Shown here: positions 1 to 64,000 of the stretch, piece by piece
Layout of the letters: every line of letters starts with the position of its first letter
Position numbering within the stretch: the stretch's first letter is position 1
From: Hoyosella sp. YIM 151337
GTDB lineage: Bacteria > Actinomycetota > Actinomycetes > Mycobacteriales > Mycobacteriaceae
DNA length: 64,000 bases
Direction of reading: 5' to 3'
Assembly: GCF_026041215.1 (NCBI RefSeq)
Contig: NZ_JAPEIQ010000013.1
Location: forward strand, 62,001-126,000
The notes under the pieces: model-generated
Told to the model about the DNA's origin: nothing
Databases searched by the model: none
What the model saw: the letters and a program-made list of their open reading frames with translations, nothing else
Position numbers and translations under genes: made by a program

Positions 1-30
1 TGAGGTAACAGGCGCCTCAGGGAGGCGGGG

Positions 31-669
31 TTGGACGAGGAAACTGCCACGCGCGAGCGGGGTTTGGTCGAGGCACTGCGAAACGGCGACGAACAGGCGT
101 TCGCCGCACTCGTTGATGAGCTCACCCCAATGATGCTCAAGGTAGCGCGCGGCTACGTGGCTAACCGGGAGGCCGCCGAGGAGGTGGTGCAGGAAACGTG
201 GATCGCTCTGCTCAAGGGCATCCACGCGTTTCAGCACCGCGCGCTGCTGCGCACCTGGTTGTTCCGTGTTCTCGTCAATATCGCAAAGACGCGCGGCGCG
301 AAGGATCAGCGGTATAGGGCAGTGTCGTTCGACGAAAACTCGCCGCTTCCGGCCGTCGACCCTGCGCGGTTCCAAGATCCGGAAGAGCCATGGCCCGGGC
401 ACTGGCGTTCAACTCCGAAAGCATGGGACGAAAGCCCTGAGCACTCGTTGCTCGCGTCAGAGATCAGGGAGGTTACCCAGCAGGAGCTGGACCGCCTTCC
501 CGAAGCACAGCGCGATGTCGTCACCTTGCGCGACGTCATGGGATACGAGGCCAGCGAGGTGTGTGAGATGCTGGCAATCTCAGCGGCAAACCAGCGCGTG
601 CTCTTGCACCGCGGGCGCGCGCGAATCAGGCAGGCACTTGAGCAATATATGGGGGCGCGCGATGGGTAG
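31..669 (+). CDS. ECF-type RNA polymerase sigma factor
   Basis: A 212-residue sigma-70 family protein that would direct RNA polymerase to a small stress regulon. Sigma region 2 lies at about residues 15-90 (the helix with AEEVVQETW is the core-binding/-10 segment) and region 4, a helix-turn-helix, at about 145-205 (LPEAQRDVVTLRDVMG). Between them is a longer than usual linker rich in W and P (GHWRSTPKAW), a feature of some ECF subgroups. The TTG start is chosen because GGAGG sits five bases before it. Its stop overlaps the start of the anti-sigma gene, so the two are translationally coupled, and activity is presumably held by that partner. The regulon cannot be read from this window. Confidence 0.9.
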   Translation: MDEETATRERGLVEALRNGDEQAFAALVDELTPMMLKVARGYVANREAAEEVVQETWIALLKGIHAFQHRALLRTWLFRVLVNIAKTRGAKDQRYRAVSFDENSPLPAVDPARFQDPEEPWPGHWRSTPKAWDESPEHSLLASEIREVTQQELDRLPEAQRDVVTLRDVMGYEASEVCEMLAISAANQRVLLHRGRARIRQALEQYMGARDG

Positions 670-913
670 TGGCGACTCCGTTAATCTGACGTGCCAGACC
701 GTAGTGGAACTCATCACGGATTATCTGGAAGGTGCGCTCGACACGGAAACGCACCGCAAGGTCGAGGCTCACCTGGACGGATGTGAAGGCTGCACCAACT
801 ATGTGTCGCAGATTCGCTCCACGATTCGCGCCCTCGGGTCAGTTCGGGACGATGACCTAGATCCGCACATGAGACAGCGTCTACTCGATGCGTTTCGCGA
901 CTGGCGGACCTGA
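662..913 (+). CDS. zinc-finger anti-sigma factor (ZAS/zf-HC2)
   Basis: A small soluble protein of 83 residues. The zinc-binding anti-sigma signature is visible at residues 31-44: H31, H37, C41 and C44, in the order H-x5-H-x3-C-x2-C, with a further Cys at 11. There is no transmembrane segment, so it acts in the cytoplasm, probably by binding the sigma factor encoded just upstream. Thiol oxidation with loss of zinc is the usual release mechanism in this family, but that is inference here. Its ATG overlaps the stop of the sigma gene by eight bases (ATGGGTAG), which supports coupled translation. Confidence 0.85.
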   Translation: MGSGDSVNLTCQTVVELITDYLEGALDTETHRKVEAHLDGCEGCTNYVSQIRSTIRALGSVRDDDLDPHMRQRLLDAFRDWRT

Positions 914-914
914 A

Positions 915-1295
915 TTATCCGTCGGTTCGCGGAATTTTCTGGGCGAATTCGATGACGTTTCCGTCCGGGTCCGCGATGTGCATGGTCCGTTCACCCCAGG
1001 GACGGTCCACTGGTCCCGTAAGCGGTTCGACGCCTCTTTCACGCAGCGTTCGCGCCACAGCGTCGATGTCGCGGACACGGAAGCCTATTTCGCCGCACGG
1101 CGCCGTGCCCGCGGGGCGCCCGATCAGATCAGGCAGCTTGTTTCGCTCGAAAAGCGACAGCTTGATGTTCTCCATTGCGAATTCGACGTAGCCGTTGCCT
1201 TCGGTGCGGATGTCAAGGCCCACGATATCCCGATAAAAGCGCACGGCATCGCTGAGCGAGGTGACGTACCAGATCACATAGTCGACGCGCCGCAC
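915..1295 (-). CDS. VOC (glyoxalase/bleomycin-resistance fold) family protein
   Basis: A single-domain protein of 126 residues with two beta-alpha-beta-beta-beta halves typical of the vicinal oxygen chelate superfamily: an N-terminal VDYVIWYV strand followed by SDAVRFYRDIVGL, and a C-terminal half ending in HIADPDGNVIEF. The conserved acidic metal ligand of the second half is present (the E in NVIEF). Substrate cannot be told from the sequence; members include glyoxalases, dioxygenases and antibiotic-binding proteins. It starts at a GTG 13 bases after the stop of the universal stress protein gene, so it is probably the second gene of that unit. Confidence 0.8.
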   Translation of the reverse strand: MRRVDYVIWYVTSLSDAVRFYRDIVGLDIRTEGNGYVEFAMENIKLSLFERNKLPDLIGRPAGTAPCGEIGFRVRDIDAVARTLRERGVEPLTGPVDRPWGERTMHIADPDGNVIEFAQKIPRTDG

Positions 1296-1308
1296 ATCTC
1301 CGACGGTA

Positions 1309-2172
1309 TCAGTGCACGATCAACAGCGGCGACTGTGCAGTATCGAGCAGGGCAATGCTCGTTGAGCCGAGTATCAGGCCCATGAATCCGCCCCGTCCGC
1401 TGCTGCCCACTATCACCAAGTCGACAGTTGCCGACAACTTCGCGAGTGTCCGCGCGGCGTTGTCGGAGACGACCGTCCGGCTGACGTCGACGTCCGGGAA
1501 CTTTTCACTCCAGCCGGCGAGGGCTTCGGCCAAGATGATTTCTTCGGCTATGCGCGCTTCATCCCACGGAAAGTCGTGTCCAGCGAGAGCTGACGAGAAG
1601 CCCGCCTCTTCCCACGTGTATACGGCGACAAGTTCCGCGCCCCGCGCGGAAGCCTCCTCGAATGCCACACCAATCGCGTTGTCGCTGCGGCGTTTACCGT
1701 CGATTCCCACCGCGATTCGGTTCGCCGTGGCGTATTCGGCATGGAGTGGGATGATCGCGAGGGGACACGCCGCGTGGGCTGCGAGCCCCGCAGCGGTCGA
1801 TCCGATTACTCGCGGCAGCCCTGACTCGTTGCCGCCCCGCGCACCCACGACGAGTTTGTGCGCTCGCTCGGACGCGTGTACGAGTTCCCGCACCAGCGGA
1901 CCTTTGGTCAGCTGCTTACCGATATCGAGAGATGTGCTCTCGCCGATTTCGTCGCGCGCGACACGTTCTGCCCGCTCAAGCGCCGCCCAGCTGTCGCGTT
2001 CGATATCTTCGAAGTAGCTCGCCGGCATCCAGGTGGATAGGTAGCCGCCAGCGACGCTCAACAGCACCAGCCGCCGATTGGTCACGAGTGCCTCACGCGC
2101 CGCCCACCGCACCGCCGCATATGACTCTTCAGAACCGTCGACACCCGCTGTGACCGGCAGGTTTTCATTCAT
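1309..2172 (-). CDS. universal stress protein, tandem UspA domains
   Basis: A 287-residue protein made of two UspA domains (about 1-145 and 150-287). Both halves keep the ATP-binding loop: the first reads VVGARGG with GST following, the second IVGSSGRGG with LGST, that is G-x2-G-x9-G(S/T). The tandem arrangement is that of the Mycobacterium tuberculosis dormancy proteins Rv2623 and Rv1996. GAGGAG lies six bases before the ATG. A perfect GGGACTTAAGTCCC palindrome lies about 85 bp upstream of the start, so it is likely controlled by a DosR-type regulator. Expected role: ATP-dependent signalling during slowed growth. Confidence 0.93.
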   Translation of the reverse strand: MNENLPVTAGVDGSEESYAAVRWAAREALVTNRRLVLLSVAGGYLSTWMPASYFEDIERDSWAALERAERVARDEIGESTSLDIGKQLTKGPLVRELVHASERAHKLVVGARGGNESGLPRVIGSTAAGLAAHAACPLAIIPLHAEYATANRIAVGIDGKRRSDNAIGVAFEEASARGAELVAVYTWEEAGFSSALAGHDFPWDEARIAEEIILAEALAGWSEKFPDVDVSRTVVSDNAARTLAKLSATVDLVIVGSSGRGGFMGLILGSTSIALLDTAQSPLLIVH

Positions 2173-2250
2173 GCGATTCTCCTCAACTCACACGGCGACC
2201 TTGACGCAGCCTTGTGTCTCTATCCTGCCGCTGCGGCGCACCGCAGTGCA

Positions 2251-2264
2251 GGGACTTAAGTCCC
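2251..2264 (-). promoter_or_regulatory. DosR-type box, perfect palindrome
   Basis: GGGACTTAAGTCCC is fully self-complementary and matches the core of the mycobacterial DosR box (GGGACTWWAGTCCC) at 14 of 14 positions. It sits about 85 bp upstream of the universal stress protein start and overlaps the 3' end of the upstream hydrolase gene, so the usp gene probably has its own promoter inside an otherwise continuous gene run. Confidence 0.85.
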
Positions 2265-3143
2265 GACATCAGCGATGAGTGTGTCACTTTCTTGGGCAAT
2301 CGCCGATGCCGCTCCGATGACGTTGGTGATCACTTCGCCGAACCCGTTCGGATCGTAAAGCAGCCAGCCGTGCGTGCCTTCCACGGTGATCGCGGTAGCT
2401 TCACCAGACGCTGCGCGCAGCGCCGCTGTTGCTGCATCGGGAATGACGTTGTCGCGCTTGCTCCAAACGATAATCATGGGAAGCCGTCGCTGCTTGAGAA
2501 CCTCCAGCTCCCGTCGCAGGTCTGCGCCCCGTGCGAGGTTTCCGGCATGCCACACCGCCGGAAAGTTCCGCAGCAGGTTTGGTACCGCGTCACGGATGAT
2601 AACCGGAAGCACGCGGGTGACCTGACGCAGCGGGAACAAATCCGCGGAAAGGTGCAGGCCCCAGTCCCACAGCGGGCGTTCCCGCAGTGTCCGGGCCATT
2701 CCCCGGTAATCAGTCCATGCGGATCCGCCAATCGAGTTCACAAGCACCAAGCGAGCAACAAGGTCGGGGTGGTCGTGCGCGGTTGTGATGGCGACACCTC
2801 CGCCGAAGGAGTGCCCCACGAGTGTCACCCCCTGGGACTTATGCGCCGGCACGACATCTCGAATGAAGTCGGCAACCCAGTCGGCGTAGTGCCCCAGCGT
2901 GGCCCGTCCAACCTTGAGCCTTTCAGCGCCCCCGAAGCCGGGCAGCGTTGGGGCATACACGCGGTATCCGCGGTCAGCGAGCGCCTCGAGACTCTTACGA
3001 TAAGTCTTCGTGGAAACACCCCAACCATGCAGGAAGACCAGGGGGGCTCCCGCCCCGCCGGTCAGGTAGCGCACCACGGCGCCGTCAATACGCGCTCTCA
3101 GGAACGCCAGCCGCGTTGGGGCTGGACCACACTTGACCACCAT
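2256..3143 (-). CDS. alpha/beta hydrolase
   Basis: A 295-residue single-domain alpha/beta hydrolase. The oxyanion-hole motif FLHGWG is near residue 38, the nucleophile elbow is GHSFGG near residue 110, and the catalytic His is in EGTHGW near the C terminus. Substrate is unknown. AAGGAGGAG precedes the ATG, and the ATG overlaps the stop of the SulP transporter gene as TGATG, so the two are translationally coupled. A GTG one codon earlier is an alternative start. The last bases overlap the DosR-type box of the usp gene. Confidence 0.85.
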   Translation of the reverse strand: MVVKCGPAPTRLAFLRARIDGAVVRYLTGGAGAPLVFLHGWGVSTKTYRKSLEALADRGYRVYAPTLPGFGGAERLKVGRATLGHYADWVADFIRDVVPAHKSQGVTLVGHSFGGGVAITTAHDHPDLVARLVLVNSIGGSAWTDYRGMARTLRERPLWDWGLHLSADLFPLRQVTRVLPVIIRDAVPNLLRNFPAVWHAGNLARGADLRRELEVLKQRRLPMIIVWSKRDNVIPDAATAALRAASGEATAITVEGTHGWLLYDPNGFGEVITNVIGAASAIAQESDTLIADVGT

Positions 3144-5068
3144 CACCGCTCCTCCTTGAGCGACTCCCCCGCCAGCCGTCCGGCCACAGTTCGCGTTGTT
3201 CTGGCCTGCGCTAGCTTCACGCGACGTCCAGAACCTGCGGCTAACCGGCTGGCGGAGTCTGCTTCCCCGCCATTACCGGGGATCTCAGTATTTGAAACGC
3301 ATCCCCGAGTCCGCCCATTCCCGTGATCCGGCTGGGCCAATACGTCCGGGACCGGCGGCCCATGCGGGCCCTGCGCTGGTTCGGCTTCGTTCCGGCTTTC
3401 GCATGCCGCGCGATAGGCCGCAACCGCGGTCGGCAACGTCGGATATACGCGTCCCTCGCCAATCTTCTCCAGTAACCCCCCAGCGGCGAGCGGTTCACGG
3501 AGTTCCTGTTTGACTCGCGCCAGCGCGAACACCACTCCGCGCCCTTTCAGTTCCGTGTAGAGGTCGGTCAGCATGTCCATCGCGGTCAGGTCAATTTCGA
3601 TGTTCGCTTCCGCGTTGAGAAGAAACCACTCCGGCTTTTCTGGTGCCTCGTCCAGCGCTGCGAGTGCGCGACGGCGGAAGTTGTCCGCGTTCGCGAAGAT
3701 GAGCGGTGCGTCATAGCGATACACCACCAGTCCGGGGATCCGAACCGCGTCCGGATAGTCATCGATATCGTGCATGCCCGCAACTCCGGCCGGATACCCC
3801 AGGATCGCGTCATGTGGGCGGGCCACCTTGCGCAGCACATCCAGGATCGATAGCGCCACTGCGACCAGCACACCACCCAGCACACCGACGGTAAGCACAG
3901 CAATCGTGGTGGTCAGCCCGATCATCAACTCGCTGCGGCGAAAACGCCCGATCCTGCGAAACTCGTTGATGTCGATAAGCCGGACAGCCGCGAAGATCAC
4001 CAGCGCCCCGAGTGCGGCAAGCGGGAAGGATTCTAGAACTGGGCCGCCGAGAAACAGCGCCACTACCACCACTGCCAGTGCGACGAGTGAATGCGCCTGA
4101 GATCTGCTTCTGAACGCGTCACCGACCGCTGTGCGGCTCGCACTGCTGCTTACCGGGAAGCCCCTTGCGAAAGCCACGGCGAGGTTTGCCACCCCTAAGG
4201 CCAAGAGCTCGCGCTGCGCGTCGATGCGGTACTTATTGCGCGCCGCAAACGCACGGGCGGTGAGGACATTGTCCGAGTAGCCGACGATCGCTACACCGAT
4301 GGCGGGAAGGACCAGCAGCCCCACGTCATGCACCGAAATATCGGGGAATGCCGGGACCGGGAAGCCGCGCGGCATGTCCCCAACCACGGCCAGCCCAATA
4401 TCTGTGAGGGAAAAAAGCGCGGTGACGGCAGAGGCCGCGAGCACAGCAACGAGGGTGACAGGAACCTTCGGCCACCACCGCGTCCCGAAGACCAGCACAA
4501 TGAGCACCGCGGCGGCCACCGTCAGAGTCTGCCAATGCACATTGGGCAGTTGCCGCACGAAATCGCCAACCTCACCCGTTACCGATGTGCCGCTGACATC
4601 GGTCCCAGTTACCTTGCCTAGCTGGCTGACGACCATGATCACCGCGATCCCGGCCATGTAGCCAACGAGTACGGGCCGTGATAAGAGGTCAGCGACGAAG
4701 CCGAGACGAGCCAGCCATCCGGCGAGGCACACAACACCGACGAGCAGCGCCAGCGTCGATGCGAGCGCCGCATACCTGCTTGGGTCTCCACCGGCGAGGG
4801 GGCCGATGGCGACTGCTGTCATCAGCGCGGTCGTGGATTCCGGACCTACCGATAGCTGCCTCGATGACCCGAGGCAGGCGTATACCACCAATGCCACAGC
4901 AATCGTCCATAAACCGGTCACGGGCGGAAGCCCGGCCACGGCGGCGTATGCCATAACTTGCGGAACTAAGTAGGCGGCGACAGAGATGCCCGCGATCAGG
5001 TCGGAGCGTTCGGCGCCGCGCGGGAACGGCCGCACGGCGCGCAGACGCGCCTTCCACTCATCCCGCAC
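3143..5068 (-). CDS. SulP family anion transporter with STAS domain
   Basis: A 641-residue membrane protein: about ten to twelve hydrophobic segments over residues 30-425 (starting with the GISVAAYLVPQVMAYA helix) followed by a cytoplasmic STAS domain at about 435-545 (NIEIDLTAMDMLTDL). This is the SLC26/SulP architecture, moving sulfate, bicarbonate or other anions; which one is not evident. The GTG start was chosen because GGAGGAG lies five bases before it; a TTG 12 codons earlier is possible. About 85 residues after the STAS domain are polar and low in complexity, longer than the usual SulP tail. A weak DosR-like site lies about 95 bp upstream. Confidence 0.9.
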   Translation of the reverse strand: MRDEWKARLRAVRPFPRGAERSDLIAGISVAAYLVPQVMAYAAVAGLPPVTGLWTIAVALVVYACLGSSRQLSVGPESTTALMTAVAIGPLAGGDPSRYAALASTLALLVGVVCLAGWLARLGFVADLLSRPVLVGYMAGIAVIMVVSQLGKVTGTDVSGTSVTGEVGDFVRQLPNVHWQTLTVAAAVLIVLVFGTRWWPKVPVTLVAVLAASAVTALFSLTDIGLAVVGDMPRGFPVPAFPDISVHDVGLLVLPAIGVAIVGYSDNVLTARAFAARNKYRIDAQRELLALGVANLAVAFARGFPVSSSASRTAVGDAFRSRSQAHSLVALAVVVVALFLGGPVLESFPLAALGALVIFAAVRLIDINEFRRIGRFRRSELMIGLTTTIAVLTVGVLGGVLVAVALSILDVLRKVARPHDAILGYPAGVAGMHDIDDYPDAVRIPGLVVYRYDAPLIFANADNFRRRALAALDEAPEKPEWFLLNAEANIEIDLTAMDMLTDLYTELKGRGVVFALARVKQELREPLAAGGLLEKIGEGRVYPTLPTAVAAYRAACESRNEAEPAQGPHGPPVPDVLAQPDHGNGRTRGCVSNTEIPGNGGEADSASRLAAGSGRRVKLAQARTTRTVAGRLAGESLKEER

Positions 5069-5152
5069 ATCGGCTCCTCCGCGAGAACTTTTCTGTTTCT
5101 TCAAGCCTCGGACTTGCCTGTGTGCGATACGAGGGCCGATCGTCGTGAAATG

Positions 5153-5170
5153 TTAGGGGCCTTTGGACAC
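5153..5170 (-). promoter_or_regulatory. possible DosR-type box upstream of SulP gene
   Basis: On the minus strand the site reads GTGTCCAAAGGCCCCTAA, nearly the same as the site at 22192 (GTGACCAAAGGCCCTAA). It lies about 90 bp upstream of the transporter start. It matches only about half of the 20-bp mycobacterial consensus, so this is a weaker call than the others. Confidence 0.4.
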
Positions 5171-5187
5171 TTTCCGTGCCAGCGGCG

Positions 5188-7947
5188 TCACGGGCGCAGA
5201 CTCCTGCGTGCATGCCGGGCCGACCACCGTCTCAGCGCTTTCTCAGTCTCCACCGCCGCGAATGTGAGGACCGCGATACCCCCGATGGCGAGCCACGCTT
5301 CCAGCGAGATAGGCGCGGAGTGAAACAGCGTGTTCATGACGGGCGTGTACGTGTAGATCAACTGAAGAACGATCATCACAGCGATACCAATTGTGAGCCA
5401 CTTGTTGCTGAACAGCGGAGTGCGCAATGCGGAGCTAGCGAGGGAACGGCAATTGATCAGATACGCGACCTGGATGAAGACGATCACATTCACAGCCACA
5501 GTTCGCGCTTCTTCGATCGGCACGCCGTTCTGCAGCAGCCACTCGAACATCGTGAAAGCAGCGACCACCATAATCGCGGACACAGTGATGATTCGCCATA
5601 CAACAGCCCGGCTCAGCAGTGGCCTGGACGCGGGAACCGGCGCACGTCTCATAATCCCGCGCTCGAGGGGTTCGAACGCGAGCACCAGACCAAGAGCAAC
5701 GGCGGTAGTCATGTTTACCCACAAGATCTGTACAGGAAGGATTGGCAGCTGCGCTGCGAGAGCGATAGCCGCGAGAATGATCAGGCCCTGGCCGAGGCTG
5801 GTTGGCAAGATGAAGGTGATGAACTTCCGCAAATTGTCGTAGACTCCGCGGCCTTCTTCGATCGCCGCTTCGATGGACGCGAAATCGTCGTCCGTCAGCA
5901 CCATGTCGGACGACTCCTTGGCCACCTCTGTTCCGGCACGGCCCATCGCGATGCCGATGTCAGCACGCCGCAGGGCTGGCGCATCATTGACACCGTCACC
6001 TGTCATCGCGACCACATGACCGCTGCTCTGCAACGATTCGACGAGCCGCAGCTTCTGCTCCGGGGTCACGCGCGCAAACACATCCACACTCTCAACGAGT
6101 TCGGGAAGGTCTCGGATGGGGCATGCAGCGAGTTCAGCGCCTGTAACCACCCGCGCGCGGTTGTCTCCCCCGATACCGAAACGGCTCGCGATCGCACGCG
6201 CTGTCGCCGCATGATCACCCGTGATCATCTTCACCCGGATCCCGGCCTTTCGGCAGGTGTGGACAGCGTCGATCGCATCCGGCCGCGGCGGGTCCACCAT
6301 GCCCTGGAGTCCGATAAGGGTCAGCTGACCCGCTATTAGCGACTCGCTGAGGTGCGCTCCCCGATGTGTGATCTCAAGCCGGGCGAATGCCAGTACACGC
6401 AGCCCCGATTGGGCAAGAGAGTTCGCCATTGCCTCAGCGCGCGCCCGGTCGAGTGGCCGGGGCGTTCCAGTTACCGTGAGTTCGGTGGTGGCGAACTGCA
6501 GTATCCGCTCCACTGAACCTTTGACGTATACCACGCCACTGTTCGGCCGGCCGGGATCGTCACTGCTGTGCAACGTTGCCATGTACTGGGTGGCGGATTC
6601 GAAGGGAAGCACGCCGCGGCGGGGCACATTGCTCCGCAGCGCTGTGACGTCTTCTCCGGCTTTGAGCGCTGCGGTGAGAAGGGCTCCTTCAGTGGGGTCG
6701 CCGACCAGCTTCCACTGTCCCTCGTGCTCAGTAAGAACGGCGTCGTTACACAGCGCACCGGCGATAAAGAGCTCTCGCAACGCGGAGTTGTTCCCGGGCG
6801 GCGCAGACGACTTCTTTCCATCAATCGCGGTGACCGCACCCCGCGGGGCGTATCCGGCGCCGTCCAGTGCGTACGTGCACCCGCCAGCCCACGCCGCTGT
6901 CACCGTCATCTCGTTCGCGGTAAGCGTTCCAGTTTTGTCGGTACAGACAACGGTGGTGCTCCCCAGCGTCTCGACTGCGGGAAGGGTCCGGATGATCGCG
7001 CGTCGGCGCGCCATACGGGCCATCCCGATCGCGAGAGTGATTGTCACGACTGCCGGGAGTCCTTCAGGGATAGCCCCGACCGCGAGAGCCACGACTGCGG
7101 TGAGCATCGATGTGGCAGACTCGCCTCTTGCCAGCCCCAGTACGAATGCTGCGGCGGCGAGAACGAGGATCGCGACGGTCAGCACTTTGCTGAACTTCGT
7201 CAGGCGCCGCGTAAGTGGCGTTTGTAGCGTTGCTGCGCTACCGATTAGCCGATGTATGTGGCCTATTTCGGTGTCGGCACCAGTTGCTGCAACTATGCCC
7301 ATCCCCTGTCCGCGTGTCACCAATGTGCCCGAATACGCCATGTTCGCCCGATCCCCGAGTTCGGCCGAATCCGGTAGCGGCCCAGGAGCCTTCACAACGG
7401 GGACAGACTCACCGGTAAGCGCCGACTCGTCGATCTCGAGCGCGTGCACAGCGAAGAGCCGAAGATCAGCCGGCACTTTGTCACCGGCTTCGAGGACGAC
7501 GATGTCGCCTGGCACCAGATCCTCAGAAGCGACCCGCCGGTGCACGCCTTCGCGTATTACCACGCTGTGCGTCTTCGTCAGGGTGAGCAGCGCATCCAGT
7601 GCCTTTTCCGCTCGTGACTCCTGGATGTACCCGATAACCGCGTTGAGCAGGACAACGCCGGCGATCACGCTCGCATCAACGACCTCGCCGACGAGCAGCG
7701 TCGCCGCCGCGGCCACAATCAGTACGTAGATGAGCGGGTGATTGAACTGCAGAACGAACCGCAGCCATGGCGAGCGACGGTCGAAGCGGGGCAAGACATT
7801 TCCGCCAACACGGTCCTTGCGCTCGGCAGCGACGCTTCCGCTCAGTCCATACTGCAGGTCCGTTTCGAGCAGCGCGGCAAGTTCGTCGGCTTCCATTGTG
7901 TGGCTACCAGTGATGCGATCATCGCTCGCTACGGCCTGGTCGGTCAT
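5188..7947 (-). CDS. P2-type cation-transporting ATPase, CtpF-like
   Basis: A 919-residue P-type ATPase with an N-terminal cation ATPase domain (about 15-85), actuator domain with TGES, ten predicted membrane helices, PEGL in the fourth helix, phosphorylation motif DKTGTLT near residue 340 and hinge motif TGDGVND. It resembles the Ca2+-pump-like actinobacterial group that includes CtpF, a DosR-regulon member in M. tuberculosis; the sixth helix reads WVNMTTAV, so the ion specificity of SERCA should not be assumed. GAGGAG lies nine bases before the ATG. It is the last of four close genes read from the DUF302 gene. Confidence 0.93.
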   Translation of the reverse strand: MTDQAVASDDRITGSHTMEADELAALLETDLQYGLSGSVAAERKDRVGGNVLPRFDRRSPWLRFVLQFNHPLIYVLIVAAAATLLVGEVVDASVIAGVVLLNAVIGYIQESRAEKALDALLTLTKTHSVVIREGVHRRVASEDLVPGDIVVLEAGDKVPADLRLFAVHALEIDESALTGESVPVVKAPGPLPDSAELGDRANMAYSGTLVTRGQGMGIVAATGADTEIGHIHRLIGSAATLQTPLTRRLTKFSKVLTVAILVLAAAAFVLGLARGESATSMLTAVVALAVGAIPEGLPAVVTITLAIGMARMARRRAIIRTLPAVETLGSTTVVCTDKTGTLTANEMTVTAAWAGGCTYALDGAGYAPRGAVTAIDGKKSSAPPGNNSALRELFIAGALCNDAVLTEHEGQWKLVGDPTEGALLTAALKAGEDVTALRSNVPRRGVLPFESATQYMATLHSSDDPGRPNSGVVYVKGSVERILQFATTELTVTGTPRPLDRARAEAMANSLAQSGLRVLAFARLEITHRGAHLSESLIAGQLTLIGLQGMVDPPRPDAIDAVHTCRKAGIRVKMITGDHAATARAIASRFGIGGDNRARVVTGAELAACPIRDLPELVESVDVFARVTPEQKLRLVESLQSSGHVVAMTGDGVNDAPALRRADIGIAMGRAGTEVAKESSDMVLTDDDFASIEAAIEEGRGVYDNLRKFITFILPTSLGQGLIILAAIALAAQLPILPVQILWVNMTTAVALGLVLAFEPLERGIMRRAPVPASRPLLSRAVVWRIITVSAIMVVAAFTMFEWLLQNGVPIEEARTVAVNVIVFIQVAYLINCRSLASSALRTPLFSNKWLTIGIAVMIVLQLIYTYTPVMNTLFHSAPISLEAWLAIGGIAVLTFAAVETEKALRRWSARHARRSLRP

Positions 7948-7976
7948 TTCAGTCGTTTCTCCTCTTCAACGAAAGA

Positions 7977-8339
7977 TCACAGGTGGGTGGCGACGATCGA
8001 CGCCATAATCACGGGATTTACGACAACGCCGAAAGCTAGCCAGGTGTGGTAAAAGCCGACGCACAGCACGAGTGAGGTGAGGGCCCCGATGACTGCCAGG
8101 AACGGGGCCCAACTGGACCCGAGCAACAGGCCTAAGCCTGCGCCGACGAAGGTCAGCGCCGATAGTCCCGCGAGCCCCACCGCAACGAAACTCGCTTTCG
8201 CTTCGATGCCCCAGCGCCGTGCGAGCCACGAAAACCGCGGGTCATCGGTTCTGCGCGCGTGGGGCTGCCCAGGGCTGATCCATACACTCCAATGCACGAG
8301 GCCGTGCACGATGAGGAATGTTCCGGCCAGCGTATTCAT
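7977..8339 (-). CDS. small integral membrane protein, function unknown
   Basis: A 120-residue protein with four hydrophobic segments (roughly residues 2-18, 50-68, 72-88 and 93-115), so it lies almost wholly in the membrane. I do not recognise the family. Its ATG overlaps the stop of the DUF4389 gene by four bases (ATGA), and the P-type ATPase gene follows after about 30 bases, so it may be an accessory subunit or partner of the pump. That is inference from position only. Confidence 0.7.
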   Translation of the reverse strand: MNTLAGTFLIVHGLVHWSVWISPGQPHARRTDDPRFSWLARRWGIEAKASFVAVGLAGLSALTFVGAGLGLLLGSSWAPFLAVIGALTSLVLCVGFYHTWLAFGVVVNPVIMASIVATHL

Positions 8340-9745
8340 GGGAGTGAGTCACGCACCTCGGTAGCACCCTGATCAAGCCGGAACGGCGGGTACTCATCTC
8401 GCATGAGGGCGGCGTAGACCATGACGCGGAACACCCAGCGGTTGATCCCGATGATGAGGCTGAACAACGGCTGCGGATACGTACCCCGAAACAGCAGACT
8501 CACCGCCGCGACGAGCACCAGTAGTCCGAGGAGGGAGACGGAAAGCACCGACCGCCCGTCTGCCGACACCGCGATCGCCACCCCGCCTACGAGAACGGCG
8601 AGCACAAGGTAGTGCGGGATCGCGAGCAGCCACCACTTGACCAGGACCAGCCCGCGCGATAGGCGCTCCGGATACTCGACGTCGAACTCAGCTGGATAGT
8701 CAACAGCATGGAGCGTGAAAGGCGGGTAACGATCGGTGCCGAGCGCCGCGTACCCGTAGAAGCTGACTCGCCAGGACCATCTGAGGACGCCCACGTTGAA
8801 GTCGAATATCCACCGCGGATAGCGTGCCGTAAACAGGATGGCGAAGCCAGCGATGATGGTGAGCACGGCAAACGCGATGAAAAGGAAGAAGAGAACGATG
8901 TAGTGCGGTATCAGCAACAGCCATTTGACAAGCCATAGCCAGCGCGAAGATGGCGGCACAGCAAGCTCGCCGCGAAGACTGGCCGGGTAATGCATACCGG
9001 TTAGAGTTGCCGGCGCGACATAACCTCCCCGGCCTTCCAGGCCTCCCGGCGCCGGGCTGGGCGGACCAGCAGGCGTGGTGTCGATGCCGCGGGCGCCGAT
9101 CACGACGAGCGGCACGCCCACACCAAGTAAGATCACCGCTGCGGCGAGCGTTATCAGCGCGGCCGGCCCGAGGAGGCCGGAGTGCGCACCCGCGGTGACC
9201 TCAGCGGTGACGGGAGCGGTTCCGTCGGCGTTCATCACGACAATCAGCCATGTGCCTGGTTGAGGCTCCCATGTCACATCTTGTGGTCCTTGGCCCGTCG
9301 CGGAAGCCTCCCAGAAATCCTGCGCGGTCGGAGAAGCTGCCGTGCCGGTGCCGGGGACTTGGTGATAGCGGGCCCGGAATGGACTGAACCGCACTTCGCG
9401 CAGCTCTGAGTGCGCCGTCCCGAGCAGGTAATCGCGGACATCACCCTGAGTGGCGATACCGACAAAGACCTCGCCGCCCGGATCAGCTGCCTGTGCGGTA
9501 ATGCGGATGTCTCCCAGACGTTCCCGCACGAAACGTGGCAGCGGCTCGTCAAAGGTGATCGTGAACGGTTCCGAGACGATTGCCGTCCCGGAGCTCTCAT
9601 ATCGCTCTGTCGGCGTTTCGATGTACCCGTCACGACCCTGTGCCAGGGTTGCCCAGCCCAGCATCGCGGCGCCTGCGAGCGCAAGCAGACCCCCTAGTGC
9701 GAGCAGCGTGCCGATAACGATCAGCACGATCCTTCCTGCCTTCAT
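8336..9745 (-). CDS. DUF4389 domain membrane protein
   Basis: A 469-residue membrane protein. An N-terminal helix (about 6-30) is followed by an extracytoplasmic domain of about 150 residues, a second helix near 195-220 and a proline-rich stretch. The C-terminal part contains two copies of the DUF4389 unit, each with the form RWLWLVKWLLLIPHY ... W ... YPPF; the second starts at RGLVLVKWWLLAIPHY. The biochemical role of DUF4389 is unknown. It overlaps both neighbours by four bases (ATGA), which places it firmly in the operon DUF302, DUF4389, small membrane protein, P-type ATPase. Confidence 0.85.
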   Translation of the reverse strand: MKAGRIVLIVIGTLLALGGLLALAGAAMLGWATLAQGRDGYIETPTERYESSGTAIVSEPFTITFDEPLPRFVRERLGDIRITAQAADPGGEVFVGIATQGDVRDYLLGTAHSELREVRFSPFRARYHQVPGTGTAASPTAQDFWEASATGQGPQDVTWEPQPGTWLIVVMNADGTAPVTAEVTAGAHSGLLGPAALITLAAAVILLGVGVPLVVIGARGIDTTPAGPPSPAPGGLEGRGGYVAPATLTGMHYPASLRGELAVPPSSRWLWLVKWLLLIPHYIVLFFLFIAFAVLTIIAGFAILFTARYPRWIFDFNVGVLRWSWRVSFYGYAALGTDRYPPFTLHAVDYPAEFDVEYPERLSRGLVLVKWWLLAIPHYLVLAVLVGGVAIAVSADGRSVLSVSLLGLLVLVAAVSLLFRGTYPQPLFSLIIGINRWVFRVMVYAALMRDEYPPFRLDQGATEVRDSLP

Positions 9746-10632
9746 TGATTGTTCTCCTCACGCAACGATTGGATCGCGGCGCTGAGGCGCGACAGCGCTT
9801 CTGGCGCGACGCGTTCGAGGGCATGCACGTGTGCCGCATTGACCAGTGCCTCAGGATCCAGCGCATCGACCACAACAGCGCCCGTCTCAGTCGGGTGATC
9901 CCGCACCACGACGTTGCACGGCAGGAACAAACCCGCCTGCGGGTCTGCGGCGAGGGCGCGCCGGGCGAGGCCGGGGTTACAAGCACCCAGGATGACGTAA
10001 TTGGAAAACCCTTCACCCAGCTTTTCCGCGAAGGTCTTCTTCATATCGATCTCAGTAATGATGCCGAAGCCGTGCTCGGCCAGTGCATGCCGCGTGCGTA
10101 TCAGAGCCTCAGGAAAGGGCATCCGCATCGTCGCTTGCATCGCGATCTCGGGCACGATTGGCAGCCGGACTTCCGTGACGAAATTCCGCTGATCAGCGCC
10201 TTCACCCGGGCCGACTAGGTACACCTCAGTTGGTGGTCCGTTCACGCGGAACCGCGCGGCGCCTATCCACTTCTCCAATGCGTGGTACGCGTCGCAGATT
10301 GTGTCGCGACTACCCCGGTGCAGCGTGTGCGCGCAGAGGTCGCCCGGCAGCGTTATCACCGCAGTTTCCGGCGCCGTCTCCACCGCGGCACTTGCGTGGT
10401 CATCTCTGATCGGCAGAAACAGATGTACTGGAACGCGGTTGTCCGGGGCGAAATCAGCCAGATACGTCACAGCCGGAGAGCCGGTCGCGACCACTTGCGC
10501 GGCACTCGCCGCTTCGGCAAGCTCCCGCATCCGCCGCGCGACTTCTTGCGGCACCTTGTCGGCGTCGATGACGGTGCGGAGGCTGAGCGCGGTGCGCGGA
10601 GCCGTTTCGGAAACCGTGATTTCGTACGACAT
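9742..10632 (-). CDS. GyrI-like plus DUF302 domain protein
   Basis: A 296-residue cytoplasmic protein. Residues 1-160 look like a GyrI-like (AraC-effector-binding) small-molecule domain and residues 165-285 like DUF302 (MRMPFPEALIRTRHALAEHG, then ILGACNPGLARRAL and a PCNVVV strand). DUF302 proteins often accompany redox or oxygen-responsive genes, but their activity is not settled. The start is placed at the ATG preceded by GAGAGG, not at an in-frame ATG 18 codons upstream. It heads a four-gene operon and has a DosR-type box about 110 bp upstream. Confidence 0.82.
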   Translation of the reverse strand: MSYEITVSETAPRTALSLRTVIDADKVPQEVARRMRELAEAASAAQVVATGSPAVTYLADFAPDNRVPVHLFLPIRDDHASAAVETAPETAVITLPGDLCAHTLHRGSRDTICDAYHALEKWIGAARFRVNGPPTEVYLVGPGEGADQRNFVTEVRLPIVPEIAMQATMRMPFPEALIRTRHALAEHGFGIITEIDMKKTFAEKLGEGFSNYVILGACNPGLARRALAADPQAGLFLPCNVVVRDHPTETGAVVVDALDPEALVNAAHVHALERVAPEALSRLSAAIQSLREENNQ

Positions 10633-10732
10633 TGTGCCTCTCCTCGGGCAGCAGCGGACGACGGGCAGAACCGGGATACTGTCCATTCCACTGGCTCGGC
10701 CGTCCCCTCTTTAGAGCAAAGAGCCACTGCCA

Positions 10733-10752
10733 TTGGGGTCCAAGGTCACGAA
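10733..10752 (-). promoter_or_regulatory. DosR-type box upstream of DUF302 operon
   Basis: TTGGGGTCCAAGGTCACGAA matches the 20-bp mycobacterial consensus TTSGGGACTWWAGTCCCSAA at 16 positions, including both flanks. It lies about 110 bp upstream of the DUF302 gene, in the gap between that gene and the 3' end of the WS/DGAT gene. Confidence 0.7.
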
Positions 10753-10763
10753 TTAGGCCAATT

Positions 10764-12110
10764 TCAAGAGCTCGCCGCGGCAGCGAGTTCCGCGATTGCA
10801 CCCCGGATATCGTCAGCAAAGAGCGCCGTGTCGGTCATGCGATAGTAGTCTCCGGTAATACCAAAGGTCAGAGTGTCCGCGTAGCTCAAGATCCCGATAC
10901 TCGTCCGGATATGAACGGCGATGGGGACGAACGGATACACCGCGCTGACCTCTCGGCCCAGGAACTCCAGCTTTGCGCGCGGGCCTGGCACGTTTGTTGC
11001 CACTGCCACGAGGCTTCGCTGCGGAAAGCGCGACATGATCCGAACGGTCCGCGCGAAAAGCTGGAACGGGATAAATCGTGCGAGTGATGTGGCAGATTGA
11101 CCCGCATGTGCCTGACCGCTCCCTTTTGCCTTGTTCATCACGGAATGGACACGCATTAGCTGTTCGACCACGTCGCCCACGTCCACTGGAAGGAACGGCA
11201 ACATCACGGAGACCTTGTTGTTCGTGCCGAAGTCGCCGTGAGAAGAACGTACCGATACGGGGACGAGCACCCGCACTTGCCGCGCGTTCGGCACGTTTCC
11301 GCGCCGGATCAATGCTTTCCGGAATGCTGTCGTTATCGCGGTCAGGGCGATGTCGTTGATGGTCACCTGATACCGCCGCTGAATCGCGCCCACAGTACTC
11401 AGGCTCACTGCCGCGACGCTGTAACGCCGACTTGCCGATATTGGGCCCACGAGGGTCGATTTCGAAGCGGGGACAATCAGATTCGTCACTAGGCCGTGCA
11501 CACCTGCGGCGACGTTCTGAACCGCTGTCACCGGGCGTGTAAGGCGAGTTGCGAACCCGCTGAGGACGCTTGAGACGCCGACGGCTCGCTGCTGACGGTG
11601 ACGTGCTGGAGAGGCCGCGTGTGCCGGAGGTCCGTGGTCGCACAATCCGGTGAGGATGTGCACCGCGGAGATGCCGTCGGCGATGCTGTGGTGCAGTTTC
11701 ACAATAGCGATCGAGGCGGCGTGCCCCGGCCGATCGATCAGCCAAAACTGCCATAGGGGACGAGAGTGGTCGAGCGGCGCAGCCATGATATCTGCGACGG
11801 TTTGCCAAATCTGGGTGTTTTCAGCGTCGTCTTCATCGCGCAGCGCCAACGTGAAAACGTGGTGTTCGATGTCGAAATCCGGGTCGTTCTCCCACACTGG
11901 GGGCTGCAGTCCGGTCCAGCTCGGATGGACTCGTTTGCGCGCGTACGGGAATCCATCCAGGCGGCGAAGGAGAGCGAGGATGACGTCAGCGCGCGACGGC
12001 GCTTCCGCGTTCAGCTCTGCGACCGCGCCGATAAACAGGGTCGCATTTTCGTCACCTTCCTCTAACTCGAGAAAAAGCGCATCGAGGGGGCTCAGGTGCT
12101 CTTGCGTCAT
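10764..12110 (-). CDS. wax ester synthase/diacylglycerol acyltransferase (WS/DGAT)
   Basis: A 448-residue bifunctional acyltransferase of the kind that makes triacylglycerol and wax esters from acyl-CoA and a diacylglycerol or alcohol acceptor. The catalytic HHxxxDG motif is intact as HHSIADG near residue 140, and the family opening SPLDALFLELEE is present at the N terminus. Length agrees with the usual 440-480. Members such as Tgs1 are DosR-regulated and build storage lipid in hypoxic M. tuberculosis. The gene diverges from the Acg-type nitroreductase, and a DosR-like site lies between them, about 80 bp from this start, so both may be co-induced. Confidence 0.95.
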   Translation of the reverse strand: MTQEHLSPLDALFLELEEGDENATLFIGAVAELNAEAPSRADVILALLRRLDGFPYARKRVHPSWTGLQPPVWENDPDFDIEHHVFTLALRDEDDAENTQIWQTVADIMAAPLDHSRPLWQFWLIDRPGHAASIAIVKLHHSIADGISAVHILTGLCDHGPPAHAASPARHRQQRAVGVSSVLSGFATRLTRPVTAVQNVAAGVHGLVTNLIVPASKSTLVGPISASRRYSVAAVSLSTVGAIQRRYQVTINDIALTAITTAFRKALIRRGNVPNARQVRVLVPVSVRSSHGDFGTNNKVSVMLPFLPVDVGDVVEQLMRVHSVMNKAKGSGQAHAGQSATSLARFIPFQLFARTVRIMSRFPQRSLVAVATNVPGPRAKLEFLGREVSAVYPFVPIAVHIRTSIGILSYADTLTFGITGDYYRMTDTALFADDIRGAIAELAAAASS

Positions 12111-12184
12111 GGCCGACTGCCACCGTTCTGGTACGCGCGACGAATGGATAAATCGATCGTCGCTGGCTCCTCAATCGGGCGTAA

Positions 12185-12198
12185 GAGTCCAAGGTCCC
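12185..12198. promoter_or_regulatory. DosR-type box shared by divergent genes
   Basis: GAGTCCAAGGTCCC retains the right half-site GGTCCC exactly and a degenerate left half. Its centre lies about 80 bp from the WS/DGAT start on one side and 96 bp from the nitroreductase start on the other. It resembles the perfect form GGGACCAAGGTCCC at 23330. Confidence 0.6.
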
Positions 12199-12287
12199 AC
12201 CCGATAGAAGCCTTCGGCTCTACTCGGCAGCTGCGCGACGCCGGACGATTCTTCTCAGTAGCCGAGAATCAAGTCCAGGAGTTCGCC

Positions 12288-13274
12288 ATGGATAACAGCC
12301 ACATGCCCGACGCTGACACGATCCGAACCGCGGTGTCGCTGGCCGTTCGTGCCCCCTCCGTGCACAACACACAGCCGTGGCTGTGGCGCATCGGCGACGA
12401 GAGCATCAACCTGTACGCCGACCGGTCGCTGCACCTGCGTCACACCGATCCTGACCAGCGTGACCTCATGCTGAGCTGCGGCGCAGCACTTCACCACGTC
12501 CGGATCGCGCTGGCCGCGCTCGGCTGGCGGTCGGTCGTGCACCGATTCCCGAATCCTGCGGACAAAGACCACGTGGCCGCACTTGAATTGCACCGCCGCC
12601 AGCCCACGCAGCACGAGATCGCCCTCGCGGCGGCGATACCGCGGCGGCGCACAGATCGCCGTCACTACAGTGCCTGGCCGGTCCCGCCGGAGTACCTGGC
12701 CCGCCTCGGTGAAGCAGCCGAGAACGAAGGCGTTGTCTTCCGGGTCTTGGAATCGCAGAGCCGCTTCGCGGAACTCATCCGCGAAGCTGTAGACCTGCAT
12801 ACCACTGATGCCGCGTATCAGGCAGAACTGGCTACCTGGAGCGGGCGCCACGGATCCCCGGAAGGCGTGCCGTCACAAAACACCCCGCTGGCCGAGGTGA
12901 CAGCTGAGGGCATCTCGGCGCGTCGCTTCGCGTGGCCTGCGCTGTCGCCCGCGCCGGGCACCGATGCGGCGAGCGACGAAGCCGAGATCATCATGCTCAC
13001 GACCGCATCCGATGACGTGCTGTCGCGGCTGCGGTCAGGTGAGGCGTCGAGCGCTGTGATGCTTGAGGCGACGGCGCTGGGCCTCGCGTCCTGCCCTATC
13101 ACGGAACCTCTCGAAGTACGGGCGACTCGAGAGGCTGTACAGAACGACGTGCTGCATGACACCGGCGTGCCGCAGATCGCCGTTCGAGTGGGCTGGGCGC
13201 ACATCAACGCTGACCCGCTGCCTCCCACACCGCGCCGCGCGGTCGACGACTTCATCCGGCCGCTCGGTGCATAG
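12288..13274 (+). CDS. Acg-type nitroreductase family protein
   Basis: A 328-residue protein of the Acg (Rv2032) branch of the nitroreductase superfamily, recognised by the N-terminal signature VRAPSVHNTQPW at about residues 18-29 and a second fold repeat in the C-terminal half. In M. tuberculosis Acg is DosR-regulated and may sequester flavin rather than reduce nitro compounds, so a catalytic role should not be assumed. The ATG is preceded by AGGAG at eight bases. A DosR-type half-site lies about 95 bp upstream. Confidence 0.88.
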   Translation: MDNSHMPDADTIRTAVSLAVRAPSVHNTQPWLWRIGDESINLYADRSLHLRHTDPDQRDLMLSCGAALHHVRIALAALGWRSVVHRFPNPADKDHVAALELHRRQPTQHEIALAAAIPRRRTDRRHYSAWPVPPEYLARLGEAAENEGVVFRVLESQSRFAELIREAVDLHTTDAAYQAELATWSGRHGSPEGVPSQNTPLAEVTAEGISARRFAWPALSPAPGTDAASDEAEIIMLTTASDDVLSRLRSGEASSAVMLEATALGLASCPITEPLEVRATREAVQNDVLHDTGVPQIAVRVGWAHINADPLPPTPRRAVDDFIRPLGA

Positions 13275-13415
13275 CACTGGACACACCTCGCCGTCCCGTA
13301 CCGCCGCAGGAGCCATACAGACTTCGCAGCGGGTTTAGCGAAGTGTCAAAACTCCCGGCGAACGGGACTGTGCTCGCGCTGACGTGCCAGGCAGAGCACA
13401 AAGTCCTCAGTAGAG

Positions 13416-13429
13416 GCGACTCGAGTCCC
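13416..13429 (+). promoter_or_regulatory. DosR-type box upstream of ppsA
   Basis: GCGACTCGAGTCCC agrees with GGGACTWWAGTCCC at 11 of 14 positions, with the right half-site AGTCCC perfect. Its centre is about 65 bp upstream of the ppsA ATG, in a gap of about 210 bases without a gene. Confidence 0.55.
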
Positions 13430-13487
13430 TTCAATCACGATCGTTCTCCCCTCTGACGATGGCCTCGCTGCCGGAAGGCTTAAACAC

Positions 13488-15803
13488 ATGGAATACGTGC
13501 GCACACTGGACAATCTCACACTTGCTGACGCCGCAGTCGCAGGCGGCAAAGGCGCGAACCTTGGCGAACTCATCGCTGCGGGACTGCCGGTTCCCGGCGG
13601 CTTCACTGTGCTGAGCGGCGGTTATTGGACGTCGATGAAGGACGGTGGCGTGGCGGACGAGCTCGCCACCCTCCACCACGAGGCAATCAGCGCTGCCCAG
13701 GACAGCGCGCAATTGGATGAGTTGTGTTCACGGATGCAGTCGCTGGTCTCCAAGGCGGGGGTCGCCGAGCCTGTACTGGCGGAACTTTTGCGCGCGTACA
13801 CCGACCTGGGTCACGACGTCCCCGTCGCGGTTCGATCGTCTGCGATTGGGGAGGACAGCTCCGCCACGTCGTTCGCGGGAATGAACGCCTCGTTCACAAA
13901 TGTCCGCGGTGCGGATGCGCTGCATGATGCTGTGCTGCGCTGCTGGGCATCACTTTTCACCCCCCGCGTCATCAATTACCGCGCAAGCCAGAACATGGAT
14001 ACCGCGCCTGCAATGGCGGTGGTGGTGCAGAAGATGCTGACCGCCGGGCGCAGCGGGGTCGCGTTTACGGCTGACCCGATCACGGGGGCTCGCGACCACA
14101 TCGTCATCGAAGGTGCTTTCGGTCAGGGTGAGGTGGTCGTGTCGGGCGCGGTTGAACCCGACCACTATGCGGTGCGCAAGCCTGATCTTCGAATTGAGAA
14201 GGTGCACCGGGGCCATCAAGAGTTCGCCATTGTCGCCGACGAGGACGGTGGCGACAAGCAGGTAGCGATGCAGTCGGGTGAGCATCGCGTCCTTAACGAC
14301 GACGAGGTTGCACGGATAGCTGAACTTGCCGTGCGTGCCGAACAGCACTATGGCACACCACAAGACGTCGAGTGGGTGTATGCCCCGCGAGACGGTGAGA
14401 CCACCGAAAGCGGGAGCGCACTCTGGTTTGTGCAGGCCCGTCCGATCACCACGCTCGGTGTGCAGCCCGGTCCTGCGACGTCAGATTCGAAGGGGGAGAT
14501 TCTCGTAGCTGGCCTCGGCGCAGCGCCGGGTACCGCGAGCGGAACGGTGCGCGTGCTTGCGATGCCCAGCGCTGGCCACCGCCTGCACGATGGCGAGATT
14601 CTGGTCGCGCCGATGACAAACCCCGACTGGATCCCAACAATTCGGCGTGCGGCTGCCGTTGTCACCGACAGTGGCGGGATGACGTGCCACGCAGCCATCG
14701 TCGCGCGTGAACTCGGCGTGCCGTGCGTGGTCGGTACCCGGGACGCGACGACCCAGCTGCAAGACGGTCAAGTTGTGACAGTCGACGGCGACCGCGGCAC
14801 CGTTGCCGCTGGGCGCAGGACACAGTCGGTTCAGCCGGCGTCAGCCCCTGCTGCGGCACCTGCCCAGGTGACGCTCCCCACCGCCACCAAGATCTACGTC
14901 AACCTGGCGATGCCGGATCGGGCTGAAGCCGTCGCAGCTTTGCCCGTCGATGGGGTTGGGTTACTGCGTGCCGAGTTCATGCTGACGCAGGCCCTTGATG
15001 GCCGGCATCCGCGCGATCTTCTCGCTCACGGTGAGCAAGAAACATTTGTGGCGAAAATGGCGGAATCGCTCGGAAAGATCGCCGCAGCCTTCGCCCCAAA
15101 GCCGGTGATCTATCGGGCTACGGACCTGCGTACCAACGAGTTCCGCGGCCTCACTGGCGGTGACCAGTTCGAGACTGTGGAAAGCAATCCGATGATCGGC
15201 TACCGAGGCTGCTACCGATACATCAATGAACCAGATCTGTTCGAGCTTGAACTCGAGGTGCTGCGGCGCGTGCGCGAGACCTCCCCAAACGTACACTTGA
15301 TGATCCCATTCGTGCGCACTCGCTGGGAATTGCAGGAATGTCTCGAGCTGATCAACGCGAGCCCGCTAGCCCGGGACCGGCATCTGCAGCGCTGGGTTAT
15401 GGCGGAAGTGCCGTCCGTTGTGTATTGGCTGCCGCAGTACATCACGCTCGGTATCACCGGGGTGTCCATCGGCAGCAACGACCTTACGCAGCTCATGCTC
15501 GGCGTCGATCGTGACTCCGAGGAGTGTTCGGAACTCTTCGATGAAGCCGATGAGGCCGTTCTCGACGCGATCGAACGCATCGTGCGGATAGCGCGCACCC
15601 ACGGGATTACATCATCGCTTTGTGGTCAGGCGCCATCAACGCGCCCTGGGTTCGCGGAGCGGCTCGTCCGCATGGGCATTACGTCGATTTCGGTGAATCC
15701 TGATGTGGCCGCGGAGGTGCGTGGTGCGGTCGCCGCCGCGGAACAGCGCGTGCTGCTCGACAAGGCACTGGGAAATCCGGATCAGGCGGGGCCAGCCAGA
15801 TGA
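13488..15803 (+). CDS. ppsA: phosphoenolpyruvate synthase
   Basis: A 771-residue enzyme that makes PEP from pyruvate and ATP, the entry step of gluconeogenesis. Three domains are seen: ATP/pyruvate-binding at about 1-320 (GGKGANLGELIAAGLPVP), the mobile phospho-His domain at about 370-450 with GGMTCHAAIVARELG (His near 401), and the PEP-binding barrel at about 470-750 with SIGSNDLTQL and the catalytic Cys of LCGQ near 711. The protein is cytoplasmic. It opens a plus-strand run with the HAD, GH65 and devS genes; its stop overlaps the next start by four bases. A DosR-type box upstream suggests induction at low oxygen. Confidence 0.95.
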   Translation: MEYVRTLDNLTLADAAVAGGKGANLGELIAAGLPVPGGFTVLSGGYWTSMKDGGVADELATLHHEAISAAQDSAQLDELCSRMQSLVSKAGVAEPVLAELLRAYTDLGHDVPVAVRSSAIGEDSSATSFAGMNASFTNVRGADALHDAVLRCWASLFTPRVINYRASQNMDTAPAMAVVVQKMLTAGRSGVAFTADPITGARDHIVIEGAFGQGEVVVSGAVEPDHYAVRKPDLRIEKVHRGHQEFAIVADEDGGDKQVAMQSGEHRVLNDDEVARIAELAVRAEQHYGTPQDVEWVYAPRDGETTESGSALWFVQARPITTLGVQPGPATSDSKGEILVAGLGAAPGTASGTVRVLAMPSAGHRLHDGEILVAPMTNPDWIPTIRRAAAVVTDSGGMTCHAAIVARELGVPCVVGTRDATTQLQDGQVVTVDGDRGTVAAGRRTQSVQPASAPAAAPAQVTLPTATKIYVNLAMPDRAEAVAALPVDGVGLLRAEFMLTQALDGRHPRDLLAHGEQETFVAKMAESLGKIAAAFAPKPVIYRATDLRTNEFRGLTGGDQFETVESNPMIGYRGCYRYINEPDLFELELEVLRRVRETSPNVHLMIPFVRTRWELQECLELINASPLARDRHLQRWVMAEVPSVVYWLPQYITLGITGVSIGSNDLTQLMLGVDRDSEECSELFDEADEAVLDAIERIVRIARTHGITSSLCGQAPSTRPGFAERLVRMGITSISVNPDVAAEVRGAVAAAEQRVLLDKALGNPDQAGPAR

Positions 15804-16589
15804 GCCTCTCCGTTACCGCGCAGACCGATGCGTCAGTCGCGCGAATTCGGCGAAGTGTCATCGAGGCGGTGATATTCGACCTCGACGGCGTGGTCACCGA
15901 CACCGCAGAGCTGCACGCGCAGGCCTGGGCGCAGCTCTTTGACAGCTATCTCGCGTCGCGCCCGTTGCGGCCCGGCGAGGATCACAGCCCGTTCACGCCT
16001 GCGGACTACGCCGAATTCGTCGACGGAAAGCCGCGCCACGCGGGCGTCGCTGACTTCCTCACGGCCCGCGGAATCACGGTTTCGATGGGTGCCGCAGGTG
16101 ATGGCACAGACCAAGAAACGGTTTACGGGCTCGGGCGGCGCAAGGACGAGCTGTTTTTGGCGCTGCTCGCGTCAGCACAAGTCACTGCTTACCCGTCCAC
16201 AGTCGGCCTCGTTGGCATGCTGCAGCGCGCGGGGCTCAAGACAGGCCTTTTCTCGGCAAGCCGGAACTGTCGCACTGTCCTGCATGCGGCTGGCCTCGGC
16301 TCGTTGTTCCCTGTCACGGTCGACGGCGTCACCGCTGTGCAGCTCGGTCTGAAGGGAAAACCTGACCCAGCTGTTCTGCTGGAGACCGCGGAACGGCTCG
16401 GCTGCCCAGCGGCACGCACTTCGGTTGTCGAGGATTCGGCCGCCGGTGTGATCGCCGCGCGTCGTGGTGGATTCGGTCTGATCATCGGGATAGATCGCTC
16501 CGGCAGCAACGAGCGGCTACGGCATGCGGGTGCGGACGTGGTGGTCTCTGACGCCGCGTACATCAGAGTTGAAAGCGAGGAAACCAGCA

Positions 16590-16597
<8 letters not shown>
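15800..16597 (+). CDS. HAD-family beta-phosphoglucomutase-like protein
   Basis: A 265-residue HAD hydrolase with the nucleophile motif FDLDGVVTDT near residue 30, a helical cap and the Lys/acidic motifs KGKPDP and VVEDSAAGV. This is the pattern of beta-phosphoglucomutases, which turn beta-glucose 1-phosphate into glucose 6-phosphate. The GH65 gene directly downstream overlaps it by eight bases, and GH65 phosphorylases release beta-glucose 1-phosphate, so the two probably form one trehalose or maltose breakdown pathway, as in the Rv3400-Rv3401 pair. Confidence 0.88.
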
Positions 16598-20820
<4,223 letters not shown>

Positions 20821-20831
20821 TGATTCCCACC

Positions 20832-20851
20832 TTGGGGCCGAACGTCAGTCC
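20832..20851 (+). promoter_or_regulatory. candidate DosR-type box, distal copy
   Basis: TTGGGGCCGAACGTCAGTCC keeps the left half TTGGGG exactly but a poor right half. It lies about 115 bp upstream of the next gene, six bases from a better site, an arrangement similar to the paired boxes in front of several mycobacterial DosR genes. Confidence 0.4.
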
Positions 20852-20856
20852 AGAAT

Positions 20857-20870
20857 GTGACTTTATGCCC
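20857..20870 (+). promoter_or_regulatory. DosR-type box, proximal copy
   Basis: GTGACTTTATGCCC matches GGGACTWWAGTCCC at 11 of 14 positions and is very close to the site at 30981 (GGGACTAAATGCCC). Its centre is about 90 bp upstream of the uncharacterised gene that starts at 20955. Confidence 0.6.
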
Positions 20871-20954
20871 GCGCAGGTCCCGCGGGCCCTCTGGAACCCT
20901 CAGATACGAAACCACCACGTGTTTGATCAACTAGCCTGAGGGGAACTCCGCGAC

Positions 20955-21338
20955 ATGGCGACAATCGAGATCCAGTGCCTCCCCGGTGATTGTTACCGGT
21001 TGAGCAGCCGCGCTTACGCACTCTTCACAGGCCAGGCGACGTCACGCCACGACGACTCTGATAGTTCAGCCGATACTCAGAAGCTTGTGGCCGGCACACG
21101 TGAAGTTGCTTCTCGTGTTGCCCGTATCCTGCGCACAAGCTCGCTCCCCGCCGAGGGACTGGTTGTCCGGGCATCGTGGCCACGCGCCGAGCGCGCTACC
21201 CTCACCCCGCTCACCGTCGAGGTACTCACTCCGCGCGGCCTGCCGGCTGCCGCGCAGACTACTGTTCGCCGATTTCTCGATTCGATGGGACAGCGATTTC
21301 CGGCCACGGGGGCTCCCGTGACCTTCAGCCTCCGCTGA
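20955..21338 (+). CDS. uncharacterised protein behind paired DosR-like boxes
   Basis: A 127-residue soluble protein that I do not recognise. It starts with a beta strand (MATIEIQCLPGD), has a helical middle (TREVASRVARILRTSSL) and ends in a strand-rich part (VTFSLR). There is no signal peptide or membrane segment. GAGGGGAACTCC precedes the ATG. It stands alone on the plus strand after devS, and its stop is adjacent to the stop of the convergent acyltransferase gene. Two DosR-like sites upstream suggest a dormancy-induced protein. Confidence 0.75.
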   Translation: MATIEIQCLPGDCYRLSSRAYALFTGQATSRHDDSDSSADTQKLVAGTREVASRVARILRTSSLPAEGLVVRASWPRAERATLTPLTVEVLTPRGLPAAAQTTVRRFLDSMGQRFPATGAPVTFSLR

Positions 21339-22136
21339 TCAGGAGTCGTATCTTCCCGGATCTGCGCAGAATGCACGCATGGCTGCTGCGAGCTGGGCAG
21401 CGTGGCTTCCGTCGAGGTATCGATGGTCGAACGTCGCTGTCAGCGTCAACAGGGGACGTACGACGACCGCACCGTCTTGGGCCACGGGTCGGTCAGCCAC
21501 AGCTCCGACGAGTAGCAGAACGGGCACCTTGTAATACGGCGCTAATGGTGAAATCGCCCTGCTCACGCCCCACATTCCGACTGAGGTCACCATCGCGGAG
21601 CCGAACGCGTCGCGGGGCATCCCCAGTTTCTTGAGATCCAGATGGAGGTCTGAAGTCAGCCATCCTGCCAGGCGCAGAACCACACGTAGCATTGGGACCG
21701 GAAGCGCCGACATCATCTGTTTGCCGCGCCCAAGCTGAGTGTCATCCCCGCGTTCGATCCCGGCGACGTGGTCCGCGAGTTCGCGTGCAATAGCGGCCGC
21801 AGGCTTTCTTTCCGTCTCCGCGATCTTCACACCGGTAAGCTCTGTGCCATTCGAGTACGAAACGATGAAGAACACGTCAACGGAGTCACGCGGGATCACG
21901 CGGCCGCGAGCGATCCGGACGTTCGCTGCAGGAACTGCTGCCAGCGCATAAGCAAGTGCTTTCCCGATGAGATGCGTCATCGTAATCCGTTCGCCAGTCC
22001 GTTCTCGTTCAGCGCGCATGTACTCGACGAGGGCGCCGGCGTCTACGTCGAGTTCACCGACGAACTGTGGATCGATTGGGGCACGCCACGTCGCTCGGGC
22101 CAGTTTTCGCCAGCCACGGATTCTGCCACCCTGCAT
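21339..22136 (-). CDS. stand-alone 2-oxoacid dehydrogenase E2 acyltransferase domain
   Basis: A 265-residue protein that covers only the catalytic (chloramphenicol acetyltransferase-like) domain of dihydrolipoamide acyltransferases. The active-site motif HRxxDG is present as DHRYLDG near the C terminus. The lipoyl and peripheral subunit-binding domains are absent, so it cannot act as a normal E2 core; it may transfer acyl groups from a free or foreign carrier, or be structural. AGAGGAG lies six bases before the ATG. It diverges from the small-protein gene at 22302, with a DosR-like site between them about 60 bp from this start. Confidence 0.85.
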   Translation of the reverse strand: MQGGRIRGWRKLARATWRAPIDPQFVGELDVDAGALVEYMRAERERTGERITMTHLIGKALAYALAAVPAANVRIARGRVIPRDSVDVFFIVSYSNGTELTGVKIAETERKPAAAIARELADHVAGIERGDDTQLGRGKQMMSALPVPMLRVVLRLAGWLTSDLHLDLKKLGMPRDAFGSAMVTSVGMWGVSRAISPLAPYYKVPVLLLVGAVADRPVAQDGAVVVRPLLTLTATFDHRYLDGSHAAQLAAAMRAFCADPGRYDS

Positions 22137-22191
22137 CTGAATCTCCTCTGCCGTAGATCTTCAGGATCGCGCAGAGCGCGTCAGCAAGTAA

Positions 22192-22205
22192 GTGACCAAA
22201 GGCCC
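22192..22205. promoter_or_regulatory. DosR-type box in divergent promoter region
   Basis: GTGACCAAAGGCCC matches the core at 11 of 14 positions and resembles the GGGACCAAGGTCCC form. Its centre is about 63 bp from the E2-domain gene start on the minus strand and 103 bp from the small-protein gene start on the plus strand. Confidence 0.6.
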
Positions 22206-22301
22206 TAAGGGCAATGCCGCAATGCTGTAGTGGCTGACATGGGCGCCAGCGCAGACTAGATACACCGCCGACCGCTTTCGTGTGTGCACAGAGGGGCTTC
22301 C

Positions 22302-22592
22302 ATGAACGGCGATTGCCTGCCGCCCAGTAGCGACCCAAGCTCGGATGACATCAGCAGGCGTCGCGCCGCATTGATCACGGCGCACTTCGCAACAGATGCG
22401 GACGATCTTCGACAGCTCCTCGACATGCTTGGGCTCCTCGACACCGAACCCGCTCAAGAATGCGTCCCCGACGAGGTATCTAATCCCAAACATCTGCACC
22501 TCGCAGCGCAAGTCAGCGGGACCGTGGGTTACTACTCCCCCGCGATCTTGCGCGCGATCGCGGCTTCCGCGGCGAACAACGCTCCACGTTAG
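22302..22592 (+). CDS. small protein with ATDADDLRxxLxMLGLL motif, copy 1
   Basis: A 96-residue protein of unknown function. The middle contains ATDADDLRQLLDMLGLLD (about residues 31-48), preceded by a helix RRAALITAHF. The same motif recurs in the gene at 23407, which makes the two paralogues. The C-terminal part (YYSPAILRAIAASAA) differs. GAGGGG lies about seven bases before the ATG. A DosR-like site lies about 100 bp upstream, and the PRC-barrel gene follows 55 bases downstream. Confidence 0.75.
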   Translation: MNGDCLPPSSDPSSDDISRRRAALITAHFATDADDLRQLLDMLGLLDTEPAQECVPDEVSNPKHLHLAAQVSGTVGYYSPAILRAIAASAANNAPR

Positions 22593-22647
22593 TCGCGGCT
22601 ACGAGCGGGTAGTTCGAGTCTGAGAACCCTTGGGAGAGGAGATATCG

Positions 22648-23292
22648 ATGGCTCGCAATACTGACGTCGACAGAATCGTTGGGATGACTGGCTATGGTTC
22701 CGACGGTGAAAAGATCGGCAAGGTTACCGACCTTTACATCGACAACTCAACGAATGAACCGTCCTGGGTAGCGCTGCGCACCGGGTTGTTGGGCATGAAA
22801 GAATCCCTCGTGCCGCTGGCGGAAGCCCACATGGATGACGAAGGAGTGCATTTCCCCTTCACGAAGGACACGGTGAAGGACGCGCCCGATGTCGGCAACG
22901 AGGGAGACCTATCGCCGCATCAGGAAGCAGAACTGTTCCGGTACTACGGGCTGCCATACCAAGATCCGAATGTGCAACAGGCGGGCGAACCTGTCACCCT
23001 GCGCGACGCCCCACCGCAAGAAAGACCAGCAAAGGAACCGCTGGCCGAAGAACCCTTGGCCGAAGAACCTAGCTCCGAGACAGTTTCTGCTGTGCCCGCC
23101 GTGCCCGAGCGCGATGAGCGCACGCCAGCAGACGAACCACCCGCACAGCCGCCAGTGCCACAGCAGCCGCCCGGGATGCGCTTGCGGCGCCGCGTTGTGC
23201 ATGAGACCCAGACCATCGATGTGCCCGTGGAGCGTGAAGAGTACGTTGTGGAGCGCGATGACGACACTGGCCTGGGGACGCCCGAGCGTTGA
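22648..23292 (+). CDS. PRC-barrel domain protein with partial DUF2382 tail
   Basis: A 214-residue soluble protein. Residues 5-75 form a PRC-barrel (VDRIVGMTGYGSDGEKIG, then WVALRTGLLG), a small beta-barrel found in photosynthetic reaction centre H subunits and in RimM. Then comes a repetitive stretch with PLAEEPLAEEP, rich in Pro and Glu. The end (LRRRVVHETQTIDVPVEREE) corresponds to one strand unit of DUF2382, which is normally about 100 residues, so that domain is cut down to a remnant. The ATG has GGAGAGGAGA before it. Such proteins are often stress-induced in actinobacteria; the exact role is unknown. Confidence 0.82.
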   Translation: MARNTDVDRIVGMTGYGSDGEKIGKVTDLYIDNSTNEPSWVALRTGLLGMKESLVPLAEAHMDDEGVHFPFTKDTVKDAPDVGNEGDLSPHQEAELFRYYGLPYQDPNVQQAGEPVTLRDAPPQERPAKEPLAEEPLAEEPSSETVSAVPAVPERDERTPADEPPAQPPVPQQPPGMRLRRRVVHETQTIDVPVEREEYVVERDDDTGLGTPER

Positions 23293-23329
23293 GTCACCAG
23301 AGGCCGACTCCCGCTGCAGCGTCGCAAAA

Positions 23330-23343
23330 GGGACCAAGGTCCC
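23330..23343 (+). promoter_or_regulatory. DosR-type box, perfect palindrome (GGGACC form)
   Basis: GGGACCAAGGTCCC has perfectly complementary arms (GGGACC and GGTCCC) around a two-base centre and differs from the M. tuberculosis core only at the inner pair. It lies about 70 bp upstream of the second small-protein gene. The form is shared with the sites at 10733 and 12185. Confidence 0.75.
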
Positions 23344-23406
23344 TACATGGAAGGGGCTTCCGCCGCTTACAAGGCGTCACGGTTGAAATTCAAACTAGAA
23401 GGGTAA

Positions 23407-23763
23407 ATGGTGTTCAGCCCTGCGGCTGCTGAGTTCCCGGACGGTCTTATGTCAGGTTCGCTACCAATTCTTCCCACTGACAAGGGAGGCCCCTTAAGCC
23501 ACGAGCAGTGTGTGAAAGCCGCGAAAGTCGCTGCGCACTACGCCACCGACGCGGACGATCTGCGCCACATCTTGTCCATGCTGGGCCTGCTCGAGGGGTG
23601 CAGTGAGGAGCCAGCGGACGCCTCAGGCGCCGCACATAATGGCCACTCTGCCCACAATGGAAACGGGTATTCGGTCCCGCAGACCTCCGTTATGGATCGG
23701 CTCAGCGCGCTCGAATTCGGACCTGAGGATCCCGGTTACGCTGCGGGTGCGGCCACCTGCTGA
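23407..23763 (+). CDS. small protein with YATDADDLRxxLxMLGLL motif, copy 2
   Basis: A 118-residue protein, paralogous to the one at 22302 over the segment VAAHYATDADDLRHILSML (about residues 41-59). The C-terminal half is different and His/Asn-rich (HNGHSAHNGNG). AGAAGGG lies a few bases before the ATG; an ATG 14 codons downstream is an alternative. No known domain is recognised. The last 28 bases overlap the 3' end of the convergent hydrolase gene. A perfect palindrome of DosR-box type stands about 70 bp upstream. Confidence 0.72.
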   Translation: MVFSPAAAEFPDGLMSGSLPILPTDKGGPLSHEQCVKAAKVAAHYATDADDLRHILSMLGLLEGCSEEPADASGAAHNGHSAHNGNGYSVPQTSVMDRLSALEFGPEDPGYAAGAATC

Positions 23764-24557
23764 ACGGGAGCCGACCGCACCGCGCTGCCCTTGAGCAGCA
23801 CGGAGACGACACCATCGGGGTCATCGTTCATCGGCACATGCCCGGCCAGCGGCATGATGACCAGATCCGCATGCGGGAACTTCTCGCGCACCCGAAAGGC
23901 CTGATAAACGGGAAGAATGAAGTCAAGCCCGCCCCATTGCACCGTCACCGGGATGGATTCGTCGACAGGTGCGCTGAGCTGGAACGTCGACTCCGCAACG
24001 CGCTCAGCGGTGACATTGTTCGCAAGCGAGGCAGCGTCTGCTGCCGCATCTTCCGGGCTAATGCGCCACGGACGGCTGAAGAACGGCGCAAGCGCGGCGC
24101 TGCGCACAGCTGTGTTCCGAAGCGCGTGCAAGCGAACCGGGCCGAGCGCTCGCGACACGAAGCGCAAGCCCCGGAACGTTTCGACGGTGCGCCGCTCATC
24201 GAGGGAGTTCAGCCAAAATCCAGCTGGCGAGAGTGCAGTCGCTGACGCAACGGCACCGCGCGCTGCGAGTTCTAGCGCCAGCCAGCCGCCGAGGGAGTTG
24301 CCTGCAACGTGGGCCAACTCGCCACGCGGGGTGACTTCGCCGATGAAGTTCTCGAGGATGTCGGCCATCATGTGTGCGGCATCGTCCCCCTCACCGAGGT
24401 GCGGTGATTGCCCGTGACCAGGCAGATCAACGGTCACCACTCGCCGATGCTCGGCAAGCTTCTGAATAACAGGCGTCCAGGCCTGCTGGCGGTGCACCAC
24501 GCCGTGCACCAATACGAGCGTCGGGCCTGCTCCGTAGATCCGGTACGCGAGATCCAT
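23736..24557 (-). CDS. alpha/beta hydrolase
   Basis: A 273-residue alpha/beta hydrolase with LVHGVVH (oxyanion hole), GNSLGG as the nucleophile elbow near residue 90 and a C-terminal catalytic His in AGHVPMNDDP. This is the general layout of esterases and C-C bond hydrolases; the substrate is unknown. The start chosen is the ATG with GGAGG ten bases upstream; an in-frame ATG 31 codons earlier would add a basic, poorly conserved-looking leader. An inverted repeat about 80-95 bp upstream may be an operator. The 3' end overlaps the convergent small-protein gene. Confidence 0.85.
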   Translation of the reverse strand: MDLAYRIYGAGPTLVLVHGVVHRQQAWTPVIQKLAEHRRVVTVDLPGHGQSPHLGEGDDAAHMMADILENFIGEVTPRGELAHVAGNSLGGWLALELAARGAVASATALSPAGFWLNSLDERRTVETFRGLRFVSRALGPVRLHALRNTAVRSAALAPFFSRPWRISPEDAAADAASLANNVTAERVAESTFQLSAPVDESIPVTVQWGGLDFILPVYQAFRVREKFPHADLVIMPLAGHVPMNDDPDGVVSVLLKGSAVRSAPVQQVAAPAA

Positions 24558-24760
24558 GCGGCTGTGTCCTCCACCTTCCCCCGGACCAGCCTGGATGCTG
24601 ACACTCCTGTGTGCCGAGCGACGTGATCCGGTACGTATGCGACGATGCATACGCGCGACTAGCTCACATTAGATGGAGACAATGAGCGTTGTAAATATCC
24701 GCGACGGCGTTTCTCACATAAGTTCGCGTCTCAAACCTGCAGCGGGTGTGGTGTGCATCA
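24558..24760. other. intergenic region without a gene
   Basis: About 200 bases between two minus-strand genes. It holds the leader of the hydrolase gene and the inverted repeat at 24634. Short open frames here lack ribosome-binding sites and family features. No DosR-type site was found. Confidence 0.6.
24634..24653. promoter_or_regulatory. inverted repeat, operator-like
   Basis: CGTATGC and GCATACG are exact reverse complements separated by six bases (GACGAT). The element lies 77-96 bp upstream of the hydrolase start and is the size of a TetR-, MarR- or LysR-type operator. No regulator gene is adjacent. Confidence 0.5.
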
Positions 24761-25390
24761 CTACAAATGTCGAACAAACCAGTCACGCGCGGCGTCAGCA
24801 GCCGCGCCGAGCGTTCCCGGTTCCTCGAACAAATGCGTGGCGCCCGGAATCGTCACCAGCAGCTTTTCGCACGTCATCGTGGTGAGAACCGCGCGGTTCA
24901 ACTCGAGAACGTCATGGTCGCGTTCACCCACGATAAGCAGCGTTGGCGCCGTTACGCGCGCTGCGTCAACCGCGAGGTCGGGACGGCCGCCACGTGACAC
25001 CACCGCTGAAACCCTGGTCCGTGCGGCCGCGTACAACGCGGCGGCCGCCCCAGTGCTCGCGCCAAAGAGACCCAGCGCCACGTCCGCTGGTTTCCACTGG
25101 TCACGCAACCAACTGGTGGCACCAAGTAATCGTTCCCCCAGCAGACCGATATCAAAGACGAGCCGCCTGTCGCCTTCCTCAGAAGGTGTCAGCAAGTCGA
25201 ACAGCAGCGTGCCCAGACCGGCCTGATGCAGAACGTCCGCGACGTAACGGTTGCGCGGACTCATCCGGCTGCTGCCGCTGCCATGAGCGAAAACGACAGG
25301 CCCCGCCGAACCGGCAGGTTTCACCAGGTCACCCGTGAGTTCCACCGAGCCGAGCCTGATGTTGACACTGTCCACATGTGGCATGGTCAT
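24761..25390 (-). CDS. dienelactone-hydrolase-like alpha/beta hydrolase
   Basis: A 209-residue hydrolase with VFAHGSGSSR near residue 35, nucleophile elbow GASTG near residue 115 and a catalytic His in PGATHLFEEPG. It resembles the hydrolase half of the phosphoribosyltransferase-hydrolase fusion protein Rv0571c, a DosR-regulon member, but here stands alone. GAGG lies five bases before the ATG, which is ten bases after the alcohol dehydrogenase stop, so it is the last gene of the minus-strand run beginning at 30897. Confidence 0.85.
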   Translation of the reverse strand: MTMPHVDSVNIRLGSVELTGDLVKPAGSAGPVVFAHGSGSSRMSPRNRYVADVLHQAGLGTLLFDLLTPSEEGDRRLVFDIGLLGERLLGATSWLRDQWKPADVALGLFGASTGAAAALYAAARTRVSAVVSRGGRPDLAVDAARVTAPTLLIVGERDHDVLELNRAVLTTMTCEKLLVTIPGATHLFEEPGTLGAAADAARDWFVRHL

Positions 25391-25400
25391 CGCATCCTCA

Positions 25401-26399
25401 CTAGGGAACGAGCACCGCGGCGCCGCTGAAGCGCCCCGCTGCGAGATCGCGCAGCGCATCATGCGCGCCGCTCAGCCGATACACGTGGCTCGACACCTCA
25501 AGTCGGTGACTACCCGCGAATTCCAGAAACTCACGAGCTTGCCCCCGCGTATTGGATGTCACGCTCCGCACCTGCCTTTCCCTGAACAAATGACGCTGAT
25601 AGTTGAGAACGGGAACATCGGTCAGGTGGATACCTGCGAGCGCGAGCGTTCCGCCCGCGTCTAGCGCTTCGAGTGCGGGCAACACGAGTTCCCCCGCGGG
25701 TGCGAAGAGAATTGCCGAATCCAGCGGCTCAGGGGGCGCGTCGGCCGCACCTTGCGCAGACGCGGCGCCAAGTTCAAGCGCAAGGTGCCGCGCATCCGCC
25801 CCGCGCGTCATGACATGCACTCTGCACCCTCTGGCGAGGGCGACCTGGGCTGTCAAGTGAGCACTGCCTCCGAAGCCGTAGATCCCGAGCACACCACCAG
25901 CAGGTACCTCCGCGCGCAGCAGCGCGTGGTAGCCAATAATTCCCGCGCACAACAGCGGGGCGAGTTCAGTGTCCGAGTAGCCACGTGGCAATCTCAGCGC
26001 GTAGTCCGCGGGCACAGTCGCGTACTCTGCATATCCCCCATCGCTATCCCAGCCCGTATAGCGGGACGCGGTGCAGAGATTCTCGGCGTCGCGTGCGCAA
26101 TACTTGCAGGCTCCGCACGTGTGACGCAGCCAGGCGATCCCGACTCGCTCACCCACATCGAAGCCCGTCACCGCGCCACCAGCCGACGCGACCTCACCCA
26201 CAACCTCATGTCCCGGCGTGACGTGTGGACGGTGCACTGCCAGGTCTCCCTCGACAACGTGCAGATCCGTTCGGCACACTCCGCATGCCAAAACACGAAC
26301 AAGTAGCTCGTTCTCCGCAGGTTGGGGGCGCTGCTCCTCGGTGAGCCGCAGAGGACTGCCGGTTATCGGTCCGGGTTCAGTAACTCGCCACCTGCGCAT
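25401..26399 (-). CDS. zinc-dependent alcohol dehydrogenase (MDR family)
   Basis: A 332-residue medium-chain dehydrogenase. Catalytic zinc ligands are in CGVCRTDLH and GHE ([13 protein letters not shown]); the four structural-zinc cysteines are in [15 protein letters not shown]. The Rossmann fold carries [10 protein letters not shown], which keeps the GxGxxG-like turn with a small change. It would oxidise alcohols or reduce aldehydes with NAD(P). AGGAG lies eight bases before the ATG. It follows the P1B-type ATPase gene by 37 bases. Longer starts upstream would add a poorly structured basic leader and are rejected. Confidence 0.92.
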
Positions 26400-26436
26400 A
26401 GCGCTGCTCCTTAACTCCCCCATCGGGTACGCGCAC

Positions 26437-28734
26437 TCAGCCTGCGCCCGGCTTGTGTCCGCTGTCCTCAGCCAAACTGAAGTACGCTTCCTCCTCTTGA
26501 GCGAAGTGCAGCGTAAGGATCGCGTCAAGACCGTAGAGCGTCGCCCGCAAATCTTCGATTTGTTCAGCTGCGATACAACCAGTGGATTCGCTGAGATGCC
26601 GGCCCAATCGGCGTGTCAGCCGCTCGATCTCCGCGTGCTCACGGCTCATGGTCAGCGTCACCTCGCGGGTATTCCAGAGCGCGTTCAATGCGGGGTAAAG
26701 CTCCTTCTCCTCTGCTGCCTCATGAGGGAGTATCTCCCGCTGCAACGCTTCGTACGCAGCGCAGACCGCAACATACGCAGCGGCTGCCCTTCCGCTCTCG
26801 CTAAGTGCCGCCGCAGCGTGCCGTACAGCGGAACGCGCCTGGGACAGTTCGTCGTGTTCCTTCGCAAAACGCTCAAGCAGCCCGCTTACCGGACGGGCAA
26901 GCCGCGTACGTTTACGCAAAACGATCCGGAGCGAATTGAGGATCACAGCGACATCGATCCCTTCCTGCACGATTGCCCCAGCCAGCGGCACAAGCAGTCC
27001 TGCCGCCGCGAATCCCATGGCAATGAGTGAAAGAGACATGCCGATCATGGCGCTCTGCACGGCGAGACGGCGGCTGCCGCGAGCAATCTCGACCGCGTCG
27101 GCTAGGCGGTCGATTCGGTCGTCGACGATAACGGCGTCCGCAGCCTGCACCGCCGCTGTCGAGCCACGCGAACCGAGCGCCACTCCCACGTCTGCAGCCG
27201 CGAGGGCGGGGGCGTCGTTGATGCCATCACCGACCATCGCGGTTGGCGCCCGGCGGCACTCGTCCTGTACACGCCGAATCTTCGCAGCTGGGCTCGCGTC
27301 AGCGGCAACATCAGTCACCCCGATGAGCGCGGCGGTTTCCGCGGCGTTCTCAAGCTTGTCCCCCGTCAACAGCACCGTGCGACCGATTCCAGCGGAAGCG
27401 AGCCGGAGCATCGTCCGATTCGCGTCCGGCCGTATCCGGTCTGTCATGAGCAATGCACCGGCGAGAACGTCGTCGGCCTCGACCCACACCACCGAAGCGA
27501 GGTCGAGCCGGGCGCGGAGTGCCACGCCGCGGGCCCAATCGGGAGCAGTCTCGACGTGCAGCTGCCCCACGCGTATCCGCGTGCCGTCGACATACCCTTC
27601 GGCATAGGAGCCATGTGATTCTCGTACTTGTTTGGCGGGCATCAGGGCGGCACCGCTCTTGCGTGCCGCTCGAACGATCGCTTCGGCCGTAACGTGGGAC
27701 GAGTACTGCTCGACTGACGCCGCCTCAGCAAGTACAGATTGCGGATTATGCTCTGGCGCGGTTACCACTGCCGCAACGCTCGGCTGGCCGGTTGTGACCG
27801 TTCCAGTTTTGTCCATGACGAGAGTCCGAACCCGCCCGAGCGACTCGAGTGCGGCACCATCTTTGACGACCACCCCAGCGCTCGACGCGCGCGATAGGCC
27901 TCCCGTGATCGCAATGGGCACTGCCAGGATCAACGGGCACGGTGTGGCGGTGACGAGCACCGCGACGCCGCGGACGGGATCGCCACTGAGGAGCCACGCA
28001 CCCAAAGCGATAGCGACCGCCACCGGGAGGAACCACTGGGCGACGTGGTCGGCGATCCGCGCAATGGGCGCTGACTCGGCAGCTGCCTGCTGCGCGAGAT
28101 GCACGATTCCGGCGTAGGTGCTGTCAGCTGCCCGCGATGTCACGGACATCCGCACCGCGCCCCCGCCGTTCACCACGCCGCTGCGCACCGCGCTTCCACG
28201 CTCCCGGGTGACCAGAAGGGCTTCGCCGGTGAGGGCGGACTCGTCCAGCACAGCGTTCTCACAGAGGACGCCGTCAACGGGAACGATCTCTCCAGAACGC
28301 ACGACGACCTCGTCACCAGGCCTGATCGCGTCCACCTCGACAGTCTCGGTCCCTGCGGCCGTCACCCGGTGCGCGTGGCGCGGTGCACGATCCAACAAGG
28401 CAGTCAAGTCCTTCGCGGCGCGCCGGGACGCGAAACCTTCCAGCAAACGGCCCGTCGCCACCATAAGACCGATGACTGCGCCCGCCAGCAATTCGCCAAC
28501 CAGAAGTGTTGACGCAAGAGCGAGCACCGCGAGGAGGTCCGCACCGTACTTGTGCCGCCGAAAATCCTGGAACACCCACCATGCTGCGGGCAGCAAAACG
28601 ATGACGATCCCCCCGGCCCAAAGCGCGTCCGACGCGACCGTGCTGAACAGCCGCGCCACTCCGCCACCGGTGAGCGCGGCGATCACCGAAATAAGCAGCA
28701 ACGTCTGTGGGTTCCGGAGCCTGCGCAACGCCAT
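26437..28734 (-). CDS. P1B-5-type metal ATPase with C-terminal hemerythrin domain
   Basis: A 765-residue metal pump. It has the P1B layout with TGEA in the actuator domain, ion-site motif TPCP near residue 266 (instead of CPC or SPC), phosphorylation motif DKTGT near 307 and a GDGIND hinge. Residues about 618-765 form a hemerythrin-like four-helix bundle with [16 protein letters not shown] and HFAQEEE, the His and carboxylate ligands of a di-iron site. TPC plus hemerythrin defines subgroup P1B-5, linked to Ni/Fe transport. There is no N-terminal heavy-metal-associated domain. The ATG overlaps the deacetylase stop as TGATG; a GTG 18 codons earlier lacks a ribosome-binding site. Confidence 0.9.
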
Positions 28735-29585
28735 CACCAAAGCAGTTCGTCCAATGTCACGAAGCCATACCCCTGGCCGCGCAACCACGTGATGATCTGG
28801 GGCAGCGCGTCAGCATCCAGTGTCGACCCATCGGATGGGTGCGCGCCGACGTGCATCAGCACGATTTGCCCCGGCTGCGCCGTTGTTTGCACGCGGTCCA
28901 CGACTGTCTGGATACTTCTGCCACCGCTGGTGCCCTGCCAGCCGAGAGTGTCCACCGTCCAGCGAACCGCCAGATATCCAGCGCCGTTTACCGCTGCGAT
29001 ACTGCGCGCATCACGATCGCCGAAGGGAAACCGGAAGAAGGGCTTCGGGTTGCCACCCGCGGATGCTATGGACTGCTCGGCAGTCGCGATCTCCGCTCGG
29101 ATCTGGGTATCGCTCAGCGACGTGAAGTACGGATGCGTCTGCGAATGGTTGCCGAGTCGGTGGCCCTGGTTTGAGATGCTCGCTATCCCAGCCGGATTCG
29201 CCGCCGCGAACGCTCCGGTTGGAAAGAACGTTGCGCGGACATTTTCCGCCGCCAGCACGTCCAGTATTCGCTGCAGTCCGGCCCCACTCGCGCCCGCGTC
29301 AAATGTGAGCGCCACGACGCGCCTGTCCGTCGGCATCACCTCGATATCAGAGCCGATGTAGCGGGCAGGGAAAGCGGGAGCAGGCGGCGCAGGCTGGGGG
29401 AACGAGGCCGGGGGCGCCAGTGGGCTTGTTGCTGGCGGCGGCCCCGTTTCTGCAGGTGTCGTTGGCGGGGCCGTGCCAGCGAATGGAGGCTCGTTAGCCT
29501 CTTCTCTACTGGCACATGCCCCAACCAGCAACATGCAAGAGGTAACAGCTGCCAGTCTGACGAGAGGCGACTTCGGCTTCCTCAC
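28734..29585 (-). CDS. polysaccharide deacetylase lipoprotein (NodB domain)
   Basis: A 283-residue exported protein. A signal peptide ends in the lipobox LLVGAC (Cys near residue 24), then a Pro/Ala-rich linker to about residue 75 and a NodB domain. Motifs seen: LTFDAG (motif 1, with Ala where many members have the second metal-binding Asp), NHSQTH (zinc His pair), RFPFGDRD, TLGW and VLMH. It would remove acetyl groups from a cell-wall or surface polysaccharide. It overlaps the upstream small-protein gene by four bases (ATGA) and the ATPase gene by TGATG. Confidence 0.88.
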   Translation of the reverse strand: MRKPKSPLVRLAAVTSCMLLVGACASREEANEPPFAGTAPPTTPAETGPPPATSPLAPPASFPQPAPPAPAFPARYIGSDIEVMPTDRRVVALTFDAGASGAGLQRILDVLAAENVRATFFPTGAFAAANPAGIASISNQGHRLGNHSQTHPYFTSLSDTQIRAEIATAEQSIASAGGNPKPFFRFPFGDRDARSIAAVNGAGYLAVRWTVDTLGWQGTSGGRSIQTVVDRVQTTAQPGQIVLMHVGAHPSDGSTLDADALPQIITWLRGQGYGFVTLDELLW

Positions 29586-29845
29586 ATCTCACCGCACAGA
29601 AGCGAATGCACTATTTTATGTGCTTCAGGATTGTCATGCAGAACACGGTGAACCTGCTGGGCTACAGCATCATCGCTATGCAGGAACTGGTGCACTTCGT
29701 GCTGGATCGTCCCGCGTGGGTGCTCACAGGCCATGTGCATATCGTGATGCGCACTCGCTCCTGCTACTCCCGCGGCAAATACGAGAGTCACACCGCCGAG
29801 TACTCCGGCGGCCATTGCACGTCGCAACGTTTTCTTTGCACTCAT
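29582..29845 (-). CDS. secreted His-rich small protein, hemophore-like
   Basis: An 87-residue protein with a signal peptide of about 30 residues (KKTLRRAMAAGVLGGVTL, cleavage after ASA), leaving a mature part of about 57 residues. That part has two Cys near its ends, likely to form one disulfide, and many His residues (HHDMHMACEH, HEVHQFLH, HRVLHDN). The pattern of a small two-Cys, helical, exported protein resembles mycobacterial heme-binding proteins; His content also allows metal binding. GGAG lies five bases before the ATG. Its neighbours include a metal ATPase with a di-iron domain, so metal or heme handling outside the cell is a reasonable guess. Confidence 0.72.
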   Translation of the reverse strand: MSAKKTLRRAMAAGVLGGVTLVFAAGVAGASAHHDMHMACEHPRGTIQHEVHQFLHSDDAVAQQVHRVLHDNPEAHKIVHSLLCGEM

Positions 29846-29882
29846 TTCAGCTCCAATCACCGTTGCACGACCTTGTCTATGT

Positions 29883-30308
29883 TCATGCGGCTCCCCGGAA
29901 CCTCTCGCTGAATGCACGCCCGCAGTGACGATCGAGGATCGGCCGAACAGCACTCAGTTTGATCACTCCAACCAGGCAGCCGTGATCCTGAACCAGCACC
30001 GCACCGGACGCGGACTCTGCGAATGCGCGGTCCACGGCCATCGCGTCGGCATCCGCGTCGACGTAGCACAGACCGTGACTGCAGCACTCACCGGCAGTAG
30101 CACTCGAGTCGACCGGGTCTTCACTGCTGACTGGCGCCACAAGCAACCCGATGCAACGGCGCTCCATCATGATCGGTGCTTCCGAAACACCAAAGTAGGA
30201 CATCAATTCGAGTGCCGCCGTTACCGGCAGGTGGGCGGGCACACCGACGATCCGATTGTTCATGAGGTGGCGAGCCGTCAGCGCGGTCTGCGAAGTTGCG
30301 GACATCAT
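29883..30308 (-). CDS. CBS-domain protein, Hrp1-like
   Basis: A 141-residue protein with two CBS motifs (about 10-65 and 80-135), the size and layout of hypoxic response protein 1 (Rv2626c, 143 residues), a DosR-regulon protein of M. tuberculosis. The segments ATAGE and CYVDADADAM match the inter-repeat region of that family. Cys residues cluster in ECCSHGLC, which could bind metal or form disulfides. CBS pairs usually bind adenine nucleotides. Its ATG follows the stop of the Rv1733c-like gene by seven bases. Confidence 0.82.
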   Translation of the reverse strand: MMSATSQTALTARHLMNNRIVGVPAHLPVTAALELMSYFGVSEAPIMMERRCIGLLVAPVSSEDPVDSSATAGECCSHGLCYVDADADAMAVDRAFAESASGAVLVQDHGCLVGVIKLSAVRPILDRHCGRAFSERFRGAA

Positions 30309-30315
30309 GCACCGC

Positions 30316-30897
30316 CTATCCGATTGCAGCTTTGAGTTCCTGCTCCCACTGCGCGAATCGCCGCCTATTCGCGAGACCGTGGATGAGCGCGTATATCCCG
30401 AAAACCGCCGCGAGAGAGATCAGCCAGAACGTCAGGCCAGTGATCACGCCGGTGTTCACAGCTTGTGTGGCGTCCATCGGCCGGGGCACCACGGCACCAG
30501 TTGCGTCGTCGAGCCAAATTGATACCCGGCTTCCCACAGGAGTGCCTGACGGCACGTCTACCAGGCCGGACGCCTCCGTGCCCCAAGGCGTCACCCACGT
30601 CGCGGGGACGCGTGGCGGCACAACCGGTTCGAACCCGCGGGCTACCGCGGTTGCGGGCGGCGCGGCCTCCTCCGTAATCGCGGTGACTTGCACTCGGCTC
30701 TGCTGCTGCAGCTCGGCAATTCGCAGCTGCGAGTGCCCCATGGAAGAACCCACTGTGAGCGCGACTGGCAGTGTGACAAGCGCGATGAGCACCAACACAG
30801 GGATGCACCGGGCTTCGATCCGGTCGATCGGACGCACCAGCGGGTTACCACGGGAAAATATCCGGGACTGCAGTACGTGAAGACCACTTCCGTGCAT
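30316..30897 (-). CDS. Rv1733c-like membrane protein
   Basis: A 193-residue protein with two membrane helices (about 33-55 and 160-180) and an extracytoplasmic domain between them. The N-terminal sequence FSRGNPLVRPIDRIEA corresponds to the signature of Rv1733c, a DosR-regulon membrane protein and latency antigen; the central WVTPWGTEASG ... VGSRVSIWLD also fits. Function is unknown. GGGAGG lies six bases before the ATG. A strong DosR-type box lies about 90 bp upstream, making this the first gene of a likely seven-gene run down to 24761. Confidence 0.85.
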   Translation of the reverse strand: MHGSGLHVLQSRIFSRGNPLVRPIDRIEARCIPVLVLIALVTLPVALTVGSSMGHSQLRIAELQQQSRVQVTAITEEAAPPATAVARGFEPVVPPRVPATWVTPWGTEASGLVDVPSGTPVGSRVSIWLDDATGAVVPRPMDATQAVNTGVITGLTFWLISLAAVFGIYALIHGLANRRRFAQWEQELKAAIG

Positions 30898-30980
30898 CGT
30901 AAACCTCCCAGCCAGCCGTGCTAAGACTGAGTCTTCTCCCGGGAGGGCACGGCATCGACTGGCGAAGGGCACCGGTTAAA

Positions 30981-30994
30981 GGGACTAAATGCCC
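30981..30994 (-). promoter_or_regulatory. DosR-type box upstream of Rv1733c-like operon
   Basis: GGGACTAAATGCCC matches GGGACTWWAGTCCC at 12 of 14 positions with a perfect left half, and is followed by AAA as in the extended consensus. Its centre is about 90 bp upstream of the Rv1733c-like start. Confidence 0.75.
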
Positions 30995-31117
30995 AAAGCC
31001 TCGACTAAGCAAGTCGGCCTTGACTCAGACCGGGTCCGCGAAAATTTCCTAGACATACTGCCTGTGTTGTGATGCGCACTGACGGCACGCGGGCTATCGT
31101 CAGCGTTGTATACATGA

Positions 31118-31137
31118 CACGCTGGTGTGTCAGCGTG
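31118..31137. promoter_or_regulatory. inverted repeat in front of alkB
   Basis: CACGCTG and CAGCGTG are exact reverse complements separated by GTGTGT. The element ends 28 bases before the alkB GTG start and lies in the leader or core promoter. It could be a repressor operator or an mRNA hairpin. It is not a DosR-type site. Confidence 0.5.
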
Positions 31138-31164
31138 CCACCGTCTTCACTGGAGAGGACAACG

Positions 31165-32391
31165 GTGTCGTCAACAGAAGTACAACCGGACGTACCCGTC
31201 ACCGAGTGGCGCGACAAGAAGCGCTACTGGTGGTTGTTGGGGATGTTCGTCCCGGCGATCATGCTCGTCGTAATCGGGCTGGTGCGCGTTTTCAACGACC
31301 TCGGCCTCACGCCCATATCGCATGTGCTGTTCTGGGGTGGGCCGATCCTTGTTTACATCATCATCCCAACGATCGACCTGCTCCTGGGACCCGACGGTTC
31401 GAATCCGCCGGATGAGTGGATGGAGCGCCTAGAGAAAGACAAGTACTACCGGTACATTCTCTTCGCTTACATCCCGCTGCAGTACATCACGTTCTTCCTT
31501 GCTTGCTACCTGATCACTGCGCACGATCTCACCTGGCTCGGTTTCCCCGACGGGCTCGCACTGGTAGACAAGATCGGGCTCGCCATCAGTATTTCCTTTG
31601 TTGGCGGCATCGGTATCAATACCGCGCACGAACTTGGGCACAAGAAGGAGAACCTGGAACGCTGGCTGTCCAAGATCACGCTCGCTCAGACGTTCTACGG
31701 ACATTTCTACGTCGAGCACAACCGTGGGCACCACGTTCGCGTGGCAACGCCGGAAGACCCCGCAAGCTCCCGACTGGGCGAGACCTTCTGGGCGTTTTGG
31801 CCGCGCACCGTTTGGGGCAGCCTGAAATCTGCCTGGCACCTCGAAAAGAGCCGCTTAGAGCGCATGGGCAAATCGCCCTGGACCATCAAGAACGATGTGC
31901 TGAATGCCTGGCTGATGTCCGTCGTGCTGTTCGGTGCAGTACTTGCGCTTTTCGGGTGGGAGCTTCTGCCGTACCTGATTCTGCAGGCAGTTCTGGGCTT
32001 CTCGCTGCTCGAGGTGGTGAATTATCTCGAGCATTACGGCCTGCGCCGCCAGAAACTGCCGAGCGGCCGTTACGAACGCTGCAGCCCGCAACATTCGTGG
32101 AACAGCGATCACATGTGCACGAACGTGTTCCTTTACCATCTGCAGCGGCACAGTGACCACCACGCCTACCCGACCCGTCGCTACCAGATTCTTCGCAGCT
32201 GGGACGGCGCACCGAACCTGCCGAGCGGGTACGCCAGCATGATCGTGCTTGCCTACATCCCACCGATCTGGCGGCGCGTCATGGATAAACGCGTACTCGC
32301 GCATTACGAGGGCGACGTGACCAAGGCCAACATTCAGCCGTCGAAACGAGAGAAGATTCTCGCTAAATACGGAGCCGCGGAACAAGACTGA
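31165..32391 (+). CDS. alkB: alkane 1-monooxygenase
   Basis: A 408-residue membrane-bound di-iron enzyme that hydroxylates n-alkanes at the terminal carbon. All His boxes are present: HELGHK, EHNRGHH, the family motif NYLEHYGL, and LQRHSDHHA. Six or so hydrophobic helices lie between residues 20 and 300. The GTG start is chosen because GGAGAGGA lies just before it; an in-frame ATG 32 codons upstream lies in the promoter region. AlkB needs rubredoxin and rubredoxin reductase; neither gene is next to it, nor a TetR regulator, unlike the usual alkB-rubAB clusters, so electron donors must be coded elsewhere. Confidence 0.96.
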   Translation: MSSTEVQPDVPVTEWRDKKRYWWLLGMFVPAIMLVVIGLVRVFNDLGLTPISHVLFWGGPILVYIIIPTIDLLLGPDGSNPPDEWMERLEKDKYYRYILFAYIPLQYITFFLACYLITAHDLTWLGFPDGLALVDKIGLAISISFVGGIGINTAHELGHKKENLERWLSKITLAQTFYGHFYVEHNRGHHVRVATPEDPASSRLGETFWAFWPRTVWGSLKSAWHLEKSRLERMGKSPWTIKNDVLNAWLMSVVLFGAVLALFGWELLPYLILQAVLGFSLLEVVNYLEHYGLRRQKLPSGRYERCSPQHSWNSDHMCTNVFLYHLQRHSDHHAYPTRRYQILRSWDGAPNLPSGYASMIVLAYIPPIWRRVMDKRVLAHYEGDVTKANIQPSKREKILAKYGAAEQD

Positions 32392-32402
32392 CGCGTTGAC
32401 GG

Positions 32403-32433
32403 AGAGTGCCCGGGCCATAAGCCCAGGCACTCT
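32403..32433. terminator. hairpin terminator between convergent genes
   Basis: AGAGTGCCCGGGC pairs with GCCCAGGCACTCT (one mismatch) around a five-base loop CATAA, followed by a short TGTT. It sits just after the alkB stop and ends about 105 bp before the convergent repair gene's stop, so it most likely terminates alkB. Confidence 0.7.
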
Positions 32434-32539
32434 TGTTCCGAGAAACACTATTTGCGCCTGCCCACCCACGAGCGACAACTCAGGAGGGGCCACAAACTAC
32501 CGCACAGCTGGCTGATTTGCTGGAGCGGTAATGCACTGC

Positions 32540-33124
32540 TCAGGCGTCCTTCGCCGCTACCTTCTTAGCCGCCTTCATTGAGCGCTTGAATTCTCGAACC
32601 TGCAGGAGCGTCTTTTCGTCGGTGACATCCGCGATTGACCGGTGCGAGCCCTCTTCGCCGTATTCACCGGCCGCCTCGCGCCAGCCCTGCGCGTCGATCC
32701 CATACTGCTTGCCGAGCAGCGCGAGAAAGATGCGCGCTTTCTGGTCACCGTATCCGGGCAGAGCTTTCAGTCGCTTGAGGATCTCCCTGCCATCTGGATT
32801 CCCCGCTTTCCAGATAGCGTCCGCCTTGCCGTCATAGTTGTCTTCGATGAACTGGCACAGCGCCTGGATGCGTTTCGCCATCGCACCCGGGAACCTGTGG
32901 ACAGCTGGCGGCTGAGCGCATAGGGCGGCGAACTGCTCTGGATCCATGGATGCGAGGGCGTGAGCGTCGAGCGATCCAGCCCGGTCAGCAATCTTCTTCG
33001 GCCCGGCGAACGCCACCTCCATAGCGATCTGCTGGTCAAGCAACATGCCGAGCAAAGCCGCGAGCGGATCGTTCGACAACAGTTCGTCGGCGTCTGGGTC
33101 CCCAACCAGTCTGAGCTGCACCAT
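32540..33124 (-). CDS. HhH-GPD family base-excision repair protein
   Basis: A 194-residue protein of the actinobacterial HhH-GPD family. The opening LLSNDPLAALLGMLLDQQIAMEVAFAGP is typical (a 20-residue stretch of it is diagnostic), and a helix-hairpin-helix with ALPGYGDQKARIFLALLG is at about residues 130-150, in line with a DNA glycosylase fold. A catalytic Lys or Asp cannot be placed with certainty. The ATG used gives the usual family N terminus; another in-frame ATG lies 14 codons upstream. Neither has a strong ribosome-binding site. The gene is convergent with alkB. Confidence 0.85.
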   Translation of the reverse strand: MVQLRLVGDPDADELLSNDPLAALLGMLLDQQIAMEVAFAGPKKIADRAGSLDAHALASMDPEQFAALCAQPPAVHRFPGAMAKRIQALCQFIEDNYDGKADAIWKAGNPDGREILKRLKALPGYGDQKARIFLALLGKQYGIDAQGWREAAGEYGEEGSHRSIADVTDEKTLLQVREFKRSMKAAKKVAAKDA

Positions 33125-33283
33125 GCCCGCTAGTTTGCCACGAAACACGACTACCCTGTCAGGCATCGGTACCGTTTCAGCCTGAACACGGTTTGGCAAA
33201 TCCGCGCCGTGGCGCTGCGGAGTCCGCTGCAGACTTCCGTAGCTTCGGCGTCGTTCAGTGGAAACGCCAACACGAGGTGAGTC

Positions 33284-33964
33284 ATGCGCCGTCACAATTG
33301 GACTCGAAGCGTCATAGCAACTGTCAGTTCTGCTAGCGCCATTCTTGCGTTCGGCGCCGCGACCGCAGCCGCGCAACCGCAAACCCCGGCGCCGGACGCC
33401 AGTGAGACCACGGAGCAGTTGCCCGCGCACGACGACGACTCGGAAGATGCCCTCACCGAGAATGACGACGAGCAGGCGAGCGGTGTGCGCGCTGTGGACT
33501 GGCTCAACGCCACGCTCACTGTGCCAGCTCTCAACGGTTGCCCGGAGGAGGAAACCGTCACCTTTGACGACGGGAAGGCCGAGGCCGGCAATCAGGTGTA
33601 CCGGTTCGCGTTCGACGGCGTTGTCGAATACGCCGATGTCAACGGTGACGGACGTGACGACGCACTTGTCCTTATTGATTGCGGCCCGCGCGACTCGCAC
33701 TACACCGGCGCGCTTGTCGCCTTTACTGAAGATGCCGACTCCAGCGCCGGGGACGACGCCATGGTGCTCAGTCCGCTCGGAGCGGTTGTGAACCCGGGCA
33801 TATGGACGCAGCGGCCGATTGATTTCATGACCTGGCATGGTGACATCGCGGTTGCGATGCTTGATCACGACCTGCCGGAAAACGCCGAGGCAGCGGGTCA
33901 GATTTGGACTGAGTACTACCGCTGGTCTAGTGACAGCGAAACCTTCGAGCGCATCGACGACTAG
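33284..33964 (+). CDS. secreted acidic protein with Ca-binding-like loop
   Basis: A 226-residue exported protein. A signal peptide (about 1-30, cleavage near AAAQ) is followed by an acidic, low-complexity region (HDDDSEDALTENDDE) and a domain holding DVNGDGRDDALV at about residues 119-130, the D-x-N-x-D-G loop of EF-hand-like, dockerin or FG-GAP repeats. Two Cys in the mature part may form a disulfide. I do not recognise the full-length family. GAGGTGA precedes the ATG. It stands alone between the repair gene and egtA. Confidence 0.75.
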   Translation: MRRHNWTRSVIATVSSASAILAFGAATAAAQPQTPAPDASETTEQLPAHDDDSEDALTENDDEQASGVRAVDWLNATLTVPALNGCPEEETVTFDDGKAEAGNQVYRFAFDGVVEYADVNGDGRDDALVLIDCGPRDSHYTGALVAFTEDADSSAGDDAMVLSPLGAVVNPGIWTQRPIDFMTWHGDIAVAMLDHDLPENAEAAGQIWTEYYRWSSDSETFERIDD

Positions 33965-34007
33965 CCAAAGCCGGGCGAAGATCACGCCTCGCCGGTAGCG
34001 TTGTGGC

Positions 34008-35267
34008 GTGATGCACCCCGGTTCACCGGAGCTCTGGATTCGCAGCCACGATGAGGCGATCCAGCTGATATGCGAGCACACTGTAGCCGTTGCCGACGAC
34101 ATGACGGTCGGTGCCGAGCTTGAATGGCTCGTCGTCCGCCGCGGTTGTGGGGCGGACCGGGTAGCCGTGGCTGACTTGAGCCGGTCCTTGGGGCAGTACG
34201 CGCCCCAGCATGATGGGCGCTCCGCACCGTTACCGTCGGGCTCAGTGCTCACCATCGAGCCTGGCGGACAGGTCGAATTGTCGAGCGCACCGTTTTCCAG
34301 CGCACGAGCGCTCACGGAGGCGCTCAGCGCGGACACTGCCGTTGTGCGTTCGTGCCTCGCGCGCGAATCCATTGACCTCATCAGCGCCGCCGCGGACACT
34401 ACCCGGCCGCCCGTCCGGGTGCTGGACGCGCCGCGCTACCGCGCCATGGAAAACGTGTTTGACCGGAATGGTCCCGCGGGCCGCGTGATGATGAATAACA
34501 CCGCGGCGGTACAGGTCTGTGTTTCCGCAGGATCGTCGCCCAGCGAGGCTTTACGGCGCTGGTTGATGCTGAACGAAGCCGGGCCCGCATTACTCGCTGC
34601 GTTTGCGGCCTCACCGGCGATCGCGGGTGGCCCACCTGGACGCTGGGAATCCCAGCGCATGCGCGCCTGGTTCACACTGGACCCCCAGCGGACCTTGCCG
34701 CCACGCTCGCAAAATCCGTTGCGAGACTATGCCGAGTGGGCGCTGACCGTCCCGCTGCTGTGCATCCGCCGCCCCGGCAGTTGCTGGGACGCGCCGGCCG
34801 GCCTCACCCTCGCCGAGTGGATCGCCGCCGGTGCCGGCCAGATGACCGCGCCGCACGTATTGCCACAGCGCTATCCGGCACGCGACGACGTGCTGTATCA
34901 CCTGTCAACGCTTTTCCCACCAGTGCGCCCACGAGGTTACTTCGAGGTGCGTTACCTCGATCAGCAGCCGGCAGACCACTGGCGGGCCGCGGTTGCCGTC
35001 GTCACGACGCTCGCGCACGATTCGCGGACCGTGGACACCAGTCGTGACCTCGCCGCTGAAACCGCCGATTTGTGGCTCGAGGCGGCGCGTCTGGGCATGC
35101 AGCACCCGAAACTCGCGGCCGCCGCTACCGCGCTGCTCGAATTCGCGGCGGCGAGTGCGCCCGAGCCCATCCTCCGCACGGCGATCGAGTCATACCTCTG
35201 CACTATTCGAAGCCGCAGCGATACACAGGTCGCGGCCGCGCGGCCGCGCCAGCGAGGAGGACTATGA
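34008..35267 (+). CDS. egtA: ergothioneine biosynthesis glutamate-cysteine ligase
   Basis: A 419-residue ATP-dependent ligase of the GCS2-like family that makes gamma-glutamylcysteine, the sulfur donor used by EgtB. Family features: VGAELEWLVV near residue 30, SVLTIEPGGQVELSS near residue 85 and the end section RGYFEVRYLDQQP. It is cytoplasmic. It starts the egtABCD operon; its stop overlaps the egtB ATG by four bases (ATGA). The family assignment is strengthened by that context. Confidence 0.94.
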   Translation: MMHPGSPELWIRSHDEAIQLICEHTVAVADDMTVGAELEWLVVRRGCGADRVAVADLSRSLGQYAPQHDGRSAPLPSGSVLTIEPGGQVELSSAPFSSARALTEALSADTAVVRSCLARESIDLISAAADTTRPPVRVLDAPRYRAMENVFDRNGPAGRVMMNNTAAVQVCVSAGSSPSEALRRWLMLNEAGPALLAAFAASPAIAGGPPGRWESQRMRAWFTLDPQRTLPPRSQNPLRDYAEWALTVPLLCIRRPGSCWDAPAGLTLAEWIAAGAGQMTAPHVLPQRYPARDDVLYHLSTLFPPVRPRGYFEVRYLDQQPADHWRAAVAVVTTLAHDSRTVDTSRDLAAETADLWLEAARLGMQHPKLAAAATALLEFAAASAPEPILRTAIESYLCTIRSRSDTQVAAARPRQRGGL

Positions 35268-36583
35268 GCGACGACCATTCGGCACTGCGATCAACGATCG
35301 CATCGGTGCTCGATCGCGCCCGCGCCCGCACACTAGCATTGACGGACGCCGTCGGTGACGATGAACTGTGCACGCAGCACTCCCCGCTGATGAGCCCGCT
35401 GGTGTGGGACCTCGCGCACATAGGTAACCAGGAAGAACTTTGGCTGGTACGCGACCTCGGTGGGCGCGAGCCGGTCAGAAACGACATCGACGACCTTTAC
35501 GACGCCTTCCAGCACCCGCGCGCGAGCCGTCCCCAATTGCCCCTCCTGAGCCCCGCTGAGGCGCGGGCATACACGCAGACCGTGCGCGACAAAGCCTTCG
35601 ACGTCCTTGACCGCGATCCGCTGTCCGGACCACGGCTCAGCGCGAACGGATTCGCGTTCGGGATGATCGCGCAGCATGAACAGCAACACGATGAAACGAT
35701 GCTCGCAACCCATCAGTTGCGGCGTGGCGCACCCGTCTTGCATGCACCCGCGCCGCCGCCGAGCGCGCGCAGGGTTTCTGGTGAAGTCGTCATCCCCGGG
35801 GGACTTTTCGAGATGGGGACGAGTACCGACGCGTGGGCGCTCGACAATGAGCGGCCCGCACACTTCGTCGACGTGGCTGCGTTCGCGATCGACCGGGCAC
35901 CGGTTACCAACGACCAGTACATGGCTTTCATCGACGATGACGGATACGCACGACAAGAACTGTGGTCCCGCGAAGGATGGGCGCACCGGAATGCGAGCAT
36001 GCTCAGCGCTCCCCTGTTCTGGCGAAGAGACAGCGATGGCAGCTGGTGGCGGCGCCGTTTCGGCCTCATCGAGCCGGTGCCCGCTGCGGAGCCCGTCGTG
36101 CACGTGTCGTTTCACGAGGCTGAGGCGTTCGCCCGCTGGGCGGGCAAGCGGCTGCCGACCGAATCAGAGTGGGAGAAGGCCGCACGCTGGGATCCAGCGA
36201 GCGGTCGGTCGCGCCGTTACCCGTGGGGGGATGAAGAGCCGGCCGCGCATCACGCGAACCTTGGCCAGCGCCACCTGCAGCCCGCGCCGGTTGGCGCGTA
36301 CCCAGCGGGGGCGTCACCGCTCGGGGTGCATCACTTGATCGGTGATATGTGGGAGTGGACGTCGTCGCACTTCCGGGGATACCCAGGGTTCGCGCATTTT
36401 CCCTACGCGGAGTATTCGGAGGTCTTCTTCGGCGCCGCCCACCGCGTGTTGCGTGGCGGGTCTTTTGGAACGGACGCAGTCGCGATCCGGGGCACCTTCC
36501 GCAATTGGGACTACCCCATTCGGCGGCAAATTTTTGCCGGCTTCCGGCTGGCGCGTGACGTTCCGGCGGAAGAAGCCACCTGA
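35264..36583 (+). CDS. egtB: hercynine oxygenase (sulfoxide synthase)
   Basis: A 439-residue non-heme iron enzyme that couples gamma-glutamylcysteine to hercynine with O2. The N-terminal DinB-like domain holds the iron His ligands in WDLAHIGNQEE and QHEQQHDE; the C-terminal domain (about 165-435) is of the formylglycine-generating-enzyme fold and ends with RGGSFGTDAVAIRGTFRNW. AGGAGG precedes the ATG, and the gene overlaps egtA by four bases. Confidence 0.95.
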   Translation: MSDDHSALRSTIASVLDRARARTLALTDAVGDDELCTQHSPLMSPLVWDLAHIGNQEELWLVRDLGGREPVRNDIDDLYDAFQHPRASRPQLPLLSPAEARAYTQTVRDKAFDVLDRDPLSGPRLSANGFAFGMIAQHEQQHDETMLATHQLRRGAPVLHAPAPPPSARRVSGEVVIPGGLFEMGTSTDAWALDNERPAHFVDVAAFAIDRAPVTNDQYMAFIDDDGYARQELWSREGWAHRNASMLSAPLFWRRDSDGSWWRRRFGLIEPVPAAEPVVHVSFHEAEAFARWAGKRLPTESEWEKAARWDPASGRSRRYPWGDEEPAAHHANLGQRHLQPAPVGAYPAGASPLGVHHLIGDMWEWTSSHFRGYPGFAHFPYAEYSEVFFGAAHRVLRGGSFGTDAVAIRGTFRNWDYPIRRQIFAGFRLARDVPAEEAT

Positions 36584-36585
36584 CT

Positions 36586-37365
36586 ATGTGTCGTCACCTT
36601 GCGTACATCGGGCCGCCCGTACGGGTGCGCGACCTCCTGACAACTGGTGAGCACTCTCTGGTTCACCAGTCGTACCAGCCGCGCGACATGCGCGGCGGTG
36701 GTGTGGCCAACGCGGACGGTTACGGGGCGGCGTGGTGGGATGGGCCTGCTGCTGCAAACAGTGCGCTGCCCGCGCGGTACCGGTCGGCAAAACCCATCTG
36801 GGCCGATACGGCCGGGCTCGACGCGCTCGGCGCGATCACCTCCGGCGCGATTGTGGCGGCGGTCCGAAGTGCTACCGAAGGCATGCCGGTCATCGAGACT
36901 GCCTGCGCACCATTCCTCTACCGCGAGTGGGCGTTCAGTCACAACGGGTACGTCGCCGGCTGGCCAGGCAGCCTTGCTGAGCAGGCGCAGGCATTGCCAG
37001 TGGTTGATTTGATGACACTAGAGGCGCCAACCGATTCCGCCGTCTTGTGGGCACTCATACGCCGAGAGATTGCAGCGACGACTACCGCCGAGGCCGCCGT
37101 GGCGGTCCTCGCGGACGTGATGGTGCGAACGCAACGAGCCGCACCAGGTTCCCGGCTGAACTTCCTTGCGAGCAATGGAGAGTCCGTTGTCGCAACCACC
37201 TGTGTTCATTCACTGGCCATTTCCGTGACCCCGGAGAGCGTGCTGGTGGCAAGCGAACCGCTTTGTGCTGCAGCGGAATGGCAGTCAGTACCCGACGGAC
37301 ATGTTGTTATCGCGGTACCGGGCAAGGCCCGCATCGCATCTGTTGACGAGTGGAAGGCCGCATGA
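36586..37365 (+). CDS. egtC: gamma-glutamyl-hercynylcysteine sulfoxide amidohydrolase
   Basis: A 259-residue class II (Ntn) amidotransferase-fold enzyme. It begins MCRHLAYIGPP, so Cys2 becomes the N-terminal nucleophile after Met removal. The motifs EWAFSHNGYVAGW and PTDSAVLWALI belong to the glutaminase fold. It removes the glutamyl group from the EgtB product. It starts two bases after the egtB stop and overlaps egtD by four bases. Confidence 0.94.
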   Translation: MCRHLAYIGPPVRVRDLLTTGEHSLVHQSYQPRDMRGGGVANADGYGAAWWDGPAAANSALPARYRSAKPIWADTAGLDALGAITSGAIVAAVRSATEGMPVIETACAPFLYREWAFSHNGYVAGWPGSLAEQAQALPVVDLMTLEAPTDSAVLWALIRREIAATTTAEAAVAVLADVMVRTQRAAPGSRLNFLASNGESVVATTCVHSLAISVTPESVLVASEPLCAAAEWQSVPDGHVVIAVPGKARIASVDEWKAA

Positions 37366-38363
37366 CCACACCGCACCGAATCGACATGCACGTTGACCCC
37401 ATCGACCGCGAGTCGTCGCTTATCGCAGATGTGCGCGGCGGTTTGTCGGCCCGGCCGCGGTGGCTGCCGCCGAAGTGGTTTTACGACGAGCGCGGCAGCG
37501 TGCTGTTCGACGCGATTACCGAGCTGCCTGAGTACTACCCCACCCGCACCGAACGGCATCTTCTCCGCACCTGTGCCCCGGAAATTGCGCGCATCACCCA
37601 GGCGCGGACGCTCGCGGAGCTCGGTTCGGGATCATCAGAAAAAACGCAGGTGCTCATTGAAGCACTAACGGCACAGTCAAATTTGACAACGTATGTGGCA
37701 CAAGATGTTTCAGAATCCGCGCTGCTCGGCGGAATGACTGCGCTAGCGGATCGCTACCCAGGCCTCGATATTCACGGCGTCGTGAGTGACTTCTCGGCCG
37801 GAAACTTCCGCGAGGGCCTGCGATCAATGCCGCATTACCCGGACACCCTTTTGGCATTTCTCGGCGGCACTATCGGCAATTTGGTGCCTGCGGAGCGCAG
37901 GAACTTTTTCGCTGCAATGCGGGAAAAACTGGGACCGGGTGAACACTTACTGATCGGCATCGGGCTCGTCACGGATGAAGCCACCATGCTGGCAGCGTAT
38001 GATGATGCTGCTGGCGTTACGGCTGAATTCAACAAGAATGTACTTCATGTCCTTAACCGCGAGCTAGGTGCGAATTTCCCGGTTCAGCATTTCACGCACG
38101 TCGCCGCGTGGGATGCGGACAACTCGTGGATCGAGATGCGATTACGCGCCCAGCAGGCTTTGAGAATAGTGATACCGCGTGCTGAACTCACAATTTCGCT
38201 GAACGCGGGAGAAGAAGTCCGGACTGAGATTTCGGCGAAGTTCGAGCTCGGCGCTTTTCGAGGTGAGCTTAAATCGGCCGGTTTCGAGGAGGTGGCGCAC
38301 TGGCTTGATGCAGATGAGCGGTTCGCACTTCTCCTCGCTCGCGCCGACCGTATAGTGCCCTAA
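37362..38363 (+). CDS. egtD: histidine N-alpha-methyltransferase
   Basis: A 333-residue SAM-dependent enzyme that trimethylates histidine to hercynine, the first ergothioneine intermediate. Seen: WFYDERGSVLFDAITELPEYYPTR near the N terminus (only part quoted as a motif), the SAM loop ELGSGSSEKT near residue 85 and FLGGTIGN near 165. The start is the ATG that overlaps the egtC stop (ATGA); one four codons earlier has no such coupling. egtE, the PLP-dependent lyase for the last step, does not follow here. Confidence 0.95.
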   Translation: MTTPHRIDMHVDPIDRESSLIADVRGGLSARPRWLPPKWFYDERGSVLFDAITELPEYYPTRTERHLLRTCAPEIARITQARTLAELGSGSSEKTQVLIEALTAQSNLTTYVAQDVSESALLGGMTALADRYPGLDIHGVVSDFSAGNFREGLRSMPHYPDTLLAFLGGTIGNLVPAERRNFFAAMREKLGPGEHLLIGIGLVTDEATMLAAYDDAAGVTAEFNKNVLHVLNRELGANFPVQHFTHVAAWDADNSWIEMRLRAQQALRIVIPRAELTISLNAGEEVRTEISAKFELGAFRGELKSAGFEEVAHWLDADERFALLLARADRIVP

Positions 38364-38396
38364 AGACACAATCAGAGGTCAAAAAGATCACGGTCA

Positions 38397-38474
38397 CATA
38401 AGGATTATTCACGCCACCAAAAGCCGCCTATACCATTGAGGTGGGTCGGACTACAGCATTTTGGTTGGTGTGTG
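38397..38474 (+). repeat. duplicated leader/promoter, copy 1
   Basis: This 78-base upstream segment corresponds to the one at 39124-39201: CATAAGGAT starts both, TACCATTG (a possible -10, TACCAT) is at offset 34 in both, and TGTGTG ends both just before the ATG. The ribosome-binding site is weaker here (GGTTGG against GGAGG in copy 2). Confidence 0.7.
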
Positions 38475-39032
38475 ATGAAAAAGAAGCTCTCGGCCTGCCT
38501 CGGTTCCCTTATCGTGGCACTTGCGCTGACCGTGTTCCCTGCGTCCACGGCGATCGCAGCCCCGCCTCCATACTGCGGAATCACGTGGGGCTCGCTCACG
38601 AAGTCAAACGTAACCATGTCGGCAGCCCCGGTCGTTAACGTGCGGTCTGGACAGCACGGTTGTTTCGACCGTCTCGTCGTTGATATTGCAGGAAAAGTAG
38701 CGGGGTATCACGCGACCTATACCGGTACCGTCCGGCACGACGGCTCCGGGCAAGCAGTACCACTGCGTGGCGGCGCTTACATCGAGTTTGTTGTGCGCGC
38801 GCCAGCGTATGACTCCGCAGGGCAGCTGACATATCGTCCGGCGAACCGGAATGAACTCGTCAACGTACACGGTTACCAAACGCTCCGGCAAGTGGCCTGG
38901 GCCGGGTCTTTCGAGGGCCAGACCACATTCGGCGTTGGTGTACGCGCACGACTGCCTTTCCGGGTATTCACCCTGGACGGCCCTGGTGCGCACAGCCGTG
39001 TAGTGATTGACGTGGCACACTTCTGGCACTGA
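38475..39032 (+). CDS. secreted AMIN-like domain protein, copy 1
   Basis: A 185-residue exported protein with a signal peptide (KKKLSACLGSLIVALALTV, cleavage near AIAA) and a mature domain starting PPYCGITWGS. Two Cys (in PYCGI and HGCFDR) probably form a disulfide. The fold pattern, CFDRLVVDIAG ... GYHATY ... RVFTLDG ... RVVIDVAH, is that of the AMIN-like beta-sandwich domain found in actinobacterial exported proteins; binding to cell-wall glycans is a guess. It is a tandem paralogue of the next gene, of equal length, with the same ends. Confidence 0.85.
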   Translation: MKKKLSACLGSLIVALALTVFPASTAIAAPPPYCGITWGSLTKSNVTMSAAPVVNVRSGQHGCFDRLVVDIAGKVAGYHATYTGTVRHDGSGQAVPLRGGAYIEFVVRAPAYDSAGQLTYRPANRNELVNVHGYQTLRQVAWAGSFEGQTTFGVGVRARLPFRVFTLDGPGAHSRVVIDVAHFWH

Positions 39033-39123
39033 CCCGTAATCGGCAGCAATACCGCGATATGCAGGATATTTAACGCGCATATCAAAACTGCTCATTACAT
39101 AATTGAAGCGGACATAACGGTCC

Positions 39124-39201
39124 CATAAGGATCCGCCAACTTCCGGGTCGCTGCCCCTACCATTGGGTTAGGCCGCATCGCAGCGATTTTGGAGGTGTGT
39201 G
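39124..39201 (+). repeat. duplicated leader/promoter, copy 2
   Basis: Partner of the segment at 38397-38474, with the same 78-base distance from CATAAGGAT to the ATG and the same offset of TACCATTG. It carries the stronger ribosome-binding site GGAGG. Confidence 0.7.
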
Positions 39202-39759
39202 ATGAAAAAGAAACTTTCAGCGGCCCTGGGATCAGCAGCATTAGCTGGCGCATTAACTGTCGCACCGGTATCGACGGCGACCGCGGAACCGCCGCCGTAC
39301 TGCGGCATCACGTGGGGTTCGCAAACGAAGTCTGAAATGAACTTGTCCACTGGCACTGTCCAGGGTGTGCGCTCCGGCCAGCACTGGTGTTTTGACCGCA
39401 TCGTTGTGGATATTGCCGGCCCGGTGGCTGGATATCACGCTGACTACGTCGACACGGTGCGACAAGAGGGGTCCGGCTTCCCGGTTCCGCTGCGCGGTGA
39501 CGCATACATCCAGTTCTCTGTCCAGGCTCCCGCGTACGATCATCAAGGGAACCGTACCTACCAACCCGCGCATGATGCCGAACTCGTCAACCCCGAGGGG
39601 TATCAGACACTGCGCCAAGTCGCGTGGGCCGGATCCTTCGAGGGTCAAACAACACTAGGGATCGGAGTTCGCGCACACCTTCCGTACCGCGTATTCACGC
39701 TTGAGGGCCCAGGTGAGTACAGCCGCGTCGTGATCGACGTGGCGCACTTCTGGCACTGA
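39202..39759 (+). CDS. secreted AMIN-like domain protein, copy 2
   Basis: A 185-residue exported protein, the tandem paralogue of the gene before it. Long identical blocks include PPPYCGITWGS, GYQTLRQVAWAGSFEGQTT and RVVIDVAHFWH; differences are spread through the middle. The two Cys are kept (PYCGI, HWCFDR). A GTG one codon before the ATG is possible. GGAGG lies seven bases upstream. The stop is followed within eight bases by the 3' end of the convergent nuclease-helicase gene. Confidence 0.85.
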   Translation: MKKKLSAALGSAALAGALTVAPVSTATAEPPPYCGITWGSQTKSEMNLSTGTVQGVRSGQHWCFDRIVVDIAGPVAGYHADYVDTVRQEGSGFPVPLRGDAYIQFSVQAPAYDHQGNRTYQPAHDAELVNPEGYQTLRQVAWAGSFEGQTTLGIGVRAHLPYRVFTLEGPGEYSRVVIDVAHFWH

Positions 39760-39766
39760 ATGACAG

Positions 39767-42700
39767 CTAGCCCTCGCACACGGTGAGGAAAGCACCGAGC
39801 TCTTCGAGACCCTCGGGCGTTGCGGGCATGAAGTCCGTGAGTGCCGGTGACCGCACAATCACAGCCAGCCACTGGCCTCGTGAAATGGCCACGTTGAGCC
39901 GATTGCGGTTGAGGAGGAATGCCATTCCTCTCGGTACATCTTCGAGTGCGGACGCCGTCATCGACACGATGGCCACCGCGGCTTGACGGCCCTGGAACTT
40001 GTCGACTGTTCCGGCCATCACGTCCCCGAAGCCTGACTCCCGAAGCACCGCGCGGAGCGTATTCACCTGCGCGTTGTACGGGGCGACAACAATGATGTCG
40101 CGGGTGCCGAGCGGCCGTGCAGCGGCGTCGGGCTGCGGCTGCCACGGCGTACCGAGCAGCTTCGCGATCTCGTCACGGATCGTGAAGGCTTCCTCGATCG
40201 ACGACGTCGAGTTCCCGCGATGATCAACCATAATGGTCGTGACCCCGGGTGTCACGCCCTCGAGGCTGCGAGCGCGGGTTACCGCCTCCTCGCTCATCAG
40301 GCGGCCTTCGTACGAGAGCGCAGAGACGGCGCGGCACAGTTCGGGATGCATGCGGAAGGTCCGCTCGAGAAAGTAGCCATACTCCGGGGGAATCGTGCCG
40401 TGGTCACCGATAAGCCAGCCAAGGGCAGACTCGTCGATCGGCTCGGGATGCGTCCCCTGACTAACCTGCGGCAGTTGCTGGGGGTCACCGAGCAGCAGCA
40501 GATTTCGTGCGGCCCCCGCAACAGCAAGCGTGTTTGCGAGGCAGAACTGGCCCGCCTCGTCGATGACGAGCAGATCCAGCGCACCCTCCGGCACATAGTT
40601 CGGATTCGCGAACGTCCACGCAGTCCCACCGATGACAGCACCACTGGCCGCGGAGTTCAGTGCAGCAGCGAGTGCTTTGCCGTTCCCCAGCGTGGTCCAC
40701 TGCTTCGATCCGAGCTTGTTGTCCGGTTTGAAGACGCGTTCTCCGGACACCCCAGCTTCGACGATCCCGTCGAGCATGTTCTCGACAACCGAGTGTGACT
40801 GCGCGACCACTCCCACTTTCCAGTGGTGCTTCAGCACAAGGTCGCTAATTACTCTCGAACCGGTGTATGTCTTCCCGGTGCCTGGCGGTCCCTGCACGGC
40901 GAGATACGAATGGTCAAGGTCGAGCACTGACGTGATAATCGCCGCCGCAGCGTCATTGTGTGCGACGGGCGTGAGGCCCTGCGCCGGACTGCTTGCCTGA
41001 ATGCGTGGCGGTTGGCGCAACAGCACGTCGACTGCAGCGGTGCTGGGAAGCTTCGGCCAGTCCGTAGCGAACGAGTGCGCGAACCGCTCGACTGCGTCTT
41101 TCAGCACCGCAGCGGGCGGCGGCGCCCCCGGCGTCAGCGCGACCGGCTTCGCGGCGTACGGCTCACACTCTTTAGGGCACGACTCTTCAAGAATGAAGCA
41201 GTCGTCTGCTACCGGGAGACCTAACTCGTAGCATCGCTCGGCGCTGAGAATTTTCACCGACCGGTAGCCGCGTGCCCCTGGTACGGGCTGCCTGGCACTG
41301 TCCGGGCATGGTGTGTCGTATAGGGCAAATGCGTCGCCACCGTCGCGCAGCGTGGCACCGTTGGGCGCCTCCCCACTCACACGGAGGTACCGGCGCAGTA
41401 TCCGCTGTTTCGGTCCCTTCGTCCACTCCGTGAGCACCTCACAAGAGTCGAACACGAGCGCCTCCGACGACTCTGCGAGGTCGGCTTCAGAGGCGCTGAG
41501 GCGATCAAAGTGCCCCCACCAGAATGGTTTATCTTCACGCCAGTGGTAGTTCATCGCCGCGGCGGTCATCGCTGCCGCCTGTTGTTCACCGGAGCGGTGG
41601 GTGCGTGGCGCCTCTCCGGCGACCTCGAGCAGTGACTCCTCCAGTGGTGACGTGTCGAAATCAGCTGCGAGTTCCTCGGCGTCTGCTGCTGAGGGGACAA
41701 GCGGGACTCCATGCTGGCGTGCTTGCCTTGCGAGCCAATTCCGCAAATGCAGCGTGGAGTCGCAGTCGTATCGGTTATAGTCCTCGATCGATGCGAGGAC
41801 GGTGTTGGCCGCATCGATGCCCCCGTCGGACACGAGCTCGCAATAACGCGCATATTCCGCGATCGAGTCACCGGCGGTCGTGACGTCACCGCCCCGCAAA
41901 TGCGCACCCATATACAGCGGTTCCAGCTTCTTGATGCTGTACGAGGGCTTCCCGATCCTGATCGACTTGCGAACCAGCGGGTAGAGATCGACGAACACGT
42001 TCGCGCGCAACAGCGTGTCTAGTTCGGCTTCACCGACGCCATGCCGCCCGACAAGCCTCCGCAGGGCTGTCTTTTCGTATGGAGCGTAGTGATACACGTG
42101 CATCTCCGGATACCGGTCGCGGCGCTCGACGACGTAATCGAGAAAGTGCCGCAACGCGCGCTTCTCTTGCGCCCGGTCGTGTGCCCAGAAGGCCCGGAAG
42201 CGCGTCGCCACACCGGAGTCATGGTCAATAGCTGCGTCGGGTGCTTCGACGATCCCGAACAGGTACTCCAGCCCCCAGTCCGCGGAGCCGTCTTCGGCCC
42301 AGAGCGGATCACCCTCGAAGTCAAAGAATATGTCCCCCGCACTGGGCTCGGGCAGTTCGCGCAGTGCACTGGCGTTGTGGAGGGCGAAGTACGGCACGCC
42401 CGTGCGCTCTTCCTCGACCTGGGCCGCCGCTTGTGCGCACAGCCGATCGAGCGCGTCAGGCGAAATTCCAGGGATTCCCTTCCGGTGGCCGCTGAGCCCA
42501 GCCAACTGGTCGATCGTCGTAATGCCAGCCCGATTGAGGCGGGCGCGCTGCACGGTCGTGAGCCCCGCGACAAGGATGACGTCGCGGGTGCGAGCGATGT
42601 CGGCGGCGGCGAGTTCACTGCGCACGTCCGCGGTGTAGCGCGAGTCTCCCCACGCGACGGGCCCGGGCTCGCCGAGGTGCACATCGAGAATGGCATCAAG

Positions 42701-43315
42701 TCGTGCTCTGCGCTGCCGGTAAACCGGCAGCACGTCGGTGAGCCGGTGATTCGTGACAGTGCCGTCACCGAGGACGAGGTGCATGACAGGGGACACTCTC
42801 ATCCCGGCATGAAGCAGTTGATCCGCGTAGGCAGCGAGCTGCAGCAGGGCAGGCACGCGCGCGTGCCGGGCGAGCTTGGTGTCGTACACCGCATACGCCG
42901 GACCTTGAGGGGTGTCTTCCCGGATAAGGAAATCGCAAAACCCAGCAAACCTGCCGTCGAAGAACGTGCCCTGGTAGATGACCGGCGCCTCATCCCTGAT
43001 CGCCTCGATCGTGTCGGCGGCCGCAGCTGTCAGCGCTGCTTTCGCGAATACCGGCCGTGCCAGGGCGGCTACCGCAGCACCGTACTGCGCGGTCAGTTCA
43101 TCCAGCATCTTCCGTTCATGCGCTTCCCCGAGCGCTGCCGTGCGCGCGAACAGCGGGTCCGGCTCGCCACCTCGCGCTGACACGCGGCCGAGGGCCATGT
43201 CGAGACTTCGCAAGAAATCGAACTCGCTTACCGCTGCTAGTGCGAGGTCTGTTGCGCTATAAACGATTTCCGGTTGCGTGGTGACATCGCGCGAATCGCC
43301 TGGCAGGAGGAACAC
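39767..43315 (-). CDS. RecB-like nuclease / RNase H-like / UPF1-type helicase fusion (TM0106 family)
   Basis: An 1182-residue cytoplasmic protein with three parts. Residues about 15-200 form a RecB/Cas4-like nuclease with GFCDFLI, VYDTKLA and LQLAAYADQ (Asp, DxK and QxxxY). Residues about 315-520 form an RNase H-like exonuclease domain with FFDFEGDPLW and YNRYDCDSTLHLRNW. Residues about 770-1160 form a superfamily 1 helicase of the DNA2/UPF1 type with GPPGTGKT near 810, VIDEAGQF, GDPQQLPQ, VDKFQGRQ and RLNVAISRG. It is a DNA- or RNA-processing enzyme; the biological role in actinobacteria is not established. It starts at GTG without a strong ribosome-binding site. Confidence 0.9.
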   Translation of the reverse strand: MFLLPGDSRDVTTQPEIVYSATDLALAAVSEFDFLRSLDMALGRVSARGGEPDPLFARTAALGEAHERKMLDELTAQYGAAVAALARPVFAKAALTAAAADTIEAIRDEAPVIYQGTFFDGRFAGFCDFLIREDTPQGPAYAVYDTKLARHARVPALLQLAAYADQLLHAGMRVSPVMHLVLGDGTVTNHRLTDVLPVYRQRRARLDAILDVHLGEPGPVAWGDSRYTADVRSELAAADIARTRDVILVAGLTTVQRARLNRAGITTIDQLAGLSGHRKGIPGISPDALDRLCAQAAAQVEEERTGVPYFALHNASALRELPEPSAGDIFFDFEGDPLWAEDGSADWGLEYLFGIVEAPDAAIDHDSGVATRFRAFWAHDRAQEKRALRHFLDYVVERRDRYPEMHVYHYAPYEKTALRRLVGRHGVGEAELDTLLRANVFVDLYPLVRKSIRIGKPSYSIKKLEPLYMGAHLRGGDVTTAGDSIAEYARYCELVSDGGIDAANTVLASIEDYNRYDCDSTLHLRNWLARQARQHGVPLVPSAADAEELAADFDTSPLEESLLEVAGEAPRTHRSGEQQAAAMTAAAMNYHWREDKPFWWGHFDRLSASEADLAESSEALVFDSCEVLTEWTKGPKQRILRRYLRVSGEAPNGATLRDGGDAFALYDTPCPDSARQPVPGARGYRSVKILSAERCYELGLPVADDCFILEESCPKECEPYAAKPVALTPGAPPPAAVLKDAVERFAHSFATDWPKLPSTAAVDVLLRQPPRIQASSPAQGLTPVAHNDAAAAIITSVLDLDHSYLAVQGPPGTGKTYTGSRVISDLVLKHHWKVGVVAQSHSVVENMLDGIVEAGVSGERVFKPDNKLGSKQWTTLGNGKALAAALNSAASGAVIGGTAWTFANPNYVPEGALDLLVIDEAGQFCLANTLAVAGAARNLLLLGDPQQLPQVSQGTHPEPIDESALGWLIGDHGTIPPEYGYFLERTFRMHPELCRAVSALSYEGRLMSEEAVTRARSLEGVTPGVTTIMVDHRGNSTSSIEEAFTIRDEIAKLLGTPWQPQPDAAARPLGTRDIIVVAPYNAQVNTLRAVLRESGFGDVMAGTVDKFQGRQAAVAIVSMTASALEDVPRGMAFLLNRNRLNVAISRGQWLAVIVRSPALTDFMPATPEGLEELGAFLTVCEG

Positions 43316-43360
43316 GCCACTAGCCTAGGTCACCGCACTGACAGTCTTTCGCGCTGACCG

Positions 43361-43753
43361 TCATCCTTTCCCTGAGGGGTCGCGGTTGATGATGGCATAT
43401 GCCGCAATCCCGAGAATTGCGATAACCGCGAATGCGGAACTCGGCAGCACTGGGCCGAGCATCGCACCGCCGAATGGATGGCTGAACAGCAGCGCCACCG
43501 CCAGTATGACGATTATCAGGGCACTGACAGCACCCACCGCTCCGAGCTGTGCCGCGGAGATGCGCTGCGGGTTACGAGCATGAGCGAGAATCTGCGCGAG
43601 GGCACGCGTTGCAGCGTGTAAGCGCAGCGGCTCCTCGGCCGATCGTCCGCGGTAGCTGCGGCGGAAGTCGCGAGCTGTGGACACGTGCACGCGATTTGCC
43701 GTGGCCGGTTTGCGCTGTTTTCGGGGGACGCCGGGGTCGTCAGTGCGCGCCAT
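43361..43753 (-). CDS. small membrane protein, function unknown
   Basis: A 130-residue protein with a basic N-terminal half (KQRKP, RRSYRGRSAEE) and two membrane helices near residues 72-92 and 100-120, so the N-terminal part is probably cytoplasmic. No family is recognised. GGAGGAGG lies about 11 bases before the ATG. It is divergent from the ABC exporter genes and lies 45 bases upstream of the nuclease-helicase start, with which it may be co-transcribed. Confidence 0.65.
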   Translation of the reverse strand: MARTDDPGVPRKQRKPATANRVHVSTARDFRRSYRGRSAEEPLRLHAATRALAQILAHARNPQRISAAQLGAVGAVSALIIVILAVALLFSHPFGGAMLGPVLPSSAFAVIAILGIAAYAIINRDPSGKG

Positions 43754-43938
43754 GTGCTCGCAACCTCCTCCAGCTTAACCCTCCACTTTAGGTTGATTCT
43801 AAGCGGAGGTGGGAGACGCTGTAACCGTGTTGAGAGGTTAGCTCCATCACGGCGAATCCGTTCGTTGCGGTAACAAAACCAGCACCTCATACGCGTGCAT
43901 GTGCATTCTGATCGAAATTAGGGTTGACTTACTTAACT

Positions 43939-45678
43939 GTGACGGCAGATCCTGAACAGCCACCCCAGACTGGCGGTGCAATCCTGCGCCGGACATTGCA
44001 CCGCAACCGTGCCCGGATGAGCGGGGCCACGCTCTTCCTGGGCCTCCACCAGGCAGCAGAAACCGCTGTGCCCATCGCAATTGGTCTCATCGTCGACTAC
44101 GCCATCGCCACGGCTGACTTCACCCGGCTATCTGTATCGCTGGCCGCGTTAGCTGCGCTTTTCATCGTTTTGTCCTACGCCTGGCGATTCGGTGCACGCC
44201 TATTGAGCGTGGCATATCAGCGTGAATCACACGCACTGCGTGTCGAAGTCGCCCGTCGTATCCTCGACCCGCGCGGGCTGGATTCGCCCCTTAAGTCTGG
44301 TGAGTTCATCACCATCTCCACGTCGGACGCGGACAACGAAGCGGAGATTCTTGACGCAATACCGCGCGGTATCGCTGCGATCGTTGCCGTCACCCTCATC
44401 GCGGCCGCACTCCTGACGATTCACCTGCCCCTCGGTGTAGCGGTGCTCATCGGAACCCCGCTTATCTTGCTCGGACTGCAGGCCGCCACCCCCGGCCTCG
44501 TACACCGATCTCACGCCCAGCAAGAAACAGTCGCTCACGCTGCGGCGATGGCGACGGACCTGCTAAGTGGCCTGCGGCCGCTGCGCGGCGTGGGCGGCGA
44601 GGAATCCGCGGCGCAGCGTTACCGCCAAGCCAGCCGCCGCGCACTGGCAGCCCGAATGCGGGCCGCCACTGCGCACGGGGCCTACACCGGTGTGAGCATG
44701 ACCGTCAGCGCATTGCTCGCTGTGTCCGTTGCTGCAGCCGCGGGCTGGCTCGCGCTTAGCGGCGCGCTCACGGTGGGTGAACTCATCATCGTCGCCGGGC
44801 TCGCACAGTTCCTTCTCGAGCCGTTGTCAACCCTTGCCGTCCTGCCCGGACACCTCGCGCGTGCGCGCGGGTCCGCGCAGCGGCTCGCGAGCGTGCTGGC
44901 CGCCCCTCCCCTGCTGCCCGTGCCTGAATATGACACCGTCAATCCCGGGAAGCTGGAGCTCGAGAGCATCGCTTACCGATCGCTGCGCGGGGCCACTTTC
45001 ACTGCGGTGCCCGGCGAATTCGCCGCCATCTACGCGTACGACCCGGCAGACAGTGATGCGCTCGCGCTCGTTCTGTCCGGCCAGCTGCCACCGCGTGACT
45101 ATTCGGGCGTTGTTCGTATCTCGGGCGTTCCGGTGAGCGACTTGACGACCACCGCGGCGCGCGAAGTCCTGCTGTGGGAGCCGCACCACACCGATCTGTT
45201 TGCGGGCACCCTGCGCGAGAACATCACCCTCGGACGCACCGCCAAGGGCGACGCCGCAGCTCGCCTCGACATAGCGTTACGCGCATCAGCCGCCGATGAC
45301 GTCGCGGCTCTGCACACTGCCGGCCTTGACCACGAGATCGGCGAAAAGGGCGGCACTCTCTCCGGCGGACAACGACAGCGAGTCGCGCTGGCGCGGGCTC
45401 TCTACGCGCAGACACCGATCCTGGTCCTGCACGATGCGACGACAGGGGTGGACGCGGTCACCGATCATGCGATCGCGCGGGGTGTGCGAGATGTGCGCAG
45501 CCGCCCGACAAGCGAGCCGGTCCGTCAGCACACCACCATCGCCATCACAGCGAGCCCTGCCTTCCTCAGTGCCGCCGACCGCGTCATCGTCATTGCTGAC
45601 GGCGCGGTGGCAGCGGAGGGCACCCACGCCCAGCTGCTAGAGCAGAATTCGCGATACCGTGAGGCGGTGACCCGGTGA
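43939..45678 (+). CDS. ABC exporter half-transporter with degenerate Walker A and B
   Basis: A half-transporter of about 579 residues: six membrane helices (about 20-300) and a C-terminal ATPase domain. The domain keeps the signature LSGGQRQRVALARAL near residue 473, but the Walker A loop is lost (the region reads AIYAYDPADSDALA, without GxxGxGKS) and the Walker B end reads VLHDATT instead of VLDEAT. It therefore cannot hydrolyse ATP by itself but can lend its signature loop to the partner encoded next. The GTG start is uncertain; a TTG five codons earlier is the alternative, and neither has a clear ribosome-binding site. Confidence 0.9.
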   Translation: MTADPEQPPQTGGAILRRTLHRNRARMSGATLFLGLHQAAETAVPIAIGLIVDYAIATADFTRLSVSLAALAALFIVLSYAWRFGARLLSVAYQRESHALRVEVARRILDPRGLDSPLKSGEFITISTSDADNEAEILDAIPRGIAAIVAVTLIAAALLTIHLPLGVAVLIGTPLILLGLQAATPGLVHRSHAQQETVAHAAAMATDLLSGLRPLRGVGGEESAAQRYRQASRRALAARMRAATAHGAYTGVSMTVSALLAVSVAAAAGWLALSGALTVGELIIVAGLAQFLLEPLSTLAVLPGHLARARGSAQRLASVLAAPPLLPVPEYDTVNPGKLELESIAYRSLRGATFTAVPGEFAAIYAYDPADSDALALVLSGQLPPRDYSGVVRISGVPVSDLTTTAAREVLLWEPHHTDLFAGTLRENITLGRTAKGDAAARLDIALRASAADDVAALHTAGLDHEIGEKGGTLSGGQRQRVALARALYAQTPILVLHDATTGVDAVTDHAIARGVRDVRSRPTSEPVRQHTTIAITASPAFLSAADRVIVIADGAVAAEGTHAQLLEQNSRYREAVTR

Positions 45679-47456
45679 AACCTCAGATTTTGCCGATCGG
45701 GGACGCTGGTGCCACGGCAAAGTGGCTGCTGCGAGAACTTCGGCAGCGCTGGATCGCAACCTGCACCACCATCGTGGTCTCCGCGGCGGCAGCTGGTGCC
45801 ACCATCGTCCCAATCTGGGTGCTTGGCATCCTTGTAGACCGGGTTCGGGCTAATGCACCCGCCAGCGACATCGGCGTGCTCGCGGCGGTCATGGTTACTT
45901 CAGCGCTCATCGCCGGATGCCTCACCGGCGTCAGTTACCGGATGATTGCCGGGATCGGTGAATCCATGCTCGCCGACCTCCGTGAGACCTTCGTGAACCG
46001 CGCGCTGCATCTCCCGCTCCAACAAGTCGAAGCCGCAGGCCGCGGGGACCTACTCGCTCGGGCCGGCGACGATGTCGCCGTCATCAGCCGCGCGGTCTCC
46101 AACGTCATTCCCATGCTGATGACGGCACTTCTCACAACGATTCTGAGTATCGCCGCCATGGTTGGCCTCGACTGGCGACTCGGCCTCGCCGGGCTGCTGG
46201 CAGTGCCAATGTACGCACTGGCACTGCGCTTTTACCTGCCGCGTTCAGGGCCAATGTACGCGGCCGAACGGGTCGCGATGGGTGAACGGACGCAAGCCCT
46301 CGTGGCGAGCATCGACGCTGCGGCAACCATCCGTGCGTACCGTTACGAGCAGCCGCGCCTGCTCCTGATCGACACCGCATCCGCCAGGGCGCGCGACATT
46401 GCGATTACCGTATTCCGGCTCTTCACTCGCTTCGCCGCGCGCGGCAACCGGGCAGAGTATGTCGGACTCGCGTCGGTGCTCGCTGTCGGTTTCGCACTTG
46501 TCAGCCGCGACATCGTGACTGTGGGGCAAACCACCGCTGCAGCATTGCTTTTCCACCGCTTGTTCAACCCCATCGGGATGCTCCTGTGGACGTTCAGCGA
46601 CATACAGTCCGCCGGAGCGAGCCTGGCTCGCCTCGTCGGCGTTGTTCAACTCCCGCAGCCTCATGCCGAAGCGGCGGCGCACGATCCCGCGGACGCCAGT
46701 CTCGAACTCTGCAGCATCAGCCACAGCTACGACGGCGTGCATCCGGTGCTTCGGAATATCTCCCTCAGGATCCGTCCCGGCGAACACGTCGCCATCGTGG
46801 GCGCCACCGGTGCCGGTAAATCTACTTTGGCTGCTATCGCGACGGGAACGCTTGCGCCATCCCGCGGCCGGGTCCTCGCTGGTGGTATCGATATCAGTGA
46901 GTTTGGCCCGCACCTGCGCGGGCACATCGCGATAGTCACGCAAGACGTACACGTTTTCGCCGGAACGCTCGCCGACGACGTACGCCTCGCCGTTCCCGGT
47001 GCGTCCCACGATGAGGTGACCTCGGCGCTGCGGACCGTCGGTGCACTGCCGTGGGCCGAAGCACTGCCAGACGGGATCACCACGCGTGTCGGAGAAGGCG
47101 GACATCCGCTGACCGCGGCGCAGGCACAGCAACTCGCGCTGGCCCGCGTCGTGCTCGCCGATCCCCGCATCGTCGTCCTCGATGAGGCAACGGCCGAAGC
47201 GGGCAGCGCTGGGGCCCGAGAACTCGAGAGCTCGGCACGCGCCGTCATCGAAGGCCGCACTAGCCTCGTCATCGCGCATCGCCTCACCCAGGCAGTGCAC
47301 GCTGACCGGATCGTCGTGCTTGACCACGGCGCTATCGCCGAAGAGGGCACACATGACGAACTAGTGGCCCGCGAGGGGCGCTACGCGGCGCTTTGGCACG
47401 CGTGGCTCGGGCACGACGCCGAACCGGCAGAGGCTAAGTCGAGCGTTACTGGATAG
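45675..47456 (+). CDS. ABC exporter half-transporter with intact Walker motifs
   Basis: A 593-residue half-transporter with six membrane helices (about 25-310) and an ATPase domain. Walker A is intact (GATGAGKST near residue 375) and so is Walker B (VVLDEAT near 501), but the signature is altered to LTAAQAQQLALAR near 478. It is the complement of the preceding subunit: one complete site can form from this Walker A/B and the partner's LSGGQ. Its GTG overlaps the stop of the first gene (GTGA). The substrate is unknown. Confidence 0.92.
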   Translation: MKPQILPIGDAGATAKWLLRELRQRWIATCTTIVVSAAAAGATIVPIWVLGILVDRVRANAPASDIGVLAAVMVTSALIAGCLTGVSYRMIAGIGESMLADLRETFVNRALHLPLQQVEAAGRGDLLARAGDDVAVISRAVSNVIPMLMTALLTTILSIAAMVGLDWRLGLAGLLAVPMYALALRFYLPRSGPMYAAERVAMGERTQALVASIDAAATIRAYRYEQPRLLLIDTASARARDIAITVFRLFTRFAARGNRAEYVGLASVLAVGFALVSRDIVTVGQTTAAALLFHRLFNPIGMLLWTFSDIQSAGASLARLVGVVQLPQPHAEAAAHDPADASLELCSISHSYDGVHPVLRNISLRIRPGEHVAIVGATGAGKSTLAAIATGTLAPSRGRVLAGGIDISEFGPHLRGHIAIVTQDVHVFAGTLADDVRLAVPGASHDEVTSALRTVGALPWAEALPDGITTRVGEGGHPLTAAQAQQLALARVVLADPRIVVLDEATAEAGSAGARELESSARAVIEGRTSLVIAHRLTQAVHADRIVVLDHGAIAEEGTHDELVAREGRYAALWHAWLGHDAEPAEAKSSVTG

Positions 47457-47465
47457 GCTGCACAC

Positions 47466-48497
47466 GTGGGAGAAGGTTCGACCGAGAACGCCGCCGCGCA
47501 CGCCCCGCCCGTCCTCACCGACGGTGTCGTTACGCTGCGCCCGTGGCGGGACTCTGACCTCGAAGCCGCCACCCGCGGCCATGACGAGGAGATCCGCCGG
47601 TGGACCGGCGGAATGACCGCTGATGGTCTCCACGATGCCGTGAGCCGCTGGCAGACTTCCGGGGACGCGCGCGGCGGCGTGAGTCTCGTCGTCGAACACG
47701 ACGGCATGCCCGTCGGCTACGTGGAGGTGCGACGCACCGCAGAAGACACCGGCGAACTGTACTGGGTGTTGTTCGCGGGCCAGCGCGGACGCGGCCTCGC
47801 TACGCGCGCCCTTGCCCTGCTCGCGGACTATGCGTTCACCGAGCTCGGCTTCGCCCGGATCGAGGCACGCGTCGACGAGGAAAACCTGCGCTCGATCCGG
47901 CTTGCCACACGGACGGGTTTGCGGCGTGAAGGTGTACTCCGCAAAGGACGGCGCCACGGGGATGAATGGCGCGACATTGTTGTTCTCGCGCGCCTCGCCG
48001 ACGACCCGCCTCTGCGTGAGCCTGGCGGCTTCCGCGAAATTCTCAATGCTTTCCTCCCCCGCAAGCGTGCGATCTCACAGCTTCTTGTCCGTGACGACGC
48101 GCAACGTGTGCTGCTGTGCCAGTTGACCTATAAGCGCGACTGGGACCTGCCTGGTGGCGTCGTCGAGGTTGGTGAATCGCCGCATATTGCGGTTACACGG
48201 GAAGTCCAGGAAGAGTTAGGTATCCAACTCGGTGCAGGCCGCCTTTTGCTCACGGACTGGCTGCCGCCATGGGGTGGCTGGGATGATGCGCTGTGCCTGG
48301 TGTTCGATGGCGGCGCACAGCCCGCCTCTATCGTCGACTCGATCGTGGCCGACGCGAAGGAAGTGCGGACCGCTGAGTTCTGCACGCTCGACGAAGTGCG
48401 CGCGCGATGCGCCGACTTCACCGCGCGCCGCATCGAATCCGCGCTGCGCGCCCTGACTAGCAATGACCCGCACTACACAGAATCTGGACGGCCATGA
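47466..48497 (+). CDS. GNAT acetyltransferase - Nudix hydrolase fusion
   Basis: A 343-residue two-domain protein. Residues 17-175 form a RimJ/RimL-type GNAT acetyltransferase (VTLRPWRDSDLEAA; acetyl-CoA loop GQRGRGLATRAL; LRSIRLATRTGLRREG). Residues about 195-330 form a Nudix hydrolase with a full Nudix box, GGVVEVGES ... REVQEELGI near residues 229-251. The pair suggests acetylation of, and pyrophosphate cleavage in, related nucleotide or aminoacyl compounds, but substrates are unknown. GTG start. It overlaps the CsaA-like gene by four bases. Confidence 0.9.
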   Translation: MGEGSTENAAAHAPPVLTDGVVTLRPWRDSDLEAATRGHDEEIRRWTGGMTADGLHDAVSRWQTSGDARGGVSLVVEHDGMPVGYVEVRRTAEDTGELYWVLFAGQRGRGLATRALALLADYAFTELGFARIEARVDEENLRSIRLATRTGLRREGVLRKGRRHGDEWRDIVVLARLADDPPLREPGGFREILNAFLPRKRAISQLLVRDDAQRVLLCQLTYKRDWDLPGGVVEVGESPHIAVTREVQEELGIQLGAGRLLLTDWLPPWGGWDDALCLVFDGGAQPASIVDSIVADAKEVRTAEFCTLDEVRARCADFTARRIESALRALTSNDPHYTESGRP

Positions 48498-48820
48498 CAC
48501 TTCAGCAGCTGGGGACGCTGGAACTGCGAGTAGGCACGATCCGCGCGGCAGAACCGAACCCAAAAGCCCGTAACCCAGCGTATGTCCTCCGTATAGATCT
48601 GGGACCTCTCGGGATCAAGACGTCGAGCGCGCAAATCACTGAGCGATATACCCCCGGCGAGCTGGTGGGGCGTCAGGTGGTGTGCGTGTGCAACCTTGAG
48701 CCGAAACGTGTGGCCGGTGTGAAGTCCGAGGTGCTGACCGTCGGTGTGTACACCAGTGACGGATCGGTCACACTCGTATCAATTGACCATCCCGCCGAAA
48801 ACGGGTCACTCCTCGCGTAA
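48494..48820 (+). CDS. CsaA-like tRNA-binding domain protein
   Basis: A 108-residue single OB-fold protein of the tRNA_bind (EMAPII/CsaA) family: LELRVGTIRAAEPNPKARNP at the N-terminal part, YTPGELVGRQVVCVCNLEPK in the centre and GVKSEVLTVGV. CsaA-type proteins bind tRNA or peptides and have been linked to secretion in Bacillus. It is coupled to the GNAT-Nudix gene (ATGA overlap), which may point to a shared RNA-related substrate. Its last 15 bases overlap the convergent gene. Confidence 0.88.
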   Translation: MTLQQLGTLELRVGTIRAAEPNPKARNPAYVLRIDLGPLGIKTSSAQITERYTPGELVGRQVVCVCNLEPKRVAGVKSEVLTVGVYTSDGSVTLVSIDHPAENGSLLA

Positions 48821-49267
48821 GCCTTCCATCGGACCCGGCTCGTGCCCCGGACGGCCCTTTGTGCGCCGGTCTTCTTTCATCTCCGCTTCGAACACGTGCC
48901 GGATACCGTCGGCGAGACTCTCACGGGCCTCCCGCTCCAGACCTCGGAACGCCGACCAGTAGCCGTCGTCGAACTCTTCGACGATCTGAAACGTCCAGCG
49001 ACCGGGCAGCACGTTGAGGCCAATAAGCTCATCTTCGATGCGCTGCGCGACGTCGTGATGTCCCGCATCGCGCAGCATGTCAGCGGCTTCAGACAGCTTC
49101 GCGTCACCGCCTCCGATGAGCTGATGGAACGAATACAAGTGGCCGCGGGCACGTTCGATCATCTCCAGCGCCTCAGAAAACCGGCCCAAAGCAGCCACAG
49201 TCGTGTCGTCGAGACCGGCCGGCCGCCGCCCCGTCGAGGAACGCGCTACAGGGAATCTGTCAGTCAC
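48806..49267 (-). CDS. uncharacterised conserved-looking actinobacterial protein
   Basis: A 153-residue soluble, largely helical protein without a recognised domain. Segments such as RARGHLYSFHQLIGGGDAKL and GRWTFQIVEEFDDGYW look structured and His/acidic residues are frequent (AGHHDVAQRIEDEL). It begins at GTG with a weak ribosome-binding site, 10 bases after the SDR stop, so the two are likely co-transcribed. The C-terminal tail is charged and overlaps the CsaA-like gene's 3' end. Confidence 0.7.
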   Translation of the reverse strand: MTDRFPVARSSTGRRPAGLDDTTVAALGRFSEALEMIERARGHLYSFHQLIGGGDAKLSEAADMLRDAGHHDVAQRIEDELIGLNVLPGRWTFQIVEEFDDGYWSAFRGLEREARESLADGIRHVFEAEMKEDRRTKGRPGHEPGPMEGLREE

Positions 49268-49277
49268 CCAGTCAACT

Positions 49278-50069
49278 CTACTGCCGGGCGATCCGGCGAT
49301 TCACGGCGCGCAGCACCCGCAGCGGTGCCAACTGCGCCGTGTTGAACATCATGGAGGCCTGACGGCCCACAGGGATATGAGTGGGCCTCGGGAACGGAAA
49401 CCGCGCTGGCTGTGTCGTTTCGAAGATCCGGCGCGCGACATCGTCCGCCGTAAGATGGACTCCCAGGGAGGCCATCGAACCCGTGCGTTCGCCCTCGATC
49501 ATCGCCGTCCGCACGAAAAGCGGCCATACCGCGAAGACTCTGATTCCGTCGCGCCGCCATTCGATGTCCAGTGCCTCCGTGAGTGCACGAACAGCGAACT
49601 TCGAGGCCGAATATGCCGCGAGCTCGGGCTGTCCGTAAATCGCGGACGCCGAACACACATTTACCACTTGAGCTCCGGGTGTCGCCTTGAGATACGGGTA
49701 GGAGCGGTAGCACCCGTTCATCACACCGTCGACATTGACACGCATGATCGCCTCCTGCGCCTCAAGGGGAATGTCAACGAACTTTCCGGCGCGCAGGATT
49801 CCGGCATTGTTGATCAGGACGTCGAGACGGCCGCTCGTGCGTTTCATGAACTCGCCGAGCACTGCTTCCCATTGCGCGGGGTCGGTCACGTCGAGCTGCG
49901 CGGTGACAGTCGAATTCGTCGGCGCTTCAGCCGCCAGGGTCTGCAGCCCGTCAGCATCGACGTCCGTCGCGCACACGAGGTAACCCCGCGAGGCAAACTG
50001 CAGCGCGGTGGACCGCCCAATACCAGCGCCCGCACCGGTAATGAGCACGCTCTGGCGTGTTACAGACAT
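49278..50069 (-). CDS. short-chain dehydrogenase/reductase
   Basis: A 263-residue classical SDR. Cofactor motif TGAGAGIG near residue 13, NNAG near residue 90 and the catalytic Tyr-Lys pair YSASK near 155 are all present. Acidic residue D in CATDVDAD after the second strand favours NAD over NADP. Substrate is unknown. The ATG preceded by AGAGGA is used; an ATG 34 codons upstream would give a Cys-rich leader and overlaps the divergent gene's promoter. Confidence 0.9.
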   Translation of the reverse strand: MSVTRQSVLITGAGAGIGRSTALQFASRGYLVCATDVDADGLQTLAAEAPTNSTVTAQLDVTDPAQWEAVLGEFMKRTSGRLDVLINNAGILRAGKFVDIPLEAQEAIMRVNVDGVMNGCYRSYPYLKATPGAQVVNVCSASAIYGQPELAAYSASKFAVRALTEALDIEWRRDGIRVFAVWPLFVRTAMIEGERTGSMASLGVHLTADDVARRIFETTQPARFPFPRPTHIPVGRQASMMFNTAQLAPLRVLRAVNRRIARQ

Positions 50070-50169
50070 CCCAGTCCTCTTCCCGTTCTTGCCAGCATCA
50101 TCGTCGCATGTGCACCCCAGGTTTCTGATCATTGCGAAGAGCGCGCCCGCGAGTGATAGTTTCTGGCGC

Positions 50170-51339
50170 ATGCCGACTCAGGCCTTACCTTTTGGTGTCC
50201 TGCGCCGCCGACGTGACCACAGCGTAGGGGCAATCGAGCTCTTTTTCGACCTTGTCTATGTCTTCACGATCATTCAGTTGTCTCATTACTTGTTGTACGA
50301 CGTAAGCTTCCGCGGCGCCGCGGAAGCACTCGTCCTGTTTTTCGCGGTGTGGTGGGGGTGGAACTACACGGCATGGGCGATGAACTGGCTCGATCCTGAC
50401 CACGCTGGTGTGCGGGGCCTTCTCGCTGTGCTCATGTTCGCCGCGCTGGTGATGGCGATTGCGATTCCAGACGCGTTTGCGGACAGCGCCGCGTTGTTCG
50501 TCGGCGGCTACGTCTTTCTGCAGCTTGTTCGCAGCGCGTTCATGGTATGGGCCTTTCGCGGCCAGCTCATGGCGCGCAACTACGCGCAACTGCTGTCGTG
50601 GAGTGTATTTGCGTCCATCTTCTGGATTTCCGGAGTTTTTCTTCCAGACGATCTGCGCCTCGTTGCCTGGATCGTGGCGGTGGCCCTCGATTACCTCGCG
50701 CCCCTGGCTGGCTTCTATCTCCCCCGGATCGGGGCGACCTCCATGGCGGACTGGCCACTCACCGAGGAGCATCTTGCTGAACGCAACCGCCTTTTCTTTA
50801 TCATCGCACTCGGTGAATCAATCCTCGTCCTCGGCTTCACTTTGTCTGACATCGAGCTAACCGCGCCGACGATCGCAGGTGCAGTCACCGGATTCGTGAC
50901 AATAGTGTTCCTGTGGTGGCTGTACTTCAGTTTCCGGCACGGCAACGTTGAGCGAAAACTGCGCTCCGACACAGACGCCACCACCGCCGCCCGGGGTGCC
51001 TACGCGTACGCACACGCACTGATGGTTGGGGGAGCAATCGTCGTTGCCGTAGGCATCGAGCTCGTAACGTCACACCCGATGGACACCGCTGACGTGACCA
51101 TCGCCGCCATCGTCATGGGCGGCCCAGCCATTTACCTGGTCGGCAACATCATCTTCAACAAGACGCGTAACGGGGTGGTTCCGTCGTCCCGTGTGTACGC
51201 ACTCCTCGCAGTTGCGGGCCTCTTCGTCATCGCCGGCATCGCCGATTTTCCTGGCCTTGTCGTCGCGATAGCCGCGATGGCGGTCCTCGTCATCCTTGGT
51301 GCGACGACCGGCGAACTGCGATCATGCGCCCGGGGCTGA
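50170..51339 (+). CDS. low temperature requirement protein A (LtrA) family membrane protein
   Basis: A 389-residue integral membrane protein with about ten to twelve helices. The family opening VGAIELFFDLVYVFTIIQLSH (residues about 18-38; key residues E, FFDL and VFTI) and the central HLAERNRLFFIIALGESI are clear. LtrA was found in Listeria as needed for growth in the cold; molecular activity is unknown. The gene diverges from the SDR and is convergent with narI. Confidence 0.9.
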   Translation: MPTQALPFGVLRRRRDHSVGAIELFFDLVYVFTIIQLSHYLLYDVSFRGAAEALVLFFAVWWGWNYTAWAMNWLDPDHAGVRGLLAVLMFAALVMAIAIPDAFADSAALFVGGYVFLQLVRSAFMVWAFRGQLMARNYAQLLSWSVFASIFWISGVFLPDDLRLVAWIVAVALDYLAPLAGFYLPRIGATSMADWPLTEEHLAERNRLFFIIALGESILVLGFTLSDIELTAPTIAGAVTGFVTIVFLWWLYFSFRHGNVERKLRSDTDATTAARGAYAYAHALMVGGAIVVAVGIELVTSHPMDTADVTIAAIVMGGPAIYLVGNIIFNKTRNGVVPSSRVYALLAVAGLFVIAGIADFPGLVVAIAAMAVLVILGATTGELRSCARG

Positions 51340-51347
51340 GGCCCCGG
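51330..51347. terminator. GC-rich hairpin at the LtrA gene end
   Basis: CCGGGGC pairs with GCCCCGG around the four-base loop TGAG, which includes the LtrA gene stop codon. There is no T-tract, so its role as a terminator is only probable. It lies between two convergent genes. Confidence 0.5.
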
Positions 51348-51432
51348 CAACGAGTTATCCACCCGTACGCGACTTCTCACGGTGTGCAACCGCGGGAAAC
51401 GCATATGGGTGGAAAACCGTGGCCGGGCTGAG

Positions 51433-52164
51433 CTACCGCGGGCTGTTCGCGGTCTCCCACGCCCGGTCGTACGGGCTGGTACCGCGTTTCACGACATCTT
51501 TGCTGCGGTACACGACGTAGGGGCGAACCAGGTACCCCAGTGGCGCGCTGAAGACGTGGACGAGCCGGGTAAACGGCCAGATCGTAAAGAGCACGAGGGC
51601 TGCGAGCGCATGCAGCGCGAAACTCAGCGGTATACCAGCCATGAGCGAGGGATCGGGCATCAGCATGAACACACTGCGGAACCACGGCGAAACCGTCTCG
51701 CGGTAGTCGTAGCCGCCCGCGAAGATGTTCTCCCACACCGTGTTCAGCATTCCCGTGATGACGGTAACGATGAACACCGCGTACATGAAGATGTCGCCCT
51801 TGGTCGTTGACTTTCGCACGGCGGGGACGGTGACCCGGCGGTACAGCAGAATCGCAAGTCCAGTGATCACTGCGATCCCTGCGATCGTGCCGGGAATCAC
51901 TGCCAGGTAGTGATAAGTGTGATCGGAGATGCCCACCGCTTGCGTCCACGTTTTCGGGATTGCTAGTCCGCCGATGTGGCCGGCGATCACCGCGAGCAGA
52001 CCGAAATGAAATAGCGGGCTGCCGATCTGCAGCAACCGGCTTTCATAGATCTGCGACGACCGTGTCGTCCACCCGAACTGGTCGTGACGGTACCGCCAGA
52101 TATGCCCCAGTACGAACGAGGTGAGCGCGATGTACGGCAAGATCTGCCAGAGAAGTGTATTCAC
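51433..52164 (-). CDS. narI: respiratory nitrate reductase gamma subunit
   Basis: A 243-residue cytochrome b subunit with five membrane helices. His ligands for the two hemes b are in FHFGLLAVIAGH and in the last helices (SFALHALA and TRLVH). It anchors NarGH to the membrane and takes electrons from menaquinol. It is last in narGHJI and overlaps narJ by four bases. Confidence 0.95.
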   Translation of the reverse strand: MNTLLWQILPYIALTSFVLGHIWRYRHDQFGWTTRSSQIYESRLLQIGSPLFHFGLLAVIAGHIGGLAIPKTWTQAVGISDHTYHYLAVIPGTIAGIAVITGLAILLYRRVTVPAVRKSTTKGDIFMYAVFIVTVITGMLNTVWENIFAGGYDYRETVSPWFRSVFMLMPDPSLMAGIPLSFALHALAALVLFTIWPFTRLVHVFSAPLGYLVRPYVVYRSKDVVKRGTSPYDRAWETANSPR

Positions 52165-52865
52165 AGCGGTCCTCCCGATCGGGCAGGGAATGACGGCGCC
52201 GGCAGCAGCTCCGGCGCGTTGAGCGACGGGTCAATCGCGTATGGGTCCATCCCCACTTCCTCCTCAGGTGGCCCTTCGGAGGCGAGCACCCTGATCTCCG
52301 CGCGATCCGTGGTTGTGAGAGGCCGCAGCGTCAGGCAGAGTGCGTCCGCCACCGCGGCGTAGGGTGACTCGCTGTCGTGCAGGGAGAGCCGCAGAAGCTC
52401 GATAACCGCGCGGTGCCGGGCGAGTATTCTCCCTCCTGCACGGGCGTCGACCGTGGCCGCGAATTCGAGGACGGCGGGCAGGTAGTCCGGCAACTCATGC
52501 TCATCCAGCACCGCCCCTGAGGCACGGTATGCCTGTTTCATCATCAACAGCGCCCCGCCTCGTTTGCGAGTGTCTCCGTAGGCGTAGTACGTGAGATGCA
52601 GACTCGAGCGCCGCCGCATGTCGAACGTTTCGACGTAGTGCGCAGCAAGTTCGAGCTGACCTGCGCGCTGCGCATGTTCAAGGAATTTGTGCAGTGAATC
52701 CCTTGCAGAACTTGGCAGTTGGTCGGCCGCCGCAACGAGGTCAGGAAGCATCACAAGCGTGCGGGGATGCGGATAGTCGAGCAGCAACGCGCATATTCGC
52801 CAGACAAGGCGCGCTTCGCGTTCCGTGTAGCCGTCCTTAGGACGGTGGCTGCGCAGCAGGCTCAC
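52161..52865 (-). CDS. narJ: nitrate reductase assembly chaperone
   Basis: A 234-residue NarJ/TorD-family chaperone needed to insert the molybdenum cofactor into NarG. Seen: RLVWRICALLLDYPHP near the N terminus and DMRRRSSLHLTYYAYGDTRKRG in the middle (key HLTYY). The C-terminal tail (EEEVGMDPYAIDP) is acidic. It is not part of the final enzyme. It overlaps narH and narI by four bases on each side. Confidence 0.94.
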   Translation of the reverse strand: MSLLRSHRPKDGYTEREARLVWRICALLLDYPHPRTLVMLPDLVAAADQLPSSARDSLHKFLEHAQRAGQLELAAHYVETFDMRRRSSLHLTYYAYGDTRKRGGALLMMKQAYRASGAVLDEHELPDYLPAVLEFAATVDARAGGRILARHRAVIELLRLSLHDSESPYAAVADALCLTLRPLTTTDRAEIRVLASEGPPEEEVGMDPYAIDPSLNAPELLPAPSFPARSGGPL

Positions 52866-54496
52866 GGCACACGCTCCACTGGGTTTTTCTGAGGCAGAAG
52901 CCCATTCGTGGAGTTGCCGTCCCAGTTCAGCAGATTCACGCGGTTCGCCTTTCCTTCCGGAGCGGCCACATTGGTGTCGTCCAGGAGGTGGAACTTCTCC
53001 GCCATCGCATCGAACGCCGTCATTCCCGCGTCGTTCATACCGGGACCGCCATCACCGTCGAGGCTGCAGGACGTGGCGATCGCTTCAAGACGGTGCGCGT
53101 CCGACGTTGCACCCGTTGGGATCACGTATCGCTCGTCGTACTTCGCGAGCGCGAGCAGGCGGTACATCGCCTCGATCTCGTACGTCGTGAGGTGAACTGA
53201 TTGCGCGACCGAGGGGTCGATGTCCTCCCCCAGATTGACCTTACGCATGTGCGCGCGCATTGCCGCGAGCCGTTGCAGCGAGGAACGCACGGGCCCAGGA
53301 TCCCCAGCAGTGAACAGCTCTGCGAGGTATTCGATTGGGATCCGCAGCGCATCGATCGCACCGAACAGATTGCCACTGTCTTCACCATCGCCGCCAGACT
53401 CTGTCACCGCGTCGACCATCGGCGAGAGCGGCGGCACGTACCAGACCATCGGCATAGTCCGATATTCCGGGTGCAGCGGCAGTGCGACCTGATAGTCGGC
53501 GATGAGCTTGTACACCGGCGAATTCTGCGCAGCATCAATCCAGTCAGGCGAGATCCCGGCCTTCTCTGCCGCGTCGATGACGCGGGGATCATGCGGGTTG
53601 AGGAAGACGTTGAGCTGCGCCGGGTATAAGTCCCGGTCGTCAGGAACCTGGGCAGCCTGCGTCACCGCGTCAGCGTCGTACAGCATCACGCCGATGTAGC
53701 GCAGCCGGCCCACACACGTCTCCGAACAGATGGTCGGTATTCCGACCTCCACCCGCGGGTAGCAGAACGTGCACTTTTCTGCTTTGCCCGTTTTGTGGTT
53801 GAAATAGATCTTCTTGTACGGGCAACCCGACACGCACTGCCGCCAGCCTCGGCATTTGTCCTGGTCAACCAGCACGATGCCGTCCTCTGAGCGTTTGTAA
53901 ATTGCGCCGGAGGGACAGGACGCGGCGCATGATGGGTTGAGACAGTGTTCGCAAATGCGGGGCAGGTAAAATATGAACGTCTGCTCGAACTCAAGTTTGA
54001 TCTTCTGGCTGACCTGCTTGAGGATCGGGTCTTGCGCCACCTGCTCGGGTCCGCCCCCGAGATCGTCATCCCAGTTTGCGCCCCACGTGACCTTCGTATC
54101 TTCACCGGTGATTGCTGATTTCGGACGCGCGACAGGCGTGGTGTCCATTGGCCCGGAACCGAGAATGGTGCTGTAGTCGTACGTCCACGGTTCGTAGTAG
54201 TCCGCGACTGTCGGCAGGTCAGGATTGGCAAAAATGTTGCCGAGCCGCTTTAACCGTGATCCCGATTTCAGTGTTACTTTGCCGCGCCGATTGAGGGTCC
54301 AGCCGCCTTTCCAGCGTTCTTGATCCTGATACTGGCGCGGGTAGCCCTGCCCCGGGCGGGTTTCAACATTGTTGAACCACGCGTACTCGACGCCGGAACG
54401 GTTGGTCCATGCTTGCTTGCACGTCACCGAACACGTATGGCAGCCAATACATTTGTCGAGATTCATGACCATGGCGATCTGAGCCATCACCCGCAT
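52862..54496 (-). CDS. narH: respiratory nitrate reductase beta subunit
   Basis: A 544-residue iron-sulfur subunit with four Cys groups: CIGCHTCSVTCKQAW, CEHCLNPSCAASCP, CRGWRQCVSGCP (Trp in place of Cys marks the [3Fe-4S] cluster) and CTFCYPRVEVGIPTICSETC (key Cys at each end). It passes electrons from NarI to NarG on the cytoplasmic side. An ATG three codons downstream is a possible start. It begins 34 bases after the narG stop. Confidence 0.96.
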   Translation of the reverse strand: MRVMAQIAMVMNLDKCIGCHTCSVTCKQAWTNRSGVEYAWFNNVETRPGQGYPRQYQDQERWKGGWTLNRRGKVTLKSGSRLKRLGNIFANPDLPTVADYYEPWTYDYSTILGSGPMDTTPVARPKSAITGEDTKVTWGANWDDDLGGGPEQVAQDPILKQVSQKIKLEFEQTFIFYLPRICEHCLNPSCAASCPSGAIYKRSEDGIVLVDQDKCRGWRQCVSGCPYKKIYFNHKTGKAEKCTFCYPRVEVGIPTICSETCVGRLRYIGVMLYDADAVTQAAQVPDDRDLYPAQLNVFLNPHDPRVIDAAEKAGISPDWIDAAQNSPVYKLIADYQVALPLHPEYRTMPMVWYVPPLSPMVDAVTESGGDGEDSGNLFGAIDALRIPIEYLAELFTAGDPGPVRSSLQRLAAMRAHMRKVNLGEDIDPSVAQSVHLTTYEIEAMYRLLALAKYDERYVIPTGATSDAHRLEAIATSCSLDGDGGPGMNDAGMTAFDAMAEKFHLLDDTNVAAPEGKANRVNLLNWDGNSTNGLLPQKNPVERVP

Positions 54497-54530
54497 AGCA
54501 GTGCTCCCTTCCTACGTCCCGTTTGCGCCA

Positions 54531-57500
54531 TCAGTAGTCCACCTCCTGCGCACGGCGACGAATGGTCGTCACCTCGTCGCGCTGATTGCCTGTCGGGCCG
54601 TGATAGTTGATCGCGAACGACTGCTGCGCGTATCCCCCGATCAGATGGGATGGTTTGATCATCACGCGGGTGAGGGCGTTGTGAATGCCGCCGCGCTTGC
54701 CAGTGCGCTCGATGCGCGGCACATCCACCGCCCGGTCCTGCGCGTGGTACATGAACACGGTTCCTTCGGGCATGCGGTGGCTGACGATTGCGCGCGCGAC
54801 CACGACACCGTTGCGGTTGACCGCTTCGATCCAGTCGTTGTCCGCCACCCCAATCTTCTCGGCATCCACCGCCGACATCCAGATCGTCTGGCCGCCGCGG
54901 GACAGGGTCAGCATGTGCAGATTGTCCTGGTAGGCGGAGTGAATTGACCACTTCGAGTGCGGCGTCAAGTACCGCACGGTCACACCCGCGGTGCCTTCAC
55001 GATTCGCGACATCACCGATGCGCGGTTCACTAAAAAGCGCCGTCATATCGAGTGGCGGGCGGAATACCGGCAACTGTTCCCCGATTTCGGACATCCAGTC
55101 GTGGTCAAGGTAGAAGTGCTGCCGGCCGGTGAGGGTGTGCCACGGCTTGAGGCGTTCAGTGTTGATGGTGAACGGCGAATACCTGCGTCCGCCCGACTCT
55201 GACCCCGACCATTCTGGCGAGGTGATCACCGGCACGGGACGGGCTTGCGTGTCCGCGAATGTAATGCGCTTGCCCTCATGCTCTGCCGCCAGGTCCGCAA
55301 GCTTGGTCCCGGTGCGTGTTTCGAGGCTGTGAAAACCTTCGGTGGCGAGCCTGCCGTTGGTCGTGCCCGAGAGCGCGAGGATAGCCTCGGCTGCGTCCGT
55401 ATCCTTCTTCAGGGATGGCCGGCCCGCGGCGGCGCCGGTCGGAACGACGCCGTTGACACCCTTGAGGTACTCCACCTCCTCCGCGGGGTAGGTCGTCACG
55501 CCTTTCACGGTCAGCCCGATTTGCTCCACCAGTGGGCCGAGGGCCGCCATCTTGTCGGCAAGTGCTGGATAATCACGCTCCACCACGGTAAGTTTCGGCA
55601 TCGTCTTGCCAGGAATGGGCTCGCATTCGCCCTTCTTCCAGTCTTTGACAGTGCCGCCGGGTTGTGCGGTCGCATCCGCGGTGTCGTGCATCAGTGGTGT
55701 CGCTACGATGTCTTTCCGCTTCCCGAGGTGCTTCTCAGCAAGCCAGCCGAAGCCGCGTGCGATGCGATGAAACGCATCGAAGTCGGTTTTTGTTTCCCAC
55801 GGCGGACTGATCGCCGGCGAGAACGCATGGACAAAGGGATGCATGTCGGTGCTCGACAAGTCGTGCTTCTCGTACCATGTCGCGGCGGGAAGCACGACGT
55901 CGGAAAACAGCGTCGTCGAGGTCATCCGGAAATCAAGGGACAGCAGCAGATCCAGTTTTCCGGCGGGTGCCTCGTCCCGCCACTTGACCTCTTCTGGACG
56001 AATACCTTCGGTGTCGGACGCGCGCAGGTTCGTGTCCGCACCAAGAAAGTGCTTCAGAAAGTACTCGTTACCTTTGGCCGAAGATCCCAGCAGATTCGAC
56101 CGCCACACCGTCAGGACGCGCGGAAAGTTCTCCGGTGCATCCGGATCCTCACACGCAAACTGCAGATGACCGGTCTTCAATCCATCGACGACGTGGTCGA
56201 TAGGGTCCTTTCCCAACCGCTCCGCGTCATCCACGAGGTCGAGTGGGTTGCGGTTGAAAGTCGGGTAGGAGGGCATCCAGCCCAGCCGCGACGCCAGTGC
56301 AATGTTGTCCGCTGCGGTGCGTCCGCGAAACGCGCCCTTCGCCAGCGGCGACGCGACAACTTCCGACGTGAACGGATCGTAGCGCCATTGGTCCGTCGCC
56401 AAGTACCAGAAAATCGTTCCCTGCATCTGCCGAGGTGGACGTGCCCAGTCCAGCCCGAAAGCCAAAGTGCCCCAACCAGTCAGCGGACGGCACTTCTCCT
56501 GACCCACGTAGTGCGCCCAGCCGCCGCCGTTGACGCCCTGGCAGCCGGTCAGCAAAGTCAGTGCGAGGAACGAACGGTAGATCTGATCGGAATGGAACCA
56601 GTGGTTCGTACCGGCTCCCATCAGGATCATCGATCGGCCACCGGAGCGCTCCGCATTGTCAGCGAACTCTCGGGCAATCTTCGCCGCGGACGCGGCCTTT
56701 ACACCGGTGATTGCCTCCTGCCAGGCGGGCGTGTAGGTCTCGGATGCGTCGTCGTAGCCCTGCGGCCAGGAGCCCGGCAGTCCATCACGGTGCACGCCGT
56801 ACTGCGCGAGCATGAGGTCAAACACGGTGGTGACGCGCTTGCCGGCGACAGTGCGTACTGGTACCCCGCGCGTGAGCACTTCGGGTGTGGGAGTGTCGAA
56901 GCGCGGCAGTCTCACCTCCGCTGCCTCGGCTCCGCCGTGCAGGGTAAGTGCCGGGACCCGATCGCCGAGATCAAGATTCCACTGCCCCTTACCGGACGCG
57001 GTGAAGCGATGTCCCAGTGAACCATTCGGCACGAACGGCTCGCCAGTCTCGGAGTCGAGGAGGACAGTTTTGAACTCCGCACCCTCGGCATCAGATCCGA
57101 GGTCCGCGGCCGTGAGGAACTTGCCCGGCACGAACCCGCCGCCGCGCTCTTCGAGCGTTACCAGGAAGGGCAGATCGGTATAGGTGCGGACGTAGGAAAG
57201 AAACCGCGGTGTCGTTTTCTCTACGAAGAACTCTTTCAGAATGACGTGCCCCATCGACATGGCCAGCGCACCGTCGGTGCCCGGTCGGGCGGGCAGCCAT
57301 TCATCCGCGAACTTGGTGTTATCGGCGTAATCGGGCGAGACGACAATGACTTTCTGGCCCCGGTACCGGGCTTCGGTCATGTAATGGGCGTCCGGTGTGC
57401 GTGTCACCGGAACATTCGAGCCCCACATGATGAGGTAACCGGCGTCGAACCAGTCGGCGGACTCGGGCACATCGGTCTGGTCACCGAATACCTGCGGCGA

Positions 57501-58229
57501 CGCTTCGGGCAGGTCGGCGTACCAGTCGTAGAACGACAACATCGTGCCGCCCAGCATCGATACGAAACGGGCGCCAACCGCGTGCGAGACCATCGACATC
57601 GCCGGGATCGGTGAGAACCCAGCGACCCGGTCCGGTCCGTACTTTTTGATCGTGTGAACGTGCGCCGCAGCGACCATTTCGGCCGCTTCCCACCATTCGG
57701 CCCGAACGAAGCCACCTTTGCCGCGGGCGTTCTTGTAGCGGCGCGACTGCTCTGGGTCATCGGCGATATCGGCCCACGCCAGCACGGGATCCTTAAGCCG
57801 TTCCTTCGCTGCCCGGTACATTTCAAGCAACGTCCCCCGAACGTAGGGGTAACGGATCCGCGCGGGTGAATAGGTGTACCAGGAGAACGATGCGCCGCGA
57901 GGGCAGCCGCGCGGCTCGTATTCAGGTTTGTCGGCACCGATCGACGGATAGTCGGTCTGTTGCGCTTCCCAGGTGATGATTCCGTCTTTGACGTAGATCT
58001 TCCACGAACACGATCCGGTGCAGTTCACTCCGTGTGTGGAACGAACAACCTTGTCGTAGGACATGCGATCGCGGTAGAAAGCGTCCGCTTGTCGCCCGCC
58101 AGACTTGTGCACCGTGCGCAAGTCGGCGGAGGCGTCGCCGCGCTGAAAATGACGGCCAAGGCGCAGCAGTGATTCGGCGATGTCTGGACTGCTTACACTG
58201 CGCGCGCGAGAGTGGGCAAGGTCGGTCAC
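54531..58229 (-). CDS. narG: respiratory nitrate reductase alpha subunit
   Basis: A 1232-residue molybdenum enzyme that reduces nitrate to nitrite in the cytoplasm. The N-terminal FS0 cluster ligands are HGVNCTGSC and CPRGAS; the Mo-binding Asp region is MWGSNVPVTRTPDAH. No twin-Arg signal peptide is present, consistent with the membrane-bound cytoplasm-facing type. The GTG is chosen because GAGAGGAC precedes it and the length then equals typical NarG; longer frames upstream enter the promoter region. It is the first gene of narGHJI; narK and the narX/narL regulators are not adjacent. Confidence 0.96.
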   Translation of the reverse strand: MTDLAHSRARSVSSPDIAESLLRLGRHFQRGDASADLRTVHKSGGRQADAFYRDRMSYDKVVRSTHGVNCTGSCSWKIYVKDGIITWEAQQTDYPSIGADKPEYEPRGCPRGASFSWYTYSPARIRYPYVRGTLLEMYRAAKERLKDPVLAWADIADDPEQSRRYKNARGKGGFVRAEWWEAAEMVAAAHVHTIKKYGPDRVAGFSPIPAMSMVSHAVGARFVSMLGGTMLSFYDWYADLPEASPQVFGDQTDVPESADWFDAGYLIMWGSNVPVTRTPDAHYMTEARYRGQKVIVVSPDYADNTKFADEWLPARPGTDGALAMSMGHVILKEFFVEKTTPRFLSYVRTYTDLPFLVTLEERGGGFVPGKFLTAADLGSDAEGAEFKTVLLDSETGEPFVPNGSLGHRFTASGKGQWNLDLGDRVPALTLHGGAEAAEVRLPRFDTPTPEVLTRGVPVRTVAGKRVTTVFDLMLAQYGVHRDGLPGSWPQGYDDASETYTPAWQEAITGVKAASAAKIAREFADNAERSGGRSMILMGAGTNHWFHSDQIYRSFLALTLLTGCQGVNGGGWAHYVGQEKCRPLTGWGTLAFGLDWARPPRQMQGTIFWYLATDQWRYDPFTSEVVASPLAKGAFRGRTAADNIALASRLGWMPSYPTFNRNPLDLVDDAERLGKDPIDHVVDGLKTGHLQFACEDPDAPENFPRVLTVWRSNLLGSSAKGNEYFLKHFLGADTNLRASDTEGIRPEEVKWRDEAPAGKLDLLLSLDFRMTSTTLFSDVVLPAATWYEKHDLSSTDMHPFVHAFSPAISPPWETKTDFDAFHRIARGFGWLAEKHLGKRKDIVATPLMHDTADATAQPGGTVKDWKKGECEPIPGKTMPKLTVVERDYPALADKMAALGPLVEQIGLTVKGVTTYPAEEVEYLKGVNGVVPTGAAAGRPSLKKDTDAAEAILALSGTTNGRLATEGFHSLETRTGTKLADLAAEHEGKRITFADTQARPVPVITSPEWSGSESGGRRYSPFTINTERLKPWHTLTGRQHFYLDHDWMSEIGEQLPVFRPPLDMTALFSEPRIGDVANREGTAGVTVRYLTPHSKWSIHSAYQDNLHMLTLSRGGQTIWMSAVDAEKIGVADNDWIEAVNRNGVVVARAIVSHRMPEGTVFMYHAQDRAVDVPRIERTGKRGGIHNALTRVMIKPSHLIGGYAQQSFAINYHGPTGNQRDEVTTIRRRAQEVDY

Positions 58230-58317
58230 AACTGTCCTCTCGTAGGACCACCAGAAGCCGGTTCGTAAACTCCGGCATCTCGTGCAAACTGCGATGGGCT
58301 GGGCAGGTGGAGATGAC

Positions 58318-58345
58318 TGTATATACGGGTTGACCTGCGACTCAA
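58318..58345 (-). promoter_or_regulatory. probable narG promoter with overlapping inverted repeat
   Basis: On the minus strand TTGAGT (-35) and TATACA (-10) stand 16 bases apart, giving a leader of roughly 80 bases to the narG GTG. GTTGA and TCAAC, reverse complements eight bases apart (58329-58346), cover the -35 box and spacer and may be a regulator site. The spacing differs from a classical FNR site (six bases between TTGA and TCAA). Confidence 0.5.
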
Positions 58346-58449
58346 CGCGCGCTGCGCATCGCACCATGCGGTGTGGAAACCCGTGCGGAGCGCGCAATGC
58401 GGCAGTTACACACGAGGCGCCGGCCGAGGTGGGCACATGCGTGTGAACA

Positions 58450-58462
58450 GCGCATTATGCGC
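58450..58462. promoter_or_regulatory. 13-bp perfect palindrome
   Basis: GCGCATTATGCGC has complementary six-base arms around one T. It lies in the middle of the narG-kinase gap, about 220 bp from narG and 300 bp from the kinase start. It is operator-like; no assigned regulator. Confidence 0.4.
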
Positions 58463-58759
58463 CGCGCTCCTTCAGGTCGCTGCGGCGCGGTGAAGTGTGC
58501 GGAACAGAAATTTAACGTTGCGAAACGCACGAGACGAATTGCCCGCAGGGATGCGGGTGCAGGAATCTCACACCTAGGGTGGCTGGGCATCCTCGGCGCG
58601 GGGGCGCAAGATTGCTAACAAGAGTTAAGGAGCGTAGACGCCCTCCGAGTCTGGTGGGAAACTAAGAACGGGCAGCCCGCACCTGGTGAGAGGATCGCTC
58701 GTGGCGCCGGCGACACAGTTCGGGTCTGTCGTCCGTCCCGCAATAGGAGGCTGGACGAA

Positions 58760-61700
58760 ATGACAAGCGAAGGGGACACTCCCGGCACAGCCGGCAGACC
58801 GTATTCCGGAGGCAGCGCCGATGGCGCCGGACTCGCGGACGAACTCGCAGCTGCCGGGTTTACCAGTGCCAAGCTGGTGGGCCGCGGCGGTTTCGGCACC
58901 GTCTATCGGTGTGTACAAGCGGCAGTGGGCCGTGTTGTCGCCGTTAAAGTGCTTTCATCCGATCTGGATCGTGACAACCGCGAGCGGTTTCTCCGCGAAG
59001 GCCATGCGATGGGGCGGTTGTCCGGCCATCCCAATATCGTGAACATCATCCAGGTCGGTACAACGGCATCCGGACGCCCATACATAGTGATGCCGTTTCA
59101 CCCGCGCGACTCGCTCGCCGTGCGCTTGCGACGGCATGGACCGATGGCGTGGAGCAGCGCGATCAGCATCGGAGTCAAGCTCGCGGGAGCGCTCGAAACG
59201 GCACACCGCGTCGGGACCCTGCATCGCGACGTCAAACCGGGCAACATCCTCATGTCCGATTACGACGAGCCGCGACTCACCGACTTTGGCATAGCCCGCA
59301 TCGAGGGTGGTTTCGAAACCGCCACCGCCGCCTTCACCGGCTCGCTTGCATACACCGCACCGGAAGTGCTCCAAGGTGGCAAACCCACGCTTGCCGCCGA
59401 CATCTACGCGCTCGGCGCGACCCTGTTCGCACTGATCACCGGGAAAGCCGCCCACGACCGCCGCACCGGCGAAGAGCTCGTCGCTCAGTACGTGCGCATC
59501 ACGACCCAGCAGATTCCGGATCTTCGGCCGCGCGGCATACCCGACGTCGTCTGTACGGCCATCGAGACGGCGATGGCCCTCCAGCCTGAGGATCGCTGGT
59601 CCAGCGCCGAGGAGTTTGGCCACGCGCTGCAAGCCGCGCAAGAACGTTTTGGGCTGCCGGTCGACGATATGGCGATTCCTGAGTTCGATGAGAGCGAGGG
59701 CAGCGACGAAACATTCGCCAGCGGCTTCGGGGCTGGTGGCTCCGGTCTTACGGAGACCGTCTCCCCTGGCTATAACGAATTCACGCCCCCTTCACCTACT
59801 GCACCGCCCACCGAAGCAGCTCCTGCACCGCCACCTGCTATTCCGCCCGCGAAACCGGCTGAACAGGCAGGAGCCGCCGCCAGCCCAGCGCCTACAGCCG
59901 AGCCGTCGCACCGCGCTGCGCCGCCGGAGACTCGTCGAAGCCGCGCGCGAAGGATTTCTGCCTACGCGGCGATCGTCCTCATTCCGATCCTCATCGCCGG
60001 TGTGACATGGGCATTGTGGCCGCGCGGCGGAGCAGCGGCGTGCACGATGCCGCCGTACTCCCACGATGAATGCTCATTCGAGACAGTGGCGGCGACCTGG
60101 CTGCCGTATTCGGACGCGCCGCTATCCCGGCAGCAAACCGCGACCGCGGTAGACGAGGGCGGCATTGTCTGGGTGATCGGTGGCCTCGATGACAACGGGG
60201 CGGGCAGCGACGCGGTCCGCGGATACGATCCAGGCGGGGGGCGCCAATGGCGCACCGGACTGAGCCTGCCTGAGCCAGTGGACCACGCGGCCGCCGTTGT
60301 CTACAACGGTGACCTCGTCGTTATTGGCGGCTGGCTCGATGATGGATCCAGCGTTACTGGCCAGGCACTCACGCTCCGTGAGGGGCGCCGTTGGGTCGAA
60401 TTGCCGCCGCTCAACCACCCCCGCGCCGCCGCTGCGGCCGCTGTCGCGGATGGCAAGATAGTAGTTTTTGGTGGTCAGGCGAACGGTGAGCTCGTTACTG
60501 AAACCGAGGTGTTCGACGGAAACGAGTGGTCCACAGCCGCACCCATTCCGGTACCCCGTGAACATCTCGGTGCGGCCACGGACGGCACCTACGTGTATGC
60601 GGTCGGGGGCCGGCAGCTTTCGGTTGACGCCAACACCGCAGCATTCGAACGGTACGACCCCGCGGCAGACACGTGGACGCAACTGCCAGACCTGCCCACC
60701 CCGCGCGGCGGCCTCGGGGCTGCATACTCCGACGGCCGGATCATCGCGGTCGGCGGTGAACTGCCCGATCGCGTCAGCGGCGCCGCCGAGGCGTACGACC
60801 TCGCTTCTGAAACCTGGTCAGAGCTCCCCGAGCTCGGAACCCCGCGGCACGGATTATCAGTGGCGGCGGTTCGCGGGGAAGTTCAGGCGATCGGCGGTGC
60901 AACGCAGATCGGGCATCGCAATGCGACCGCGAGCACGGAAACCCTCCGCATCCCCGCACCGCGCACAGATACCGACTGGTGGATCGAGGTGGCCGAGCCG
61001 GGCACGCCAAGGCAATGGTCGGCCGCAGCTGTCGTCGACGGACTTGCCTGGGTAGCTGGGGGCATCGATGACCGTGGATCGACGGCACTCGTCGAGGCGT
61101 TTGATCCCAGCGGACGGCCCCCCGATTGGCGTCGCGGACTGGCACCACCGCTGCCGGTCGACGTGAATCACGCGGCGGCCGTGTCGTACCGCAACGAGCT
61201 AGTGCTCATCGGCGGCTGGTCGGCGGAAGGGGGCGACACCTCCGCGGTTGTGTCCGACCGTGTATTCGCTCTGCGCAGCGGCCAGTGGACCGAACTTCCG
61301 GCATTGAATCATCCGCGTGCCGCGGCCGCCGCAGCGGTCGCCGGAAACAAGATCGTTGTGCTAGGTGGCCAGTCAGACGGTGAACTCGTGCGCGAAACTG
61401 AGGTGTTCGATGGCACCGCGTGGACAGTCGCTGGCGATATCCCCACCCCCCGCGAACATCTCGCTGCAGCGAGCGACGGCACCTACGTGTACGCGATCGG
61501 CGGCCGTGAACTCACTGTGGATCGCAATTCCGCCGCGGTTGAGCGTTTTGACCCCGTGACCGGCAGGTGGGAGTTCCTGCCTCCGCTGCCGGAGCCCCGT
61601 GGCGGACTGGCAGCCACGTACGTCCAGACCGCGGCGCGGGAGGGCTACATCGTCATTGCGGGGGGTGAAGAGCCGACGCATGTGCTGTCCAGTGCCTTCG

Positions 61701-61867
61701 CCTTGAATCCCGCCACGGGCGCGTGGACCCAACTGCCGGACCTCCTGCGCGGGCGGCATGGGCTCTCGCTCGTCACAGTAGACACCACGGTGTACGCGGT
61801 TGGCGGCGCGACCCGGCCTGGCCACACCGCGTCGACCAGTGCGGCGGAAATGCTGAGCTTCGAGTGA
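58760..61867 (+). CDS. membrane Ser/Thr protein kinase with duplicated Kelch propeller
   Basis: A 1035-residue receptor kinase. Residues about 30-300 are a Hanks-type kinase: GRGGFGTVYR, AVKVL Lys, HRDVKPGNI and DFG. A Pro/Ala-rich linker (about 320-395) leads to one membrane helix (about 398-418). The outer part consists of two homologous Kelch-repeat halves, about 440-725 and 738-1030, with matching blocks such as LPPLNHPRAAAAAAVA / LPALNHPRAAAAAAVA and VPREHLGAATDGTYVYAVGG / TPREHLAAASDGTYVYAIGG (within each about 20 residues). It probably senses an external ligand and phosphorylates cytoplasmic targets. GGAGG precedes the ATG. Confidence 0.94.
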   Translation: MTSEGDTPGTAGRPYSGGSADGAGLADELAAAGFTSAKLVGRGGFGTVYRCVQAAVGRVVAVKVLSSDLDRDNRERFLREGHAMGRLSGHPNIVNIIQVGTTASGRPYIVMPFHPRDSLAVRLRRHGPMAWSSAISIGVKLAGALETAHRVGTLHRDVKPGNILMSDYDEPRLTDFGIARIEGGFETATAAFTGSLAYTAPEVLQGGKPTLAADIYALGATLFALITGKAAHDRRTGEELVAQYVRITTQQIPDLRPRGIPDVVCTAIETAMALQPEDRWSSAEEFGHALQAAQERFGLPVDDMAIPEFDESEGSDETFASGFGAGGSGLTETVSPGYNEFTPPSPTAPPTEAAPAPPPAIPPAKPAEQAGAAASPAPTAEPSHRAAPPETRRSRARRISAYAAIVLIPILIAGVTWALWPRGGAAACTMPPYSHDECSFETVAATWLPYSDAPLSRQQTATAVDEGGIVWVIGGLDDNGAGSDAVRGYDPGGGRQWRTGLSLPEPVDHAAAVVYNGDLVVIGGWLDDGSSVTGQALTLREGRRWVELPPLNHPRAAAAAAVADGKIVVFGGQANGELVTETEVFDGNEWSTAAPIPVPREHLGAATDGTYVYAVGGRQLSVDANTAAFERYDPAADTWTQLPDLPTPRGGLGAAYSDGRIIAVGGELPDRVSGAAEAYDLASETWSELPELGTPRHGLSVAAVRGEVQAIGGATQIGHRNATASTETLRIPAPRTDTDWWIEVAEPGTPRQWSAAAVVDGLAWVAGGIDDRGSTALVEAFDPSGRPPDWRRGLAPPLPVDVNHAAAVSYRNELVLIGGWSAEGGDTSAVVSDRVFALRSGQWTELPALNHPRAAAAAAVAGNKIVVLGGQSDGELVRETEVFDGTAWTVAGDIPTPREHLAAASDGTYVYAIGGRELTVDRNSAAVERFDPVTGRWEFLPPLPEPRGGLAATYVQTAAREGYIVIAGGEEPTHVLSSAFALNPATGAWTQLPDLLRGRHGLSLVTVDTTVYAVGGATRPGHTASTSAAEMLSFE
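60084..61864 (+). repeat. internal tandem duplication in kinase ectodomain
   Basis: The coding sequence for two successive Kelch halves of about 290 residues each. Order of matching motifs is the same in both: VVIGGW/VLIGGW, LNHPRAAAAAAVA, IVVFGGQANGELV/IVVLGGQSDGELV, TETEVFDG/RETEVFDG, DGTYVYA(V/I)GGR and GRHGLS/PRHGLS. This points to duplication of a whole propeller rather than of single repeats. Confidence 0.85.
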
Positions 61868-61918
61868 GTCTGGCGCAACCACCAGCACGCAACAAGAGCG
61901 TGACGACACTCGGCCTGT

Positions 61919-62698
61919 CTAGACGCACAGCCCTTCGCCGGTGACGCCGCGTGCACACATCACCGTGCGTTCAACGGTGCGCAGCGTGACTGCACCTTCT
62001 GTAGTTTCCGTCTCAGCCGCGTCCTCCGCGGGCAAGCCAAAAACGTGCAGCCGGTAACCCATCACGGAGTCATCTCCGAGTCCCACGACGTCGTATGTCA
62101 CCTCGTGCAAATCCCCACGTTCCGCGGGCCCGGACTTCACGACACGTGAAGGCGGCTCGTCTGACGCGTAGAACTCCGCGACCTGCAGCCCCAGCTCTTC
62201 AATGGAGTCCGCACTGAAGCGGCCTTCGGCCTCGACGATCGCGCTCGTGGCGTCATCAGTCTGGCCGAGCTGGGTGAGGTTACGGGCGTTTACCCAGCCG
62301 GTGCTTTCCCCAGAGTCCAGTTCGTACCAGGTTGAGTCGGGCAGCGACCAGTTGTTGCCGGTCGCGGTAAGAATCGCGGTCAGCGGATCGAGATCGCTGA
62401 TTACTGAGGCCGTTTCCCCGGGCGTTTCGAGCAGTGCGATCGTACCGGGGTATTCCACCCCGACGATCGTCATGTCCGCACCTGCTTCGGGGCCGAATAG
62501 GCTCGGTTCGCCTTCTAACGATTCGTCCTCGTCTGCCGGGTCCGCAGGTTCCTCGGTGGGGCTAACGGCCGTGGGCGGCACCGGCGGCACCGTGGTGTCG
62601 TCCGGCGCAGGAGCGTCAGGCTGCGCACACCCCGCTAGGACGAGGAATCCCGCTGCAGCGGCTGCAATCACGAGTCGATGCTTCACACGCGAGTCCAT
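61919..62698 (-). CDS. lipoprotein with SH3-like domain
   Basis: A 259-residue exported lipoprotein. The signal peptide ends in the lipobox LAGC (Cys near residue 24), followed by a Pro/Glu/Asp-rich linker (to about 70). Residues about 75-145 look like a bacterial SH3 fold (LLETPGETASVISDLDPLTA ... GWVNARNL), which often binds cell-wall peptides. A C-terminal domain (SADSIEELGLQVAEFYAS ... YRLHVFGLP) of unknown type follows, with two Cys near the end. It is convergent with the kinase gene and divergent from the MFS gene. Confidence 0.8.
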   Translation of the reverse strand: MDSRVKHRLVIAAAAAGFLVLAGCAQPDAPAPDDTTVPPVPPTAVSPTEEPADPADEDESLEGEPSLFGPEAGADMTIVGVEYPGTIALLETPGETASVISDLDPLTAILTATGNNWSLPDSTWYELDSGESTGWVNARNLTQLGQTDDATSAIVEAEGRFSADSIEELGLQVAEFYASDEPPSRVVKSGPAERGDLHEVTYDVVGLGDDSVMGYRLHVFGLPAEDAAETETTEGAVTLRTVERTVMCARGVTGEGLCV

Positions 62699-62796
62699 GC
62701 GCCCATGCTACGGCGCGCTGCCCGGTTTGCGCCGAACGTCTGCCGAGCTGTGACACTGCTGTCATCGCGCCGAGCGCGATTCGAGAGGATGACTGT

Positions 62797-64000
62797 ATGT
62801 CAACGCCTGCAGGTGCCAGCCCTGCCGGACCGAATCGTGCTTCGCCCGCAGGGACGCGCACAGCCTCGGTGAGCCCGTGGGCTGGTTTGTGGGCACTCTG
62901 CCTCGGGTTCTTTATGATCTTGATGGACACCACGATCGTCACCGTCGCGACCCCGACAATCATGCGCGAACTCGACACTGATATCGCGACCGCGGTCTGG
63001 GTCACCAGCGGTTACATGCTTGCGTTCGCGGTGCCACTGCTGATTACGGGCCGCCTCGGTGACCGGTTCGGCCCCAAACGCGTGTATCTCATTGGACTCG
63101 TCACATTCACCGCGGCATCGGTCGTATGCGGACTGTCCAGCACGATCGGGACACTGATTGCGGCCCGAGTCATCCAGGGCATCGGGGCGTCATTAATGTC
63201 CCCGCAAACGATGGCGGTCATCACCCGAACCTTTCCGCCGGAACGGCGCGGGACCGCAATGGGAATGTGGGGTGCCGTCGCGGGGGCGGCGACTCTAGCA
63301 GGGCCACTCCTCGGCGGACTGATTGTGGGGACGCTCGGCTGGGAGTGGATCTTTTTCGTCAACATCCCGCTCGGTTTGCTCGCTTTTGTGCTCGCATGGC
63401 GCCTTGTACCCAACCTGCCGCGCGCCGCGCGCAGTATCGACATGCTTTCGGTCGTACTGAGCGCGAGCGCTGTCTTCCTCATCGTGTTCGGCATCCAGGA
63501 GGGTGGAAAATACGATTGGGGCACCGTGACCGGCGTTGTGTCGATTCCCATGATGATTGCTGCGGGCACAGTGCTGTTCGTACTGTTCGTACTCCGGCAG
63601 GCGCTGACCTCGCGGGACCCCCTGCTGCCGTTATCAATTTTCCGCGACCGCAACTTCTCCCTGGCCGCGTTCGGCATCTTCACAATGGGTTTCGCCTCGG
63701 TGGGCATGTTCCTGCCCGTGATGCTGTACGCGCAGGAAGCGCTCGGCCTAAGCGCTGGGCAGGCCGCCGTGCTCCTCGTCCCTGTCGCCATCCTCGCGGG
63801 TGTACTCGCGCCATTGGCGGGGCGCTCCGTTGACCGCATTGACGCACGTGTGATCGCGGTTCCGTCGTTTTTCATCCTTGCGGCCTCGACGGTGTGGCTC
63901 GGTCTCATCATGCGCCCAGGGACACCGTTCTGGCTCCTAATGATCCCACTCGCGCTCATTGGCGCCGCTAACGCTGGCATCTGGTCCCCACTCTCAACGA
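62797..64000 (+). CDS. DHA2-family MFS multidrug exporter, 3' end outside window
   Basis: The first 401 codons of a major facilitator protein of the 14-helix DHA2 (EmrB/QacA) type. Seen: the first helix with FFMILMDTTIVTVATPTI, motif A as GRLGDRFGPKRVY, and motif C-like GAVAGAATLAGPLLGG. It exports drugs or metabolites by proton antiport. GAGAGG lies eight bases before the ATG. The reading frame is open to the window edge, so the C-terminal part is not seen. No regulator gene lies upstream. Confidence 0.93.
   Translation, partial: MSTPAGASPAGPNRASPAGTRTASVSPWAGLWALCLGFFMILMDTTIVTVATPTIMRELDTDIATAVWVTSGYMLAFAVPLLITGRLGDRFGPKRVYLIGLVTFTAASVVCGLSSTIGTLIAARVIQGIGASLMSPQTMAVITRTFPPERRGTAMGMWGAVAGAATLAGPLLGGLIVGTLGWEWIFFVNIPLGLLAFVLAWRLVPNLPRAARSIDMLSVVLSASAVFLIVFGIQEGGKYDWGTVTGVVSIPMMIAAGTVLFVLFVLRQALTSRDPLLPLSIFRDRNFSLAAFGIFTMGFASVGMFLPVMLYAQEALGLSAGQAAVLLVPVAILAGVLAPLAGRSVDRIDARVIAVPSFFILAASTVWLGLIMRPGTPFWLLMIPLALIGAANAGIWSPLST

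Follow-up and report, generated by a model that had tools for sequence, protein, structure and literature searches.

A gene island of Hoyosella sp. YIM 151337 predicted to hold a main part of its DevSR (DosSR) regulon

A gene island of a Hoyosella species is, very probably, a main part of its DevSR (DosSR) hypoxia/NO regulon, to judge from the sequence. The island parts described here lie between positions 1309 and 30997 of the window, by which we mean the whole stretch of 64 kb that was analysed. Palindromic boxes of the GGGAC-WW-GTCCC type are present in the promoters of the predicted targets, as found by a matrix scan with a permuted-matrix control. The main claim of the first-pass annotation, that DosR-type sites lie ahead of dormancy-regulon families, is supported by the computation, which adds a DevS-type sensor in the island and DevR in the genome. 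Members of the Usp, Acg, Rv1733c, CBS, WS/DGAT and P-type ATPase families are present, all of them typical of DosR/DevR regulons; in M. tuberculosis the regulon comprises Usp, Acg, CtpF-like, WS/DGAT, Rv1733c and CBS proteins.

The boxes were scored with a position weight matrix (PWM) learned de novo from 127 upstream regions of acg and usp genes beside devS in other actinobacterial genera, with Hoyosella excluded, and the DosR box was recovered by this independent matrix. Its eight best matches in the 64-kb window are, in order, 23330, 22192, 2251, 5157, 10736, 30981, 13394 and 12185. All eight are intergenic, lie inside the island and stand about 70–120 bp ahead of a gene, a placement that none of 500 column-permuted matrices equalled. 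The island is remarkable for how high its best sites score and for where they lie, not for the number of matrix matches: at a score of at least 11 the island has 7 matches versus a mean of 2.3 and a maximum of 8 in 200 base-shuffled islands, and at a score of at least 6 it has 32 versus 32.6 in the shuffled versions. The score of 11 is also reached elsewhere in the genome (three matches in 20 kb of locus L046 and three in 94 kb of other loci), and no match at this level was found in locus L055 or in the last 31 kb of the window. Moderate scores of 10–12 were obtained for the boxes at acg, ppsA and 20.8 kb. Altogether, nine DosR-type sites in the island serve eleven gene starts. The ten sites of the first-pass annotation were all recovered at the positions given there or at most 4 bp away, nine of them with three mismatches or fewer and the tenth (20832) by the matrix only. 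As a sequence pattern the sites are confirmed, being real and well supported by the sequence.

The first part of the island is mostly read from the reverse strand. It starts with a universal stress protein with two Usp stretches (1309–2172, reverse; PF00582, E 4e-38), whose exact-consensus box (2248–2267, PWM 17.2) overlaps the stop codon of an alpha/beta hydrolase gene (2256–3143). This gene overlaps that of a SulP transporter (3143–5068), the pair spanning 2256–5068 on the reverse strand (PF00916, E 8e-94; PF01740; PF00561). The box before sulP (5154–5173, PWM 15.0) has a second box 24 bp gene-ward (7.2). A reverse-strand run at 5188–10632 encodes a DUF302 protein, a DUF4389 protein, a small protein and a CtpF-like P-type ATPase, with gaps of −4, −4 and 29 bp; its box at 10733–10752 (PWM 14.9) has a weak second box at 22 bp (2.8). 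The wax ester synthase/diacylglycerol acyltransferase (WS/DGAT; 10764–12110, reverse; TIGR02946, 324 bits, over the cut-off) and the Acg (Rv3131) family FMN oxidoreductase (12288–13274, forward; NF047509, 343 bits, cut-off 199) have one box in common (12182–12201, PWM 10.9), with a second box 22 bp away on the acg side (3.9).

Domain searches assign the overlapping forward genes at 13488–19004 to a PEP synthase (ppsA, 13488–15803), a HAD/beta-phosphoglucomutase-like protein (bPGM, 15800–16597) and a GH65 protein (16590–19004). The DevS/DosT-type sensor kinase, with the architecture GAF-GAF-HisKA_3-HATPase by PDB and Pfam matches, follows 34 bp behind GH65 (19039–20820, forward). In the stretch before ppsA (13391–13432), the best box is at 13394; the site formerly proposed there, 13416, lies 22 bp downstream and as a second box scores only 0.5. 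A pair of boxes 22 bp apart (20832–20873) precedes a 127-aa ORF (20955–21338, forward) that was missed by the gene caller and has no Pfam or NCBIfam match. Their presumed ranking, with 20832 as the weaker, had to be reversed, since 20835 scores 10.2 and 20857 scores 7.9. A stand-alone 2-oxoacid dehydrogenase E2 catalytic domain (21339–22136, reverse; PF00198, E 1e-20, no lipoyl-domain match) has a box (22189–22208, PWM 18.4) in common with a 96-aa small protein (22302–22592), which stands with a PRC-barrel/DUF2382 protein (22648–23292) on the forward strand at 22302–23292. The top score of the window, 19.6, belongs to the exact-consensus box at 23327–23346, with a weak second box at 23 bp (4.6). 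Behind it lies a 118-aa paralogue of the 96-aa protein (23407–23763, forward; 33% identity, common motif ATDADDLR..L.MLGLL). The spacing of 60–110 bp between site and gene reported by the first-pass annotation holds if this gene starts at 23407; our gene calls, made with an in-house codon-usage script and not with a published caller, preferred 23512. At the other end, an Rv1733c-family protein (30316–30897; NF050032, 138.6 bits, cut-off 80) and a CBS-domain (Hrp1-like) protein (29883–30308; PF00571, E 1.6e-5) are encoded 7 bp apart on the reverse strand (29883–30897), with a box at 30978–30997 (PWM 13.3) and a second one 22 bp away on the Rv1733c side (6.8). A two-row profile found relatives of the small proteins in 87 of 298 genomes of the order (E ≤ 0.001). 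The loci inspected in other genomes, 11 in all, give no support to a general link of this family to DevR: a box is present at L224 (10.9, tens of bases upstream), and the other ten have none above 10 nearby.

At seven of the nine sites a second, weaker box stands 22–24 bp closer to the gene, one of the seven being very weak. For these nine sites, which were picked by us, as was the gene side for shared sites, the mean second-box score is −3.6 at +22 versus −13.7 at other offsets, which was matched in none of 5000 shuffles. The +22 offset was first noticed in the same promoters that were later tested; in relatives, peaks occur independently at −22 and +22. No second box was found at 20–24 bp for the 2251 site before usp, nor on the E2 side of the 22192 site.

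Two sister genomes, Hoyosella altamirensis (G001, locus L123) and a third Hoyosella (G002), have a smaller island with the same usp, hydrolase, SulP, PRC, E2, acg, ppsA, GH65, devS, second hydrolase, ADH and alkB genes; the E2-domain orthologue adjoins acg in both. The 60 kb examined in the sisters gave no CtpF run, WS/DGAT, bPGM, small paralogues, P1B-hemerythrin, CBS or Rv1733c genes at E 1e-8, and neither sister genome yielded a match to the CtpF-like ATPase at E 1e-40. The sister islands have no exact box and fewer boxes ahead of genes than the one described here. Boxes at a like place occur in both before sulP (14.5 and 14.3) and before acg (10.8 and 14.5), and the usp box is also there, but at another distance. 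Gene by gene, H. altamirensis lacks boxes scoring at least 10 ahead of ppsA, the PRC gene, devS and alkB. The 30981 box is unlikely to serve alkB (31165–32391), because both sisters keep its promoter without a box comparable to that at 30978–30997.

A refinement compatible with the main reading, which in our judgement could equally be right or wrong, would restrict DevR control to usp, sulP, DUF302-CtpF, dgat/acg, ppsA-devS, the E2 and small genes and Rv1733c-CBS, the box-free genes in between being passengers. Besides the box-free alkB promoter of the sisters, the matrix scan argues for it, having found no box of 10 or more for 23736–29336, nor any within the stretch of 23.8–29.9 kb. On the other hand, read-through from neighbouring promoters could reach some of these genes, and the ADH (25401–26279) and the hydrolase (23736–24557) adjoin devS in both sisters.

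Coming back to the DevSR regulon as a whole, the kinase at 19039–20820 matches PDB entries 2vzw (E 1.5e-72), 2w3d (DevS GAF, E 1.3e-60) and 3zxo (DevS, E 4.5e-34), with GAF and kinase domains of both DosT and DevS among the matches, and every other match to it in the genome is confined to the kinase part. Its H165 is invariant and its Y187 is found in at least 90% of 26 aligned kinases; they stand at the places of DevS His149 and Tyr171. A heme-GAF kinase of the DevS/DosT type is present, and heme binding is predicted. DevR of this genome matches 3c3w at E 3.5e-95 and is the sole match in the genome at E ≤ 1e-65. Its gene is far from the island, on another contig, in an acg-devR-usp locus with boxes before devR (16.8) and behind it (18.0). 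A devR next to devS is usual, though not defining, and here the two are on different contigs; in the sisters the distance between them is about 1.61 Mb (G001) and 1.73 Mb (G002). In M. tuberculosis devS follows devR, and DosT is itself unlinked. Among 27 genomes of the window's family, with one match per search, both places listed and the distances read by eye, devS and devR lie within 2.2 kb in 22, at 11–38 kb in three and unlinked in two (151 kb; different contigs).

The regulon had been described as packed into one island, which does not hold: good boxes also stand elsewhere, at devR and at a second copy each of acg and usp, and strong boxes stand before other genes too. For cydAB, a possible member, the box in question (C25:27291) lies 249 bp away from the cydA ORF and, by reading, 63 bp from a CoA-transferase-like gene. 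Another (C18:14335), found in all three Hoyosella, is near the start of an ABC-transporter-like gene, whose start codon is uncertain, and has no second box.

It seems to us very unlikely that these sites are bound by some other NarL/LuxR-family regulator and overlap only incidentally with the dormancy regulon. The genome does have 34 matches to GerE/LuxR-type domains, and NarL-type proteins can have related half-sites in common; however, the matrix came from devS neighbourhoods of other genera, the one DevR-grade regulator found in the genome is flanked by the same boxes, and the island kinase is of the DevS/DosT type.

The consensus was also counted over the 4.91-Mb genome, which has five exact sites, two of them being 2251 and 23330, and ten sites with at most one mismatch. 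With at most two mismatches there are 80, six of them in the window and all six between 2251 and 30994, a span in which about 0.5 would be expected (Poisson P ~1e-5, post hoc, the window having been flagged for such sites). At three mismatches the enrichment is weak, with 24 sites in the window versus 15.85 expected and two of 100 shuffles reaching 24, and the consensus was too weak a search tool at this level and was replaced by the independently learned matrix. The first-pass annotation had asked whether such sites are as common inside genes. Strong sites favour promoters, because eight of the ten places with at most one mismatch are intergenic and two are coding. Outside the window, two-mismatch sites are mostly chance, because 26 of 36 sampled places (out of 66) are coding and 10 intergenic in stretches that are about 90% coding. 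Five of the six two-mismatch sites of the window were called intergenic by the script; 12185 was called coding because the script stretched acg upstream of 12288, a start backed by the sister genes. That the boxes are chance GC-rich palindromes with an AT centre, chosen by eye, as the three-mismatch count, the shuffle-like numbers of low-score matches and the coding places elsewhere could suggest, is extremely improbable, being possible for 20857 and 13416 singly but contradicted for the eight best sites as a set by their placement and scores, by the second boxes and by the boxes in sister species.

Gathering had been proposed as a distinction from M. tuberculosis. There the DosR regulon is spread over several loci, whereas here many members lie side by side; gathering does not set the island apart, because msmeg_3926-3955 of M. 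smegmatis and SCO0198-SCO0219 of S. coelicolor form gathered clusters as well. Many devS loci of Nocardia, Mycobacterium and Amycolatopsis resemble the island, and in 54 of the 80 named loci acg lies less than 10 kb from devS (the best 80 of at least 530, some ending early at contig ends and one, L123, being Hoyosella). According to the published accounts, the M. smegmatis cluster, with msmeg_5241-5246, has about 30 neighbouring hypoxia-induced genes including devR/devS, five Usp, PEP synthase, a cation P-type ATPase and an acyltransferase (PMC2799521, PMC11303327), induced at 2.5% oxygen saturation (PMC2799521). It has devR inside and a NiFe hydrogenase member, whereas here devR is elsewhere and no hydrogenase was found among the scanned island genes; SulP, the E2 domain, GH65/bPGM and the two small paralogues further distinguish the island. 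OsdKR of S. coelicolor is a DevR-type system with palindromic AGGGCCGATCGGCCCT boxes, eight sites over 20 of 22 neighbouring genes, and is Usp-rich (PMC5069765). Its gene content is different, with the regulator and nitrate reductase genes inside, whereas the nar-like operon here (51433–58229, large subunit alone scanned) is about 20 kb beyond the island and was rejected as a member, having no box of 10 or more ahead. Published work describes a 20-bp palindromic box with primary and secondary sites in M. tuberculosis (PMC7018068). Beyond Mycobacterium, boxes led to the prediction of a DosR-type regulon in Rhodococcus equi 103S (PMC2947987). Several island genes had been regarded as not known regulon members. 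This fails for ppsA, already hypoxia-induced in the M. smegmatis cluster, and some relatives also have SulP, DUF302, DUF4389 and GH65/bPGM next to devS; among the named loci (best 80 of at least 530), the E2-domain and PRC-barrel genes were found beside devS in Hoyosella only, and a motif scan found the two small proteins in this genome's locus only.

We think that low oxygen or NO would act on the heme of DevS, which would phosphorylate DevR encoded at the distant devR locus. DevR~P would bind a strong box and then, aided by the bound strong box, the weaker box about two helical turns gene-ward, and it would turn on about twenty genes, among them those for PEP synthase, a disaccharide-phosphorolysis pair, triacylglycerol synthase, Acg, stress proteins and transporters. 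Both sensor and regulator would feed back positively on themselves, given that devS comes last in the ppsA-bPGM-GH65 run and that boxes of its own flank devR.

The novelty is smaller than earlier claimed, the layout being known from other actinobacteria. Less usual are the 1.6–1.7 Mb between devS and devR in both sisters, the position of devS at the end of the ppsA-bPGM-GH65 run and the boxed units missing from the sister islands. We would give about even chances to a more specific reading, in which the Hoyosella DevSR pair was split, with devS last in a DevR-driven sugar-phosphorolysis/PEP-synthase operon and devR far off in the box-flanked acg-devR-usp locus, while this species recruited, under strong boxes without counterpart in the sister islands, the CtpF operon, WS/DGAT, Rv1733c-CBS and the two small paralogues, whose actinobacterial small-protein family is little known. 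If this is true, island growth and box gain could be watched between close species.

Current understanding is not overturned by the island. It would carry the DevR hypoxia regulon, known from work on mycobacteria and a streptomycete, over to Hoyosella, where the box is defined, a second box is phased with it, and sensor and regulator are named. SulP, the stand-alone E2 domain and the two small proteins become candidate dormancy genes, and the island, which differs in its gene blocks and boxes between three related genomes, offers a tractable case of regulon growth.

The genome that holds the window (G000:C5:62001-126000, C5 being one of 48 contigs in 4.91 Mb) was compared within its genus with two further genomes, Hoyosella altamirensis (G001) and a third Hoyosella (G002), here called the sisters. 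Exact copies of the consensus site proposed by the first-pass annotation occur five times genome-wide, two of them inside the window, and sites with at most two mismatches 80 times, six of them between 2251 and 30994. So that this consensus should not be its own judge, an independent matrix was learned from 127 upstream regions of acg/usp homologues adjoining devS, the DevS/DosT-type kinase gene, in named actinobacteria with Hoyosella excluded; a palindromic 20-mer was sought in them de novo, starting from random seeds. The motif obtained, RGGGNC..WW..GNCCCY, is the DosR box, and an estimated 86% of the 127 regions carry one. When the whole window is scanned with this matrix, the top eight places are all intergenic and all within the island, which confirms the DosR-like sites that had been claimed, with small corrections. 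The genes behind them are usp, sulP, DUF302, dgat/acg, ppsA, E2/96-aa, 118-aa and Rv1733c; the ninth place, at 54141, is coding, and the tenth is 20835. Only 13% of the window is intergenic, and 500 column-permuted matrices put on average 1.05 of their top eight places there (maximum 6). The number of island hits scoring at least 11 differs moderately from base-shuffled versions (7 versus a mean of 2.3, maximum 8), and low-score counts differ little from them; therefore, single moderate boxes are untrustworthy on their own.

A weaker copy of the box stands nearer the gene, at 22 bp in five of nine sites and at 23 or 24 bp in two; that of ppsA is very weak (score 0.5). Among the nine sites examined, those at 2251 and 22192, both with strong first boxes, have no second one. 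The nine sites average -3.6 at +22, a score that none of 5000 flank shuffles equals; for other offsets the mean is -13.7 (sd 1.3). This test is partly post hoc because the offset was first spotted in the same promoters. The relatives have peaks of their own at -22 (mean -8.9) and +22 (-10.7) versus -13.5 (sd 0.96), and the devR loci of both sisters carry pairs of boxes spaced by 22-23 bp. A division of DevR sites into primary and secondary ones is known from M. tuberculosis (PMC7018068).

By domain search, devS (19039-20820) encodes a kinase of GAF-GAF-HisKA_3 architecture. Its first GAF matches a DosT structure (E 1.5e-72) and also DevS structures; its ATPase part, too, matches structures of both. 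In the three Hoyosella genomes, the remaining matches to this protein span the kinase part only. The sole DevR match at E <= 1e-65 in the window's genome, of 215 residues, lies on another contig, C45, and matches the M. tuberculosis DevR structure 3c3w at E 3.5e-95. Boxes are found upstream of this devR (16.8) and between devR and a usp gene (18.0), with an Acg-family gene 2 kb before devR. In the sisters, devR and devS are separated by about 1.61 Mb (G001, with the devS-type kinase at 1622667 on a contig of 1,785,438 bases) and 1.73 Mb (G002). Among the matches listed, 27 genomes of the family have single-copy devS and devR with both places listed; by distances read by eye, the two genes lie within 2.2 kb in 22 and are unlinked in two. 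In 64 of the best 80 of 530 named loci, DevR is found no more than 10 kb from devS.

Overlap or close spacing of the island genes suggests the transcription units sulP-hydrolase, DUF302-DUF4389-small-CtpF, ppsA-bPGM-GH65-devS and Rv1733c-CBS. The matches to acg, ppsA, GH65 and devS in H. altamirensis succeed one another in one orientation, with gaps of about 17, 36 and 91 bp; in that species the acg box may therefore also control devS. Both sisters share usp, hydrolase, sulP, acg, ppsA, GH65, devS, E2, PRC, a second hydrolase, ADH and alkB. Within the 60 kb covered, neither has the CtpF run, dgat, bPGM, the small genes or those for the P1B-hemerythrin protein, deacetylase, CBS and Rv1733c. A search of both whole sister genomes gave no match to the CtpF-like ATPase at E 1e-40. 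Sister boxes stand at a like place before sulP (14.5 and 14.3) and acg (10.8 and 14.5); the usp box (13.0) is about 40 bp closer to the gene than in the window. The alkB-like gene (31165-32391; fatty-acid-desaturase family) has about 91% identity to the sisters, in which its strongly conserved promoter lacks the box.

Two small paralogous proteins (22302-22592 and 23407-23763) have ATDADDLR..L.MLGLL in common and stand behind the window's two top-scoring boxes. Of the 298 genomes of the order, 87 contain short relatives, many of which carry a similar ATDADECRMLLSMLGI motif. A heavy-metal P1B ATPase with a C-terminal hemerythrin domain (26437-28734, domain search), which we take to resemble the P1B-5 class, has relatives of only 32-35% identity in the sisters' whole genomes. 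Three genes at 35264-38363 resemble egtB, egtC and egtD: the first has FGE-sulfatase and DinB_2 domains, and the second and third are presumably egtC- and egtD-like, judging by position. Tandem similar 185-aa proteins with signal-like starts (38475-39032 and 39202-39759) both match one single place in each sister.

Within 10 kb of devS, the best 80 of 530 named loci have Acg (54), Usp (32), WS/DGAT (12), PpsA (7), GH65 (6), DUF302 (6), CtpF-like (5), SulP (4), Rv1733c (4) and E2 (1, H. altamirensis). A box of at least 13 is present in 22 of the 24 loci listed, a figure that is partly circular, the matrix having been learned from such loci. PpsA is directly upstream of DevS in two Nocardia loci (L136 and L142). 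A published prediction of DosR-type boxes exists for R. equi (PMC2947987), and no title among the open-access literature matches listed concerns a DosR-type regulon of Hoyosella. Like the Hoyosella island, the clusters of M. smegmatis and S. coelicolor are gathered (PMC2799521, PMC5069765): the former has two, of 31 and 6 genes (PMC2799521; also PMC11303327), and in the latter 20 of 22 neighbouring genes are controlled through eight OsdR sites (PMC5069765). PEP synthase, NiFe hydrogenase and a P-type ATPase are described as exceptions in the M. smegmatis cluster, without M. tuberculosis Dos counterpart (PMC2799521; also PMC11303327).

Beyond the island, an Rrf2 (NsrR-like) gene with a flavohemoglobin gene after it has a box of 19.2 lying 84 bp upstream, and a second strong box (13.8) stands 20 bp from the first (the pair at 9227-9260 of locus L049); the other strong outside boxes lack a phased second one. 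Further boxes precede a CopD/CtaG-domain gene (19.8), a nitroreductase-family gene (16.7) and a second alkB-like gene (15.6), or lie between CBS-BON and KAS III genes (15.6). Each of the three Hoyosella has a box near the start of an ABC-transporter-like gene (18.9, 20.4 and 18.4); the box is exact in the loci L050, L203 and L204, close to what by eye is a glutaminase-like gene. The genes behind these outside boxes are regulon candidates only, which NO detoxification would fit.

The sequence data lend good support to reading the island as part of a DevSR regulon. Its gathering, set by the first-pass annotation against the scattered M. tuberculosis regulon, is already known elsewhere, as are several genes regarded there as not known members, PEP synthase in M. 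smegmatis being an example. In our opinion, the split sensor-regulator pair and the differences in genes and boxes between sister species are of moderate interest.
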